A DNA stretch of 64,000 nt from Lycium barbarum (Eukaryota; Streptophyta; Magnoliopsida; Solanales; Solanaceae): NCBI RefSeq assembly GCF_019175385.1, contig NC_083341.1, positions 87,136,321-87,200,320 of the forward strand, read 5' to 3'. Made by a program: the position numbers and the translations under genes. The notes under the pieces are model-generated. The model saw only the letters and a list, made by a program, of their open reading frames with translations, made no database searches and was not told the origin of the DNA. Positions 1 to 64,000 of this stretch are shown here, piece after piece (position 1 is the stretch's first letter; every line of letters begins with the position of its first letter).

Positions 1-1555
1 ACAATTGGTAAACTTGACTAATTGCAGTTTTTCGACGAAACGGGAAGTGAGTTTGGAAAGGCTTAAGGAGCGCGAAAGGTATGTAAAGCAACCCCAATTC
101 TTCCCTTGGCATGCCCCTAGTGTGTTAGGGTCGGATCCGGGCCTCGAAGGACCTCTTGGCCCTCGGAATCCGCAAGACAAAATTTCAGTTTTTCCTTCAG
201 TAGAATTGAACCATTTTGATACGCTTTTTCTGAAATTATGCAATTTTGCTCTAAATTATTCAGAAAATCATAGAATGTTTGTATAACCTTTTTAGGTGAT
301 ACTATATGCTTAGAGGGCACAATTTGAGCCCGCCGCCTTGTTTGTCCCAAGGCGGGCCTGCTATTTACGGTTTTGCCCCTAATGTGTTAAAGCTTCCTTT
401 TTAAGCGATTTTTGAAAGAAATGTTTTAATTACCCTACTAATCGCTTAACGAATATTATTTTAAATATTCTGTTAAATATTATAAATTATTTTGACACTC
501 GGAATGACTTCGGGAAAGTTATACTTCTGTAATTTATTATGATATCCGAAATACATTTATTATGATTCCGTCCGACCCCATTGGATTTGTTTGTCTTTGA
601 TACGCTTCATCGAGTCTTTGAAAACATTTATTATATTTTTAAATTGCATTAGTCTCTCACTACTCCATTCGTGGATGTCCCAATGTTTCCCACACTGAGC
701 CCGGGCCAGGATATGTTGTCAAGCGAAATTCTCTGCATTGTTCGCCGCGTCCCGATGTGAGGGGGCAGGTATACGCGTACATGGGTCTGTGGAGTATGAT
801 GTGCCATGTCCGCCTATTCTGATCTGATCTGTATGGCCATTTTGATATGACATTATATGATACGGGGCCACGCCCCTTTTTCTGATTCCTCTGTATAGTG
901 GCACCAGCGTCGGGAGGGTGGCCACATTCTGTCTGCCGAGTCCCGTGTCAGGGACCGGATATGATATGATATGACATATGTTTCTGTACGCATTCTGTCT
1001 ATTTTGGAAATATGCATTTGACACTCTGGATTCTGTACTCATTTTCTGTAACCATTATGATTTGACTTCTATGATTCCGCTTTACATATTCAGTACATAT
1101 TTCGTACTGACCCCCTTTCTTCGGGGGCTGCGTTTTCATGCCGCGCAGGTACTGACGACAGGTTCGCTGATCCACACGTTTAGGATCCTATTTCTGCTAT
1201 TTGGGGCGCTCTCTTCTACAGAGCCCATCTTTTGGTACAGTCTGTCACTGCTATCTGGATATGTACTTTGTTCAGGGTATGACGGGGCCCTGTCCCGTCT
1301 TATGATTATGATATGTTCTGTAGAGGTCTGTGGATACATCTGTGTGGGTTCTGTACATATGTTTGGGATATTCTGTTCTGTGATGGCCTTATCGGCCTAT
1401 GTGTGCCAAGTCTGCTTTTCTGCTAAATTCTGTAGCGACCACTAATATTATTATTATATTATTATTCTGTAGTTAATATGCTAATTTGGGGTATCGGGTA
1501 CGTACAGGTGCCCAGCTCGGGCACTGGTCGCGGCCCACGGGGTTGGGTCGTGACA
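1..1555 (+). repeat. Partial LTR (F), truncated by the window edge
   Basis: The 3' part of a long gypsy LTR, ending GGGTCGTGACA at 1555. Its first 250 bp resemble the middle of the LTRs at 42440-42660, including the conserved 'ggtatgtaa' step after a purine-rich stretch. It carries the LTR hairpin cassette at 1091-1150 and the terminal hairpin at 1527-1554. No primer-binding site follows, so it is a 3' LTR or a solo LTR. The next five bases, TTTCA, would be the target duplication to look for left of the window. The ORFs inside (5-286, 978-1445) have no recognisable protein. Confidence 0.8.
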
Positions 1556-1823
1556 TTTCATCTCATAAATCTCTCCAAAATTAAATTATAGATTTCAAAC
1601 AATCTGATACTCTCCCATTCTTATAGGGCTTCATACGAGCCATCTGGATATACAAATTTAAGTCACACTAATTGGTCATATAAACTTCCTTAAAGGTCTA
1701 GCATACCCGTTCGTGATATATATCCTAAGACGTCTGAAAAGTGTGCTCTACCTACCCACTTACTTCAAGGCGGAAAATAATACTGGGGGTAACATATATT
1801 ATTCAGGTTTCTAGGAATGTACT
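1556..1823 (-). pseudogene. Degraded retroelement interior, distal end of the Athila remnant
   Basis: A 268-bp strip between LTR F and solo LTR E. On the minus strand, bases near 1622-1655 resemble the integrase codons that elsewhere read QMAPYEAL, but with frameshifts. It joins 4872 onward once E is removed. No open frame survives. Assignment to the Athila remnant rests on this continuity only. Confidence 0.45.
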
Positions 1824-3898
1824 TGTTATATCCCATATTTTATACATTCGGATATTTCAAGGTGGTCGTGGTAGGTTAAGGGCAAGACTATGTTCCAAAA
1901 CTTTTTTTAATATACAAGTTGTTTATTAGTGTGGAAATGTTAAGAAAGACTAGGGGGAAAAAGGGAATTTCACAAGGTGGTTCATGGTAATATTGAGGAA
2001 AAGCTAAGGGCGAATTCGGAATTTGAAAAATAATTTTTCATGAATTGCAAGACAAAATACAAAAATAATAGTCTTGCACAAAAAGGTCGAGTGGGCCGTG
2101 CAACATGGAATGGGCTTAGGCCCACATAGAAGTTTAATAAATAAGAGAAAAGATGTCATAATTTCCATATTATCATCTTCATCTTTAGAAGACTCAAGAA
2201 ACTTAGAGAGAAAAGAAAAAAACAAAGAGGAGGCCATTCGGCCATAGCTTCCCAAACAAGACCTTGGAAATTTTGATAAAAAAAAAATATTTTCTTCTAG
2301 CCAAACAACCAATTGGAAGGTCCCTAGCAAAGTGAAGTGGTCATTGGAGCAAGAAAAACATTTATTCTTTCAAGCTACAAATCTTAGCCAAGTGAGAAGT
2401 AAGTGGAAAAAGGTAAGAATTGATCTTCTTTTGTATGTTATGAATGGTTGTGTATGTTGTGGTATGTAGAAATGGGTGAAATTCATGAAAATATGAATAT
2501 AGTAGTGTGGCCGTGTGGTTATTGTGTGATATATAAGAGAATGAGTCAATTTTATCTAGTGTTTTGGTTGTTTTTGTTATGGATTCTATGATGTAAAATG
2601 AGGATTTAATGGTTGGAAATGAAGTTGTAATCGTTTGTGGATTATGGAAGAAGTTAGTGTGACATTAGTATGGTTTCTTATATTTGTAGGAATAATGTTG
2701 CAAATATGTAGGTTGTAAATATAATTCATAAATTTGGAAGTGAGACATGTGTTTGGAAGATTGTAAGTTGGATTGTTGTGATTGAGTTTGAAAGAAGCAA
2801 ATAGGTTGTTATTGTTCTTGTTGAATTTGGAAGGTGTCGGGTGAAGTAGTATGTTGATTGGGTTGTTTGAAATATTATGTGAATTGAATTGAATAAAGAT
2901 GCAATGTCGTTGAATTGTATGACAAAGGTTGTTAATGTTAGAACGCGTCTTGAATTGATTGTTGATGTTGTTGGTTGAATTCTTGGATTGTTGATTGATT
3001 ATTTGGCCGAGTTAGATTCTCGGGGATGGTGTATTTACAGGGGAGATGCTGCCGAAATTTTGGCAGATTATAAATGAATTCATTTGAAGGATTAAGACAA
3101 GTATATGATGATGAGTCTAATGATTGTGTCAATCTTCTTGAATGTAGACTAGCGATAGCGAGCTTGGACAATTAAGCGTAGCTAATAGGACGTGGAGCAG
3201 GTATGTTAAGGCTCGTCCCTTTCTTTCAAAGGCATGATTCCGATGTTATGATTTCATAATTGCTTCCATATTTTCCATGTTTTCAAAAGATAGATGTTTA
3301 TGATTCCAAGGCATGATTCTCTTCCCGATAACTCGTAAATGTTTTTCCAAAGTGTCCATATTCTACCAAAACAGAGGTTTATGATTTTGTAAGCTCTTAT
3401 GACAATAACGATGGATATGTTTCACAGTGACAATGATGATGTTAAGGATGAGAATATCTCTATGGTGACTATGATAAGAATGATTTTCCAAAAATGGCTT
3501 CTGAAACGTTCGTAGAAGGATCTATACTTCAAACGCCCATAACTTTCTTATACCAAGTCGGATTGACCCGAAACTTGTTTCTGAGCCCTCAGGTGTCGAT
3601 TTATGTACGTACCCATCGAGTCCTAAAAAATTTGTTCTACGTGCATATGTATACGAAGTGAAGCCTTATGAGATTTATGATCTTAGTCCATGTTCTCTTA
3701 ACGCTGTTATTCGTTGCTAGTCTCATCCTATAATAATTGTTCCTTCAAGGTGAGACAAAGCTATGATGATTATTCCATAATATAATCGGAGGTTACCGAC
3801 CTTACGTCACTCCGATAGACTTATAGCATTTCTTGGGCTCTCCTGCATGCTGCTTATATGATGTATGTATTTGATATATGTATATGTATATGGGGAAT

Positions 3899-4052
3899 AT
3901 GGGAAAAAGGGCCAGAGCGCTATAGACGCTGATATATGAACATGATGCATGTATATGTATATGGGAAAAAGGGCCAGAGCGCTATAGACGTTGATATATG
4001 AACATGATACATGTATATGTATATGGGAAAGAGGGCCAGAGCGTTATATACG
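3899..4052 (+). repeat. 62-bp tandem repeat inside LTR E
   Basis: Two near-identical 62-bp units (3899-3960 and 3961-4022) and a partial third carry the core 'ggccagagcgctatagacg'. The LTRs of T hold the equivalent repeat with a 61-bp period. Confidence 0.85.
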
Positions 4053-4207
4053 CGTATCCACCTGATCAGTTGGTATTATATGACATGATATCATCCCGGA
4101 CGCGGGATATATGTGGTTAAATGGATCGGCTGCCGACACCTCGGCAATATGATATGTTCTATTTTCTATATATATGAAACAGAAATGTTTTCAAAGAAAG
4201 TAAAGTA

Positions 4208-4209
<2 letters not shown>

Positions 4210-4243
<34 letters not shown>
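4210..4243. repeat. (TA)n microsatellite in LTR E
   Basis: A pure alternating TA tract of about 34 bp, roughly 165 bp upstream of the LTR hairpin cassette. LTR D has a similar tract at the same relative place, so it may double as a TATA region. Confidence 0.9.
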
Positions 4244-4246
<3 letters not shown>

Positions 4247-4871
4247 TTGGGCTGCACGTTCCGCAGCACTAAGCATGCATGGTACCCGCCTAAAAGGCAC
4301 TCAAACGTACAGGTTACTCTTTTACCCCATGATATGCTCTATATCTCCATTCTGTTATTATTCATAATTACATCTCTTGCTATATTACTATTCATGACTT
4401 ACATACTCAATACATTGCTCGTACTGACCCCCTTTCTTCGGGGGCTGCGTTTCATGCCGCGCAGGTACACCCAGATGAGTAGAAGCCATTATAGAAGATG
4501 TTCCAGCGAAGTTGGCAAGCTCCACTTGGCCCTGGAGTGTTGTCGAGTCAGAGTACTATGTTATGATGTCTTGGTTGAAGTTAGAGACTTTGTAGACAGA
4601 GTCATGGGTATAGAATGTCGGTATTGTAATCGGCTCCACCAGCCGATGTGTTATTCTGTTTCATGTTACGAGTTTCATGTGATGATATATTTTATTTGAA
4701 TTGAGTACAATGAAAGGAAAAATTCTGAAAGCTTTATTATGATTTTCATTTCTTATTGATGTAAGAGTCTAAAAAGATTAAGTATGTAATAAGAGTCAGC
4801 GGGTTCACTCGGCTCCGAGTATGGGGTCGGGTGCCCATCACACCCTAGTAAGGTTGGGGTGTGACAGTACT

Positions 4872-7448
4872 GATCCTCAGGCGCTAGTAGAGAGCTGGGC
4901 ATCTTAACCGGATAAACAGGGATAATAGGTAACTGGATAATTCCATATATAGCATACATAATTCCTTACAATTATAAAATCCATACTGATCATTCCTTCA
5001 TTCCTCAACGACATATCTATGTGTTTTCTCGGTCTTTCAGGCTTCTGTTTATTTATTAACAGACCACGAACTCTGTAATATTTCCTTTTTATCGATCCAC
5101 TAAGGTCATGATACATCTTTGTTGCCTCTGAATAGATCATATACCCTTGCTATATTTAATATAAAGTCAGTTTTGATATCTTAGGAATCCATCTTGCTGA
5201 GATACTCCTTTCCTGGATCCCTTTTCAAGCTTTGGAGGTATATCATATCTATGATACAATGTCTTTACTCAGATTTCCCAACATATATCATATCTCGTTA
5301 TTGCTATCCTCGGCTACGCTACACTTCACCAGTTGAAGTTCTATAGTGATCTTAGCAAGCCTCTTATATACTTATATCATCTCCGTGGTACATAATATCA
5401 TACCCTTCTGCTTCCTTCCAAAATAAACGTATCCATTTCGGTACTAGATCTATCCTTATTCATCTTAATGCAATGAAGATGTCTTACACAAATTTACTCC
5501 CCATTATCCTCTTCACTACTGCCACTAGTCTTTAGTTCCTTATTTAGGCCCATCTTATTCCATTTACTTACAACGCGACTTTAATTCCTTTATGTCCAAA
5601 ATATTCTATGCCTGGAATTCTCGTATCATCTATAAGCTTTCGCTTCCAGATAATCATGTACATTTATTCTTTTTTTTCATCGTAGGTTGTTCCTGTCAAG
5701 TACTCACGTTCCATCGAATGATTCATTTTCGTTTCAGTCATCTTCACTTGCTAACTCCGTATCTTTGCCTCAACAAAGCATTACTAGATTCTGACTGGAA
5801 TCCTTTTGCCTTTAAGGCTTCCCTGTACAATGCTTTCCCAACCATTCTGTGATGCTGGAACTTTGTATCCATACGACTAGCTCGCGGTGGCTATTTCACT
5901 GAACTTTTTTTTTTATCTTAGTCCATTATTTACTTCGAGTGCCATCATACTCAATCCTGTTCTGTTTACCATTACTGAATTTTCTATTACACCCTTATCT
6001 TGAGATTTCGAGTAATTCCTTCCTTAGAGTATTATCTTTCGATCTTTATTTAGTCATGCATATAATTTACTGGTTATGTTTATCGCCAAATCATCTTAAC
6101 ACCTTATCGTCCTTTGTCATGATCTTTCCATCTTCTAACAAATCATACTCCTGATCCAATACTTGTCGTCTCGTCTTCCCCCGTTAAGATGTTAACCCAC
6201 TACTCTATATTTGACATCCCATTTAACTCTTTTTTTTCTTATAAGTACTTACTTCGAGTAATTTTCGCAACTAATCTTAGCTGTGAATGTTCGTCGTCCG
6301 AGTCTATCTGTTCAGTCGCACATACATATAAAGGGTCACATATTCCCATAAACGTACTGACCCTAGATTGGAAAATCTTTCATCGAAGAGATTTTCATAA
6401 TTTTCCTTACTGTCCTACCAGAATCACCTTTCTCCTATTACTCGCTTTCCAATTTCATCACTGCAATGGTATTTAGCACAAAATTCCATTCCCAAAAATC
6501 TGCCCTGATTGTTAATATTCCTTTTTTTCTTCATTACATAAACGCTCGTTCTTTAGGTAGATCTCTTTTAGACTACAAGTTCGTCTCATCAATGAAAGGC
6601 ATATCTCATATCAACTTCCGACTTCAAACTCATTCATTTCCCATCATACAATTAATTATTTCAAAATATCATTCACATCCTTCATTAGCTATTCAACCTT
6701 GTTTTACTCACTCAATAATCCTGTGGTAATAATACTTCTAGAGGAATATTTTCCGTACCTTGGTCCTACCATTGTCTTGCCAAAATACTCTATACGATAA
6801 GAAGACCCTTGTCAATTTCTAGGTCATTGAGTAACATATATCGTTCTTTTACCTCTTCTAACCAATAATATCCCTTTTTAACATTCACCACAATAACTAT
6901 CCTTGGCGAATCTTGCATTCCATATCATATCCCTATTAGACATTAGACATCATCATCCTTGTAACCGATACTCTTTCCGTTTCCTCAATTCTTGTTTTAC
7001 CTCTTTTTTCTCATAAATCATTGGCATATCTCAAGGGTCATATTTAAACACATACATATCCTTGTCACGTCTTACCTTGAGGGGAAATTACAGCTCCTAT
7101 CTAATCATATTGATGTCTCATTAATAAAACACTTCTAAGGTTGCTAACCACTCACAGTATAACCACAGTCATTTGCTATCGCTCAATTGAAATCCCATCA
7201 AACTTCTCTTTTTTTTAGTCTCATCAGTAATACTCAAAAATTTATCTTAACAAAATTGCATAGGATCTATCAATACCATCCTCAAGGGTGTATAAACATT
7301 ATTACAATATTAATTGTACCTAGCATCATCATTCATCCCCTCATACAATACTATCTCCTCTTACTTACAAGTAATTCATATCTTACGGATTCCACTTGAC
7401 ACCAATTATTCGCAATTCTGTGAATATAATTTCTTCGTCGAACCATGT

Positions 7449-7481
<33 letters not shown>

Positions 7482-7874
7482 TTTTCCTGTCCAATCATAC
7501 CATTGCGATGTTACAAGTCGCACTCTTAACCTGTCGTTTGACCACAGATTCCACTATAGATTCCTCTTTAATGTTACTCTTTTTCCTTTCCTTAATATAA
7601 TCATTGGGGTTTTATGACTTACGGTCATTGCAAAACACAAAACATTTAAAAATCAGACATGCTAAATTTTTTATACTTTATGAAAACGACAAATATACCT
7701 TCCATCATTAGTTGCTCTGATCCTGAAACTCTGACAGATGTGGGACTTTCCATGGCCATACTCTAGAACCCGGATCTGGCACGAATCGCTCTAACATGGG
7801 CTGGGAAAATTCTTCTTCCTGTTATCTCTCTATCTGTTGTTTGCCGCCACCCGAGACTTCTACAAATGTACCAA
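4872..7874 (-). other. Non-coding, T-rich remnant interior (likely 3' part of the Athila host element)
   Basis: About 3 kb rich in T/C on the plus strand. It has many short chance ORFs but no recognisable domain, PBS, PPT or LTR end. It is continuous with 1556-1823 across solo LTR E and runs into the minus-strand coding remnant at 7875-8604. The simplest reading is the long non-coding region between the 3' ORF and the 3' LTR of the old Athila element. Base composition resembles the interiors of A and B, so an old coding-less element is an alternative. Confidence 0.4.
7450..7480. repeat. (TA)n microsatellite
   Basis: A 31-bp alternating TA tract within the T-rich remnant. Confidence 0.9.
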
Positions 7875-8604
7875 CTATACTAACCTGTCCATTCTAACCA
7901 CCACCTTCATTCTAACCTTGCTCCGAAAATGCCATAAAGTCTTGATTAATAGGGTCCTCAAATGCAAATTCTTCGGTTTCTCGGAAGGTCCTGCACGCTC
8001 CGCTGGTCTACTATAATCTGAAGCCAACAACTCCGTCACCGATTGTGATATCCTTCTATTAATCTTATGAATGAACTCAACCGTACTAAGTGGTGGAAAA
8101 AACTTAGCCCCGAAATAGTACCTGTTTATGGCAGCTGGTGATATATCCACCTTCACCTTTCGAACCACAACCTCGTCCGCCATTGGGACATCCTACTTCA
8201 TCATTCCTGGCTTCAATAAGGTGCTTAAGTACACACCATAATCCGCTTAAAATTCTTGCACGGGAATTGGGCAATATTCGCCTCGTTCGCTGTTGAAAAC
8301 CTCTAACCTGTAGTGAGTCAATGTTTCCCTGATCCGCAGGTGATCTTCCAAATGCCAGAATCATATTCGCCTTTCCTCAAAAATAGTGCGCCTAGGGGCA
8401 CCCCCTTTCTTTGTAACATTAATGCCCTTGTCAAACCGCTTTCGGGAGCCTTCTACCGAGATCCGAAGGGTATCCTCCTCTTCTACCAAGCTATGACTTT
8501 CCTACTCTGTTTGATATTCCACCATTTCTTAAGAGGTGGCAGGGGCTACCACTAGTCTGTAACATATATCCGCCGTTCAGACTTGTTCCTGATCGAACTC
8601 TTTT
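7875..8604 (-). pseudogene. Remnant of a 3' (env-position) ORF of the Athila element, downstream part
   Basis: The minus strand is open in two overlapping frames (8364-8104 and 8183-7875). The second encodes a segment with VKVDISPAAINRYYF and FIHKINRRISQSVTELL. This resembles, from memory and weakly, the plant 'putative transposon protein' domain often found after pol in Athila-type elements. The two frames suggest a frameshift near 8150. Once solo LTR D is removed with one copy of its target duplication, this region joins 11374-11147 in one frame for about 15 codons (SSSSEK then SSIRNKSERR). I do not know the function. Confidence 0.4.
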
Positions 8605-8970
8605 TGTCACATCTCAGAGATTTTGGATTGTTGCATTGTGAGTAGACTAACGCAAGATTAAGGTGAATATGAAGTCCTTACTAGATCAAAGAGAGTATTA
8701 GATAGCTTAAAGTGTGTACCCTAAGATTTTGAAGTCATATGAATATGTGAAACTAAGTTCGTTGAAGAAAATGGAATGTAAGTCATGTTTGGAAAGATTT
8801 TCGCTATAATGGAGCCAATATTTATTTAGTAATGTCTTGAGGAGGGGATATGGGGCCTCTTTTATGGTTTGAAGTGTTATATAAGTGTCCATAAGTTTCC
8901 ATAAGGATTGGAGGTTGAACGAATCGATGTAGGAAGTTTTCGGGAAACTGTGGGTTGTACGACCACTTAT

Positions 8971-9090
8971 ATGGACCGTATAAGTTATACGGCCCGTATA
9001 AGTGGTCCGTATAACCATGGCAGAGAAGGGGGTTTCCATGGTGGGATTATACAGTCTATTTATATGGACCGTATAAGTCATACGAACGGT
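8971..9090 (+). promoter_or_regulatory. Paired-palindrome array upstream of the LTR D TATA box
   Basis: ATGGACCGT at 8971 and ACGGCCCGT at 8989 form one pair; ATGGACCGT at 9064 and ACGAACGGT at 9082 form a second. Starts within each pair are 18 bp apart and the pairs are 93 bp apart. A further half-site lies at 9002. The array ends about 32 bp before TATAAATA at 9122. Regulatory function is inferred from position and symmetry. Confidence 0.6.
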
Positions 9091-10444
9091 ATAACTTGGT
9101 CGGGCAGCTTTGTTCTTTTGATATAAATAAATGACCCTTGTTCTTATTTTTAATTTTTCCACTTCTCCCAAAACCTTGAGAGCTCTAGATCCTTCTCATA
9201 AATATATTGGACCAAACTCAAGTGAAATCAAAGATCAAGAGGCAAGAATCAAGATATCCATGTGTTGGAAGACTCACTAGGGTTAGTAGACTTCAAGAAT
9301 TTCGTTGGTATTGAAGCTAGGGTTTTCATGCAAGTTGGTAACTTGATCAAAGCTCATTCCTATGAGATAAAAGGTTAGTTTTCATGTCTATTTCATGTTT
9401 TTTAAGCATGTTGGTTGTTGAATGACTTGGATGAGGGAAGAAAGTAGAAAATTGAGCTCAAATATAGAATTTATGCTATATTGATTAGTAAACTAACTTG
9501 AGTCATAATTCTTAGTATGCTATGGATATAATCTTGTTATGGAGGGTGTTAATGATGACAAGGAAGTGTTGTATGCAATTGTGCAAAGGGTTGGTGTAGA
9601 GTTGTTGATATAAGTTGAATATGAGAATGAATTTTGAGACTTAATGGAATATGACTACTTGATTATGATATTGTGGATGTTATTGTAGTAATTTGTGAGT
9701 TGTTTTGCCATGTGGTGGAAGTCGATAAAATAGGGGAAATGCTGCCCAATTTTCGTTAACCTATGAATTATTCTAGTTTGAATTTAAGAGTGTCTTTATG
9801 ACTTAATCTTGGTATGAATCCCGTTTAAATGTAGATCTCTTAAGCTTTGGAGAGGAATGTTTAGTAGTTATGAGGACAAAAAGGTATATAAGGCTAACCT
9901 TCTTTCTTAAGGCATAATCCCATTGTTGTATGCCTTGACGTGAATTCCATAATGTCTTCCAAGATGACTTCATTCCTAGAATCACTAAAGCTCATAATTC
10001 TTGATATTCTCACGATACCATTGGTCTCATCCTATGATTGTTGATCCTCTAAGGAAGGATATAATGAAAGTGATGATGATGTTGAGGATACATATGTATT
10101 CCTATATTTATATTTACGCAGTCCTTGCGTGCTTACTTTGCGCACTGGCATAGCAGAATTCTAATCCGCTGGCTCAGATGAGTGGCTTTTGGCTTCATAA
10201 ACATATCCATGTTCTTGCTTTTTCACTACCAATGAGTAGGCAGCTTTGGATGCTTATGGATATATCAAAGTATGATTATTAAGAACACCGAGCTTATATG
10301 GCCAAGTATGATATCTATCGTGCGCGCACCATTGCAGTGGGGTACGGATAACACTGAGCCTTGGTAGGGCCAGGTATGTATAACACCGAACCTTGTCATG
10401 GTCGTGTATGTAAGACACCGAAACTCTATGGTCGGGTATGATAC

Positions 10445-10447
<3 letters not shown>

Positions 10448-10495
<48 letters not shown>
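10448..10495. repeat. (AT)n microsatellite in LTR D
   Basis: About 48 bp of alternating AT, roughly 150 bp upstream of the hairpin cassette. Confidence 0.92.
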
Positions 10496-10497
<2 letters not shown>

Positions 10498-11146
10498 CAT
10501 ATGTAATGAAAGGTTCCTATTAGAAAAAGGGTAAGTGAGTATGATGAACGTCGCTAGAGGTATAAATGGCTCGATCATCCCATGTCTCTCCTTTCTTATG
10601 TTATCGTTCATGCTTCTATTATGTTATTGATTATCCTTTACATACTCAGTACATTATGCGTACTAACGTCCTTTTGTTTGTGGACGCTGCGTCGTGGACG
10701 CAGGTGGACAGAGAGATAGACTTGATCCTTAGGCTGCTTATTCAGAGACTGCTTAGAGGAGCTCCACTTGATTCGAAGTTGCAGATGTTGGTACTATTAT
10801 TTTGTATATATATTGGCATGGCGGTGCCTTGTCCCGTCTATATGCTGTTACACACTCTTTCTAGAGGCTCGTAGACAGTTGTGTATAGTTAGATGTCTTG
10901 TAGCCTTGTCGGCTCATATTTTATATATTAGTTTGTCAGCCTCGTCGGCTTGTGTATATGTATATGGGCATGTTTGTTGATGTTGATATAAAAGTGCTTT
11001 AGCCCAATGGAAATGGTATTGCTAATGCGTAGAGATTGTTAGCAGGCCATGTGGCGCACCTAGATATGATTGTGAAAGTATGATGAGGGGTGTCCGGTGG
11101 ATTAACTCCGGGAGCCAGTCATGGCCCTCAAGTTGGGTCATGACAC

Positions 11147-11374
11147 CTTTTCACTTGAGCTAGAGCAGTCCTCCACTTCAGACTGGGAGAAAACCTGTAT
11201 TGGGTTAACTCGTTCTCGATTTGAGGCTCTAAGTGCCTTCAAGGGCCTGTTGTCCTCGTCAGATAACTCTTGGTCTGAGGGAATATCGCGAAGCCGCCTG
11301 GTACCCCTGCCCCTCTCAACTTGTGTAGAACCTCCACCTCTTTGTTTAGGCGACATAATTATGAAGGACAACAT
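11147..11374 (-). pseudogene. N-terminal part of the Athila 3' (env-position) ORF
   Basis: The minus-strand frame from 11374 starts MLSFIIMSPKQRGGG and is rich in Arg, Ser and acidic residues (RGRGTRRLRDIPSDQ, then a Ser/Glu run SEVEDCSSSSEK). A second Met (MSPKQRGG) is a likelier start. It is cut by solo LTR D and continues at 8604. The basic, low-complexity N-terminus is typical of retroelement 3' ORFs, but I recognise no domain here. Confidence 0.4.
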
Positions 11375-12798
11375 TAAGTGTGTTAGAGAGTCAGGACAGA
11401 AACCACGAAAGAAGCGGCAAGTTCTTCGCTTGCAGGTTCAGTGTTTCAGTTGTGCAAGCTGTACATTAAAATACGGGCAAGGTACGCGACGTACATTCAT
11501 GTACGGGATGTACTTTGTGCACATACCTAGAAGTATACAATTTAGCAGCTTTCTCTAATTAGCTACTAAAGTATGTGATCAATGTATGTGACGTACAATA
11601 AAGTACGAGCTGTACATTCATCACGTACTCTCAAGAACTGCCATCATACCATATTTTTCATAGATATTGATTACCGAAGGCTTACACAACCTCACACACA
11701 CATACTTAACTTCTTTCATACTACAATTATGGGGTTTTGGAGCGCGGGTTACTCAGACTTCACCCGTTTTACAATTTCTTTCTTTGTGACAATTCACCGA
11801 ACAGTTGGCGGGCATAACAACTTTAGGCTTCAAAATTAAAACCATTTGTTGGAATGCCCTCCAACCCAGTGGGGATTTGATATATTCACCCCACGAGTTC
11901 TTAATTCATCACATCACATAAATTTCACCCTAGTCCATTATACACGTGACCCCCCCAAACATACAATCATACTACACATGAAAACCGAAAAGAAAGGAAA
12001 AGCAAAAAAAAACATCGTAAACGATGAGTGAACTATTAAACATACTTGTGATTTATACAAATATAGGAACAACTGGTACGCTACTAAGATGACTATAAGT
12101 TCCTTTCTCTCCACTCTTTTAGGGTGTTGGATGTAGTTTTGTGTTTAGGGAAGATGATTGGTGATGTCGAACGTATATATGGGGAATTTGGGGAGTAAAT
12201 GGAAGTTAATTGGGTAATGAATTTTGGTAGTAGTGGGTAATGGGGTTGCGGAGTCGTGGGTGAAAAATGGTGAAGGTGGAAGGATGTTGAGGTGGAGAGG
12301 GAAGAGGAAACGCCTCTTTTCGTTTAATCAAAACAAACATTTCATTAAAAAGAAATTGGGAAAGGGTAAGGCCCATACTATGAAGTACGGGACGTATCCT
12401 ACACACATACCTGAATTCCAAGTACCAGTGACCTTCTTCAACTTACCTGCTAAAGTACGTGAGGTAAGTACGACACGTACAATAAAGTAGGGGACGTACA
12501 TCCTCTCACATACCTTGCCTCCAACTTCCAGTGCCCACCTTCAATCTCTTGTTAAGGTCTGGGGCGCAAGTACGTCCTATATAATGAATTACGGGCCGTA
12601 CTTCCATCCCGTACCTACATTGGAAGTTCTAGTGAGTTTGCCAAGTTTTCATCAGCAAGTACGAGCACGACATACGCCACGTACAATTTTGTACGGGCTA
12701 TTCTTCGTCCCGTACTTTTACCGTCACAAGTCACTTTTTCCTTTTTATTCCACCTTGTTTCCTACATGTTAAAGTCCTAACAAATAAGAAAATGTCAA
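11375..12798 (-). repeat. 102-bp palindrome-pair tandem array in the Athila 3' region
   Basis: No gene is seen. Six units each carry two imperfect 13-bp GTACG..CGTAC palindromes whose starts are exactly 19 bp apart: 11482/11501, 11584/11603, 12366/12385, 12468/12487, 12570/12589 and 12672/12691. Within the two blocks (first two, last four) the unit period is exactly 102 bp. The DNA between palindromes is diverged but alignable. The 680-odd bp between the blocks has no such units. The right end borders the GTCAA target duplication of C. Confidence 0.7.
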
Positions 12799-15160
12799 TG
12801 TCACGACCCAACCAGGGGCCGTGACGGGTGCTCGGAACTGACTACCGAGCACCGCTGATTACGCTGACTAACATACTCAACCTGGGCATACATCATTCTC
12901 AACACAAATTTATCATAAAATAATCTCCAAAAATCACCCAAAACATATATAAGCATAGGCCCATAAGGCTACAAAAATGATGTAAAAAATCTACAATGGA
13001 GAAGTCACATAACACTTACAACCCACACCTAAGTATCTACGAGCGTCTAACTGGAATACTGAAGTCGTAAGGATGGGACAGGACCCCGCCATGCCCCAAA
13101 TATGTACACAAAATAATATACCAATAGACTGCACCTCCGAAGTAGTGGGGTGCTCCTATACAACTGCTGATTAAGCTCCTAAGCGTTTGCACCGTCTCCC
13201 TGTCTACCTGTGGGCATGGACACAACATCCATAAAGAAAAGCACGTCAATACGAACAATATACTGAGTATTTAAGGTATGTATAATAACATAGTAAAGAA
13301 ATATGGAAAGCATAAGAAGAAAGATAACTGTAACTGCTTGCCTCTTAAGGCGGAATCATGCATGCTCACTTTTACCTTTAAAATATATCACACCTACATA
13401 CATGAACTACTTGAATCAATAACATCATTAGCCTGCGTCCGGGCCTCCCGCGTTGAGGGTAACAATCTCACGCCGCCTACTAGTGATGTTGCCGTTGCCA
13501 TATGGACACGATGTAATCACCCATAATACGCCCACTACGCTCACCGTAGTAGTGTTGCCCGGCCGTGTAGGCGCAGTGTAATCTTACATATACATAAGCT
13601 AAAGCATGCATGGGAGCTCAAATAAAAGTTATCATTCTATCGGAGTGACGTAAGGTCGAGAACCTCCGATTACATTATGAAACATCATCATCGCTATGCC
13701 TCTCCTCGAAGGAACTAGTATCATGAGGTGAGGCAACAACAAGAAATAACATCAATGAAATCGTAAACATAGGATTATCAAGCTCATGGAAGCATCATTA
13801 ACATCATCACTATCATAGAACATATCTCATAAGAAACTCATAAGAATCTTTAACTCTCATCTTTTGGGATGTAAGAAGGTCATGGGAATATAGAAGAGAA
13901 ATCATGGTATAGAAGTCATGCATTTGAAAGAAGGGGAGTAGCCTCACATACCTTTATATCTCTTTAACTCTATCGTCTAATTGTTTTCCTTTCAAGCTCG
14001 CGATTCTACCTTCAAGAGAATTTTACTAAGATTAGACAATCGGAAACATGCTTATGCTTAAGCTAAAACAACTAAGAGCTAACAAAGATTTGGCGACATT
14101 TCCTTTGTTTCAACAACTTCCTTCATAAAATAAGACAACTACCCAAACATCAATAAGAACACCCATACTATCATAATCAATAGATTCTTCAAGTTAAAGA
14201 TTATTGACTTCTAATATCCACCTTCAAAATCATCCATAACCATACCTATAATACAACATCATATTTGTTCTTCATATAACACCCTATTCATCCTCATATA
14301 ATACCTACCATAACACTTTAGTCATAACATGTCAAGAACTATAATTCAAATCAAGTTATTATTCAAGAATATCACTATTTCCATATTTGCACTCCATATT
14401 CTTCTTTCTTCCATAATCCAAGTCTTTCAACCACTCAATACTCTTAATAACAGAAACTGAACATAAAACTCACCTTTGTTGATGTAGGAATGAACTCTGG
14501 ATGACAATACTTCACTTGGAGAAAAACCTTACTTCAATACAAAAGGACTTCTTGATCTCCATAAACCCTAGTGAGCATGCATACACTTGATTTTACTAAT
14601 TCTTGGTGTCTAATCCTTGATTTCCCTTGGATATATGATAGTATGATGTGAGGAATATTCTAGACCTAGAGAGAAAACGAAATCTAAAATTTTTGGACAA
14701 GGGACGTTTATTTATAGATGAAACCAGAAAATTCCAGAGAGGCGGTTCGACGGCCAGGTCGACGGTCCCGTCGACGTGTCGACGTTCCGTCGACTTGCTC
14801 CGTCGACTCATGCCTGTAAATGTCTGATTGTACAAACACAGGGACGGTTCACATCGACGGTCCGTCGACGGTGACTGGTGTCTGCAGACTTTTCCTGATT
14901 CAGTTCAGATTTCGCCGATTCAATCCGTTCAACTTATAGTCCTGTAAATTACCAGGAATACCTGTTGGTACATTTGTACACGGGGTAAGGCGCTTTCTAC
15001 CTCAACCTCCTCCAGCAAGGTCTCTTCTCTCCCCTCAAATGACTTTGGAATCTTAATTAGAATCATTAAGTATCCCTTCTTAGTTGTAGGGACACCATAT
15101 ACGCCTTAACTCGCATTAGTCTAGTTACCGCACAACAACATGAAATTCTGAGGTGTAACA
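12799..15160 (-). repeat. 3' LTR of element C
   Basis: 2362 bp. On the minus strand it starts TGTTACACCTCAG (15160) and ends GGGTCGTGACA (12799). It carries GTCGAC-type palindromes at 14744-14870, a TATA box (minus-strand TATAAATA, 14709-14716), TGACGTAA at 13646-13653 and the hairpin cassette at 13206-13265. The chance ORFs at 13037-13526 are not genes. Confidence 0.93.
14744..14870 (-). promoter_or_regulatory. GTCGAC-type palindrome array in the LTR of C
   Basis: Several near-palindromes built on GTCGACGG and CCGTCGAC, including paired copies at 14761 and 14781 (20 bp apart) and a perfect one at 14855-14867. In element sense they end about 30 bp upstream of the TATA box at 14709-14716. The 5' LTR has the same array at about 23421-23560, where the second pair (23528 and 23547) is 19 bp apart. 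Confidence 0.6.
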
Positions 15161-15190
15161 TCCCCCCCCTAAGACATTCGTCCTCGAATG
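15161..15190 (-). other. Polypurine tract and adjoining palindrome of element C
   Basis: The C-rich plus strand at 15161-15168 reads as a G8 polypurine run directly before the 3' LTR, the plus-strand primer site. Next to it, CATTCG-TCCT-CGAATG (15175-15190) is a perfect 6-bp inverted repeat that recurs at the same place in A and B, and with mismatches in T. Confidence 0.9.
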
Positions 15191-15425
15191 TTAAGTTCTC
15201 GAGAGTTCTACAGAAAATTTTCCAGAGTTTTCCCTATAATATGGTACTATTATCCTGTCACAACACCCCAAAATAACATCGCCTCACAGGGCTACAACAC
15301 AATGGCAAGAAAATGTGTCCACACACGACCTAAAAACATTAAAAAGAAAGCGTTACATACCTTATGCCAATGGCGTCTTATCTCGAACCTCTTCTGGGGT
15401 GGAAACAGATGTGGATATTTTAACT
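15191..15425 (-). other. 3' untranslated interior of element C
   Basis: About 235 bp between the end of the chromodomain frame and the PPT palindrome. I see no feature in it. Confidence 0.6.
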
Positions 15426-15803
15426 TCATATCCTCTTCCGCTTCCCAAAAATTTCTTCTCGATTATTGTTTCTCCATGAGACCTTGACTGAGGCTACCTC
15501 TTTGTTTCTGAGTTTCCACCCTTGCCTATCTTGTACAGCAATGGGTACCTCTTCATAAGCCAACTTCTCTGTAACTTGAACATCCTCTACTGGCACAATT
15601 CTTAAAGGATCTCCAACACACTTGCGGAGCATTGACATATGAAAAATTGGATGGATAGATTCAAGCTCTGTAGGTAAATCTAGTTCATAAGCCACTTGGC
15701 CGACCTTGCGCACAATCTTATAAGTTCCGATATATCGTGGACTAAGCATGCCTTTCTTGCCGAATCTCATTACGTCTTTCATTGGCGACACCTTTAAGAA
15801 CAC
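15426..15803 (-). pseudogene. pol: Integrase C-terminal domain and chromodomain of element C
   Basis: The frame begins FLKVSPMKDVMRFGKKG and reads through LSPRYIGTYKI and HPIFHMSMLRKC, the usual integrase C-terminal (GPF/Y-type) module. A divergent chromodomain tail follows (YEEVPIAVQDRQ, then VASVKVSWRN). In this lineage the chromodomain guides integration toward marked chromatin. The canonical W-x-E-A-E segment after VSWRN is scrambled (EEIFGKRKRI), suggesting a frameshift near the end. A stop (15813-15815) stands where an LEF-x-x-DDW codon is expected, separating it from the integrase core. Confidence 0.88.
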
Positions 15804-15815
15804 CCAATCATTGAT

Positions 15816-16658
15816 TTAGAATTCCAGTTTCCATCGGCGATTATCCGCATAAGACTTTTGGCGACTTTGAGCTGCCAACAATCGGTCTCTGATAAGCTTG
15901 ATCTTTTCCATCGCCTGCTGAATTAATTCTGGACCTACCAGTTGTGTCTCTCCTACTTCAAACCATCTAATTGGAGATCTACACTTCTTTTCATACAGAG
16001 CTTCATACGGAGCCATCTGGATGCTAGAATGATAACTGTTGTTATAGGCAAATTCAATAAGTTGCAATTGATCATCCCAATTGCCTTCGAGATCTAACAC
16101 ATATGCCCACAACATATCTTCCAAGGTATAAATAGTGCGTTCAGCTTGTCTATCAGTCTGTGGATGAAATGTTGTGCTGAGTCTCACTTGAATCCCCAAC
16201 CCTTCTTGAAAGGATTTCCAGAATTTAGCAGTAAATTATGATCCTCTATCCGTAATAATAGACACTGGGACGCCATGAAGTCGCACTATTTCTTTGAGAT
16301 ACAGCCTCGCGTAATCTACTGCTGAATATGTCGTTCTGACTGGAAGAAAATGAGCTGATTTCGTGAGTCTGTCAACAATCACCCATATGGAGTCATACTT
16401 ACGCCGAGAACGAGGAAAACCTACAATAAAATCCATGTTGATCACTTCCCATTTCCAGGTTGGAATTTCCATATCTTGTAATAATCCTCCTAGATTTTCA
16501 TGCTCGATTTTCACTTGTTGACAATTTGAACATTGAGCTATGAATTCTGCTATATCTTTCTTCATTCCATCCCACCAATACATTAACTTAAGATCATGGT
16601 ACATCTTCGTCGCTCCTGGATGGATGGAATAACGGGAGTAATGAGCTTCTTCCAGAAT
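15816..16658 (-). pseudogene. pol: Integrase zinc-binding and catalytic core of element C
   Basis: Two frames split by a stop at 16233-16235. The upstream frame (16604-16236), plus codons before its Met, has the HHCC zinc finger (EEAHYSRYSIH then CSNC) and the first catalytic Asp in INMDF, with the second in SIITDRGS. The stop follows at once, where the family has Gln (AQFTA). The downstream frame (16199-15816) has HPQTDRQAERTIYTLED, holding the catalytic Glu, and YNNSYHSSIQMAPYEALY. All three catalytic residues are kept, but the chain is broken. Another stop at about 16656-16658 separates it from RNase H. Confidence 0.92.
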
Positions 16659-17396
16659 CTAACGACGTAGTCCGGCAACATCTGGAACACATAGCCTGTC
16701 TCGGTACCTGAGAACTCCACCTACAGAAACCTCAAACAGTGATTTATCTTTTTGGGGAAGTGTATCTCGATAGTCACGCAACTGGAGATCTTCATATTGG
16801 CGCCTTCTCACCTCCATGTCCAAGGATGAAACAGATAGGTTATGAATGTCAACTCCCACATTGCCTGAATCGACTAAACGAACTCCGAGGCTAGCTAGCA
16901 GGTGGAGCTCACAGACTAATTCTTTCTTCTCCGGCTGAACATCACATAAACTGCCCATGGATTTGCGGCTAAGAGCATCAGCCACCACATTTGCTTTTCC
17001 TGGATAATATAGTATACTCACATCATAGTCTTTCAATAACTCCAACCATCGCCTCTGTCGAAGATTCAGCTCCTTTTTCTTGAAGATATACTGGAGGCTC
17101 TTATGGTCCTTATAAATATCAACATGGATGCCATACAAATAATGTCTCTATATCTTCAAAGCATGAATAACCGCCGCTAATTCAAGATCATGAGTCGGGT
17201 AGTTCTTCTCATGTTTCCTCAACTGTCTGGAGGCATTGGATATAACCTTCCTGTGCTGCATCAACACACAACCCAATCCGACACTGGAGATATCACAATA
17301 AATAACGTAACCTTCTGACCCTTCTGGAAGTGTCAGGACTGGGGCTGAAGTCAATCTATCGTTCAATTCCTGGAAACTGCGCTCATAAGCATCAGT
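16659..17396 (-). pseudogene. pol: RNase H domain and linker of element C
   Basis: Frames 17366-17148 and 17138-16659 encode [18 protein letters not shown] (first active-site Asp), [19 protein letters not shown] (active-site Glu), then [20 protein letters not shown] and [15 protein letters not shown]. This is a complete gypsy RNase H with its last active-site Asp. The stop at 17145-17147 replaces the conserved Trp of K-I-W-R-H-Y-L (TGG to TAG). The tail holds the linker before integrase ([12 protein letters not shown]). RNase H removes the RNA strand of the RNA/DNA hybrid during reverse transcription. Confidence 0.92.
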
Positions 17397-17399
17397 CCA

Positions 17400-18446
17400 C
17401 TAAATTTTTGCCGATTTATGCGTTAACTTTGTCAAGGGTGTTGAAATAGAAGAAAACCCTTCCACAAATCTCCTGTAGTAACCTGCCAATCCCAGAAAGC
17501 TTCGAACCTTTGTAGGCGTTGTAGGCCTTGGCCAAGTCTTCACAACCTCAATTTTTTGAGTGTCTACGCGAATACCATCGGTTGAGATAATATGGCCTAG
17601 AAAAGTCACAGAATTCAACCAGAACTCGCATTTTGAAAATTTTGCATATAATTCTCTAGTCCGAAGAATTCCAAGGACAATACGCAAGTGATCTGCATGC
17701 TCTGTTTCTGATCGAGAATAAACCAGAATGTCATCGATGAACACGATCACAAATAAGTCTAGAAAAGTCCTGAATACATTATTCATCAGATTCATAAACA
17801 CTGCCGGAGCGTTAGTTAAGCCAAACGACATAACCCGAAATTCATAGTGGCCATATATGGTTCTGAAAGCCGATTTTGGAATATCTTCTTCTCTAACTCT
17901 CACTTGATGATATCCCGACCTCAGGTCAATCTTGGAAAACCACTTGGCACCCTGCAATTGGTCATACAAATTATCGATTCTCGAAAGAGGATATTTATTA
18001 TTTATCGTCACCTTATTCAACTGCCTATAGTCGATGCACATTCGCAAGGAGCCATCCTTCTTTCTTACAAACAAGACAGGTGTTCCCCATGGTGATGAAC
18101 TAGGCCTAATGAATCCCTTCTCGAGCAAATCTTTTAGTTGAGCATTTAGCTCTTTCAATTCTGCAGGAGCCATTCTGTAAGGAGGAATAGATATAGGGTC
18201 GGTGTCTGGCAGCACATCAATAGTAAAATCAATCTCCCGCTCTGGTGGAAGACTTTGAAGTTCATCTGAAAATACATCTGGAAACTCATTTACTACCGGG
18301 ACATACTGAAAATTTGGCGGCTTTGCTTCAGTGTCACGAACCCAGACCAAATGATAAATATAGCTTTTTGCAATCATCTTCCTCGCTTTGAGGTAGGAAA
18401 TAAACCTACCACTTCGAGACGGTGTATTACCTTTCCATTCAAGCAC
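17400..18446 (-). pseudogene. pol: Reverse transcriptase of element C
   Basis: The longest intact pol segment (348 codons). It carries the classic gypsy RT blocks in order: [83 protein letters not shown], the catalytic FIDDILVYS and [11 protein letters not shown]. The FxDD active site is intact. It ends at a stop (17397-17399) where relatives have Gln before Trp (CAG to TAG). The Met at 18446 is internal; the frame belongs to the gag-pol polyprotein and continues upstream into protease. Confidence 0.95.
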
Positions 18447-18449
18447 TGG

Positions 18450-18765
18450 CTCTCTGGGGAATTAGAATCGAACCACTTTGGTTCTACAATCTACATTGAG
18501 ATAACAGGAAGACAGCCAATCCATGCCCATAATCACATCAATCTAGCATTTACAGCTCAATCAAATCAGCTTTAGTCTGAAAATGACATACCACAGTCAC
18601 ACAATCTCTATATACTTGTCTATCTATTACCGGGTCAGCGACATGAGTAGATAGTTCAAAAGGTTTGATTAGCTCGGGTTTCATCCCAATAAGACCAGTA
18701 ATGTAAGGAGTGATATACGACAAGGTAGAACCCGGGTCAATCAAGGCATAAACATCACAGGAGAA
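18450..18765 (-). pseudogene. pol: Aspartic protease of element C
   Basis: The frame 18744-18550 starts at IDPGSTLSYITPYI, where the retroviral D-S/T-G triad is written DPG, a common variant in this lineage. A stop follows LIEL, near 18547. Protease cuts the polyprotein. T keeps only the first codons of the homologous region. Confidence 0.85.
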
Positions 18766-19678
18766 TATGGATAGTATACCTATAACAATATCAGGGGAGG
18801 ACTCAAGATCCTGGCGTCCAACTAAAGCATAAATACGGCGCTGCTGAGGGCTACTCGAACTAGATACTACCCCTCAGCCTCTACCACGACCTGCTGAAGC
18901 CTGCGGAGTCTTCCCTATTGGTCGCACGGATGAAGAAGAACCTGCTACCGATCTCGTAGGCTGAGCCCCAACTTTACCACCCATCGATAGACAATCACGC
19001 ATCATATGGCCGACCTAACCACAGGCCTAACAAGCGTCTGATCCTCGGCAACACTGACCCAAATGTAGTCTACCGCACTGGCTGCCTCTCGGTATCGCTG
19101 GTCTTATTTGACTAGAATCACCTCCTAACTGAGGACCTGAGACCCTCGAACTCTAACCAGGACCGAAATAAATGGGGCAATAAAATCTCCTGCCCGCAAA
19201 TCGAGGAGGTGCACTAGCTGTGGACTGGCTTGGGTATCTGGAGTACTGTTGCCGCTGACCCCCTCTATACTCACTACTAGCACCAGCAAATCTGGCCCTC
19301 TTGCTATACCCTCTGTCCACATCACGCTCACCCCTTTGCAACTGCTATTGCTCTTTTAAATTTAGAGCGTGAGCCTGAATACGAGAGATGTCCATCCCTT
19401 CCTGCAATGAAGCTGTCAAGAAATCTTTGAACAAATGTGGCCCTAAGCCACTCACAAATCTATGTACTCTGTCTCCCATATTGGCTACCATAGTTGGAGC
19501 ATATCTATCCAATGAGTTAAAATGGAGACTATACTCCCGAGCACTTATATTTCCTTACTTTAGATTCAGAAACTTGTCAGCTCGGGCCCTTCAAACCTGA
19601 GGTGGCAAATAGTGGCGAATAAAAGCATCTATGAATTCTTGCCAAACCAGGGGAGGTGTATTTTTCTTTCTTGATGCT
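18766..19678 (-). pseudogene. gag: C-terminal gag of element C, with zinc-knuckle region
   Basis: The minus strand holds the second half of the capsid-like region (VWQEFIDAFIRHYLPP, REYSLHFNSLDRYAPTM, VHRFVSGLGPHL), then an Arg/Gly-rich stretch (ERDVDRGYSKRARFAG). A Cys-rich CCHC region follows at about 18990-19090, in which some Cys codons and nearby positions are replaced or stopped. At least four in-frame stops lie in it. The MITE separates it from the N-terminal part. Confidence 0.85.
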
Positions 19679-19688
19679 ATCCAATTAT

Positions 19689-20758
19689 CGAAAAAGGGTC
19701 AAATATACCCCTGTACTATCATAAAAGGGTTAAATATACCCCTCGTTATACTTTGGATCCAAATATACCCTTCTCGTTATACTTTGGGTCCAAATATACT
19801 CTTCTGTTATACTTTAGGTTTAAATATACCCCTTCTCCGTTAAAATTGTCCATGATGGACATGGAATATGACGTGGCACTGACAACTCGGTGAGACGGAC
19901 ACCACATGGCATGCCACCTCACCACCCCAACCCATATACCCCTCTCTTCCCCTTCTTTTTCCACCACTACCATCTCCTCTCTCTCCATAATCTTTGCCAC
20001 AATCAGAACCACCATCTCCACTACTGGATTACTTTGCAAATAAAAAAAATCCGGCAATGATAACATTCAGTTTGTCAATTATATTTATCATCTATTGTCT
20101 CGGTCTTAAAGACAGAGCTCATCAGTGAACATGTGCATGTCTTAGGACCTTTACGGTACACCAAAGATACTAACTAGGCGAGCAAAGGACACAATCTGGA
20201 TTCATCAAGTTTCAGGACATAAATGTACTTTAAGCAAACTTTTTTTACAAGGCTAACTTATAGAAATTAGATAATCCCCAAAATAGTCTTCGGTGAACAT
20301 GCTGGAAAGACACTGGGAAGGATTTAGTGTAGAAACTTGTTAGAAAAGTTTTTGTTGCCTGATCTCACGGAAAACGTTTCAGCTGTTAGATCATGTCGGA
20401 CAAATTTCAGTCGCCAAATATTGAAGGTGGTGATGGTGGTGCCCATGGTGGCAAAAATTGTGGAGGTGAAGGAGATGGTAGTGGTGGAAGAAGAAGGGGA
20501 AGAGAGGGGTAAATGGGTTGGGGTAGTGAGGTGACATGCCATGTGGTGTCCACCTCACTGAGTTATCAGTGCCAAGCCATATTCCATGTCCATCATGGAC
20601 AATTTTAACGGAGAAAGGGTATATTTAAACCCTAAGTATAACAGAAGGGTATATTTGGACCCAAAGTATAACGAGAAGGGTATATTTGGATCCAAAGTAT
20701 AACGAGGGGTATATTTAACACTTTTCTGATAGTACAGAGGTATATTTGACCCTTTTCC
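19689..20758. mobile_element. Foldback MITE (Mutator-like) M in the gag of element C
   Basis: 1070 bp with long inverted terminal repeats of about 330 bp (roughly 19689-20020 against 20430-20758). The ends read as GRAAAAGGGTCAAATATACC-type sequence. Each arm contains 3-4 short subrepeats of the form GGGTATATTTGGAYCC plus AAAGTATAACGAG. The direct repeat ATCCAATTAT flanks it (19679-19688 and 20759-20768); the 9-10 bp size fits Mutator-like transposition. There is no transposase; the ORFs over it are translations of the inverted repeats. Removing it restores the gag frame (LWYNNW ... WQEF). Confidence 0.9.
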
Positions 20759-20768
20759 ATCCAATTAT

Positions 20769-21273
20769 TATACCATAGAACGGCGACATCCCGCAATATA
20801 TAGGACGCTAACTCCACTGACTCAGTATTGGAAGCATGTATAATCCTTACTGTCCTCAACATCTTGTCTATAAAACCTTGCGGGTCTTCATCAAGCTTTG
20901 ACCCAAAAAATTCTAGCGGGTTCAAACTCATAAAATCACAGGCCCTGACACTAGTGGCTCTATCAACCGGACCCGCGTTCTGCCGCTGAGCCTGGGCGGC
21001 AACTAGCTGAGTCAATAGCTGAATAGCATAGGTCTTCTGGTATCCCGAAGCACCCAGTGGGGGAACTGGAGGCACTGGAGCTGGAGCTGAGGCCCTTTCC
21101 TGCTCCTCTAGAATAGGCGGAGTATGAGAGGTATGAGATGGAGCCCCATTGTGGGACTCACCCTCCTCTGTATGTACCGGTGGCCCCTGTTCAACCCGCC
21201 TTCCCGCCGCAGTCTTGCCCTTCTGGGCGGCTGTTGCTTTTCTCTTTACCGGCATCGTTGAAACCATACGCAC
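20769..21273 (-). pseudogene. gag: N-terminal gag of element C
   Basis: Starts MRMVSTMPVKRKATAAQKGK; the inner Met (MPVKRK) matches the MPPKKK start in T. A Pro/Glu-rich N-terminus (APAPVPPVPPLGASG) is followed by AIQLLTQLVAAQAQRQ and the start of the retrotransposon gag domain (FFGSKLDEDPQGFIDKM, ELASYILRDVAVLWYNNW), where the MITE cuts it. About 165 codons are open. Gag forms the virus-like particle that packages element RNA. Confidence 0.9.
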
Positions 21274-21367
21274 AATTAGGAAAAAATAAAATCATATAAC
21301 ATAGCTCTATCGCACGATCTATGAAGAAGAATGACGGTCGTTGTTCCTTTATGCCCTGCAGCCTCTC

Positions 21368-21400
21368 GTTTATAAGTGTGCGCGCTTCACACCCATAAAC
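21368..21400 (-). other. Leader hairpin with self-complementary loop (element C)
   Basis: In element sense, 13-nt arms GTTTATGGGTGTG and CACACTTATAAAC pair (with two G-U) around the loop AAGCGCG. The loop plus its closing C gives the palindrome GCGCGC. It lies about 46 nt downstream of the PBS. See the finding on kissing loops. Confidence 0.75.
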
Positions 21401-21445
21401 AAGACTACTGGACGTGGCTCGTAGACACACCCTAGGATGGAAATT

Positions 21446-21456
21446 CTCTGATACCA
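21446..21456 (-). other. Primer-binding site of element C
   Basis: The minus strand reads TGGTATCAGAG, complementary to the 3' end of initiator Met-tRNA, four bases inside the 5' LTR. Confidence 0.95.
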
Positions 21457-21460
21457 CTTT

Positions 21461-23851
21461 TGTCATGACCCAACCAGGTTCCATGACGGGTGCTCGGAGC
21501 TGACTACCGGCCACTGCTCATTACGCTGACTAACATAGTCAACCTGGGCATACATCATTCTCAACACAAACTTATCATAAAACAATCTCCAAACATCTCC
21601 CAAAACATATATAAGCATAGGCCCATAAGGCTACAAAAATGATGTACAAAATCTACAATGGAGAAGTCACGTAACACCTACAACCCACACCTAAGTATCT
21701 ACGAGCCTCTAACTGGAATACTAAAGTCATAAGGACGGGACAGGACCCCACCATGCCCCAAATATGTACACAAAAGAATATACCAATAGAATGCACCTCC
21801 GGAGTAGTGGGGTGCTCCTGTACAACTGCTGAGCAAGCTCCTACGCATCTATGCCGTCTCCCTATCTACCTGTGGGCATGAACACAGCGTCCATAAAGAA
21901 AAAGACGTCAGCACGAACAATGTACTGAGTATGTAAGGTATGTATAATAACATTGTAAGGAAATATGGAAAGCATAAGAAGAAAGATAACTGTAACTTCT
22001 TGCCTCTTGAGGCGGAATCATGCTTGCTCACTTTTACCTTTAAAACATATCACACCTACATATATGAACTGCCTGAATCAATAACATCATTAGCCCGTGT
22101 CCGGGCCTCCCGCGTCCGGTGTAACCCTTTTCAAGCCGCCTGCTAGTGGTGCTACCCGTGCCATATGGACACTGTGTAATCATCCATAAGCCACCCATTA
22201 CGCTCACCGTAGTGGTGCTGCTCGGCCGTGTAGGTGAGGTGTAATCTTACATATACATAATCTAAAGCATGCATGGGAGCTCAAATAAAAGCTATTAATC
22301 TATCAGAGTGACGTAAGGTCGGGAATCTCCGATTACATTATGAAACGTCATCATCTCTATGCCTCTCCTTAAAAGAACTAGTATCATGAGGTAAGGCAAC
22401 AATAAGAAATAACATCAATGAAATTGTAAACATAAGATTATCAAGCTCATGGAAGCATACTTATCATCATCACTATCATAGAACATATCTCATAAGAGGC
22501 TCTTAAGAATCTTTAACTCTCATCTTTTGGGATGTAAGAAGGTCATGGGAATATAGAAGAGAAATCATAGTATAGAAGTCATGCCTCTGAAAGAAGGGGA
22601 GTAGCCTCACATACCTTTATATCTCTTTAACTCTATCGTCTAATTGTTTTCCTTTCAAGCTCGCGATTCTACCTTCAAGAGAATTGTACTAAGATTAGAC
22701 AACCGGAAACATGCTTATGCTTAAGCTAAAACAACTAAGAGCTAACAAAGATTTGGTGACATTTCCTTTGTTTCAACAACTTCCTTCATAAAATAAGACA
22801 ACTCCCCAAACATCAATAAGAACACCCATACTATCATAATCAATAGATTCTTCAAGTTAAAGATTATTGACTTCTAATATCCACCTTCAAAATCATCCAT
22901 AACCATACATATAATACAACGTCATATTTATTCTTCATATAACACCCTATTCATCCTCATATAATACTCACCACGACATTGTACTCATAACATGCCAAGA
23001 ACTATAATTCAAATCATGTTATTATTCAAGAATATCACTATTTCCATATTTGCACTCCATATTCTTCTTCCTTCCATAATCCAAGTCTTTCAACCACTCA
23101 ACGCTCTTAATAACATAAATTGAACATAAAACTCACCTTTGATGATGTACGAATGAACTTTGGATGACAATACTTCACTTGGAGAAAAACCATACTTCAA
23201 TTCAAAAGGACTTCTTGATCTCCACAAACCCTAGTGAGCATCCATACACTTGACTTTACTAATTCTTGGTGTTTAATACTTGATTTCCCTTGGATATATG
23301 ATAGTATGATGTAAGGAATATCCTAGAGCTTCCAAGACCTAGAGAGAAAATGAAATGTGAACATTTTGGACAAGGGTCATCTATTTATTGCTTAAACCAG
23401 AAAATTCCAAAGAGGCAGTTCGACGGCCGGGTCAACCGTCCCGTCGACATGTCGATGATCCGTCGACTTGCTCCGTCGACTCACGCCTGCAAATGTCTGA
23501 TTGCAGAAACACAGGGATGGTTCACATCGACGGTCCGTTGACATGTCGATGGCCCGTCGACAGTGACTGGTGTCTGTAGACTTTCCTGATTCAGTTCAGA
23601 TTTCGCCGATTCGATCCGTTCAACTTATAGTCCTATAAATTACCAGGAATACCTGCTAATACATTTGTACATGGGGTAAGTCGCTTTCTACCTCAACTTC
23701 CTCCAAAAAGCTCTCTTCTCTCCCCTCAAATGTCTTTGGAATCTTAATTAGAATCATTAAGTATCCCTTCTTACTTGTAGGGACATCATATACACCTTAA
23801 CTCACGTTAGTCTAGTTACCGCGCAACAATTCGAAATTTTGAGGTGTAATA
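21461..23851 (-). repeat. 5' LTR of element C
   Basis: 2391 bp, minus-strand start at 23851 (TATTACACCTCAA, with the expected TGTTACA start mutated) and end at 21461 (GGGTCATGACA). Hairpin cassette at 21868-21927, TGACGTAA at 22309-22316, palindrome array at about 23421-23560. Confidence 0.92.
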
Positions 23852-23856
23852 GTCAA

Positions 23857-24598
23857 GTTGCACAAAAGCTATTAAAATAACAAAAAAACAATCAAAGAAG
23901 ATAGAAAAACTATAAATCTTGGGTTACCTCCCAAGCAGCGCTTAATTTAACGTCGCGGCACGACAGGGGTACCATTTTATTCCTTGTCAGGATTCTCTGG
24001 GTCAAAATTCGTTCCCCGATGCAACCATAGTAGTCCTTTACCTTATGCCCGTTCACCTTGAATGTTCAAGTTCCATCTCCGGACATTAATAAAATTGCCC
24101 CATGGGGCGAAACACTTACCATCTCGAAAGGACCGGACCGCCTTGATTTCAACTTGCTCGATAGCAGTTTCAATCTACAATTATACAGCAGGACAGGATC
24201 ACCTTTGTAGAATTCTCGCTTCAGGATCTTTTTATCATGATACTGCTTCATTCTCTCTTTATATAGTGCTGCAATCTCATAGGCTTGATAGCAGAATTGA
24301 TCCAGCTCATTGAGTTGAAACAATCGGAGCTTAGTTGCTTCTTCCCAGTCCATGTTTAGCTTCTTCAACACCCACATGGCCTTGTGCTCCAGTTCAACGG
24401 GTAGGTGGCAAGCTTTGCCAAAAACTATCTTGAAACATGAAGTCCCGATCGGGGTCTTGTACACAGTCAGGTAAGCCCATAAAGCATCATCAAGCTTTCG
24501 GGACCAGTCAATTCTATGCACATTGACCGTCTTGGCCAAAATACTTTTGATCTCCTGGTTTGATACTTCATCTTGCCCACTTGTTTGAGGGTGATAAG
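23857..24598 (-). pseudogene. pol: Athila host element: integrase C-terminal part and post-pol segment
   Basis: From 24598 the minus strand reads [16 protein letters not shown] (catalytic Glu region), then [53 protein letters not shown] and KGDPVLLYN. This is the Athila integrase core end and C-terminal domain. A TGA at about 24066-24068 stands where the frame should continue (TFKVNGHKVKDYYG). Downstream, 23925-23960 holds the 'gggttacctcccaag' block that I recall as typical of Athila after pol. It is split from its N-terminal part (35939 onward) by element B and cut at 23857 by element C. Confidence 0.9.
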
Positions 24599-27500
24599 TG
24601 TCACACCCCGACCTTACTAGGGTGTGATGGGCACCCGACCCCATATCCGGAGCCGAGCGAACCCGCTGACTCTTATTACATAGATAAACTCTTGTATCAA
24701 TCAAGAATAGAATACATAGTAAGCTCTAAACTTTTTTTTTTTCATAAGTAAAGTCTATCATCATGCGGGACCCGTGACATGAAACATAATAACATATTGA
24801 CTGGAGAAGCCGTCTATAAAACTAACACTCTATACCCAAGACTCTGTCTGCAAAGTCTCTAACATTGAACAAAACATCATGGCTCCTATACTCTGACTCG
24901 GCAGCACTCCAGAACAAGAGGAGCCTACCAACCCCGCTGGAACATCTTCTATGATCGCTTCTGCTCATTTGGGTGTACCTGCGTGGCATGAAACGCAGCC
25001 CCCAAAGAAGAGGGGTCAGTACGAACAATGTACTGAGTATATAAGGCAAGAGTAATAACATAAGATCATGGTAGAAGACATAGAGAAATGTATATAGTAA
25101 GAACATAACTTGTACCTCTGTTTGCCTCCTAAGGCAGATATCATGTAAGCTAACTTTCCCTTTTGAAATGACATATAAATATTTACATGTAAACTGCCCA
25201 ACCATATAGGTACGGTGTACTTCTGTCTGAGCATATCATGGGACAAAGAGTAACCTGAACATATAAGTGCCTCTGAGGGCGGATGCCATGCATGCTTTAT
25301 TCTGGTCACGTCATATCATATCGTATCATATCATATCATGTCATATCATATCATATCATATCATATCATATCATATCATATCATATCATATCATATCATA
25401 TCATATCATATCATATCATATCATATCATGTCATATCATAGCACCGAACAAGTCGGCTCGTTCACATTGCGCCGAAATACATCGGCTCGCCCATATATCC
25501 CGCGTCCGGGATGATAACGCCAGCTGACCAGGTGGCAATGAAACATGTTTCCCTTCCCATTTCCCCATGTGTCCCTTCCCCCACCCCATGTGCATATTCA
25601 TATCTCATATACTTATGTCATATAAAAATGCAGGAGAGCCCAAAGAAAATCATTTATCCATCGGAGTGACGTAAGGTCGGTAACCTCCGATTACATTATG
25701 GAACAATCGTGATCGCTTTGTCTCACCTTGAAGGAACGAGTATTATAAGGCGAGACTATCAACGGAGAATAGTGTTGAAAGAAATATAGAATGAAATCTT
25801 GGATGTCATAGAAATTAATTCATCTGTTTTGGAATCTTTAGAGGATGGTGTCATAACCAAGGAATAAAATTAAAAATCAAGAACTAGTTTGATACTTTCA
25901 TACGCATATGGAATCCATAGCTTAAAACTCTTAGTCATGGAATCATCCTTGTACTACTTATCATAGGCATATTCTCTTTCTTAACATCATCGTTATCATT
26001 GTCATCGTAGAAGTATCCTCGTTAGCATAGTCACAGTACTTGCCATTTGATGAACGGAATAAGGATCAAAAGTTTCCTTTGGATTCTGTTTAAAATAAGT
26101 CAAACGGAGCAATAAGAAATATCCGGGAACAATGGGCCCACCTCGGGTCAAATGAGGCGGCGTACCAAATTCACGTACACTACATTTCATGACGTCACTT
26201 GTGAGGGTTTTAAGGTAATCGGGTCATAATTATGCAAGTTCTAGATGTTTAGGAGGTTTCTCCAACATTTCACACACTTCCTAATTCAATTCTATTGAAT
26301 TACAAAGAGGAAACTTTAGGTGCGGATTCCGGAGAATAGAGTTGTCCCCGAGGCTCGTATCCAACCTAGTATGCCTAAGACATGCCAAAGAAGGAAGGGT
26401 AAAGCCTTACATACCTTTTTCCGTTTCTTACGCTCCTCCAAATTCAAGTTCCAATTTCTCCAAAATCTACATTTGGTCACATTTACCAAACATTAATTAG
26501 GGCATTTAGAAGTTGATTCTTAAAGTAGCATTTGTCTACCGAAATTTCGGCAGCACCTCCCCTATAAATACACCATCCCCAAAACTTCAACTTAGCCAAT
26601 TTAATCATCAACAATCCGAGAATTCAACCCGGCCAAACAATCAACAATACCAACAATTATGCTAGCGGCACTTCAACAATCAATTTTATTCAATTCAATT
26701 CACATAGTCTTTCAACAACCTTCATTCTTCACCGCATAATCCATCACGACGACAACTAGAACGTCAAATAACATCAATTTACATTGACTTACCAAAACAC
26801 CTATTATTCGACCAAAACTACTTCTTACATATTTTCATGCATTCTCATCCATCCCTTTTCATTACAACAACAACATAACAATCAAAATACTAAATAGAAT
26901 TGTTTCGTTTTCTCCTACACCATTCAAGGACCACACGGCCACCACACTTTATACATACTTCCATGAATTTTTCACTCATTTCTTAGCATTTCAAGAACAA
27001 CCAACATGCTACATACACTACATGCATATTTTCATAAATTCTCATGTTCTCATACATTTCAACAACAATAGCAATCAAATTACTAAATAATATTAATTCA
27101 TCATTGCAATCCAACACCACACATATATTCGGCCAATATGCAACATACATACCTTCATTTAGTTCATTCATTTCTTCAACCTACAACATATATGAACCAT
27201 CCACAACACACAAAGGAGATGAAACCTTACCTTTTTCTTCAACTTCCCACTTGATTTACGGTTGGTAAATGACACCAAAAAGACTTCTACTTGCTTCAAC
27301 ACTTACTCCATGTTGTAGAGAACCTCCAAATGAACTAGAATATTAGGAGGAAATAATTTTTCCTTATCAATTTTCCATGGCTAGATTTTGCTAGCCATGG
27401 CCGAATTCTCCACCCCTTTTTTTTTTTTTTTCTTGCTTTCTAGTTTCTTCACTTAAAAGATGACTCCTTATATTTATATATAAGCCTTCCACCACTTTTC

Positions 27501-28132
27501 CATATTTGCATCTTAGTCCCTCAAGTATGGCCTCATGTCCCTTTTCTTCTTCTTCTAGAGTTTTCCTCTTTTTTCTAGATTTTTCTTTTCTTTTCTTAAA
27601 TTTCCTCACTTGGTCAAAGAAGACCAAGTGTCTTCTTTTGTACACCTTATTCCATCTATATTTACACTTTCCCCCCTTCACTTATGAAATGGCCACATGC
27701 TCCTTTCTTTATTTTCCTAGAGAATTCTTCCATTTTCTTGAATTTTCTTAAAAAAGAATAAAGAAGACTAAGTGTCTTCCTTTGTAAGCTTTGGTCCATA
27801 TGTCCTTATAATTTATAATTAGGCCCCCACTAATTAATAGAAATGTGGACATATGCAACACATGCCACACGGCCAACTTGGGATTTTTTCAAGAATTTTC
27901 TTGAACATTTGCGAAATTACCAGTTTACCCTTAGACTTCCATGATATCACCATGGGCCATTTTGTGAATTTTTCTCTTCGCCCTTAGTCTTTCTCAATAT
28001 TCCATATCAACGATATTCCTAATTAGCTTTCAAAACCCACTTGCGCAGTAAAATAGTTTTGGAAATGATCTTGCCCTGAACATTCCACGGCTTCTTCAAA
28101 TCATGTGTACGTATGAAGTACGGGCTATAACA
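24599..28132 (-). repeat. 3' LTR of element B
   Basis: 3534 bp, minus-strand start TGTTATAGCCCG (28132), end GGGGTGTGACA (24599). Hairpin cassette 24977-25035, TGACGTAA 25667-25674, TCATA microsatellite 25311-25440, TATA-like TATATATAAATA on the minus strand near 27474-27487. ORFs such as 24822-25205 and 27506-27751 recur in the other LTR copy and are not genes. Confidence 0.95.
25311..25440. repeat. (TCATA)26 microsatellite, 3' LTR of B
   Basis: 130 bp of pentamer repeat, with TCATG variants near both ends. It explains the odd SYHII-type translations. Confidence 0.95.
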
Positions 28133-28167
28133 TCCTCCCCCCCCTTTAGAACATTCGTCCTCGAATG
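28133..28167 (-). other. PPT and adjoining palindrome of element B
   Basis: The C-rich tract 28133-28144 (purine run on the minus strand) abuts the 3' LTR. The palindrome CATTCG-TCCT-CGAATG is at 28152-28167. Confidence 0.9.
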
Positions 28168-29063
28168 TTCAACTGACTTTGTGGGGTCTTGTAGCACTTC
28201 GGGAGGGGGTTCCTTTATAGTTGCCCTTTTCTCCATGTCTATTCCATATCTGTTATCTTACTTTCCTTACTATCGAACTCCTGGATCCTTACATGAGTCC
28301 TCATTGCTCCATGTCATAGGTTTTTCTAACTCATTGTGTCACCTCGTTATCCTTGTTCTTTCCGGGTCCTTCCTTTTCTATTATTGTCTCGTCAACATAC
28401 TTTAACGAAAGCCATGTCTTAGTACGCAATCCTTACTTAACGATTCAATGTAGCCATAGGCTATTTCTTTATCCTCAGGTCTATCTCTTAATATACTCAT
28501 TGTTATTTCGCTTCTACTCTTTTCCCAAGTATCCTTGCGACACGCCGACATATTTTAAACTCTGATCCCAAGCTAATAGATTTCCTTTTTTGACACTTAA
28601 TAGTGTTGCAATTCCTTTTTAGGTCTAATATAATATGGTCTCCCCTCCTTTAGGGGGCTCCTTATATACTAACCGTCTTCGAGTACCTTCCTTTTCTTGC
28701 TATTTCTTCATATGAGTTCTAAAGCTCGTGAACTATTCCTTTGTTTAATTAATGCCTTCCTTGTCATAGTGCCGGTTACTGGAACTCTGAGATTCACCTA
28801 TACAATCATTTTGGAATATCCTACATCTTCATATATATATGTATATAATTACTATCAGCTATCCCACAAAGTACGTCCAAATGTTGTTCAAGCCTATCCT
28901 AATTCTAGGGCTGTGATGTACTTTCTGTCCCTTCACCGAGCTAGTCTGCATCGTCCTACGCGCCTTCCTATGGTCTCCAACCATTCCGTATATCCTAGTT
29001 TTCCTTAGACTACCCTAGCTTTTCATTTGTCTCTTATGTCTCAATTTATAGAATTTCTTGCCA

Positions 29064-29166
29064 ACTTCCCAGGGGGTCACCCATCATGGAATTGCTCCCA
29101 CCTGAGCACGCTTAACCCAAAAACTTCACTGGAATTCGGTGCCTTAATGCCGATATTTTTGCGTCC
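29064..29166 (-). other. 5S-rRNA-derived module in element B
   Basis: On the minus strand, 103 nt align without gaps to the first 103 nt of plant 5S rRNA, as I remember that sequence. The A-box block GTTAAGCGTGCT and the C-box block GATGGGTGACC are intact, followed by CCCTGGGAAGT. The first 48 nt are strongly diverged. Confidence 0.75.
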
Positions 29167-29773
29167 GCTTCCTCACATGACCTTTATTATATGTTCTGAA
29201 GCAAGTCGAAGTCTTACAGATTCTGGGACATTTCCGTAACACGTCCTTTCATTTATAATTACTATTTTGCCTTTCTCGATTTCCAATGTTCACCTTCCGT
29301 CTGTGTGTATGGCTACCTCCTCTCCTGGACTTCCAGATTCCCGATAGTAGTGATCGCACCTTCACCGCCACGCCAGACCCATAGGTCCTCTAGGACAACA
29401 CATCTCATTTATTGTATGTTTACGGCATTCCCTTTCTGCGTCTCCTTCTATTAAGCGTATTCATTCTAGTAGAACCTCCTCTACCACTCCTACTATTCAA
29501 AATCTGTCCGAAACAAATATCGACAATACTTCGCAAGACTTATGGCTATATGACATATTTCAGCCATCCAGAACTTCCAGTTCCAAGTAACAGAACAAAT
29601 GTCCCGACTTACCTTTGTGACTTGCCGTATCATCACTCACTTTCTTCCGTCGATACTAGGCGCCTACGGAATTCACGATTAGTAAAAGAAGTCTTATTTC
29701 CTATGACTTGGCTCTATCGCACGATATAAGCCAGAAAGAAGGCCAACATTTCCTAGATGCCCCGCAGCCTCCT

Positions 29774-29807
29774 GTTTATAAATGTGGCCGGCTTCACACC
29801 CATAAAC
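29774..29807 (-). other. Leader hairpin with self-complementary loop (element B)
   Basis: Arms GTTTATGGGTGTG and CACATTTATAAAC pair at all 13 positions (three G-U) around the loop AAGCCGGC, whose GCCGGC is a palindrome. Confidence 0.75.
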
Positions 29808-29854
29808 AGGATTCTACCGGACACGACTTTGCAGACAACCCTTAGACCGACCTG

Positions 29855-29865
29855 CTCTGATACCA
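29855..29865 (-). other. Primer-binding site of element B
   Basis: Minus strand TGGTATCAGAG, three bases inside the 5' LTR; initiator Met-tRNA type. Confidence 0.95.
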
Positions 29866-29980
29866 CTTTGTCACACCCCGACCTTACTAGGGTGTGATGG
29901 GCACCCGACCCCATATCCGGAGCCGAGCGAACCCGCTGACTCTTATTACATAGATAAACTCTTGTATCAATCAAGAATAG

Positions 29981-32508
29981 TGTCACGACCCGACTCGGGG
30001 CCGCGACGAGCACCCGGTGCTAACCCACCCGAGAACCCTCTTAGCTTACTCTTATACTTACATCTAGCTGATCCACATAATCATACATGCACTTCCATTC
30101 ATTCGTCAACTAGTCCCATATGGACAACCGCACCTTTATATCATCATAGGCATTCATGCCACATCAATATACATGGGCCAACGTGGCCGACAAAATGATA
30201 TACAAAACATAGGCCGACAAGGCCAAACACATCTACCCACACACACACATGTCTACGAGCCTCTAAGAGTATAACATATCACATTAGCGGGACAGGACCC
30301 CGCTATGCCCATAATTATATACACAAAAGAATGAGTACCCAAAAGATATGGCTCCGAAGGAAATGGAGCTCTCTATGAAATCTCCGACTAGGCAGCTAAG
30401 GATCAAGTTTGTCTCTCTGCGCACCTGCGGGCATGACGCAGCGTCCACAAACAAAAGGACGTCAGTACGAAGAATGTACTGAGTATGTAAGGCATGATCA
30501 ACATCAATATAGAAGCATAATAGATATCATATGAAGATAGCATAGGAGGGGAGACAGTAATATCATCATCATGTCGCTTACTTGCATACATCGTCGTTCG
30601 TATCCCATAGTAATACTCGTACCATACTTGTGCTCATATTCGTATACATGTCCTTATCCGTATTCCTATACATAGTCTTTTCACATTCATATTCATATTA
30701 TATACATAGTCATTTCATATACATAGCATTTACATAGCATACCCGACCTCATGGGATCGGTGTCTTATACATACTTGGCCAACCAAGGCTCAAGGTCATA
30801 CATACCTGGCCCTACCAAGGCATCAGGGTTATCCGTACCTTCTGCAGAAGTGTGCACGCGTTACGTAATCATATACATACTTGTACCTAGTTATATACAT
30901 ATAGTCTTACCCGGCATCATAAGCTCGGGGTCTTATTATAGCCCTTCATAGGCACACATACACATATATCGTAGCTCGTAAACATCTCTAGTCTCATTTT
31001 ACTCTCATCATCATTTCTATCCTCATCATTATCGTTACATTTACATTATAGACTTACTCGTCATACGAGGAACGTAGTATAAGCATAGTACATATCAAGG
31101 GTCGTGAGCTTATGAGCTCGGAATGTCAACCATGCGAAGACAACATACTCATATAGAGGAATTTAGGAGTTTGGCCAAGAACCATGACTTATGAAAGAAG
31201 GGTTGGCCTTACATACCTTTCCGTCGAACTATTCTACACTTGCACGTACTCCTTCGATGCTCACGTTTCTACCTTCATTAAGGCCATACTATCATTAGTA
31301 TCGATATCTAGTGCACATGGCTAAAGCTAGAGAAAATCGGACAGCATGTCCTATATCTATTCAACATTTGTCCATATCTTAATTCAACTCCCAAACGTCA
31401 ACAATACATTCATAATATCATGGCAATTGCCATTAATCATTCACATTATCCACATTCTTAAGTTTACTTCCATTTATCCACTTTCATGGTCATTTCACCC
31501 ATCTTCGTCCATTCGTCTAAAGTGTTTAGTTCATGATATTAATACCATCTATAACACATTCATATCACAACACAACAACATTCATAACTCAATTCAAACT
31601 ATTTCTCAAAATGTCACTATTCATCATTCATGACCTAGTTGACCACATTTTCTACAATCCATGTAGTTTAATTCTCCAATACCTTAAACATCTTGTAAAA
31701 ATCATGAATCTTACCTTAGAAGTTGTAGGAACAAGCTTTGGTTGATAATACTCTTCTTTGAACAAAACCCTACTTTTTCTCCATTTGGATTCTTGACTTG
31801 GATGATCCTTGATGATTCTTTTATCCTTGATCCACTTGTCTTGATGTTATTGATGGCTTATAATCCTTGAAAACTCATATAATAAATGTAGAGAGAAGTT
31901 TTAGAGAGAAGTGGTGTAATGTGGAAATGAAATAAGACAAGTCTTGATCCTCATATTTAATGAATTGTAAAATCTGAACTGGGTGAACAGTGGTCGTCCA
32001 AGGAGGTTTACGGTCCGTATTCCACTTTACGGACCGTCCCTCGTGGTCGTCTTTAAGCTTAAGCAGGACCAGAGACTTTGGCCTGCATGCATGGTGATTT
32101 ACGACCATGGTTTACGGGCCGTATATCACTTTACGGTCCGTCCACCAGGTCGTATTATACCCTTTCCTCGGCTGGCAGAGATTTTGAAGTTTGGCATGCC
32201 AGTTTACGACTTGGCAGTTTACGGACCGTATACCAGTTTACGGTCCGTATTTTGCACTTTACGACCACTGGCAGAAAGCTGAAGCTTTTGCATGGTGGTT
32301 TAAGACTGCCCAGTTTACGGACCGTGTTCCATATTACGGTCCGTATTACGCACAAAACGACCACTGGGCAATTTTTGCCAACTTCCAACTTTTCACATTC
32401 TAATCATTCTCGTCCCTTTTTATACATTTCCCATGAAACGTTATACACTCGCACACATCATTAGTTCATTTACTTGCGTACCAACGGGAAATTTTCTGAG
32501 GTGTAACA
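29981..32508 (-). mobile_element. Solo LTR G nested in the 5' LTR of B
   Basis: 2528 bp; minus-strand start TGTTACACCTCAG (32508), end CGGGTCGTGACA (29981). Perfect duplication AATAG (29976-29980 and 32509-32513); the empty site is seen in the other LTR of B near 24712-24716. Hairpin cassette 30423-30481, palindrome-pair array 32010-32344. No PBS or PPT, hence a solo LTR. Confidence 0.96.
32010..32344 (-). promoter_or_regulatory. Four palindrome pairs with exact 19-bp spacing in LTR G
   Basis: Nine-bp ACGGNCCGT palindromes start at 32010/32029, 32114/32133, 32221/32240 and 32317/32336, always 19 bp apart within a pair. Pairs are 104, 107 and 96 bp apart. In three pairs the centre bases differ and complement each other (T with A), so the two 9-mers are also perfect inverted repeats of one another. 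A TATA-like ATTAAATATG lies about 50 bp downstream in LTR sense (31952-31961). Confidence 0.7.
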
Positions 32509-33113
32509 AATAGAATACATAGTAAGCTCTAAACTTTTTTTTTTTCATAAGTAAAGTCTATCATCATGCGGGACCCGTGACATGAAACATAATAACATAT
32601 TGACTGGAGAAGCCATCTATAAAACTAACACTCTATACCCACGACTCTGTCTGCAAAGTCTCTAACATTGAACAAAACATCATGGCTCCTATACTCTGAC
32701 TCGGCAGCACTCCAGAACAAGAGGAGCCTACCAACCCCGCTGGAACATCTTCTATGATCGCTTCTGCTCATCTGGGTGTACCTGCGTGGCATGAAACGCA
32801 GCCCCCGAAGAAGAGGGGTCAGTACGAACAATGTACTGAGTATATAAGGCAAGAGTAATAACATAAGATCATGGTAGAAGACATAGAGAAATGTATATAG
32901 TAAGAACATAACTTGTACCTCTGTTTGCCTCTTAATGCAGATATCATGTAAGCTAACTTTCCCTTTTGAAACGACATATAAATATTTACATGTAAACTGC
33001 CCAACCATATAGGTACGGTGTACTTCTGTCTGAGTATATCATGGGACAAAGAGTAACCTGAACATATGAGTGCCTCTGAGGGCGGATGCCATGCATGCTT
33101 TATTCTGGTCACG

Positions 33114-33243
33114 TCATATCATGTCGTATCATATCATATCATGTCATATCATATCATATCATATCATATCATATCATATCATATCATATCATATCATATC
33201 ATATCATATCATATCATGTCATATCATATCATGTCATATCATA
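33114..33243. repeat. (TCATA)26 microsatellite, 5' LTR of B
   Basis: 130 bp, the same length as the copy in the 3' LTR. Confidence 0.95.
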
Positions 33244-35938
33244 GCACCGAACAAGTCGGCTCGCCCACATTGCGCCGAAATACATCGGCTCGCCCATATA
33301 TCCAGCGTCCGGGCATCCCACGTCCGGGATGATAACGCCAGCTGACCAGGTGGCAATGAAACATGTTTCCCTTCCCCCACCCCATGTACATATTCATATC
33401 TCATACACTTATGTCATATAAGCATGCAGGAGAGCCCAAAGAAAATCATGTATCCATCGGAGTGACGTAAGGTCGGTGACCTCCGATTACATTATGGAAC
33501 AATCGTGATCGCTTTGTCTCACCGTGAAGGAACGAGTATTATAAGGCGAGACTATCAACGGAGAATAGTGTTGAAAGAAATATAGAATGAAATCTTGGAT
33601 GTCATAGAAATTAATTCATCTGTTTTGGAATCTTTAGAGGATAGTGTCATAACCAAGGAATAGAATTAAAAATCAAGAACTAGTTTGATACTTTCATACG
33701 CATATGGAATCCTTAGCTTAAAACTCTTAGTCATGGAATCATCCTTGTCATACTTATCATAGGCATATTCTCTTTCTTAACATCATCGTTATCATTGTCA
33801 TCGTAGAAGTATCCTCGTTAGCATAGTCACAGTACTTGCCATTTGATGAACGGAATAAGGATCAAAAGTTTCCTTTCGATTCTGCTTCAAAATAAGTCAA
33901 ACGGAGCAATAAGAAAAATCCGGGAACAATGGGCCCACCTCGGGTCAAATGAGGCGGCGTACCAAATTCACGTACACTACATTTCATGACGTCACTTGTG
34001 AGGGTTTTAAGGTAATCGGGTCATAATTATGCAAGTTCTAGATGTTTAGGAGGTTTCTCCAACATTTCACACACTTTCTAATTCAATTCTACTGAATGAA
34101 AAAGGGGAAACTTTAGGTGTGGATTCCGGAGAATAGAGTTGTCCCCGAGGCTCGTATCCAACCTAGTATGCCTAAGACATGCCAAAGAAGGAAGGGTAAA
34201 GCCTTACATACCTTTTTCCGCTTCTTACGCTCCTCCAAATTCAAGTTCCAATTTCTCCAAAATCTACATTTGGTCACATTTACCAAACATTAATTAGGGC
34301 ATTTAGAAGTTGATTCTTAAAGTAGCATTTGTCTACCGAAATTTCGGCAGCACCTCCCCTATAAATACACCATCCCCAAAACTTCAACTTAGCCAATTTA
34401 ATCATCAACAATCCGGGAATTCAACCCGGCCAAATAATCAACAATACCAACAATTATACTAGCGGCACTTCAACAATCAATTTTATTCAATTCAATTCAC
34501 ATAGTCTTTCAACAACCTTCATTCTTCACCGCATAATCCATCACGACGACAACTAGAACGTCAAATAACATCAATTTACATTAACTTACCAAAACACCTA
34601 TTATTCGACCATAACTACTTCTTACATATTTTCATGCATTCTCATCCATCCCTTTTCATTACAACAACAACATAACAATCAAAATACTAAATAGAATTGT
34701 TTCGTTTTCTCCTACACCATTCAAGGACCACACGGCCACCACCCTTTATACATACTTCCATGAATTTTTCACTCATTTCTTAGCATTTCAAGAACAACCA
34801 ACATGCTACATACACTACATGCATATTTTCATAAATTCTCATCTTCTCATACATTTCAACAACAATAGCAATCAAATTACTAAATAATATTAATTCATCA
34901 TTTCAATCCAACACCACACATATATTCGGCCAACATGCAACACACATACCTTCATTTAGTTCATTCATTTCTTCAACCTACAACATATATGAACCATCCA
35001 CAACACACAAAGGAGATGAAACCTTACCTTTTTCTTCAACTTCCCACTTGATTTAGGGTTGGTAAATGACACCAAAAAGACTTCTACTTGTTTCAACACT
35101 TACTCCATGTTGTAGAGAACCTCCAAATGAACTAGAATATTAGGAGGAAATAATTTTTCCTTATCAATTTTCCATGGCTAGATTTTGCTAGCCATGGCCG
35201 AATTCTCCACCCCTTTTTTTTTTTTTTTCTTTCTTGCTTTCTAGTTTCTTCACTTAAAAGATGATTCCTTATATTTATATATAAGCCTTCCACCACTTTT
35301 CCCTATTTGCATCTTAGTCCCTCAAGTATGGCCTCATGTCCCTTTTCTTCTTCTTCTAGAGTTTTCCTCTTTTTTCTAGATTTTTCTTTTCTTTTCTTAA
35401 ATTTCCTCACTTGGTCAAAGAAGACCAAGTGTCTTCTTTTGTACACCTTATTCCATCTATATTTACACTTTCCCCCCTTCACTTATGAAATGGCCACATG
35501 CTCCTTTCTTTATTTTCCTAGAGAATTCTTCCATTTTCTTGAATTTTCTTAAAAATGAATAAAGAAGACTAAGTGTCTTCCTTTGTAAGCTTTTGTCCAT
35601 ATGTCCTTATAATTTATAATTAGGCCCCCACTAATTAATAGAAATGTGGACATATGCAACACATGCCACACGGCCAACTTGGGATTTTTTCAAGAATTTT
35701 CTTGAACATTTGCGAAATTACCATTTTACCCTTAGACTTCCATGATATCACCATGGGCCATTTTGTGAATTTTCCTCTTCGCCCTTAGTCTTTCTCAATA
35801 TTCCATATCAACGATATTCCTAGTTAGCTTTCAAAACCCACTTGCGCATTAAAATAGTTTTGGAAACGATCTTGCCCTCAACATTCGACGACTTCTTCAA
35901 ATCATGTGTACGTATGAAGTACGGGCTATAACAATAAG

Positions 35939-36415
35939 GATTTGCCACCCTATGTTTAACTCCATACTTCTCCTTCAACTCTGCGAAGGCTCTATTGCAA
36001 AAGTGAGAGCCACCATCCTCGGGGTACCATATTGAGTAAATATGTTTTTCTTTAAGAACCCCATGACACTCTTGGCTTCATTATTAGGTAAATCCACCGT
36101 TTCTATCCATTTTGACACATAATCAACAACAACCAAGATATACTTCATGTCACAGGAGCTCACAAAGGGCCCTATAAAATTAATTCCCCAAACATCGAAC
36201 ACCTCCACTTTCATCACAAACTTCATAGGCATCTCCTGCCTCCTACCAATATTTCCTTGTCTTTGGCACTGGTCACACGACCTTACCAACAAGTTTGCAT
36301 CGTGAAAGAGAGTAGCCCAGTAATAACCACATTCGAGAACCTTAGCAGCAGTCTGAGTACCACTATGATGACCCCCAACTGGAGAGTTGTTGCATGCCTG
36401 AAGAATCAATATCAC
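35939..36415 (-). pseudogene. pol: Athila host element: integrase zinc finger and core, N-terminal part
   Basis: The frame reads SPVGGHHSGTQTAAKVLE and CDQCQRQGNI (HHCC zinc finger), then VFDVWGINFIGPF, WIETVDLPNNEAKSVMGF. The first catalytic Asp of the family (G-I-D-F) is Asn here. Just before the second catalytic Asp a short deletion shifts the frame (GTPRMVALTF); the lost frame can still be seen as DGGSHFCNRAF. The chain then runs to the element B insertion point and continues at 24598. In Athila the integrase joins the cDNA to the chromosome; this copy cannot. Confidence 0.92.
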
Positions 36416-37265
36416 TTCGCTCTCTAGAACACAATTCCGAATGATGTTATTGGCTCATGTTCTGAACAAGTATGGCTAGTCCGAGTAGTATTGACGAGAA
36501 TCCCGCAAAAACTTCTTCTTTTGGTATGACTTGATCTCATCAGGAATAATGCCCATCACCAAAAAGTTGGCGATATCTGTATAGCATGGTGATACCTCAG
36601 TTGTCACTGCTAACACCCTCTTATCTGGAAAAGCTTCATCTATATCTAGCTTATCTGAAGGTTTTCCAGCTTCGTCAAGGTGAGACAGGTGGTCAGGAAC
36701 CTGATTTTTAGTTTCCTTGCGGTCTTTTACCTCGAAATCAAACTCTTACAACAACAACACCATCGAATCAACTACGGATTAGTTTCCCTTTTCACCATTA
36801 GATACCTCAATGCAGCATGATCGGTGTACACCACAACCTTGGACCCCAACCGATAGGCCCAAAATTTCTCAAACGGGAAGACTATAAAAAGTAGCTCTTG
36901 CTCAGTCACTGTATAATTCATCTAAGCCGCATTCAGTGTTTTGTTGGTATAGTAGATAGGGTGCATGATTTTATTATCTCTTTGGCTAAGCACAACACCA
37001 ATAGAAAAACCACTCATATCACACATCAAATCGAACAACAGAGACCAATCAGGAGAGACAATAATAGGAGCAGTGGTCAAACGCTCCTTCAATTAGAATG
37101 CCTTGTGGCACTTCTAGTCAAACTCGAATGTAGCCTATTTTTCAAGAAGCTTACACAACGGATTAGCAATTTTGGAGAAATCTTTGATGAAGTGCCTATA
37201 GAAGCCAGCATGTCCCAAGAAACTCCGAATACCCTTAACTGAGATAGGTGAAGGAAGCTTTGAAA
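36416..37265 (-). pseudogene. pol: Athila host element: RNase H and RT thumb/connection
   Basis: No long frame survives, but the minus strand near 36730-37010 encodes GVVLSQRDNKIMHPIYYT, MNYTVTEQELLFIVFPFEKF and VVYTDHAALRYLMVK, the Athila RNase H. Stops occur where Gln is expected before MNYTV (CAG to TAG) and after K-R-E-T-N-P. The plus-strand ORF 36898-37242 is its shadow. Confidence 0.85.
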
Positions 37266-37904
37266 TCACATCAATCTTTGCCTAATCGACCTCAATCTCC
37301 TTCTCAAGATTTTATGCTCGAGAACGATCCCTTCCTTCACTATAAAGTGGCACTTGTCCCAATTCAGCACCAGATTAGTCGCCTCACAGCATTTAAGCAC
37401 TCGACCCAGATGGTCAAGAAAGTCATCAAAAAAATCACCAACTACAGAGAAATCATACATAAAGACCTCAAGAAATTCTTCCAGCATATCAGAGAATATC
37501 AACATCATACACCGCTGAAAGGTAGTCGGTGTATTGCAAAGACCGAAGGGCATCCTGCTGAAAGCGAATGTCCCATAAGGACGAGTAAATGCCATCTTCT
37601 CCTAATCCTCAAGGGCGATGTTGATCTGATTGTAGCCATAATACCCATCTAGGAAGCAATAGTAGGACCGCCTCGCTAGCCAATCAAGAATCTGATCAAT
37701 AAAAGCCATAGGGAAGTGGTCCTTGCAAGTAGCAATCTTAAGCTTGTGATAATCCATACAAACTCTCCAACCTGTCACAGCCCTCATTGGAATTAGCTCA
37801 TTCTTTGCATTGGGCACCACTATGATGTCGCCCATTTTCGGAACACATTGAATCGGGCTCACCCATTTACTGTCAGCAATCGGGTAAACCACTCCAGCAT
37901 CTAA
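37266..37904 (-). pseudogene. pol: Athila host element: reverse transcriptase
   Basis: Two frames, 37892-37602 and 37595-37266, split by a stop (37599-37601) where the family has Gln (E-D-Q-E-K). Blocks: SKWVSPIQCVPKMGD, ELIPMRAVTGWRVCMDYH, DHFPMAFIDQILDWLA, CFLDGYYGYNQI, PYGTFAFSRMPFGLC, FQRCMMLIFSDMLEEFLE and NLVLNWDKCHFIVKEG. The catalytic F-M-D-D motif reads FMYDF, so the first Asp is Tyr. These blocks are diagnostic of the Athila lineage rather than chromoviruses. Confidence 0.93.
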
Positions 37905-37907
37905 CCA

Positions 37908-38389
37908 CTAGATGATTTCTTTCTTTACAACTTCTTGCATGTTTTCATTTAGTCTCTGTTGATTTTCTACACTCGGCTTACTATCCTCTTCTAACTGGAT
38001 TTTATGCTCACAGATCCCAGACGGAATCCCCGTGATATCTGCTATGGTCCAACCAATAACACGCCAATACTCATGCAATATCTCCAAAAGCCTCTCGATC
38101 TGCTCCTCAGTCAGTAATGCTAAAACAATCATTGGTAATATTTTATTAGGACCAAGAAACTTATACTTCAGATGGGATGGGAGCTGTTTAAGCTGAAGCT
38201 TCGGTGGCTCAATCATAGAAGGCTTTGCTAGAGGAGTTGCTCTATTTTCCAGATCAAGATGAAGCTTCTTTGGGTGATAAGAATATGAGCCCAACCCAAC
38301 AAGAGAATTAACCGTCTCCACATAACCCTCCATGTCTTCTGGGTCAAAATTACCAAGAATAGCAGCAAGAGCTTCTCCCAAACTTTCTT
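37908..38389 (-). pseudogene. pol: Athila host element: protease-RT linker and RT N-terminus
   Basis: The minus-strand frame reads EESLGEALAAILGNFD, PPKLQLKQLPSHLKYKFLG, VIGWTIADITGIPSGIC and EEDSKPSVENQQRLNENM. This is the typical region between protease and the RT fingers in Athila. It ends in a stop (37905-37907) within EII-x-WLDAG. Upstream it is cut by element A at 38389/38390 and joins 63007 when A and one copy of TTCTT are removed. Confidence 0.9.
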
Positions 38390-40933
38390 TGTCACACCCT
38401 AATCTTGATCAGGGCGTGATGGGCACCCGACCATTATTTAGGGTCGAGCGAACCCTCTGACTCTTAGTACACACATAATCCCTTTGGACTCTTAAATCAA
38501 ATAAAAATGAACCACATAGTTAAGGCTTTCAGAAATATTCTATTCGTCGTTCTCACGTCAAGTAAAATCTGTAATCATATGGAGTTTGTAACATAATGCA
38601 TAATAGTACATCGGCTTACAGAGCCGCTTACAAGACTGACAACCCACATACGTGACTTTGTCTGCAAAGTCTCTAACATTAATCAGAAATCATAACATAT
38701 ATACCCTGACTCGGCAACACTCCGGAAGGAAGTGGAGCTCGCCAATCCCGTTGAAACACCTTCTAGCAGAGTCTTCTACTCATCTGGGTGTACCTGCGTG
38801 GCATGAAACGCAGCCCCCGAAGAAAGGGGGTCAGGACGGAGAATGTACTGAGCATGTAAGGCATGAAATACAGTAAAGGATCATAACTGAAATGGAGATT
38901 TACCAGAAACAAATATGACTTTTAAAAACATCAATGCACTTGCCTTTTGAAATGAAAATCCTGCATACCATTATCATAAACCGTACCCGGCCCATTATGG
39001 GACTCGGTGGATAAAATCATGTCATCACATTATCATATCATCATGCATGCATATATATAAATATATATACCGTACCTGGCCCTCTAGTGAGGGACTCGGT
39101 GAATGAAGTCATACCGTACCCAGCCCATCTTCGGACTCGGTGCCATAATCATGTCATCATATACATTTACCGTACCCGGCCAATCATGGGACTCGGTGCC
39201 ATAATCATATCATCATATACATATACCGTACCCGGCCCTCTAATGAGGGACTCGGTGAACAATGCAGTGGAATACGCACGATAACATATCCTGGCCCGGG
39301 ACTCAGGGAAAGATACATTGAGGCATGCACGAGCAGAGTAGTGAGAAACTGTATGCACATAAATAAATTTTCAAGACTCGATAAATAGGTACGCTAGCCG
39401 ACACTTGAAGGATCACAAACACGTCGCGGGTCAATCCGAGTTAGTATAAGAAAGTTATGGACATTTTAGTACAGAAACCTCTACGAACGTTTCAGAAGCT
39501 AACTTTGGAAAATCAAAGCAATAGTCATATCAAGTACCATTCGAATATCGCTATGGCTCAAATCAAAATAGAACTTTTGGAACCACACGCATGTATCAAG
39601 ACATAACAAAACAGTTTTCGAAAGTCAAGAACATTAGCCATCGTAGTGGCTCTAAGAATAGGAGTTTTTGAAATCGTACATATACATTGTCTGTTCGTTT
39701 CACAAGGATCATGCCAAAAGAAAGAAAGGGTAAGCCTTACATACCTGGAAGATGATTCTCAACTTTCAACTTACTTCCCGTCTTGCAACTCGCGTAAGAA
39801 TTATCCGTAGCCTCGTACTCTACATATGGAATCATTCATAATATCATTAGGATCATCGTCGTACGTTCGTCTCGAGACTTTAATTAAAACCCTATTAAAT
39901 TCTGCCGAAATTCGAGCAGCATTTCCCCTGTTTATATGCCTAGCCTGAAATTCCAATTCAACAACCAACAACATCAACAACAATACCAATAGTATTAACA
40001 TCATTTCCAATATCGACGTATGCCATAAAACAGCCCGCACACTGTTTTCTAAATTTCTCAACCAACCAAATTTGCGATATAACTATTTAATAATTTTATT
40101 TCCGTAAAGAAGCTGAAATTAATACCAATAACATTAATAACAACATCCTCCACATTTTACAAGTTAAATACATTTATTATCATCCAAAATGTTCTTCAAG
40201 TTTCATTCCATAATTCAGAACACCAACAAACGAATTTATCAGGTTATTCTCTCCGTGCTAATCCGTCGAAACTCTAAATAAACTCGTTAACAATGAAAAT
40301 GAACCTTTTTTCATACCTTAAGCATGCAGCCACCACGTTATCACTCTTCTCCTTGGTTGATTGTTAGCTCAAATTGAAGACAATGCAGAGTACAACAATT
40401 TTCCCTTCATGGGCTTTGGGATTCGGGGCTCAGATTTCGATCAAAATTGATTTTTCTTCTCCAAGACTCTTTTTCTCTCTCTCCCCAGAATTTTCTGGGC
40501 GTTCCTGGTCTTAAAATGAGGAGGAAGGCCGAAATTTTCTCTTATAAAGACATGGGTAATGGGCCTAACCCAGTTGGGCTCATATTGGGCCTAGCCCACT
40601 GACCTTTCTGCCTTAAAATGTCCATATCTCCTTATTACGACATCATCTGTGGACCCACGACCTATGGTGGGAATGTAATTCAAATATATACAACTTATAT
40701 TTCTTGGTATTTTTTCAAATTCCAAACTTATAATACCGTTTCTTCCCCTCGAATTCAGATCACCCGAAAACGTTACTTAAAAATATTTGTTTGGAGGACT
40801 TCCACTTTGATTCGGCTCAAGGGTCCTTCTTGAGTTGTGTTCAAATTCACATATGTGCTTCATATAACTTGTCATGTGTCCTTAAAAAAAATTTCGACGT
40901 GTGGGCCCCACCTCAGCTTATAAATAATCCGAC
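38390..40933 (-). repeat. 3' LTR of element A, distal piece
   Basis: LTR 3' end at 38390 (GGGTGTGACA on the minus strand). Hairpin cassette 38792-38850. Tandem 'ccgtacccgg...ggactcggtg' units 38980-39255. Minus-strand TTTATAAGA near 40543-40551 is a possible TATA box. The remaining 119 bp lie beyond T at 55784-55902. Confidence 0.92.
38980..39255. repeat. Tandem hairpin repeats in the 3' LTR of A
   Basis: About five units of roughly 55 bp, each beginning ACCGTACCYGGCC and ending GGACTCGGT. ACCG/CGGT form an outer stem. The inner stem changes between units but often stays complementary: CCCAT with ATGGG, CCCTC with GAGGG. The 5' LTR has the same array at 60928-61204. Confidence 0.75.
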
Positions 40934-41325
40934 TGTTGTATCCCGTATTTTTAAACGTCAGATTATTTGCTGAGATGGGACCCACACATCGAGATTTTTT
41001 TGGGAAATCTGAAAACTCATATGAATCACATATGAGAAGTTAAACACAACTCAAGAAGGACCCTTGGGCCAAATCAAAGTGGAAGTCCTCCAAACGAATA
41101 TTTTAAGAAAACGTTTTCGGGTGATCTGACTTCAAGGGGCAAAAACGGTATTATAAGTTTGGAATTTGGAAAAGTACCAAGCACTAGAAGTTGTAGATAA
41201 TTGAATTAGCTTTCCAACCATAGGTCGTGGGTGCCCAGGTGACGTCGGTACAAGGAGATATGAATGTTTTAAGGTCGAAAGGTCAGTGGGCTAGGCCCAA
41301 CTCGGGACCAAACCGAGTTGGCCCA
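40560..41325. repeat. Inverted repeat formed where T inserted into a related LTR
   Basis: The minus-strand 5' part of the LTR of A (about 40560-40928) and the plus-strand start of LTR1 of T (about 40957-41325) are homologous, roughly 85% by eye, in inverted orientation with a spacer of about 25 bp. Confidence 0.8.
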
Positions 41326-44300
41326 AAAAAATCAAAAAAAATAATAAGGCCCAAATTTGTGAGGCCCAATCGGCCATGGTTATGGCCCAAGCCCATATTA
41401 AATAAAATTTGGTCAATAAATAAGATGACTAAGTCATCTTATTCCACATAATGTTCTAGAAATTTCAAGAAAAGCAAGAACAAGAGAGAGAGGAGAAAAA
41501 CTTAAGGCCATTTCGGCCAAGAGCAATTTTCACAAGAAATATTTGCAAAAATTCTCCAAAAATCATTTTCTACCAAGTAAAGGGTGATTTACAAGGTGGA
41601 GTTGTTGTTGGAGCAAGAAAAATTCAAAATCATACAAATTGTCAAGTTGTAGTCAAGTGAGAAGTTGAAGAAGAAAGGTGAGTTTTGATCTTGTTTTATG
41701 TGTTATATATGGTTTATATGTGTTGTAGTATGCTAAAATGGATGAAATTCATGAAGGAGAGAAATATAGTATATGGCCGTGTATATATATATGTGTGTGG
41801 GAGTCATGCTTCAATTATTTTAATTAGTGTTTAGTTGTTATTGTTGTGAATGATATGTGGAAAATGGGAGTTGAATGAGTTTGGAGAGATTGTAGTGGTG
41901 TATACATGTTGGAGCCGTGTGAGTGTGCATGGTATATGTGGTCGTGTACACTTGATGTATAGTCGTGTATATTGGTGAGTTGTGAAAGAATAATGAGCGA
42001 GTTGTAATTAATGTCTTAATCGTTGTGTTGTAGATGTTATATCGCAAATAAAGACTTGACAAGTTTGGTGAAGTATTGGCAATTGGAAGTTTGTGTAAAT
42101 TGAAAATAATGTTTTTGTATGGAAGACATGTAATGGTATTACTATGATGTTCTTGGAATATATGTATTATAAGGTTATTGTTGTTTCATTGAAATTGGAG
42201 AGTATTGAAGGCGGTAGAATGTTAATTGAAGTGTTGGAATGCACCTTGAATGGAATATGTGAATTTTTAGTGTGATTGTTGAATTATGTTAATAGTTTGG
42301 CCGGGTTTGAATTCCCGGATTGTGATTGATGAGAATTTGGCTATGTTGAATGTTGAGGATGGTATATTTTACAGAGGAAGTGCTGCCGAAATTTCGGTAG
42401 CCAAGTGGTTCCTTAAGATTCTAACTCTAAGTACCCTAATGAAAGTTTGGGTAAATGTGACCAATTTGCAGATTTTGACGAGATTGCAACGTGAATTCGG
42501 AATAGCAAAAGAAGCGGAAAGAGGTATGTAAGGCTTCACCCTTCTTTCTATGGCATGTCTTAGTTGAAATAAGTTGGGTACGAGCCTCGGGGACAACTCG
42601 GTTCCCCGGAATCCGCACCTAAAGTTTTCCACTTTTTGTTCAATAGAATTGAACTAGAAAGTGTGCCAATTGTTGGAAAAACCTCCTACACCCTTAGAAC
42701 TTGTATAAATGGGACCCGATTACCTTAAGACCCTCACAAGTAACGCTATGACACGTAACATACGTAAATCGTATACGCTACCTCATCCGGCCCGAGGTGG
42801 GCCCGCTACTCTCGGATATTTCCTTACAGTCTTGCTTGACTTACTTGAAGTGAATCCAAAGGGAACCTTTGATCCCGATTTCGATACCAAATGATAAATA
42901 CTATGACTCCTCTAATGAGGGCACTTCCATGACGATAATGATAACAATGATGTTAGATAAGAGAATATGCCTATGATGCGTACTACCGGAACGACTCTAT
43001 GACTAAGATGACTAAGCTAAGTATCTTATGTAAACATGAAAATGATAAACTAATTTTTGAATCTTATTTATATTTCCTAGCTATGACTTTATTTTCTAAA
43101 AGATTTCAAAGTCTATGAACCGTCATCTATGATGCCCCGATTTCATTCTACGTTTACTTTAATATTATTCCCCGTTGGTAGTCTCACCTTAAAATACTCG
43201 TTCCTTCAAGGTGAGACAAAGCGATCACGAGTATTGTATAATATAATTGGAGGTCACCGACCTTACGTCACTCCGATGACTACATGATTCTTCTTTGGGA
43301 TTTCCTGCGTGCCTATGAGACATATGTATATAGGATACGTAAATGCATATAAGACATGTAAATGTATGTAAGATATGTGTATATATTTTTTTAAAACATG
43401 CACATGACGAAAGAGCTAGAGCGCTATAGACGCTGATGTACCTACACGACACACGTATATGTATATGATAAAAGAGCTAGAGCGCTATAGACGCTGATAT
43501 ATGTACATGGTATATGCATGTGTATACGGGGAAAATGGAGGTAAGGGCAGAGCGTTATGAACGCATATCCACCTGATCAGTTGGCATTACATGATATGAT
43601 ATCGTCCCGGACGCGGGATGTGTATATTTATGGTTAAATGGATCGGCTGCCGACGCCTCGGCAATATGAGATGTCCTATTTTATATGTATATGTATATGA
43701 ACAAGGAAAGATTCTTAAAGGAAAGCTAAGTACGCATAGCACCTGCCAAGGGTATATATATATACAGGTTATGTTTCTATCCCAGGACATGTGTTGTAAC
43801 TCTCTTATGTCATTATACATGATTCATATTTTCTGTATATTACTATTCATGCCTTACATACTCGGTACACTATTCGTACTGACGTCCCTTCTTGTGGACG
43901 CTGCGTTTCATGCCGCGCAGGTCAGCAGACAGGCGGATTTGATCCTTAGAAGCTCTACCAGCAGTGTTGACAGTGCTCCAGTTATTCCGGAGCCTCACTT
44001 CCTTGGTACTATTTTGTGTATATATATTCGGGCATGGCAGTACTCAGCCCTTTCTATGTATAAGTGTACTACGTCTAGAGGCTCGTAGACAGATATGTAC
44101 AGTCAGTTAAGTATAGTTAGGTATATGGTGTTTTGGCATGCTAATGTTGATGTATAAGTGATATCGAAGTTTATTAGTCTATGTTCAGAATGACGCCGCT
44201 AATGTTAATGTTCAAAAAAAAAATAGGCTCTGTTTACATGGCTTGCTAAGAGGTAAAGGTAAAACGATAGACAAGGGGTGCTCGGTACAAGTATCGGGTA

Positions 44301-44330
44301 CTCGTCACGGCCCCTAGACGGGTCGTGACA
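40934..44330 (+). repeat. LTR1 of element T
   Basis: 3397 bp, TGTTGTATCCCG to GGGTCGTGACA. Two 61-bp units (43410, 43471), TTACGTCA 43263-43270, hairpin cassette 43863-43922, terminal hairpin 44304-44329. The 156-codon ORF 43618-44088 recurs in all three LTRs only because they are copies; it crosses the cassette and is not a gene. Confidence 0.95.
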
Positions 44331-44334
44331 GAAG

Positions 44335-44346
44335 TGGTATCAGAGC
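44335..44346 (+). other. PBS, first interior of T
   Basis: TGGTATCAGAGC, initiator Met-tRNA type, four bases inside LTR1. Confidence 0.95.
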
Positions 44347-44393
44347 AGTTCAGTCCTAGGGGTTTGTCTACGAGCCGTGTCCAGTAGAGTCTT

Positions 44394-44427
44394 GTTTATG
44401 GGTGTGTAGCGCGCCACACTTATAAAC
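44394..44427 (+). other. Leader hairpin, first interior of T
   Basis: Arms GTTTATGGGTGTG and CACACTTATAAAC (13 bp, two G-U) around TAGCGCGC, which contains the palindrome GCGCGC. Confidence 0.75.
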
Positions 44428-44532
44428 AGGAGGCTACAGGGCATTTAGGAAATGTGACCTTCTTTGCATTCTGAAATCGTGCGATAGAGCTAAGTTGCCA
44501 GGCTTCCATATTCCTTTTCCTAAACTTGTGTT

Positions 44533-46090
44533 ATGGTTTCAGTAATGCCGCCGAAGAAAAAGGCTACGATGGCCGAGAAAGCCAAGGGGGTGGCGGCCAG
44601 CAGAGTTGAACGGGAGCTAGAAGAAGAAGAATCTCATAATGAGGCTCCCCCTCAGACTGTTCCTGCTCCCCCTGCACCAGCAGAGCAGGAAAGAGTTCCA
44701 GCTCCAGCCCCCGCACTTCCAGTTCCCCCGCCAGCAGTACCGGGCCAGCAGATGGCAGAGGCCATTCAGTTATTAACCCAGCTCGTTGCCGCACAGGCTC
44801 AGCGGCAAGATGTAGACCTGGGAGGCAGAGCGATAAGTGCAAGGGCCCGCGACTTTATCACCCTGAATCCTCCAGAGTTTTATGGATCAAAACCAGAGGA
44901 GGACCCGCAGAGTTTTATAGATGAGATGCTGAGGACTCTGGGGATCATACATGCTTCGGATACGGAGTCCGTAGAGTGGGCTTCATACAGGCTGCGGGAT
45001 GTGGCAGTTCTGTGGTACAGTAGCTGGATATCATCGAGGGGAACAAATGCACCCCCTCCGGTTTGGCAGGAGTTCACTGAGGCGTTCCTGCGACATTTCC
45101 TACCGCCAGAGGTTCGACGGGCTCGAGCCGATATGTTCTTGAACCTGAGACAGGGAAATATGAGCGTTCGAGAATACAGCCTCCGTTTTAATTCATTAGC
45201 CAGGTATGCCCCAGCCATGATAGCGGATAAGGGAGATCACGTACACCGATTTGTGAGTGGGCTAGAGCCACATTTGGTTAAGGAATGTTTGACAGCTTCA
45301 CTCCAGGACGGGATGACTATTACTCGAATCCAGGCCCACACCCAAAATATGGAGGAACAATATTAGCCACGGCGAGAGGAACGTTACCCAGATAGGGGTT
45401 CCAGAAAAAGGGGCAGGTTTTCCAGGACTAGAAGCGAGTACAGACGGGGACAGGCACAAGAGCTATTCAGGCATTCAGAACAACCGGCGGCCAGTGCACC
45501 GCCTCGATTTACGGATAGGGGACTTGACCGTTCTACTCACTCACGACCAGATCAGGGTACTAAGGCGTCAGGATCCCAGTATAGAGCTGATTCTAGCAGG
45601 ATGATGCCACCCCCGCCACGGTGTGCGCGATGTGGTAGACCACATTCTGGAGAGTGTCACGCAGGTACAGGTGCATGTTATACTTGTGGGCGGGTTGGCC
45701 ATTTGATGCGTGATTGCCCACTGAGGAATGAGGGAGACCAAGCCCAGCCCGTCGGGTCCGCGGTTGGTTCATCGTCGACCGTACGCCCTCTTGGATAGAC
45801 CTCCCAAGCTCCAGCAGGCCGCGACCGAGGTAGAGGAGGGACACCTAGTTCAGCTGGTCCTCCGCACCGCCTATATGCATTGACAGGACGACAGGACCCT
45901 GAGCCTTCCGCAGACGCGGCCACAGGTACTTTTTCGGCACCTTCTATGATGTGTATGTTAATTAATTCGGATTCTATCCTATCCTACGTTGCCTTTATAT
46001 TGCTGATCATATTAAGAATTCAGAAATTAGGACGAAAGGTAGCCATACGCACAGGTAAAAAGACGAATACTAGAGATTGCGGAGGTTAGA
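44533..46090 (+). pseudogene. gag: gag, copy 1 of element T
   Basis: Starts MVSVMPPKKKATMAEK; the second Met is the likelier start by comparison with C. After a Pro-rich N-terminus comes the gag domain (FYGSKPEEDPQSFIDEM, DVAVLWYSSW, VWQEFTEAFLRHFLPP, REYSLRFNSLARYAP). The frame stops at 45364-45366 (TAG; copy 2 has CAG). It then continues in the same frame through an Arg-rich stretch and the zinc knuckles CARCGRPHSGEC and CYTCGRVGHLMRDC, with a second stop at about 45796-45798 (TAG for CAG). It ends with the first protease codons and an unrelated tail. Two nonsense mutations make it a pseudogene. Confidence 0.92.
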
Positions 46091-46187
46091 ACCGTAAATA
46101 AAAGAAGAGATGTGTTACGCGGCGTTTCGAAAACTGCTAAGACCCCAACTCGTTCCATAAAATGTGATATAAGTAGTACGAGGGAGT

Positions 46188-46290
46188 GCGGGCGAAAATA
46201 CTAACGCTAAGACGCTGAAATGCACTAAAGTTTCAAGGTTAAGCGTGCTAGGGTGAGAGTAATTTCATGATGGGTGACCCCCTGGGAAAT
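46188..46290 (+). other. 5S-rRNA-derived module, first interior of T
   Basis: 103 nt that align without gaps to plant 5S positions 1-103 as remembered. The A-box block GTTAAGCGTGCT and GATGGGTGACC are intact; the 5' half is strongly diverged. It lies downstream of gag and about 300 bp before the PPT. Confidence 0.72.
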
Positions 46291-46581
46291 ATGCTGAAAT
46301 TTTCACAAATGTGGGAACAAGAGACGAATGTGAAGCTAGGTAGTCCAATGTAAATTAAAGTGTGTGGAGTGGTTACAAACCCTATAAAAGTCATGTAGGC
46401 TGAGACGGACAAGACTAACGGAAGAGGAGAAAGCGTGACAGAAAGGGGGCTTATTAACGTAGGGCCAACGTTCAGAGGTTACTCAATGGACTTACGACAT
46501 AAAAGCGACCTAAGCGACATGTGAGATGTCTACGAAGGAGACCTCCCCGAAGTATTATGATACACTATGAGGCCAGTTTAA

Positions 46582-46622
46582 CATTCGAGGACGAATATTC
46601 TAAAGGGGGGGAGGGGGGGAGA
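46582..46622 (+). other. PPT with degenerate palindrome, first interior of T
   Basis: CATTCGAGGACGAATA (46582-46597, one mismatch from the palindrome in A, B and C) followed by a purine run 46602-46622 directly before LTR2. Confidence 0.9.
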
Positions 46623-46623
46623 A

Positions 46624-49600
46624 TGTTGTATCCTGTATTTTTTAACGTCAGATTATTTGCTGAGATGGGACCCACACATCGAGATTTTTTTGGGACATCT
46701 GAAAACTTATATGAATCACATATGAGAAGTTAAACACAACTCAAGAAGGACCCTTGGGCCAAATCAAAGTGTAAGTCCTCCAAACGAATATTTTAAGAAA
46801 ACGTTTTCGGGTGATCTGACTTCAAGGGGCAAAAACGGTATTATAAGTTTGGAATTTGGAAAAGTACCAAGCACTAGAAGTTGTAGATAATTGAATTATC
46901 TTTCCAACCATAGGTCGTGGGTGCCCAGGTGACGTCGGTACAAGGAGATATGAACGTTTTAAGTCGAAAGGTCAGTGGGCTAGGCCCAAGTCGGGACCAA
47001 ACCGAGTTGGCCCAAAAAAATCAACAAAAATAATAAGGCCCAAATTTGTGAGGCCCAATCGGCCATGGTTATGGCCCAAGCCCATATTAAATAAAATTTG
47101 ATCAATAAATAAGATGACTAAGTCATCTTATTCCACATAATGTTCTAGAAATTTCAAGAAAAGCAAGAACAAGAGAGAGAGGAGAAAAACTTAAGGCCAT
47201 TTCGGCCAAGAGCAATTTTCACAAGAAAATTTTTCAAAAATTCTCCAAAAATCATTTTCTACCAAGTAAAGGGTGATTAACAAGGTGGAGTTGTTGTTGG
47301 AGCAAGAAAAATTCAAAATCATACAAGTTGTCAAGTTGTAGTCAAGTGAGAAGTTGAAGAAGAAAGGTGAGTTTTGATCTTGTTTTATGTGTTATATATG
47401 GTTTATATGTGTTGTAGTATGCTAAAATGGATGAAATTCATGAAGGAGAGAAATATAGTATATGGCCGTGTATATATATATGTGTGTGGGAGTCATGCTT
47501 CAATTATTTTAATTAGTGTTTAGTTGTTATTGTTGTGAATGATATGTGGAAAATGGGAGTTGAATGAGTTTGGAGAGATTGTAGTGGTGTATACATGTTG
47601 GAGCCGTGTGAGTGTGCATGGTATATGTGGTCGTGTACACTTGATGTATAGTCGTGTATATTGGTGAGTTGTGAAAGAATAATGAGCGAGTTGTAATTAA
47701 TGTCTTAATCGTTGTGTTGTAGATGTTATATCGCAAATAAAGACTTGACAAGTTTGGTGAAGTATTGGCAATTGGAAGTTTGTGTAAATTGAAAATAATG
47801 TTTTGTATGGAAGACATGTAATGGTATTACTATGATGTTCTTGGAATATATGTATTATAACGTTATTGTTGTTTCATTGAAATTGGAGAGTATTGAAGGC
47901 GGTAGAATGTTAATTGAAGTGTTGGAATGCACCTTGAATGGAATATGTGAATTTTTAGTGTGATTGTTGAATTATGTTAATAGTTTGGCCGGGTTTGAAT
48001 TCCCGGATTGTGATTGATGAGAATTTGGCTATGTTGAATGTTGAGGATGGTATATTTACAGAGGAAGTGCTGCCGAAATTTCGGTAGCCAAGTGGTTCGT
48101 TAAGATTCTAACTCTAAGTACCCTAATGAAAGTTTGGGTAAATGTGACCAATTTGCAGATTTTGACGAGATTGCAACGTGAATTCGGAATAGCAAAAGAA
48201 GCGGAAAGAGGTATGTAAGGCTTCACCCTTCTTTCTATGGCATGTCTTAGTTGAAATAAGTTGGGTACGAGCCTCGGGGACAACTCGGTTCCCCGGAATC
48301 CGCACCTAAAGTTTTCCACTTTTTGTTCAATAGAATTGAACTAGAAAGTGTGCCAATTGTTGGAAAAACCTCCTACACCCATAGAACTTGTATAAATGGG
48401 ACCCGATTACCCTAAGACCCTCACAAGTAACGCTATGACACGTAACATACGTAAATCGTATACGCTACCTCATCCGGCCCGAGGTGGGCCCACTACCCTC
48501 GGTTTTTTCCTTACAGTCTTGCTTGACTTACTTGAAGTGAATCCAAAGGGAACCTTTGATCCCGATTTCGATACCAAATGATATATACTATGACTCCTCT
48601 AACGAGGGCACTTCCATGACGATAATGATAACAATGATGTTAGATAAGAGAATATGCCTATGATACGTACTACCGGAACGACTCTATGACTAAGATGACT
48701 AAGCTAAGTATCTTATGTAAACATGGAAATGATAAACTAATTTTTGAATCTTATTTATATTTCCTAGCTATGACTTTATTTTCTAAAAGATTTCAAAGTC
48801 TATGAACCGTCATCTATGATGCCCCGATTTCATTCTACGTTTACTTTAATATTATTCCCCGTTGCTGTCTCACCTTAAAATACTCGTTCCTTCAAGGTGA
48901 GACAAAGCGATCACGAGTATTCTATAATATAATTGGAGGTCACCGACCTTACGTCACTCCGATGACTACATGATTCTTATTTGGGATTTCCTGCGTGCCT
49001 ATGAGACATATGTATATAGGATACGTAAATGCATATAAGACATGTAAATGTATGTAAGATATGCGTATATATTTTTTTAAAACATGCACATGACGAAAGA
49101 GCTAGAGCGCTATAGACGCTGATGTACCTACACGACACACGTATATGTACATGATAAAAGAGCTAGAGCGCTATAGACGCTGATGTACCTACACGACACA
49201 CGTATATGTACATGATAAAAGAGCTAGAGCGCTATAGACGCTGATATATGTACATGATATATGCATGTGTATACGGGGAAAATGGAGGTAAGGGCAGAGC
49301 GTTATGAACGCATATCCACCTGATCAGTTGGCATTACATGATATGATATCGTCCCGGACGCGGGATGTGTATATTTATGGTTAAATGGATCGGCTGCCGA
49401 CGCCTCGGCAATATGAGATGTCCTATTTTATATGTATATGTATATGTATATGAACAAGGAAAGATTCTTAAAGGAAAGCTAAGTACGCATAGCACCTGCC
49501 AAGGGTATATATATATACAGGTTATGTTTCTATCCCAGGACATGTGTTGTAACTCTCTTATGTCATTATACATGATTCATATTTTCTGTATATTACTATT

Positions 49601-50083
49601 CATGCCTTACATACTCGGTACACTATTCGTACTGACGTCCCTTCTTGTGGACGCTGCGTTTCATGCCGCGCAGGTCAGCAGACAGGCGGATTTGATCCTT
49701 AGAAGCTCTACCAGCAGTGTTGACAGTGCTCCAGTTATTCCGGAGCCTCACTTCCTTGGTACTATTTTGTGTATATATATTCGGGCATGGCAGTACTCAG
49801 CCCTTTCTATGTATAAGTGTACTACGTCTAGAGGCTCGTAGACAGATATGTACAGTCAGTTAAGTATAGTTAGGTATATGGTGTTTTGGCATGCTAATGT
49901 TGATGTATAAGTGATAACGAAGTTTATTAGTCTATGTTCAGAATGACGCCGCTAATGTTAATGTTCAAAAAAAAAAAAGGCTCTGTTTACATGGCTTGCT
50001 AAGAGGTAAAGGTAAAACGATAGACAAGGGGTGCTCGGTACAAGTATCGGGTACTCGTCACGGCCCCTAGACGGGTCGTGACA
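46624..50083 (+). repeat. LTR2 (middle) of element T
   Basis: 3460 bp. It has three 61-bp units (49096, 49157, 49218) where LTR1 and LTR3 have two. TTACGTCA 48949-48956, hairpin cassette 49616-49675. Shared by both interiors, as 3' LTR of the first and 5' LTR of the second. Confidence 0.95.
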
Positions 50084-50087
50084 GAAG

Positions 50088-50099
50088 TGGTATCAGAGC
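50088..50099 (+). other. PBS, second interior of T
   Basis: TGGTATCAGAGC. Confidence 0.95.
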
Positions 50100-50146
50100 A
50101 GTTCGGTCCTAGGGGTTTGTGTACGAGCCGTGTCCAGTAGAGTCTT

Positions 50147-50180
50147 ATTTATGGGTGTGTAGCGCGCCACACTTATAAAC
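50147..50180 (+). other. Leader hairpin, second interior of T
   Basis: As in the first interior, but the first base is A, which loses the outermost pair. The loop TAGCGCGC is unchanged. Confidence 0.72.
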
Positions 50181-50285
50181 AGGAGGCTACAGAGCATTTA
50201 GGAAATGTGACCTTCTTTGCATTCTGAAATCGTGCGATAGAGCTAAGTTGCCAGGCTTCCATATTCCTTTTCCTAAACCTGTGTT

Positions 50286-51842
50286 ATGGTTTCAGTAATG
50301 CCGCCGAAGAAAAAGGCTACGATGGCCCAGAAAGCCAAGGGGGTGGCGGCCAGCAGAGTTGAACGGGAGCTAGAAGAAGAAGAATCTCATAATGAGGCTC
50401 CCCCTCAGACTGTTCCTGCTCCCCCTGCACCAGCAGAGCAGGAAAGAGTTCCAGCTCCAGCCCCCGCACCTCCAGTTCCACCGCCAGCAGTTCCGGGCCA
50501 GCAGATGGCAGAGGCCATCCAGTTATTAACCCAACTCGTTGCCGCACAGGCTCAGCGGCAAGATGTAGACCTGGGAGGCAGAGCGATAAGTGCAAGGGCC
50601 CGCGACTTTATCACCCTGAAGCCTCTAGAGTTTTATGGATCAAAATCAGAGTTGGACCCGCAGAGTTTTATAGATGAGATGCTGAGGACTCTGGGGATCA
50701 TACATGCTTCGGATACGGAGTCCGTAGAGTTGGCTTCATACAGGCTGCGGGATGTGGCAGTTCTGTGGTACAGTAGCTGGATATCATCGAGGGGAGAAAA
50801 TGCACCCCCTCCGGTTTGGCAGGAGTTCACTGAGGCGTTCCTGCGACATTTCCTACCGCCAGAGGTTCGACGGGCTCGAGCCGATATGTTTTTGAACCTG
50901 AGACAGGGAAATATGAGCGTTCGAGAATACAGCCTCCGTTTTAATTCATTAGCCAGGTATGCCCCAGCCATGATAGCGGATAAGGGAGATCATGTACACC
51001 GATTAGTGAGTGGGCTAGGGCCACATTTGGTTAAGGAATGTTTGACAGCTTCACTCCAGGACGGGATGACTATTACTCAAATCCAGTCCCACGCCCAAAA
51101 TCTGGAGGAACAATATCAGCCACGGCGAGAGGAGCGTTACCCAGATAGGGGTTCCAGAAAAAGGGGCAGGTTTTCCAGGACTAGAAGCGAGTACAGAGGG
51201 GGACAGGCACAAGAGCTATTCAGTCATTCAGAACAACCGGCGGCCAGTGCACCGCCTCGATTTACGGATAGGGGACTTGACCGTTCTACTCACTCACGAC
51301 CAGATCAGGGTACTAAGGCGTAAGGATCCCAGTATAGAGCTGATTCTAGCAGGATGATGCCACCCCCGCCACGGTGTGCGCGATGTGGTAGACCACATTC
51401 TGGAGAGTGTCGCGCAGGTACAGGTGCATGTTATACTTGTGGGCGGGTTGGCCATTTGATGCATGATTGCCCACTGAGGTATGAGGGAGACCAAGCCCAG
51501 CCCGTCGGGTCCGCGGTTGGTTCATCGTCGACCGTACGCCCACTTGGACAGACCTCCCAAGCTCCAGCGGGCCGCGGCCGAGGTAGAGGAGGGACACCTA
51601 GTTCAGCTGGTCCTCCGCACCGCCTATATGCATTGACAGGACGACAGGACCCTGAGCCTTCCGCAGACGCGGCCACAGGTACTTTTTCGGCACCTTCTAT
51701 GATGTGTATGTTAATTGATTCGGATTCTATCCTGTCCTACGTTGCCTTTATATTGCTGATCATATTAAGAATTCAGAAATTAGGACGAAAGGTAGCCATA
51801 CGCACAGGTAAAAAGACGAATACTAGAGATTGCGGAGGTTAG
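50286..51842 (+). pseudogene. gag: gag, copy 2 of element T
   Basis: The frame is open for 345 codons to a TAA at 51321-51323, where copy 1 has TCA (Ser). It then resumes in the same frame for 162 more codons to 51842, through CARCGRPHSGEC and CYTCGRVGHLMHDC, an Arg/Gly-rich RGRGRGG segment and the protease start IDSDSILSYVAF. The family motif there is I-D-S/P-G-S-T-L-S-Y, so the active-site Gly is Asp. The sequence then leaves protease (LIILRIQKLGRKVAIRTGKK), marking the internal deletion that removed pol. One nonsense mutation; otherwise the better-kept copy. Confidence 0.93.
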
Positions 51843-51940
51843 AACCGTAAATAAAAGAAGAGATGTGTTACGCGGCGTTTCGAAAACTGCTAAGACCCCA
51901 ACTCGTTCCATAAAATGTGATATAAGTAGTACGAGGGAGT

Positions 51941-52043
51941 GCGGGCGAAAATACTAACGCTAAGACGCTGAAATGCACTAAAGTTTCAAGGTTAAGCGTG
52001 CTAGGGTGAGAGTAATTTCATGATGGGTGACCCCCTGGGAAAT
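51941..52043 (+). other. 5S-rRNA-derived module, second interior of T
   Basis: Same 103-nt module as at 46188-46290, with GTTAAGCGTGCT and GATGGGTGACC intact. Confidence 0.72.
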
Positions 52044-52334
52044 ATGCTGAAATTTTCACAAATGTGGGAACAAGAGACGAATGTGAAGCTAGGTAGTCCA
52101 ATGTAAATTAGAGTGTGTGGAGTGGTTACAAAGCCTATAAAAGTCATGTAGGCTGAGACGGACAAGACTAACGGGAGAGGAGAAAGCGTGACAGAAAGGG
52201 GACTTATTAACGTAGGGCCAACGTTCAGAGCTTACTCAATGGACTTACGACATAAAAGCGACCTAAGCGACATGTGAGATGTCTACGAAGGAGACCTCCC
52301 CGAAGTATTATGATACACTATGAGGCCAGTTTAA

Positions 52335-52371
52335 CATTCGAGGAAGAATATTCTAAAGGGGGGGGGGGAGA
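52335..52371 (+). other. PPT, second interior of T
   Basis: A purine run 52355-52371 before LTR3; the preceding palindrome is further decayed (CATTCGAGGAAGAATA). Confidence 0.88.
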
Positions 52372-52372
52372 A

Positions 52373-55300
52373 TGTTGTATCCCGTATTTTTGAACGTCAG
52401 ATTATTTGCTGAGATGGGACCCACACATCGAGATTTTTTTGGGACATCTGAAAAATTATATGAATCACATATGAGAAGTTAAACACAACTCAAGAAGGAC
52501 CCTTGGGCCAAATCAAAGTGGAAGTCCTCCAAATGAATATTTTAAGAAAACGTTTTCGGGTGATCTGCCTTCAAGGGGCAAAAATGGTATTATAAGTTTG
52601 GAATTTGGAAAAGTACCAAGCACTAGAAGTTGTAGATAATTGAATTAGCTTTCCAACCATAGATCGTGGGTGCCCAGGTGACGTCGGTACAAGGAGATAT
52701 GAACGTTTTAAGGTCGAAAGGTCAGTGGGCTAGGCCCAAGTCGGGACCAAACCGAGTTGGCCCAAAAAAATCAAAAGAAATAATAAGGCCCAAATTTGTG
52801 AGGCCCAATCGGCCATGGTTATGGCCCAAGCCCATATTAAATAAAATTTTATCAATAAATAAGATGACTAAGTCATCTTATTCCACATAATGTTCTAGAA
52901 ATTTCAAGAAAAGCAAGAACAAGAGAGAGAGGAGAAAAACTTAAGGCCATTTCGGCCAAGAGCAATTTTCACAAGAAAAATTTGCAAAAATTCTCCAAAA
53001 ATCATTTTCTACCAAGTAAAGGGTGATTAACAAGGTGGAGTTGTTGTTGGAGCAAGAAAAATTCAAAATCATACAAGTTGTCAAGTTGTAGTCAAGTGAG
53101 AAGTTGAAGAAGAAAGGTGAGTTTTGATCTTGTTTTATGTGTTATATATGGTTTATATGTGTTGTAGTATGCTAAAATGGATGAAATTCATGAAGGAGAG
53201 AAATATAGTATATGGCCGTGTATATATATATGTGTGTGGGAGTCATGCTTCAATTATTTTAATTAGTGTTTAGTTGTTATTGTTGTGAATGATATGTGGA
53301 AAATGGAAGTTGAATGAGTTTGGAGAGATTGTAGTGGTGTATACATGTTGGAGCCGTGTGAGTGTGCATGGTATATGTGGCCGTGTATACTTGATGTATA
53401 GTCGTGTATATTGGTGAGTTGTGAAAGAATAATGAGCGAGTTGTAATTAATATCTTAATCGTTGTGTTGTAGATGTTATATCGCAAATAAAGACTTGACA
53501 AGTTTGGTGAAGTATTGGCAATTGGAAGTTTGTGTAAATTGAAAATAATGTTTTTGTATGGAAGACATGTAATGGTATTACTATGATGTTCTTGGAATAT
53601 ATGTATTATAAGGTTATTGTTGTTTCATTGAAATTGGAGAGTATTGAAGGAGGTAGAATGTTAATTGAAGTGTTGGAATGCACCTTGAATGGAATATGTG
53701 AATTTTTAGTGTGATTGTTGAATTATGTTAATAGTTTGGCCGGGTTTGAATTCCCGGATTGTGATTGATGAGAATTTGGCTATGTTGAATGTTGAGGATG
53801 ATATATTTACAGAGGAAGTGCTGCCGAAATTTCGGTAGCCAAGTGGTTCCTTAAGATTCTAACTCTAAGTACCATAATGAAAGTTTGGGTAAATGTGACC
53901 AATTTGCAGATTTTGACGAGATTGCAACGTGAATTCGGAATAGCAAAAGAAGCGGAAAGAGGTATGTAAGGCTTCACCCTTCTTTCTATGGCATGTCTTA
54001 GTTGAAATAAGTTGGGTACGAGCCTCGGGGACAACTCGGTTCCCCGGAATCCGCACCTAAAGTTTTCCACTTTTTGTTCAATAGAATTGAACTAGAAAGT
54101 GTGCCAATTGTTGGAAAAACCTCCTACACCCTTAGAACTTGTATAAATGGGACCCGATTACCCTAAGACCCTCACAAGTAACGCTATGACACGTAACATA
54201 CGTAAATCGTATAAGCTACCTCATCCGGCCCGAGGTGGGCCCGCTACCCTCGGTTTTTTCCTTACAGTCTTGCTTGACTTACTTGAAGTGAATCCAAAGG
54301 GAACCTTTGATCCCGATTTCGATACCAAATGATAAATACTATGACTCCTCTAACGAGGGAACTTCCTTGACGATAATGATAACAATGATGTTAGATAAGA
54401 GAATATGCCTATGATACGTACTACCGGAACGACTCTATGACTAAGATGACTAAGCTAAGTATCTTATGTAAACATGGAAATGATAAACTAATTTTTGAAT
54501 CTTATTTATATTTCCTAGCAATGACTTTATTTTCTAAAAGATTTCAAAGTCTATGAACCGTCATCTATGATGCCCCGATTTCATTCTACGTTTACTTTAA
54601 TATTATTCCCCGTTGGTAGTCTCACCTTAAAATACTCGTTCCTTCAAGGTGAGACAAAGCGATCACGAGTATTCTATAATATAATTGGAGGTCACCGACC
54701 TTACGTCACTCCGATGACTACATGATTCTTCTTTGGGATTTCCTGCGTGCCTATGAGACATATGTATATAGGATACGTAAATGCATATAAGACATGTAAA
54801 TGTATGTAAGATATGTGTATATATATTTTTTTAAAACATGCACATGACGAAAGAGCTAGAGCGCTATAGACGCTGATGTACCTACACGACACACGTATAT
54901 GTATATGATAAAAGAGCTAGATCGCTATAGACGCTGATATATGTACATGATATATGCATGTGTATACGGGGAAAATGGAGGTAAGGGCAGAGCGTTATGA
55001 ACGCATATCCACCTGATCAGTTGGCATTACATGATATGATATCGTCCCGGACGCGGGATGTGTATATTTATGGTTAAATGGATCGGCTGCCGACGCCTCG
55101 GCAATATGAGATGTCCTATTTTATATGTATATGTATATGTATATGAACAAGGAAAGATTCTTAAAGGAAAGCTAAGTACGCATAGCACCTGCCAAGGGTA
55201 TATATATATACAGGTTATGTTTCTATCCCAGGACATGTGTTGTAACTCTCTTATGTCATTATACATGATTCATATTTTCTGTATATTACTATTCATGCCT

Positions 55301-55778
55301 TACATACTCGGTACACTATTCGTACTGACGTCCCTTCTTGTGGACGCTGCGTTTCATGCCGCGCAGGTCAGCAGACAGGCGGATTTGATCCTTAGAAGCT
55401 CTACCAGCAGAGTTGACAGTGCTCCAGTTATTCCGGAGCCTCACTTCCTTGGTACTATTTTGTGTATATATATTCGGGCATGGCAGTACTCAGCCCTTTC
55501 TATGTATAAGTGTACTACGTCTAGAGGCTCGTAGACAGATATGTACAGTCAGTTAAGTATAGTTAGGTATATGGTGTTTTGGCATGCTAATGTTGATGTA
55601 TAAGTGATAACGAAGTTTATTAGTCTATGTTCAGAATGACGCCGCTAATGTTATTGTTCAAAAAAAAAAAAAAGGCTCTGTTTACATGGCTTGCTAAGAG
55701 GTAAAGGTAAAACGATAGACAAGGGGTGCTCGGTACAAGTATCGGGTACTCGTCACGGCCCCTAGACGGGTCGTGACA
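52373..55778 (+). repeat. LTR3 of element T
   Basis: 3406 bp. Two 61-bp units (54850, 54911), TTACGTCA 54701-54708, hairpin cassette 55309-55368. Followed by the outer duplication CCGAC and then the rest of the LTR of A. Confidence 0.95.
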
Positions 55779-55783
55779 CCGAC

Positions 55784-55902
55784 GTACAAAAGTACAGAAT
55801 ACAACATTATCAACGTGAGTTTAAATTATGTGGCAACAACATGATTGACAATTTTGAGGAAGCGCGTGTCACGCTCATGCTCTGAAAATGTGGGGTATAA
55901 CA
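55784..55902 (-). repeat. 3' LTR of element A, 5'-end piece
   Basis: The 119 bp that begin the 3' LTR of A on the minus strand (TGTTATACCCC at 55902), matching 62883-63001 in the 5' LTR. Separated from 40933 by T. Confidence 0.93.
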
Positions 55903-55941
55903 TCCTCCCCCCCCCCCTTTAAAAACATTCGTCCTCGAATG
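55903..55941 (-). other. PPT and adjoining palindrome of element A
   Basis: C-rich 55903-55917 and CATTCG-TCCT-CGAATG at 55926-55941. Confidence 0.9.
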
Positions 55942-58900
55942 TTGAGGTAGAGTTCGCTCCGAGGTAGATATCGATGTTTTTACCTGTATTTGTCCGTATC
56001 TACTTTACTTACTTGCAGTCTTACTTGCTCATTAAAACTGAACTTATCTGAATTATGCAATGTATTCTTCTTCTTTTGTGGCCAAAGTTTACGCCTGAAC
56101 TCAAGGTCATCCCTTTTTCTTATTATTCGTTTGTCCACTAACTCTTTACACTTTATCGCTTTCATCGTCTCTTCAGTCTTCGTTGTTTACATTCTTGTAT
56201 GCCCCTTTCATGCCGTGCTTACCACATACTTTTATCTAATTCGATCTCATTTTCTTTTTGTTAAGAAATTCTTGTTTTCTTCGATCTCCACGTATCTTTC
56301 TTATGTTGCATAGATATCCCAAGACTTTATCTCCTTGGAGTTGACTTATTCCTATTCTTACTTCCTTAAAGATAAATTCAAGACTGGTCATATCTAGCGT
56401 CCCCTGCTTAACTAGTTTAACACTGAAATGTCCCGCTTAATTTCTCTTCCCTTCAATCAGACTCCCGGCACCTGGCTAGCTAACAGTTATTTTTGCACTT
56501 ATGTCAAAAACATTTCAAACATCTTCTTTAATGATTTATTTCCTTCTGTTTATTCTGAAAGTTTCTAATCCTTATTTTGGCTACTAACTTAGGGGTGAAT
56601 TCAGAAGTTTGTCGAAAAATAACCAAGATTCTTGAATCATGCGGCGAATTCAGATCTTTTCATTCTTGCTTTTATCTGTATCCTCCATTTGTCCCTTTTC
56701 CAATAAGATCCATCATATTGCTTCTCCAGTGATACTTTATATTCATATCATTTCATCTTCTTTTTAATACTTTTGTCGTACTTCTTAATTCCTTACAATG
56801 TCATCATAATTCCGCCGATGGTAGCGCCCAGATGGCTTGCAATAGCACTTCCTTGCTAATGACGGATCATTCTCATTAACTACCTTACCTCAGGTTACTC
56901 ATCCAATGCGTCGAAAATACCGTAGCTAAGGGATTTATAGTCAAATGAGACTCAATTCGACCCATACAACGATCCTCAGCACCATTTCTTATACTCTTGT
57001 ATATAATATTTTCTCATCATCATTGTTATCCCTCAGGACACAAGAGTATACTTACAACATACTATTCCACTTTTCAAAATATTTTCAAACCCTTGTATGA
57101 ATCTTTCCTCCAAACTCTTCTCCTCTGATCTGAACGTCATTACAAAATAACTCATAAGTAGGAGGCTAATAGAGATTTAACGAGATTCCGTTCTTCTTCA
57201 AATATTTATTGTCATTTCCACACTATTTTACTAGTGATTTCGTCAGAACGATCATTTATGTGGTCCTATGACATATACTCCCACGATTTGATACATAAAC
57301 GGTGACCTATGATTTCATGATGCAGGAGGTGTTTTCCAAATCTCAGGTAGCACTTCTGTCATGCTATCCATAGGCATATTTCCTTTTTTCCTTTTAACAA
57401 GCATTGAGATTCCTATAAATATTCCTCTTTTAAAACTCTCATTCCTTCCAACGTCGCGATTTTTCTTTAGTAATCCCGTCTGTCCTCATACTTATCCTTG
57501 GTTACTCGTAGGCGTTTCTCACTTCCTCCGTGACCTTTTTGGAGTATGCCTGCTACATATTTATTTGCAACAAAATTTCTCCGGTACGAGCGATTCGAAT
57601 CATAGCCCGGGACACAACGTATTGCTTGACAAAACTTATTTCCTTGATTCTTCTAAACCTTTATTATCATGTCATGCCTCCTTTCCCATGTCGGTTTCGT
57701 AATATACCTGAATTTAGTCCAATTTCACTTTTTTTTTTGAGTTGACTTCCTCTTTCATCATGCTTGCTATCAGTCCTGACATTGCAAAACCTGTTAAGTC
57801 GTTTCCTCGCTGTACTTTACTTACTTTGTATTGTAGTTCTTGCTACGTTCTCATTATATCCCAATCATAATCAACTCTATAGAGTACCATTTCTTGATCT
57901 CATTCGTAACACTGCTTATAAAACAGAATAAAGCTCGTGGAGTAAGCTTACTTAACCGGTAACTCTTTCTAATTGACCCTATTACACTTACCACATAAGT
58001 TGTCTTACCAAGTTATTCACATTCATTACAAACCTTAGTATTCTATGCCCCTGTCCCCGTCACGCTGTTACTTCGTTTTACTAATAGACTAATCGCATTT
58101 CCCTTGTAGTTATCCATCCCAATCAATCCTTTATTTATCTTTTTGATGCCACGACCAAGTTTGTCTTCTCCTCCACGCATGTTTCTTACATTTCATTCTA
58201 TTTCTTTTATAATCGAACCTCTCGGTCTTGACAGAAGTTCTTGCCTCATATCACTAATTTTCTAATCAATTGTGTCAACTCACCATCCTCGTTCTTTCCT
58301 TGATGAGTAATCGGTCTCCTACCGTCATTTAGTTAAAGTATCCTTCTTACTCCCATGGTTAGAGATTTCCAGTTACTCCACTCCTAAATGCTCTCCTCTT
58401 CCTTCGACCAACCCATTAGTATACCTTTCCTACTTTCATTCTTAACCTTCCCTGGGTCTATTCCTCCTCGAGTACCTTTCTTCTCTTGTTATTTGTAACA
58501 TCGGCTCTGAAGTTCGTGAAATATTCCTTTAGACGCGCAAATCCGTCCTATTCTTAAGTCATTCTTTCAGGAAAGCTCCTCCATGTCTGAGGCAACCATA
58601 TTAATATGGTCGCACATTTATCCCTTTATATACCTTTCAAGGGCCGAAATCTCCTAACATCGACGCAAGGCTTAATCATTCCTTCTCTTACTTCATATTC
58701 CTCTTCTGTTCCATATTACCATACTCTATCCCCTTCATATGCCTACCTTCGAATTTTTACCCAAATAGTCTCGTGCTTTGCTCGTCGTTTCTTTTGGAGG
58801 CTTTGCTCAATCATGTTTCTTACTTTTCACTTTTTCCGACATTTTGATCTCCTTGCCTTCTATTTACTCACTCTCTTTCTTTTCCAAATATCATTGTATT

Positions 58901-59320
58901 AGAATTTTCCAATCTTAACCTGTAGTGAAAATAATAGCAGCTTACCGTATAACACAGGTACCATTTATTCTTGTTGTCACTTGATCTTCGGTACCATTAC
59001 TCGATTGATGCCTTCCATACCGTAGCACCGATTGCTGGGACACACATGCCCACCGATACAATCACATGTGGGATATCATACGCATTCATATATATGTATA
59101 TATAATTACTACCATCTCGCCTACAAAATATTTCCAAATGCTATTCAACCTCATCCTAGTTCTAGAGTCGCGGTGCACCTTCTTTCTCTTCACCGGTCTA
59201 GTCTGCCTCGTCCTACGTGACCTCTTATGGTCTCCAACCATCCCGTATTTTCTAGTTTCCCTTAGGCTACTCTAGCTTCTCATTTGTCTCTTATGTCTAA
59301 ATCTATAGGGCTTTTAGTAC

Positions 59321-59423
59321 ACTTCCCAGGGGGTCACCCATTCCAGTATTTCTCTCACCCTAGCACGCTTAACCTCGAAACTTTGATGAAATCCGGTGCA
59401 TTAGTACTGATATAATCGCATCC
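59321..59423 (-). other. 5S-rRNA-derived module in element A (best preserved)
   Basis: On the minus strand it starts GGATGCGATTATATCAG and runs 103 nt to CCCTGGGAAGT. About 86 of 103 positions match plant 5S rRNA as I remember it, without gaps, and most mismatches are transitions. A-box GTTAAGCGTGCT at 59362-59373; C-box region ATGGGTGACC within 59325-59344. Confidence 0.8.
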
Positions 59424-60242
59424 ACCTCATCGCATGACCTTCATTACATGGTCTAGGGCAAGTCGAAGTCTTACAGATTCCGAGACACTCTCGTAACACA
59501 TCTTTCTCCTTTACAATTACTATTTTAGCCTTTTCAATTTCCCAATATTCACCTTTCACCTATGTGTATGACTACCTTTCGTCTTAGATTCCTAGATTCC
59601 CGATGGTAGTGATCACACCTTCATCGCCATTAATTATGAATACTCGATTATCCACCCCTTTGGACTTCCGCTTGCCACTCTTATATAGTAATTTACGGCA
59701 AAATCGATTGTCGACTTTTTCTGAATCCTCCTACAGACCTCGAAGGTTATCCATTTTAATCCTTCGGACTACTAACCGTCTTTCTCGCAATTATTTTTCA
59801 TGCCATGCCAAGTCTATAACCCTTCTGAAACAATGCATCCCACTTATTGTCTATTTACGATATTTCCTTTCCATACTTTTATTTTTTTCTGTTAAGCGTA
59901 CCTAACTAAATGACCTGATTTTGAGAGATTTCTGGCAGTGTCTTCCTTTACAATTCTTACTATTCAGAATCTTCACGCAGCAAACACCAACAATGCCTCG
60001 CAGAGCATACGGCTATACGACACATTCCCGCCATCCAGAGCTTCCAATTTCAAGTAAAAGAACAAAATATCAAAACTCACCTTCGTGACTTCCCATATCA
60101 TCACTCACCTTCTTCCGTCCATACTGCACTTCTGCTAAGATCAAAGGTTAGTGCGAGGAATCTCATTTCCTATGACTTGGCTCTATCGTACGATCAAAGA
60201 CAGAAAGAAGGTCAACAATCCCTAGATGCCCCGTAGCCTCCT

Positions 60243-60276
60243 GTTTATAAATGTGGCCGGCTTCAAACCCATAAAC
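60243..60276 (-). other. Leader hairpin with self-complementary loop (element A)
   Basis: Arms GTTTATGGGTTTG and CACATTTATAAAC (12 of 13 pair, three G-U) around AAGCCGGC with the palindrome GCCGGC. Confidence 0.72.
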
Positions 60277-60323
60277 AAGACTCTACTGGACACGACTTTG
60301 CAGACAACCCCTAGGACAACCTA

Positions 60324-60334
60324 CTCTGATACCA
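60324..60334 (-). other. Primer-binding site of element A
   Basis: Minus strand TGGTATCAGAG, three bases inside the 5' LTR. Confidence 0.95.
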
Positions 60335-60337
60335 CTT

Positions 60338-63001
60338 TGTCACACCATAATCTTGATCAGGGCGTGATGGGCACCCGACCCTTATTTAGGGCCGAGCGAA
60401 CCCTCTGACTCTTAGTACACACATAATCCCTTTGGACTCTTAAATGAAATAAAAACGAATCACATAGTTAAGGCTTCCAGAAACATTCTATTCGTCGTTC
60501 TCACGTCAAGTAAAATCTGTAATCATATGGAGTTTGTAACATAATGCATAATAGTACATCGGCTTACAGAGCCGCTTACAAGACTGACAACCCACATACG
60601 TGACTCTGTCTGCAGAGTCTCTAACATTAATCAGAAATCATAACATATTTACCCTGACTCGGCAACACTCCGGAAGGAAGTGGAGCTCGCCAATCCCGCT
60701 GAAACACCTTCTAGCAGAGTCTTCTACTCATCTGGGTGTACCTGCGTGGCATGAAACGCAGCCCCCGAAGAAAGGGGGTCAGTACGGAGAATGTACTGAG
60801 CATGTAAGGCATGAAATACAGTAAAGGATCATAACTGAAATGGAGATTTACCAGAAACAAATATGACTTTTAAAAACATCAATGCACTTGCCTTTTGAAA
60901 TGAAAATCCTGCATACCATTATCATATACCGTACCTGGCCCATTATGGGACTCGGTGGATAAAATCATGTCATCACATTATCATATCATCATGCATGCAT
61001 ATATATAAATATATATACCGTACCCGGCCCTCTAGTGAGGGACTCGGTGAATGAAGTCATACCGTACCCGACCCATCTTGGGACTCGGTGCCATAATCAT
61101 GTCATCATATACTTATACCGTACCCGGCCAATCATGGGACTCGGTGCCATAATCATATCATCATATACATATACCGTACCCGGCCTTCTAATGAGGGACT
61201 CGGTGAACAATGTAGTGGAATACGCACGATAACATATCCTGACCCGGGACTCAGGGAAAGATACATTGAGGCATACACGAGCAGAGTAGTGAGAAACTGT
61301 ATGCACATAAATAAATTTTCAAGACTTGATAAATAGTTACGCTAGCCGACACTTGAAGGATCACAAACACGTTTCGGGTCAATCCGAGTTAGTATAAGAA
61401 AGTTATGGACATTTTAGTACAGAAACCTCTACGAACGTTTCAGAAGCTAACTTTGGAAAATCAAAGAAATAGTCATATCAAGTACCATTCGAATATCGCT
61501 ATGGCTCAAATCAAAATAGAACTTTTGGAACCACACGCATGTATCAAGACATAACAAAACAATTTTCGGAAGTCAAGAACATTAGCCATCCTAGTGGCTC
61601 TAAGAATAGGAGTTTCTTTGAAATCATGCATATACATTGTCTGTTCGTTTCACAAGGATCATGCCAAAAGAATGAAAGGGTAAGCCTTACATACTTGGAA
61701 GATGATTCTCGACTTTCAACTTACTTCCCGTCTTGCAACTCGCGTAAGAATTATTCGTAGCCTCGTACTCTACATATGGAATCATTCATAATATCATTAG
61801 GATCATCGTCGTACGTTCGTCTCGAGACTTTAATTAAAACCCTATTAAATTCTGCCGAAATTCGAGCAGCATTTCCCCTGTTTATATGCATAGCCTGAAA
61901 TTCCAATTCAACAACCAACAACATCAACAACAATACCAATAGTATTAACATCATTTCCAATACCGACGTACGCCATAAAACAGCCCGCGCACTGTTTTCT
62001 AAATTTCTCAACCAACCAAATTTGCAATATAACTATTTAATAATTTTATTTCCGTAAAGAAGCTGAAATTAATACCAATAACATTAATAACAACATCCTC
62101 CACATTTTACAAGTTAAATACATTTATTATCATCCAAAATTTTCTTCAAGTTTCATTCCATAATTCACAACACCAACAAGCGAATTTATCAGGCTATTCT
62201 CTCCGTGCTAATCCGTCGAAACTCTAAATAAACTCGTTAACAATGAAAACGAACCTTTTTCATACCTTAAGCATGCAGCCACCACGTTATCACTCTTCTC
62301 CTTGGTTGAGTTTTAGCTCAAATTGAAGACAACGCAGCATACAACACTTTTCCCTTCATGGGCTTTGGGATTCGGGGCTCAGATTTTGATTAAAATTGGT
62401 TTTTCTTCTCCACGACTCTTTTTCTCTCTCTCCTCAGAATTTTCTGGGTGTTCCTGGTCTTAAAATGAGGAGGAATTCCGAAATTTGCACTTATAAAGAC
62501 ATGGGTAATGGGCCTAACCCGGTTGGGCTCGGATTGGGCCTAGCCCACTGACCTTTCTGTATTAAAACATCCATATCTCCTTATTCCGACGACACCTGAA
62601 GACCCACAACCTATGGTTGAAAAGATAATTCAAATATATACAACTTCTATTTCTTGGTATTTTTCGAAATTACAAACTTATAATACCGTTTTTGCCCCTC
62701 GAATTCAGATCACCCGAAAACGATACTTAAAAATATTTGTTTGGAGGACTTCCACTTTGATTCGGCTCAAGGGTCCTTCTTGAGTTGTGTTCAACTTCAC
62801 ATATGTGCTTCATATAAATTTTCATGTGTCCTAAAAAAAATCTCGACGTGTGGGCCCCACCTCAGCTTATGAATAATCCGACGTACAAAAGTACAGAATA
62901 CAACATTATCAATGTGAGTTTAAATTATGTGGCAACAACATGATTGTCAATTTTGAGGAAGCGCGTGTCACGCTCATGCTCTGAAAATGCGGGGTATAAC
63001 A
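60338..63001 (-). repeat. 5' LTR of element A
   Basis: 2664 bp, uninterrupted. Hairpin cassette 60740-60798; hairpin tandem repeats 60928-61204. The segment 62880-62990 contains the target site that T used in the other LTR, here still empty. Confidence 0.94.
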
Positions 63002-63006
63002 TTCTT

Positions 63007-63364
63007 CTTCCATTTTGAATTACACAGCTTCATCAACAACATCAAAAGAATCAATCACCGAAATGCTCTCGTAAGCACTTGGTAACTTCATCCCCTTACT
63101 TGCCTGAAAAGTCACCTCTTCATAACTGACTCGAAATTTTAATTCATTCTTTTTTGAATCCATAAGAGCTTTTCCCGTGGCAAGGAATGGTCTCCCCAGA
63201 ATAATGGGAATATCCCGATCAACAGTACAGTCAAGAATCACAAAATCTGCGGGCAACATAAATTTACCAACTCGCACAAGCACATCATCAACCACTCCAA
63301 CTGGCCGCTTGATAGATCTATCAGCCATCTGTAATCTCATAGTCATCAGCCTTGGCATCCCCAA
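63007..63364 (-). pseudogene. pol: Athila host element: protease, C-terminal part
   Basis: The frame reads MGMPRLMTMRLQMADRS, FVILDCTVDRDIPIILG, RPFLATGKALMD and VSYEEVTFQASKGM, typical Athila protease. It ends in a stop (about 63017-63019) before FKMEEESLGEAL, which continues at 38389 after element A is removed. In A-free sequence the stop replaces one codon only. Confidence 0.9.
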
Positions 63365-63370
63365 ACCTAA

Positions 63371-64000
63371 TTACTTGTAGATAGAAAGTGGCATCAAATT
63401 TATACTTGCCCCATTATTACACAGGGCACGAGAAAAAGTATGGTACCCAACAGAACAAGGAATGGCGAACGCCCCAGGATCTCCCTTTTGCTGGATAGTA
63501 GTTGTTGAAATAATGGAACTCACAGTATGAGTCAAACTCCCAGTCTCATGGTGCACCATTTTCTTCTTGGTCAACAAATCTTTCAAGTACTTAGCAAATT
63601 CGGGCATCTCCTTAACAACATCTAAGAATGGAAAGTTTAGAGATAACTGCTTCAGCTGGTCATAAAATTTCTCGAACTTAGCATCTTCATTTTTCTTCAC
63701 TAACCTTTGAGGAAAGGGAGGTTTAGATTTGAAAAGCTGAGTCAAAGGGCGGAGATCCCCCTTTATAGTCTGCTTGGTCTTATCATCAGCCACTTTCAAA
63801 CTTTCTGGAATATCAGCAACTTTCTCTTCACTAGGAACCTCATTAACAATAATTGGTGCATGAGACTGCACCTCTTCCTCTTCATTAATTGGCTCGAGAA
63901 CAACAACCTTCTTTTCAACACTTTAGAGTGTTTTACCACTCCGAGTACTGATAGCAAACACACGGTCTACACCACCTCCCCCATTCTTTGGATTCAGAAT
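63371..64000 (-). pseudogene. gag-pol: Athila host element: gag-protease linker and protease N-terminus
   Basis: From the window edge the minus strand reads VDRVFAISTRSGKTL, the A-x-T-R-S-G-K linker of Athila, then a stop (63924-63926, probably from CAA). Next come KPPFPQRLVKKNEDAKFEKF, PEFAKYLKDLLTKKKM, CSVGYHTFSRALCNNGAS and INLMPLSIYK. The protease active-site Asp (D-x-G-A-S) is Asn. A stop at 63365-63370 follows IYK, where the family has Gln before LGLG. The 5' LTR and most of gag lie beyond 64000. Confidence 0.92.

What the first reader, a model, noticed from the sequence alone, without database searches (positions are those of the whole stretch)
29064..59423. A 103-nt 5S-rRNA-derived module inside three retroelement families
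Modules in A (59321-59423), B (29064-29166) and T (46188-46290, 51941-52043) each align gap-free with positions 1-103 of plant 5S rRNA as I recall it, always in element sense. The first 48 positions are variable. GTTAAGCGTGCT (box A) and ATGGGTGACC-x-CCTGGGAA (box C region) are kept in all four, and all share a C for T in the latter, so they have one origin. Retention of the pol III internal control boxes against decay elsewhere suggests function, such as TFIIIA binding, pol III transcription or 5S-like RNA traffic. Cassandra TRIMs carry 5S in their LTRs; here it lies in the interior of long gypsy-type elements, before the PPT in T and nearer the PBS in A and B.
Basis: partly seen in the sequence, partly recalled or inferred. 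Interest (0 to 1): 0.86.

Follow-up and report, generated by a model that had tools for sequence, protein, structure and literature searches.

The report
5S promoter boxes inside plant retroelements
Several groups of large plant jumping genes carry, between their two ends, an old piece of the 5S ribosomal RNA gene whose internal promoter boxes have stayed almost unchanged while the surrounding DNA drifted, which suggests that the elements still use those boxes.

Summary
The 103-nt stretches match positions 1-103 of the host's own 5S gene without gaps (A 87, B 73, T 71 of 103); the match stops at 103. They lie in element sense inside complete non-autonomous LTR elements (T with gag, A and B without detected coding), within one homologous block of about 380 nt.

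In the 1.67-Gb host genome a box A+IE signature occurs 4,960 times; seven groups of copies in three deep lineages carry the module. Among T, A, B, D the boxes differ in 4 of 39 columns, flanks in 134 of 275, yet within groups boxes collect singletons as fast as flanks (p = 0.0002). Positions 1-49 behave like flanks; 5S helices I and V are mostly lost. Selection kept promoter sequence rather than a 5S-shaped RNA.

Most likely a TFIIIA-type pol III promoter or binding platform in the element interior; its use is inferred. Against: young group F lost 9-10 nt between boxes, and power rests on T and G. Closest kin: Cassandra, Ajax (5S in LTRs). New variant of a known kind.

The parts
46188..46290 (+). 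5S module in T, first interior
   Evidence: identical to the second T module
51941..52043 (+). 5S module in T, second interior
   Evidence: 71 of 103 identical to host 5S 1-103
59321..59423 (-). 5S module in A
   Evidence: Rfam 51.7 bits; 87 of 103 identical to host 5S
29064..29166 (-). 5S module in B
   Evidence: Rfam 22.5 bits (below gathering); 73 of 103 identical to host 5S
46053..46428 (+). homologous block around the module, T first interior
   Evidence: profile made from T2, A, B
51806..52181 (+). homologous block around the module, T second interior
59183..59561 (-). homologous block around the module, A
28925..29303 (-). homologous block around the module, B
40934..55778 (+). element T: LTR 40934-44330, interior 44331-46623, LTR 46624-50083, interior 50084-52372, LTR 52373-55778; 5-bp target duplication CCGAC at 40929-40933 and 55779-55783; inserted in the 3' LTR of A
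44335..44345 (+). PBS of T (TGGTATCAGAG; second copy 50088-50098)
50277..51842 (+). T gag: capsid ORF 50277-51323 and CCHC ORF 51324-51842, same frame, one stop between them; homology to element C ends at 51766
44524..45366 (+). T gag capsid ORF, first interior
60338..63001 (-). A 5' LTR; the 3' LTR is 55779-55902 plus 38390-40933 (split by T); target duplication AAGAA on both sides
60324..60334 (-). PBS of A; interior 55903-60337; PPT just before 55902
29869..35933 (-). B 5' LTR (35933-32509 and 29980-29869) split by a nested insertion 29981-32508 with target duplication AATAG
24599..28132 (-). B 3' LTR; target duplication CTTAT; interior 28133-29868
29855..29865 (-). PBS of B

Best explanation
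A fragment of a 5S rRNA gene (positions 1-103, through the end of the internal control region and six bases on) was captured once in the non-coding part of the interior of a Ty3-type LTR element of this plant lineage. It then travelled with non-autonomous descendants: seven groups of copies seen here, in three deep lineages (T; A/B/D/E; F/G), with thousands of copies. Shown: origin, place, orientation, copy number, and that box A, IE and box C were held nearly constant while T, A/B/D and G diverged although they decay normally inside each group. Inferred: the constraint acts on the DNA as a TFIIIA-dependent type 1 pol III internal promoter or TFIIIA/TFIIIC binding platform. It would work from inside the integrated parent copy, either by making a short sense RNA from the interior (in T and G a run of four or five T lies about 113 nt after the module start) or by keeping the copy's chromatin open for pol II transcription from the LTR. 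It cannot start a complete genomic RNA, because a transcript starting at the module would lack R, U5 and the PBS.
For: 5S identity and end at 103. The two longest invariant runs of the 378 block columns in T2, A, B and a G copy are 83-101 (box C) and 50-62 (box A) (same two for T2, A, B alone). Between-group differences / singletons: boxes 4 / 42, flanks 134 / 246, p = 0.00017; positions 1-49: 25 / 59, p = 0.38 against flanks (85 copies of T, A, B, D). Single copies T2, A, G: box columns 5 of 39 variable; all flank columns used 150 of 248, p = 1.6e-8; nearest 60 on each side 62 of 121, p = 1.4e-5. 4,960 exact box A+IE matches in the genome, reversed-pattern control 0. Positions between boxes (63-64, 73-79) vary, as reported for Cassandra's MotIE and MotC (PMC10853983). 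5S helices I and V not kept: A 4/9 and 2/5, T2 3/9 and 2/5, B 2/9 and 3/5, D 5/9 and 2/5, G 5/9 and 1/5.
Against: Group F, the youngest seen (20 listed places at 97-100% over nearly the whole query plus 2 partial ones), lacks 9-10 nt between IE and box C and has one extra C in box C and one extra base before box A in 7 of 7 fetched copies, so strict box spacing was not needed for its spread. Between F and G the boxes are not more conserved than the upstream flank (6 of 39 against 7 of 121 columns, gap columns counted); F and G share upstream and module but differ downstream (77 of 127), so F looks chimeric. T runs near +113 are in T and G but not in the A, B, D, F copies examined. Upstream -28, -12 and -1 signals of plant 5S genes (recalled) are not recognisably kept. 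Power rests mainly on T and G against the rest: among A, B, D, E alone p = 0.043, and A-B, A-D, B-D alone are not significant. No transcript or binding data. A linear RNA signal would give the same pattern.
Confidence: 0.5

Rival explanations
1. RNA-level 5S mimic: the module is kept because the element RNA folds a 5S-like domain that binds L5, TFIIIA or another 5S partner for nuclear export, retention or packaging.
For: Helix III pairs 7-8 of 8 in T2, A, B, D and helix IV 5 of 5 in the five copies counted, with pairs 34-41 and 31-46 changed on both sides; joint null for helix III p 0.03-0.13 depending on the region permuted (against a recalled 5S).
Against: Helix I 2-5 of 9 and helix V 1-3 of 5; the 3' strands of helices I and V lie past 103 where the match ends; the G copy keeps only 5 of 8 helix III pairs; minimum free energies no better than shuffles, z -0.07 to +1.31; positions 1-49, which hold the 5' strands of helices II and III, evolve like flanks.
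Confidence: 0.15
2. Linear RNA or DNA signal unrelated to pol III: box A and box C strings were reused as a cis motif of the element (for example for packaging, dimerisation or an RNA-binding protein).
For: The conserved columns are also in every genomic RNA, sit in the interior, and survive altered spacing in F.
Against: The conserved columns coincide with box A and box C rather than any other part of the 103 nt; a new use would not need these limits.
Confidence: 0.17
3. Neutral fossil: the 5S piece hitchhikes and the box conservation is chance, mutational coldness or slow decay.
For: Positions 1-49 decay freely; many copies have changed boxes (all 39 box positions at the group state in 5 of 21 A, 10 of 21 B, 1 of 21 D, 19 of 22 T); no box excess between F and G.
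Against: Boxes collect singletons at least as fast as flanks (42 in 39 columns against 246 in 275) yet few between-group changes, p = 0.00017.
Confidence: 0.08
4. Gene conversion by the real 5S arrays (or by other 5S-bearing elements) keeps the boxes similar.
For: The A and D copies stay closer to host 5S (87, 83 of 103) than T2 and B (71, 73), although flank identity of A, B and D to T is alike (0.63, 0.60, 0.63).
Against: A50G is the common state in all seven groups and C67T in T, A, B, D, E and F (not G), instead of being corrected; positions between boxes and 1-49 are not homogenised; the match does not extend past 103 in the copies compared.
Confidence: 0.07

Closest known systems
Cassandra TRIMs (Kalendar 2008 recalled; PMC10853983 sections 3, 11, 21 read; PMC7215508 passages seen)
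   Same: LTR retroelement with a captured 5S piece in element sense; box A, IE, box C kept; variable motifs between boxes; non-autonomous; methionine PBS; tandem LTR-interior arrays reported.
   Different: There the 5S lies in the LTRs of elements of 563-968 bp, before the PBS. Here it lies in the interior of elements with LTRs of 2.7-3.5 kb; the Rfam scan and the module profile find 5S in the window only at the four interior places; the published Cassandra pattern with PBS has 0 matches in the window and in the fetched loci scanned.
Ajax (nemertean TRIM; PMC10886601, abstract, introduction, discussion read)
   Same: Partial 5S sequence with the promoter part kept.
   Different: In LTRs of 421-434-bp elements of nemerteans, probably an independent origin.
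TR-GAG and LARD non-autonomous LTR elements (definitions from PMC6022998 passages)
   Same: T carries gag (and, by my own reading without a profile hit, the start of a protease); A and B have no ORF of 150 aa or more in the interior; LTR, PBS, PPT and target duplications present.
   Different: No 5S module is part of these definitions. In the paper listings (titles and abstract starts; 18, 112 and 113 listed 20 of 39, 12 of 47 and 12 of 23 papers) I saw none that reports one in the interior.
SINE3 and other 5S-derived SINEs (from PMC10886601 introduction)
   Same: 5S-derived pol III promoter in a mobile element.
   Different: Mobilised by non-LTR elements, promoter at the 5' head.

Membership tests
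5S rRNA (Rfam RF00001) | covariance-model score at or above the gathering score | tested here: inconclusive
   A 51.7 bits, met; T1, T2 26.4 and B 22.5 bits, not met
5S rRNA gene | full length with both strands of helix I | tested here: not met
   match ends at 103; helix I 2-5 of 9 pairs in five copies, 9 of 9 in host 5S
Cassandra | 5S control region with boxes A, IE, C in element sense | tested here: met
   the published core pattern matches A only of the four modules, a looser form all four
Cassandra | 5S inside the LTRs, 5-200 nt before the PBS | tested here: not met
   modules lie in interiors; full pattern 0 matches in window
Cassandra | miniature element under about 1 kb | tested here: not met
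   LTRs alone 2.7-3.5 kb
TR-GAG (element T) | LTRs, PBS, PPT; gag or gag plus protease only | tested here: met
   gag PF03732 and zinc knuckle PF00098; homology to element C ends at 51766 and the block begins at 51806; interiors 2,293 and 2,289 nt, too short for pol beside gag
LARD (elements A, B) | long LTR element without coding domains | tested here: inconclusive
   no ORF of 150 aa or more inside either interior; decayed or frameshifted coding was not searched there
Tekay/Del chromovirus lineage | chromodomain and RT phylogeny of the autonomous partner | not tested
   iMet PBS and the GAGGACGAA sequence before the PPT look like this lineage from recall only
TFIIIA-dependent type 1 pol III promoter | box A, IE, box C with fixed spacing | tested here: inconclusive
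   spacing kept in T, A, B and in 12 of 12 fetched G copies; 9-10 nt missing in 7 of 7 fetched F copies
TFIIIA-dependent type 1 pol III promoter | TFIIIA binding and pol III transcripts | not testable with these tools
   no binding or RNA data

The most novel reading that the evidence does not exclude
A third architecture of 5S-promoter capture by LTR elements: a TFIIIA/pol III control region in the interior of long Ty3 non-autonomous elements, kept by selection through at least three deep lineages and thousands of copies, that works in cis on the integrated parent copy (short pol III RNA or chromatin opening) rather than starting the genomic RNA as in Cassandra.
Probability: 0.4. Interest if true: 0.82.

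Novelty: new variant of a known kind. Interest (0 to 1): 0.72.

Why it matters
The 5S-bearing LTR elements described in the papers seen here are miniature ones with 5S in the LTR (Cassandra, Ajax). Large pol II elements carrying thousands of selected 5S control regions would be a big hidden pool of potential TFIIIA sites in a plant genome, could titrate TFIIIA, confuse 5S copy counts and FISH, and give a direct test of what a pol III promoter does inside an LTR element. The selection test here (between-group differences against singletons) is copy-based and can be repeated in any related genome.

Tried and rejected
Coding explanation of the block: each of the six frames has at least 2 stops in T1, T2, A and B. 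RNA structure: folding and pair-retention nulls; the first null (random substitutions) looked strong, p 0.004-0.007 per module, but fell to 0.03-0.13 for helix III and 0.06-0.09 for helices II+III with base-specific permutation, and the G copy breaks helix III. The C-for-T origin argument was dropped after the host 5S was read. Public collections: one pattern scan each of IMG/VR and the prokaryote genomes gave 0, as expected for a plant element. Element C (12799-23849) was checked as an autonomous carrier: its gag matches T but the block profile finds nothing in it at E up to 5. The count of G-type box patterns was not obtained.

Literature searches: 0 papers; 0; 0; 0. Read: PMC10853983 sections 3, 11, 21; PMC10886601 abstract, introduction, start of methods, discussion; passages only of PMC7215508, PMC7076952, PMC6022998; all others listing only.

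'Families' was changed to groups in three deep lineages. A first corrected filing was turned back only for the form of four fields.
Full report
WHAT IS THERE. The Rfam 5S model finds A above its curated threshold and T1, T2 and B only below it. The window lies in an unnamed 1.67-Gb genome (G000:C5:87136321-87200320) whose contigs C1-C12 are 107-172 Mb long, so the modules could be compared with the host's own 5S genes (array on C6, three places on C11). Gap-free identity to host 5S positions 1-103 is 87 (A), 73 (B) and 71 (T2) of 103, against at most 47 in 20,000 shuffles of each module, and 3, 2 and 4 of 16 for positions 104-119. The match ends six bases after box C.

ANATOMY. Self-comparison and end inspection give three complete LTR elements. 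T (+, 40934-55778, target duplication CCGAC) is LTR-interior-LTR-interior-LTR; its 2.3-kb interior has PBS TGGTATCAGAG, a gag with capsid and zinc-knuckle domains, then the block, then the PPT. T sits inside the 3' LTR of A (-, target duplication AAGAA). B (-, target duplication CTTAT) has its 5' LTR split by a 2.5-kb insertion (target duplication AATAG). The module lies 333 nt (T), 3,418 nt (A) and 931 nt (B) before the 3' LTR and 1,857, 914 and 702 nt after the 5' LTR. It is embedded in one homologous block of about 380 nt in all three, so 'before the PPT in T, nearer the PBS in A and B' reflects gag and other length differences, not different capture sites. Element C (12799-23849, with RT) shares gag with T up to 51766 but the block profile finds nothing in it.

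ONE ORIGIN. Eight other positions (34, 41, 43, 44, 46, 50, 67, 75) differ from host 5S and agree in T2, A and B; D keeps the 5S state at 41 and G at 67. With homologous flanks, one capture is still the best reading. T2 and B share 16 derived states in the module, A 9 with each, although A and B have the closer flanks; this conflict is not explained (partial conversion of A by a 5S-like sequence is possible).

HOW COMMON. The pattern GTTAAGCGTGCTNNGGTGNGAG has 2,479 forward and 2,481 reverse exact matches, reversed-pattern control 0 and 0. Two more groups came from the listed pattern places (E, and F through L127) and one more, G, from the F search: seven groups. By flank identity A, B, D and E are one lineage (0.77-0.93 among themselves, 0.60-0.64 to T), T a second, F and G a third.

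SELECTION TEST. Copies of T, A, B and D were taken by whole-block similarity (22, 21, 21 and 21; of the 40 places listed for each, 20 were fetched beside those already in hand). In the 39 columns of box A 50-64, IE 67-72 and box C 80-97 (limits recalled from plant 5S work) there are 42 singletons but 4 between-group differences; in 275 flank columns 246 singletons and 134 differences (Fisher p = 0.00017). For positions 1-49 the numbers are 59 and 25, as in flanks (p = 0.38). The least divergent 18-column windows of the block lie on box C (0-1 differences) and then box A (2). Using single copies only, T2, A and one G copy: 5 of 39 box columns vary, against 150 of 248 flank columns (p = 1.6e-8) or 62 of the 121 nearest ones (p = 1.4e-5); positions 1-49: 27 of 49, like flanks. 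Limits: groups are related, so columns are not independent of the tree; most power comes from T and G against the others; within A, B, D, E p = 0.043, and B-D, A-B, A-D alone are not significant; between F and G there is no box excess. E copies were chosen by an exact box A+IE pattern and were left out of the singleton count.

DNA OR RNA. A promoter reading fits better than a 5S-shaped RNA: helices I and V are mostly lost, helix III is kept in T2, A, B, D (7-8 of 8) but not in the G copy (5 of 8), the pair-retention null for helix III gives p 0.03-0.13, and the 5' half, which forms one strand of helices II and III, is unconstrained. Folding energies equal shuffles. A linear RNA signal cannot be excluded.

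MECHANISM (inferred). A type 1 pol III promoter starts upstream of its boxes, so a transcript from the module could not include R, U5 or the PBS and could not be a template for a whole new copy, unlike in Cassandra where the boxes are in the LTR. The boxes would have to help otherwise: by a short sense RNA (T4/T5 at about +113 in T and G; absent in the A, B, D, F copies examined) or by holding TFIIIA/TFIIIC on the parent copy. Group F is the strongest objection: 20 listed places at 97-100% plus 2 partial ones, with 9-10 nt lost between IE and box C in 7 of 7 fetched copies, while 12 of 12 fetched G copies (of 17 listed at 89-90%) keep the spacing. F and G agree upstream and in positions 1-49 (7 of 121 and 2 of 49 columns differ) but not downstream (77 of 127), so F looks like a chimera with its joint near the IE-box C interval. 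Either a loss of about one helical turn is tolerated, or F spread without the function.

KNOWN KIN. Cassandra and Ajax carry 5S in the LTRs of elements under 1 kb (PMC10853983, PMC10886601, parts read). The published Cassandra search pattern (PMC7215508, passage) has no full match in the window or in the loci scanned, so these elements are not Cassandra; by the definitions in PMC6022998 T is a TR-GAG element and A and B look like LARDs. In the listings of the searches named above I saw no report of a 5S module in the interior of long LTR elements; the listings are partial and most subscription journals are not held.

Noticed in passing
40934-55778; also C1:11.51 Mb (L127), C11:27.527-27.541 Mb, C9:62.601-62.617 Mb, C4:58.254-58.268 Mb: Tandem LTR-interior-LTR-interior-LTR arrangement in T, a 100% identical tandem in L127, and evenly spaced module copies at three other places (spacings 4,956; 7,092; 8,083 and 8,068; 7,480 and 7,478 nt), like the arrays described for Cassandra.
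   Followed up: partly
L127 and places: Group F is very young (97-100%) and many of its listed places lie near contig ends (for example C2:0.09 and 152.0 Mb, C7:133.1 Mb, C8:127.4 Mb); its module lost 9-10 nt between IE and box C. Not tested statistically.
   Followed up: partly
40862-41022: Sub-threshold Rfam MIR6140 match (42.3 bits, cut-off 140) is a hairpin made by the oppositely oriented starts of the A and T LTRs at the T insertion point; the miRNA family itself may be LTR-derived.
   Followed up: no
29981-32508: 2.5-kb insertion with target duplication AATAG inside the B 5' LTR, with TGT...ACA ends, probably a solo LTR.
   Followed up: no
59321-59423: Module of A is closer to host 5S than those of T and B although A's flanks are closer to B; shared derived states T-B 16, T-A 9, A-B 9.
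   Followed up: no
12799-23849: Related element with RT and RNase H matches and gag homologous to T, LTRs about 91% identical, without a detectable 5S block.
   Followed up: partly
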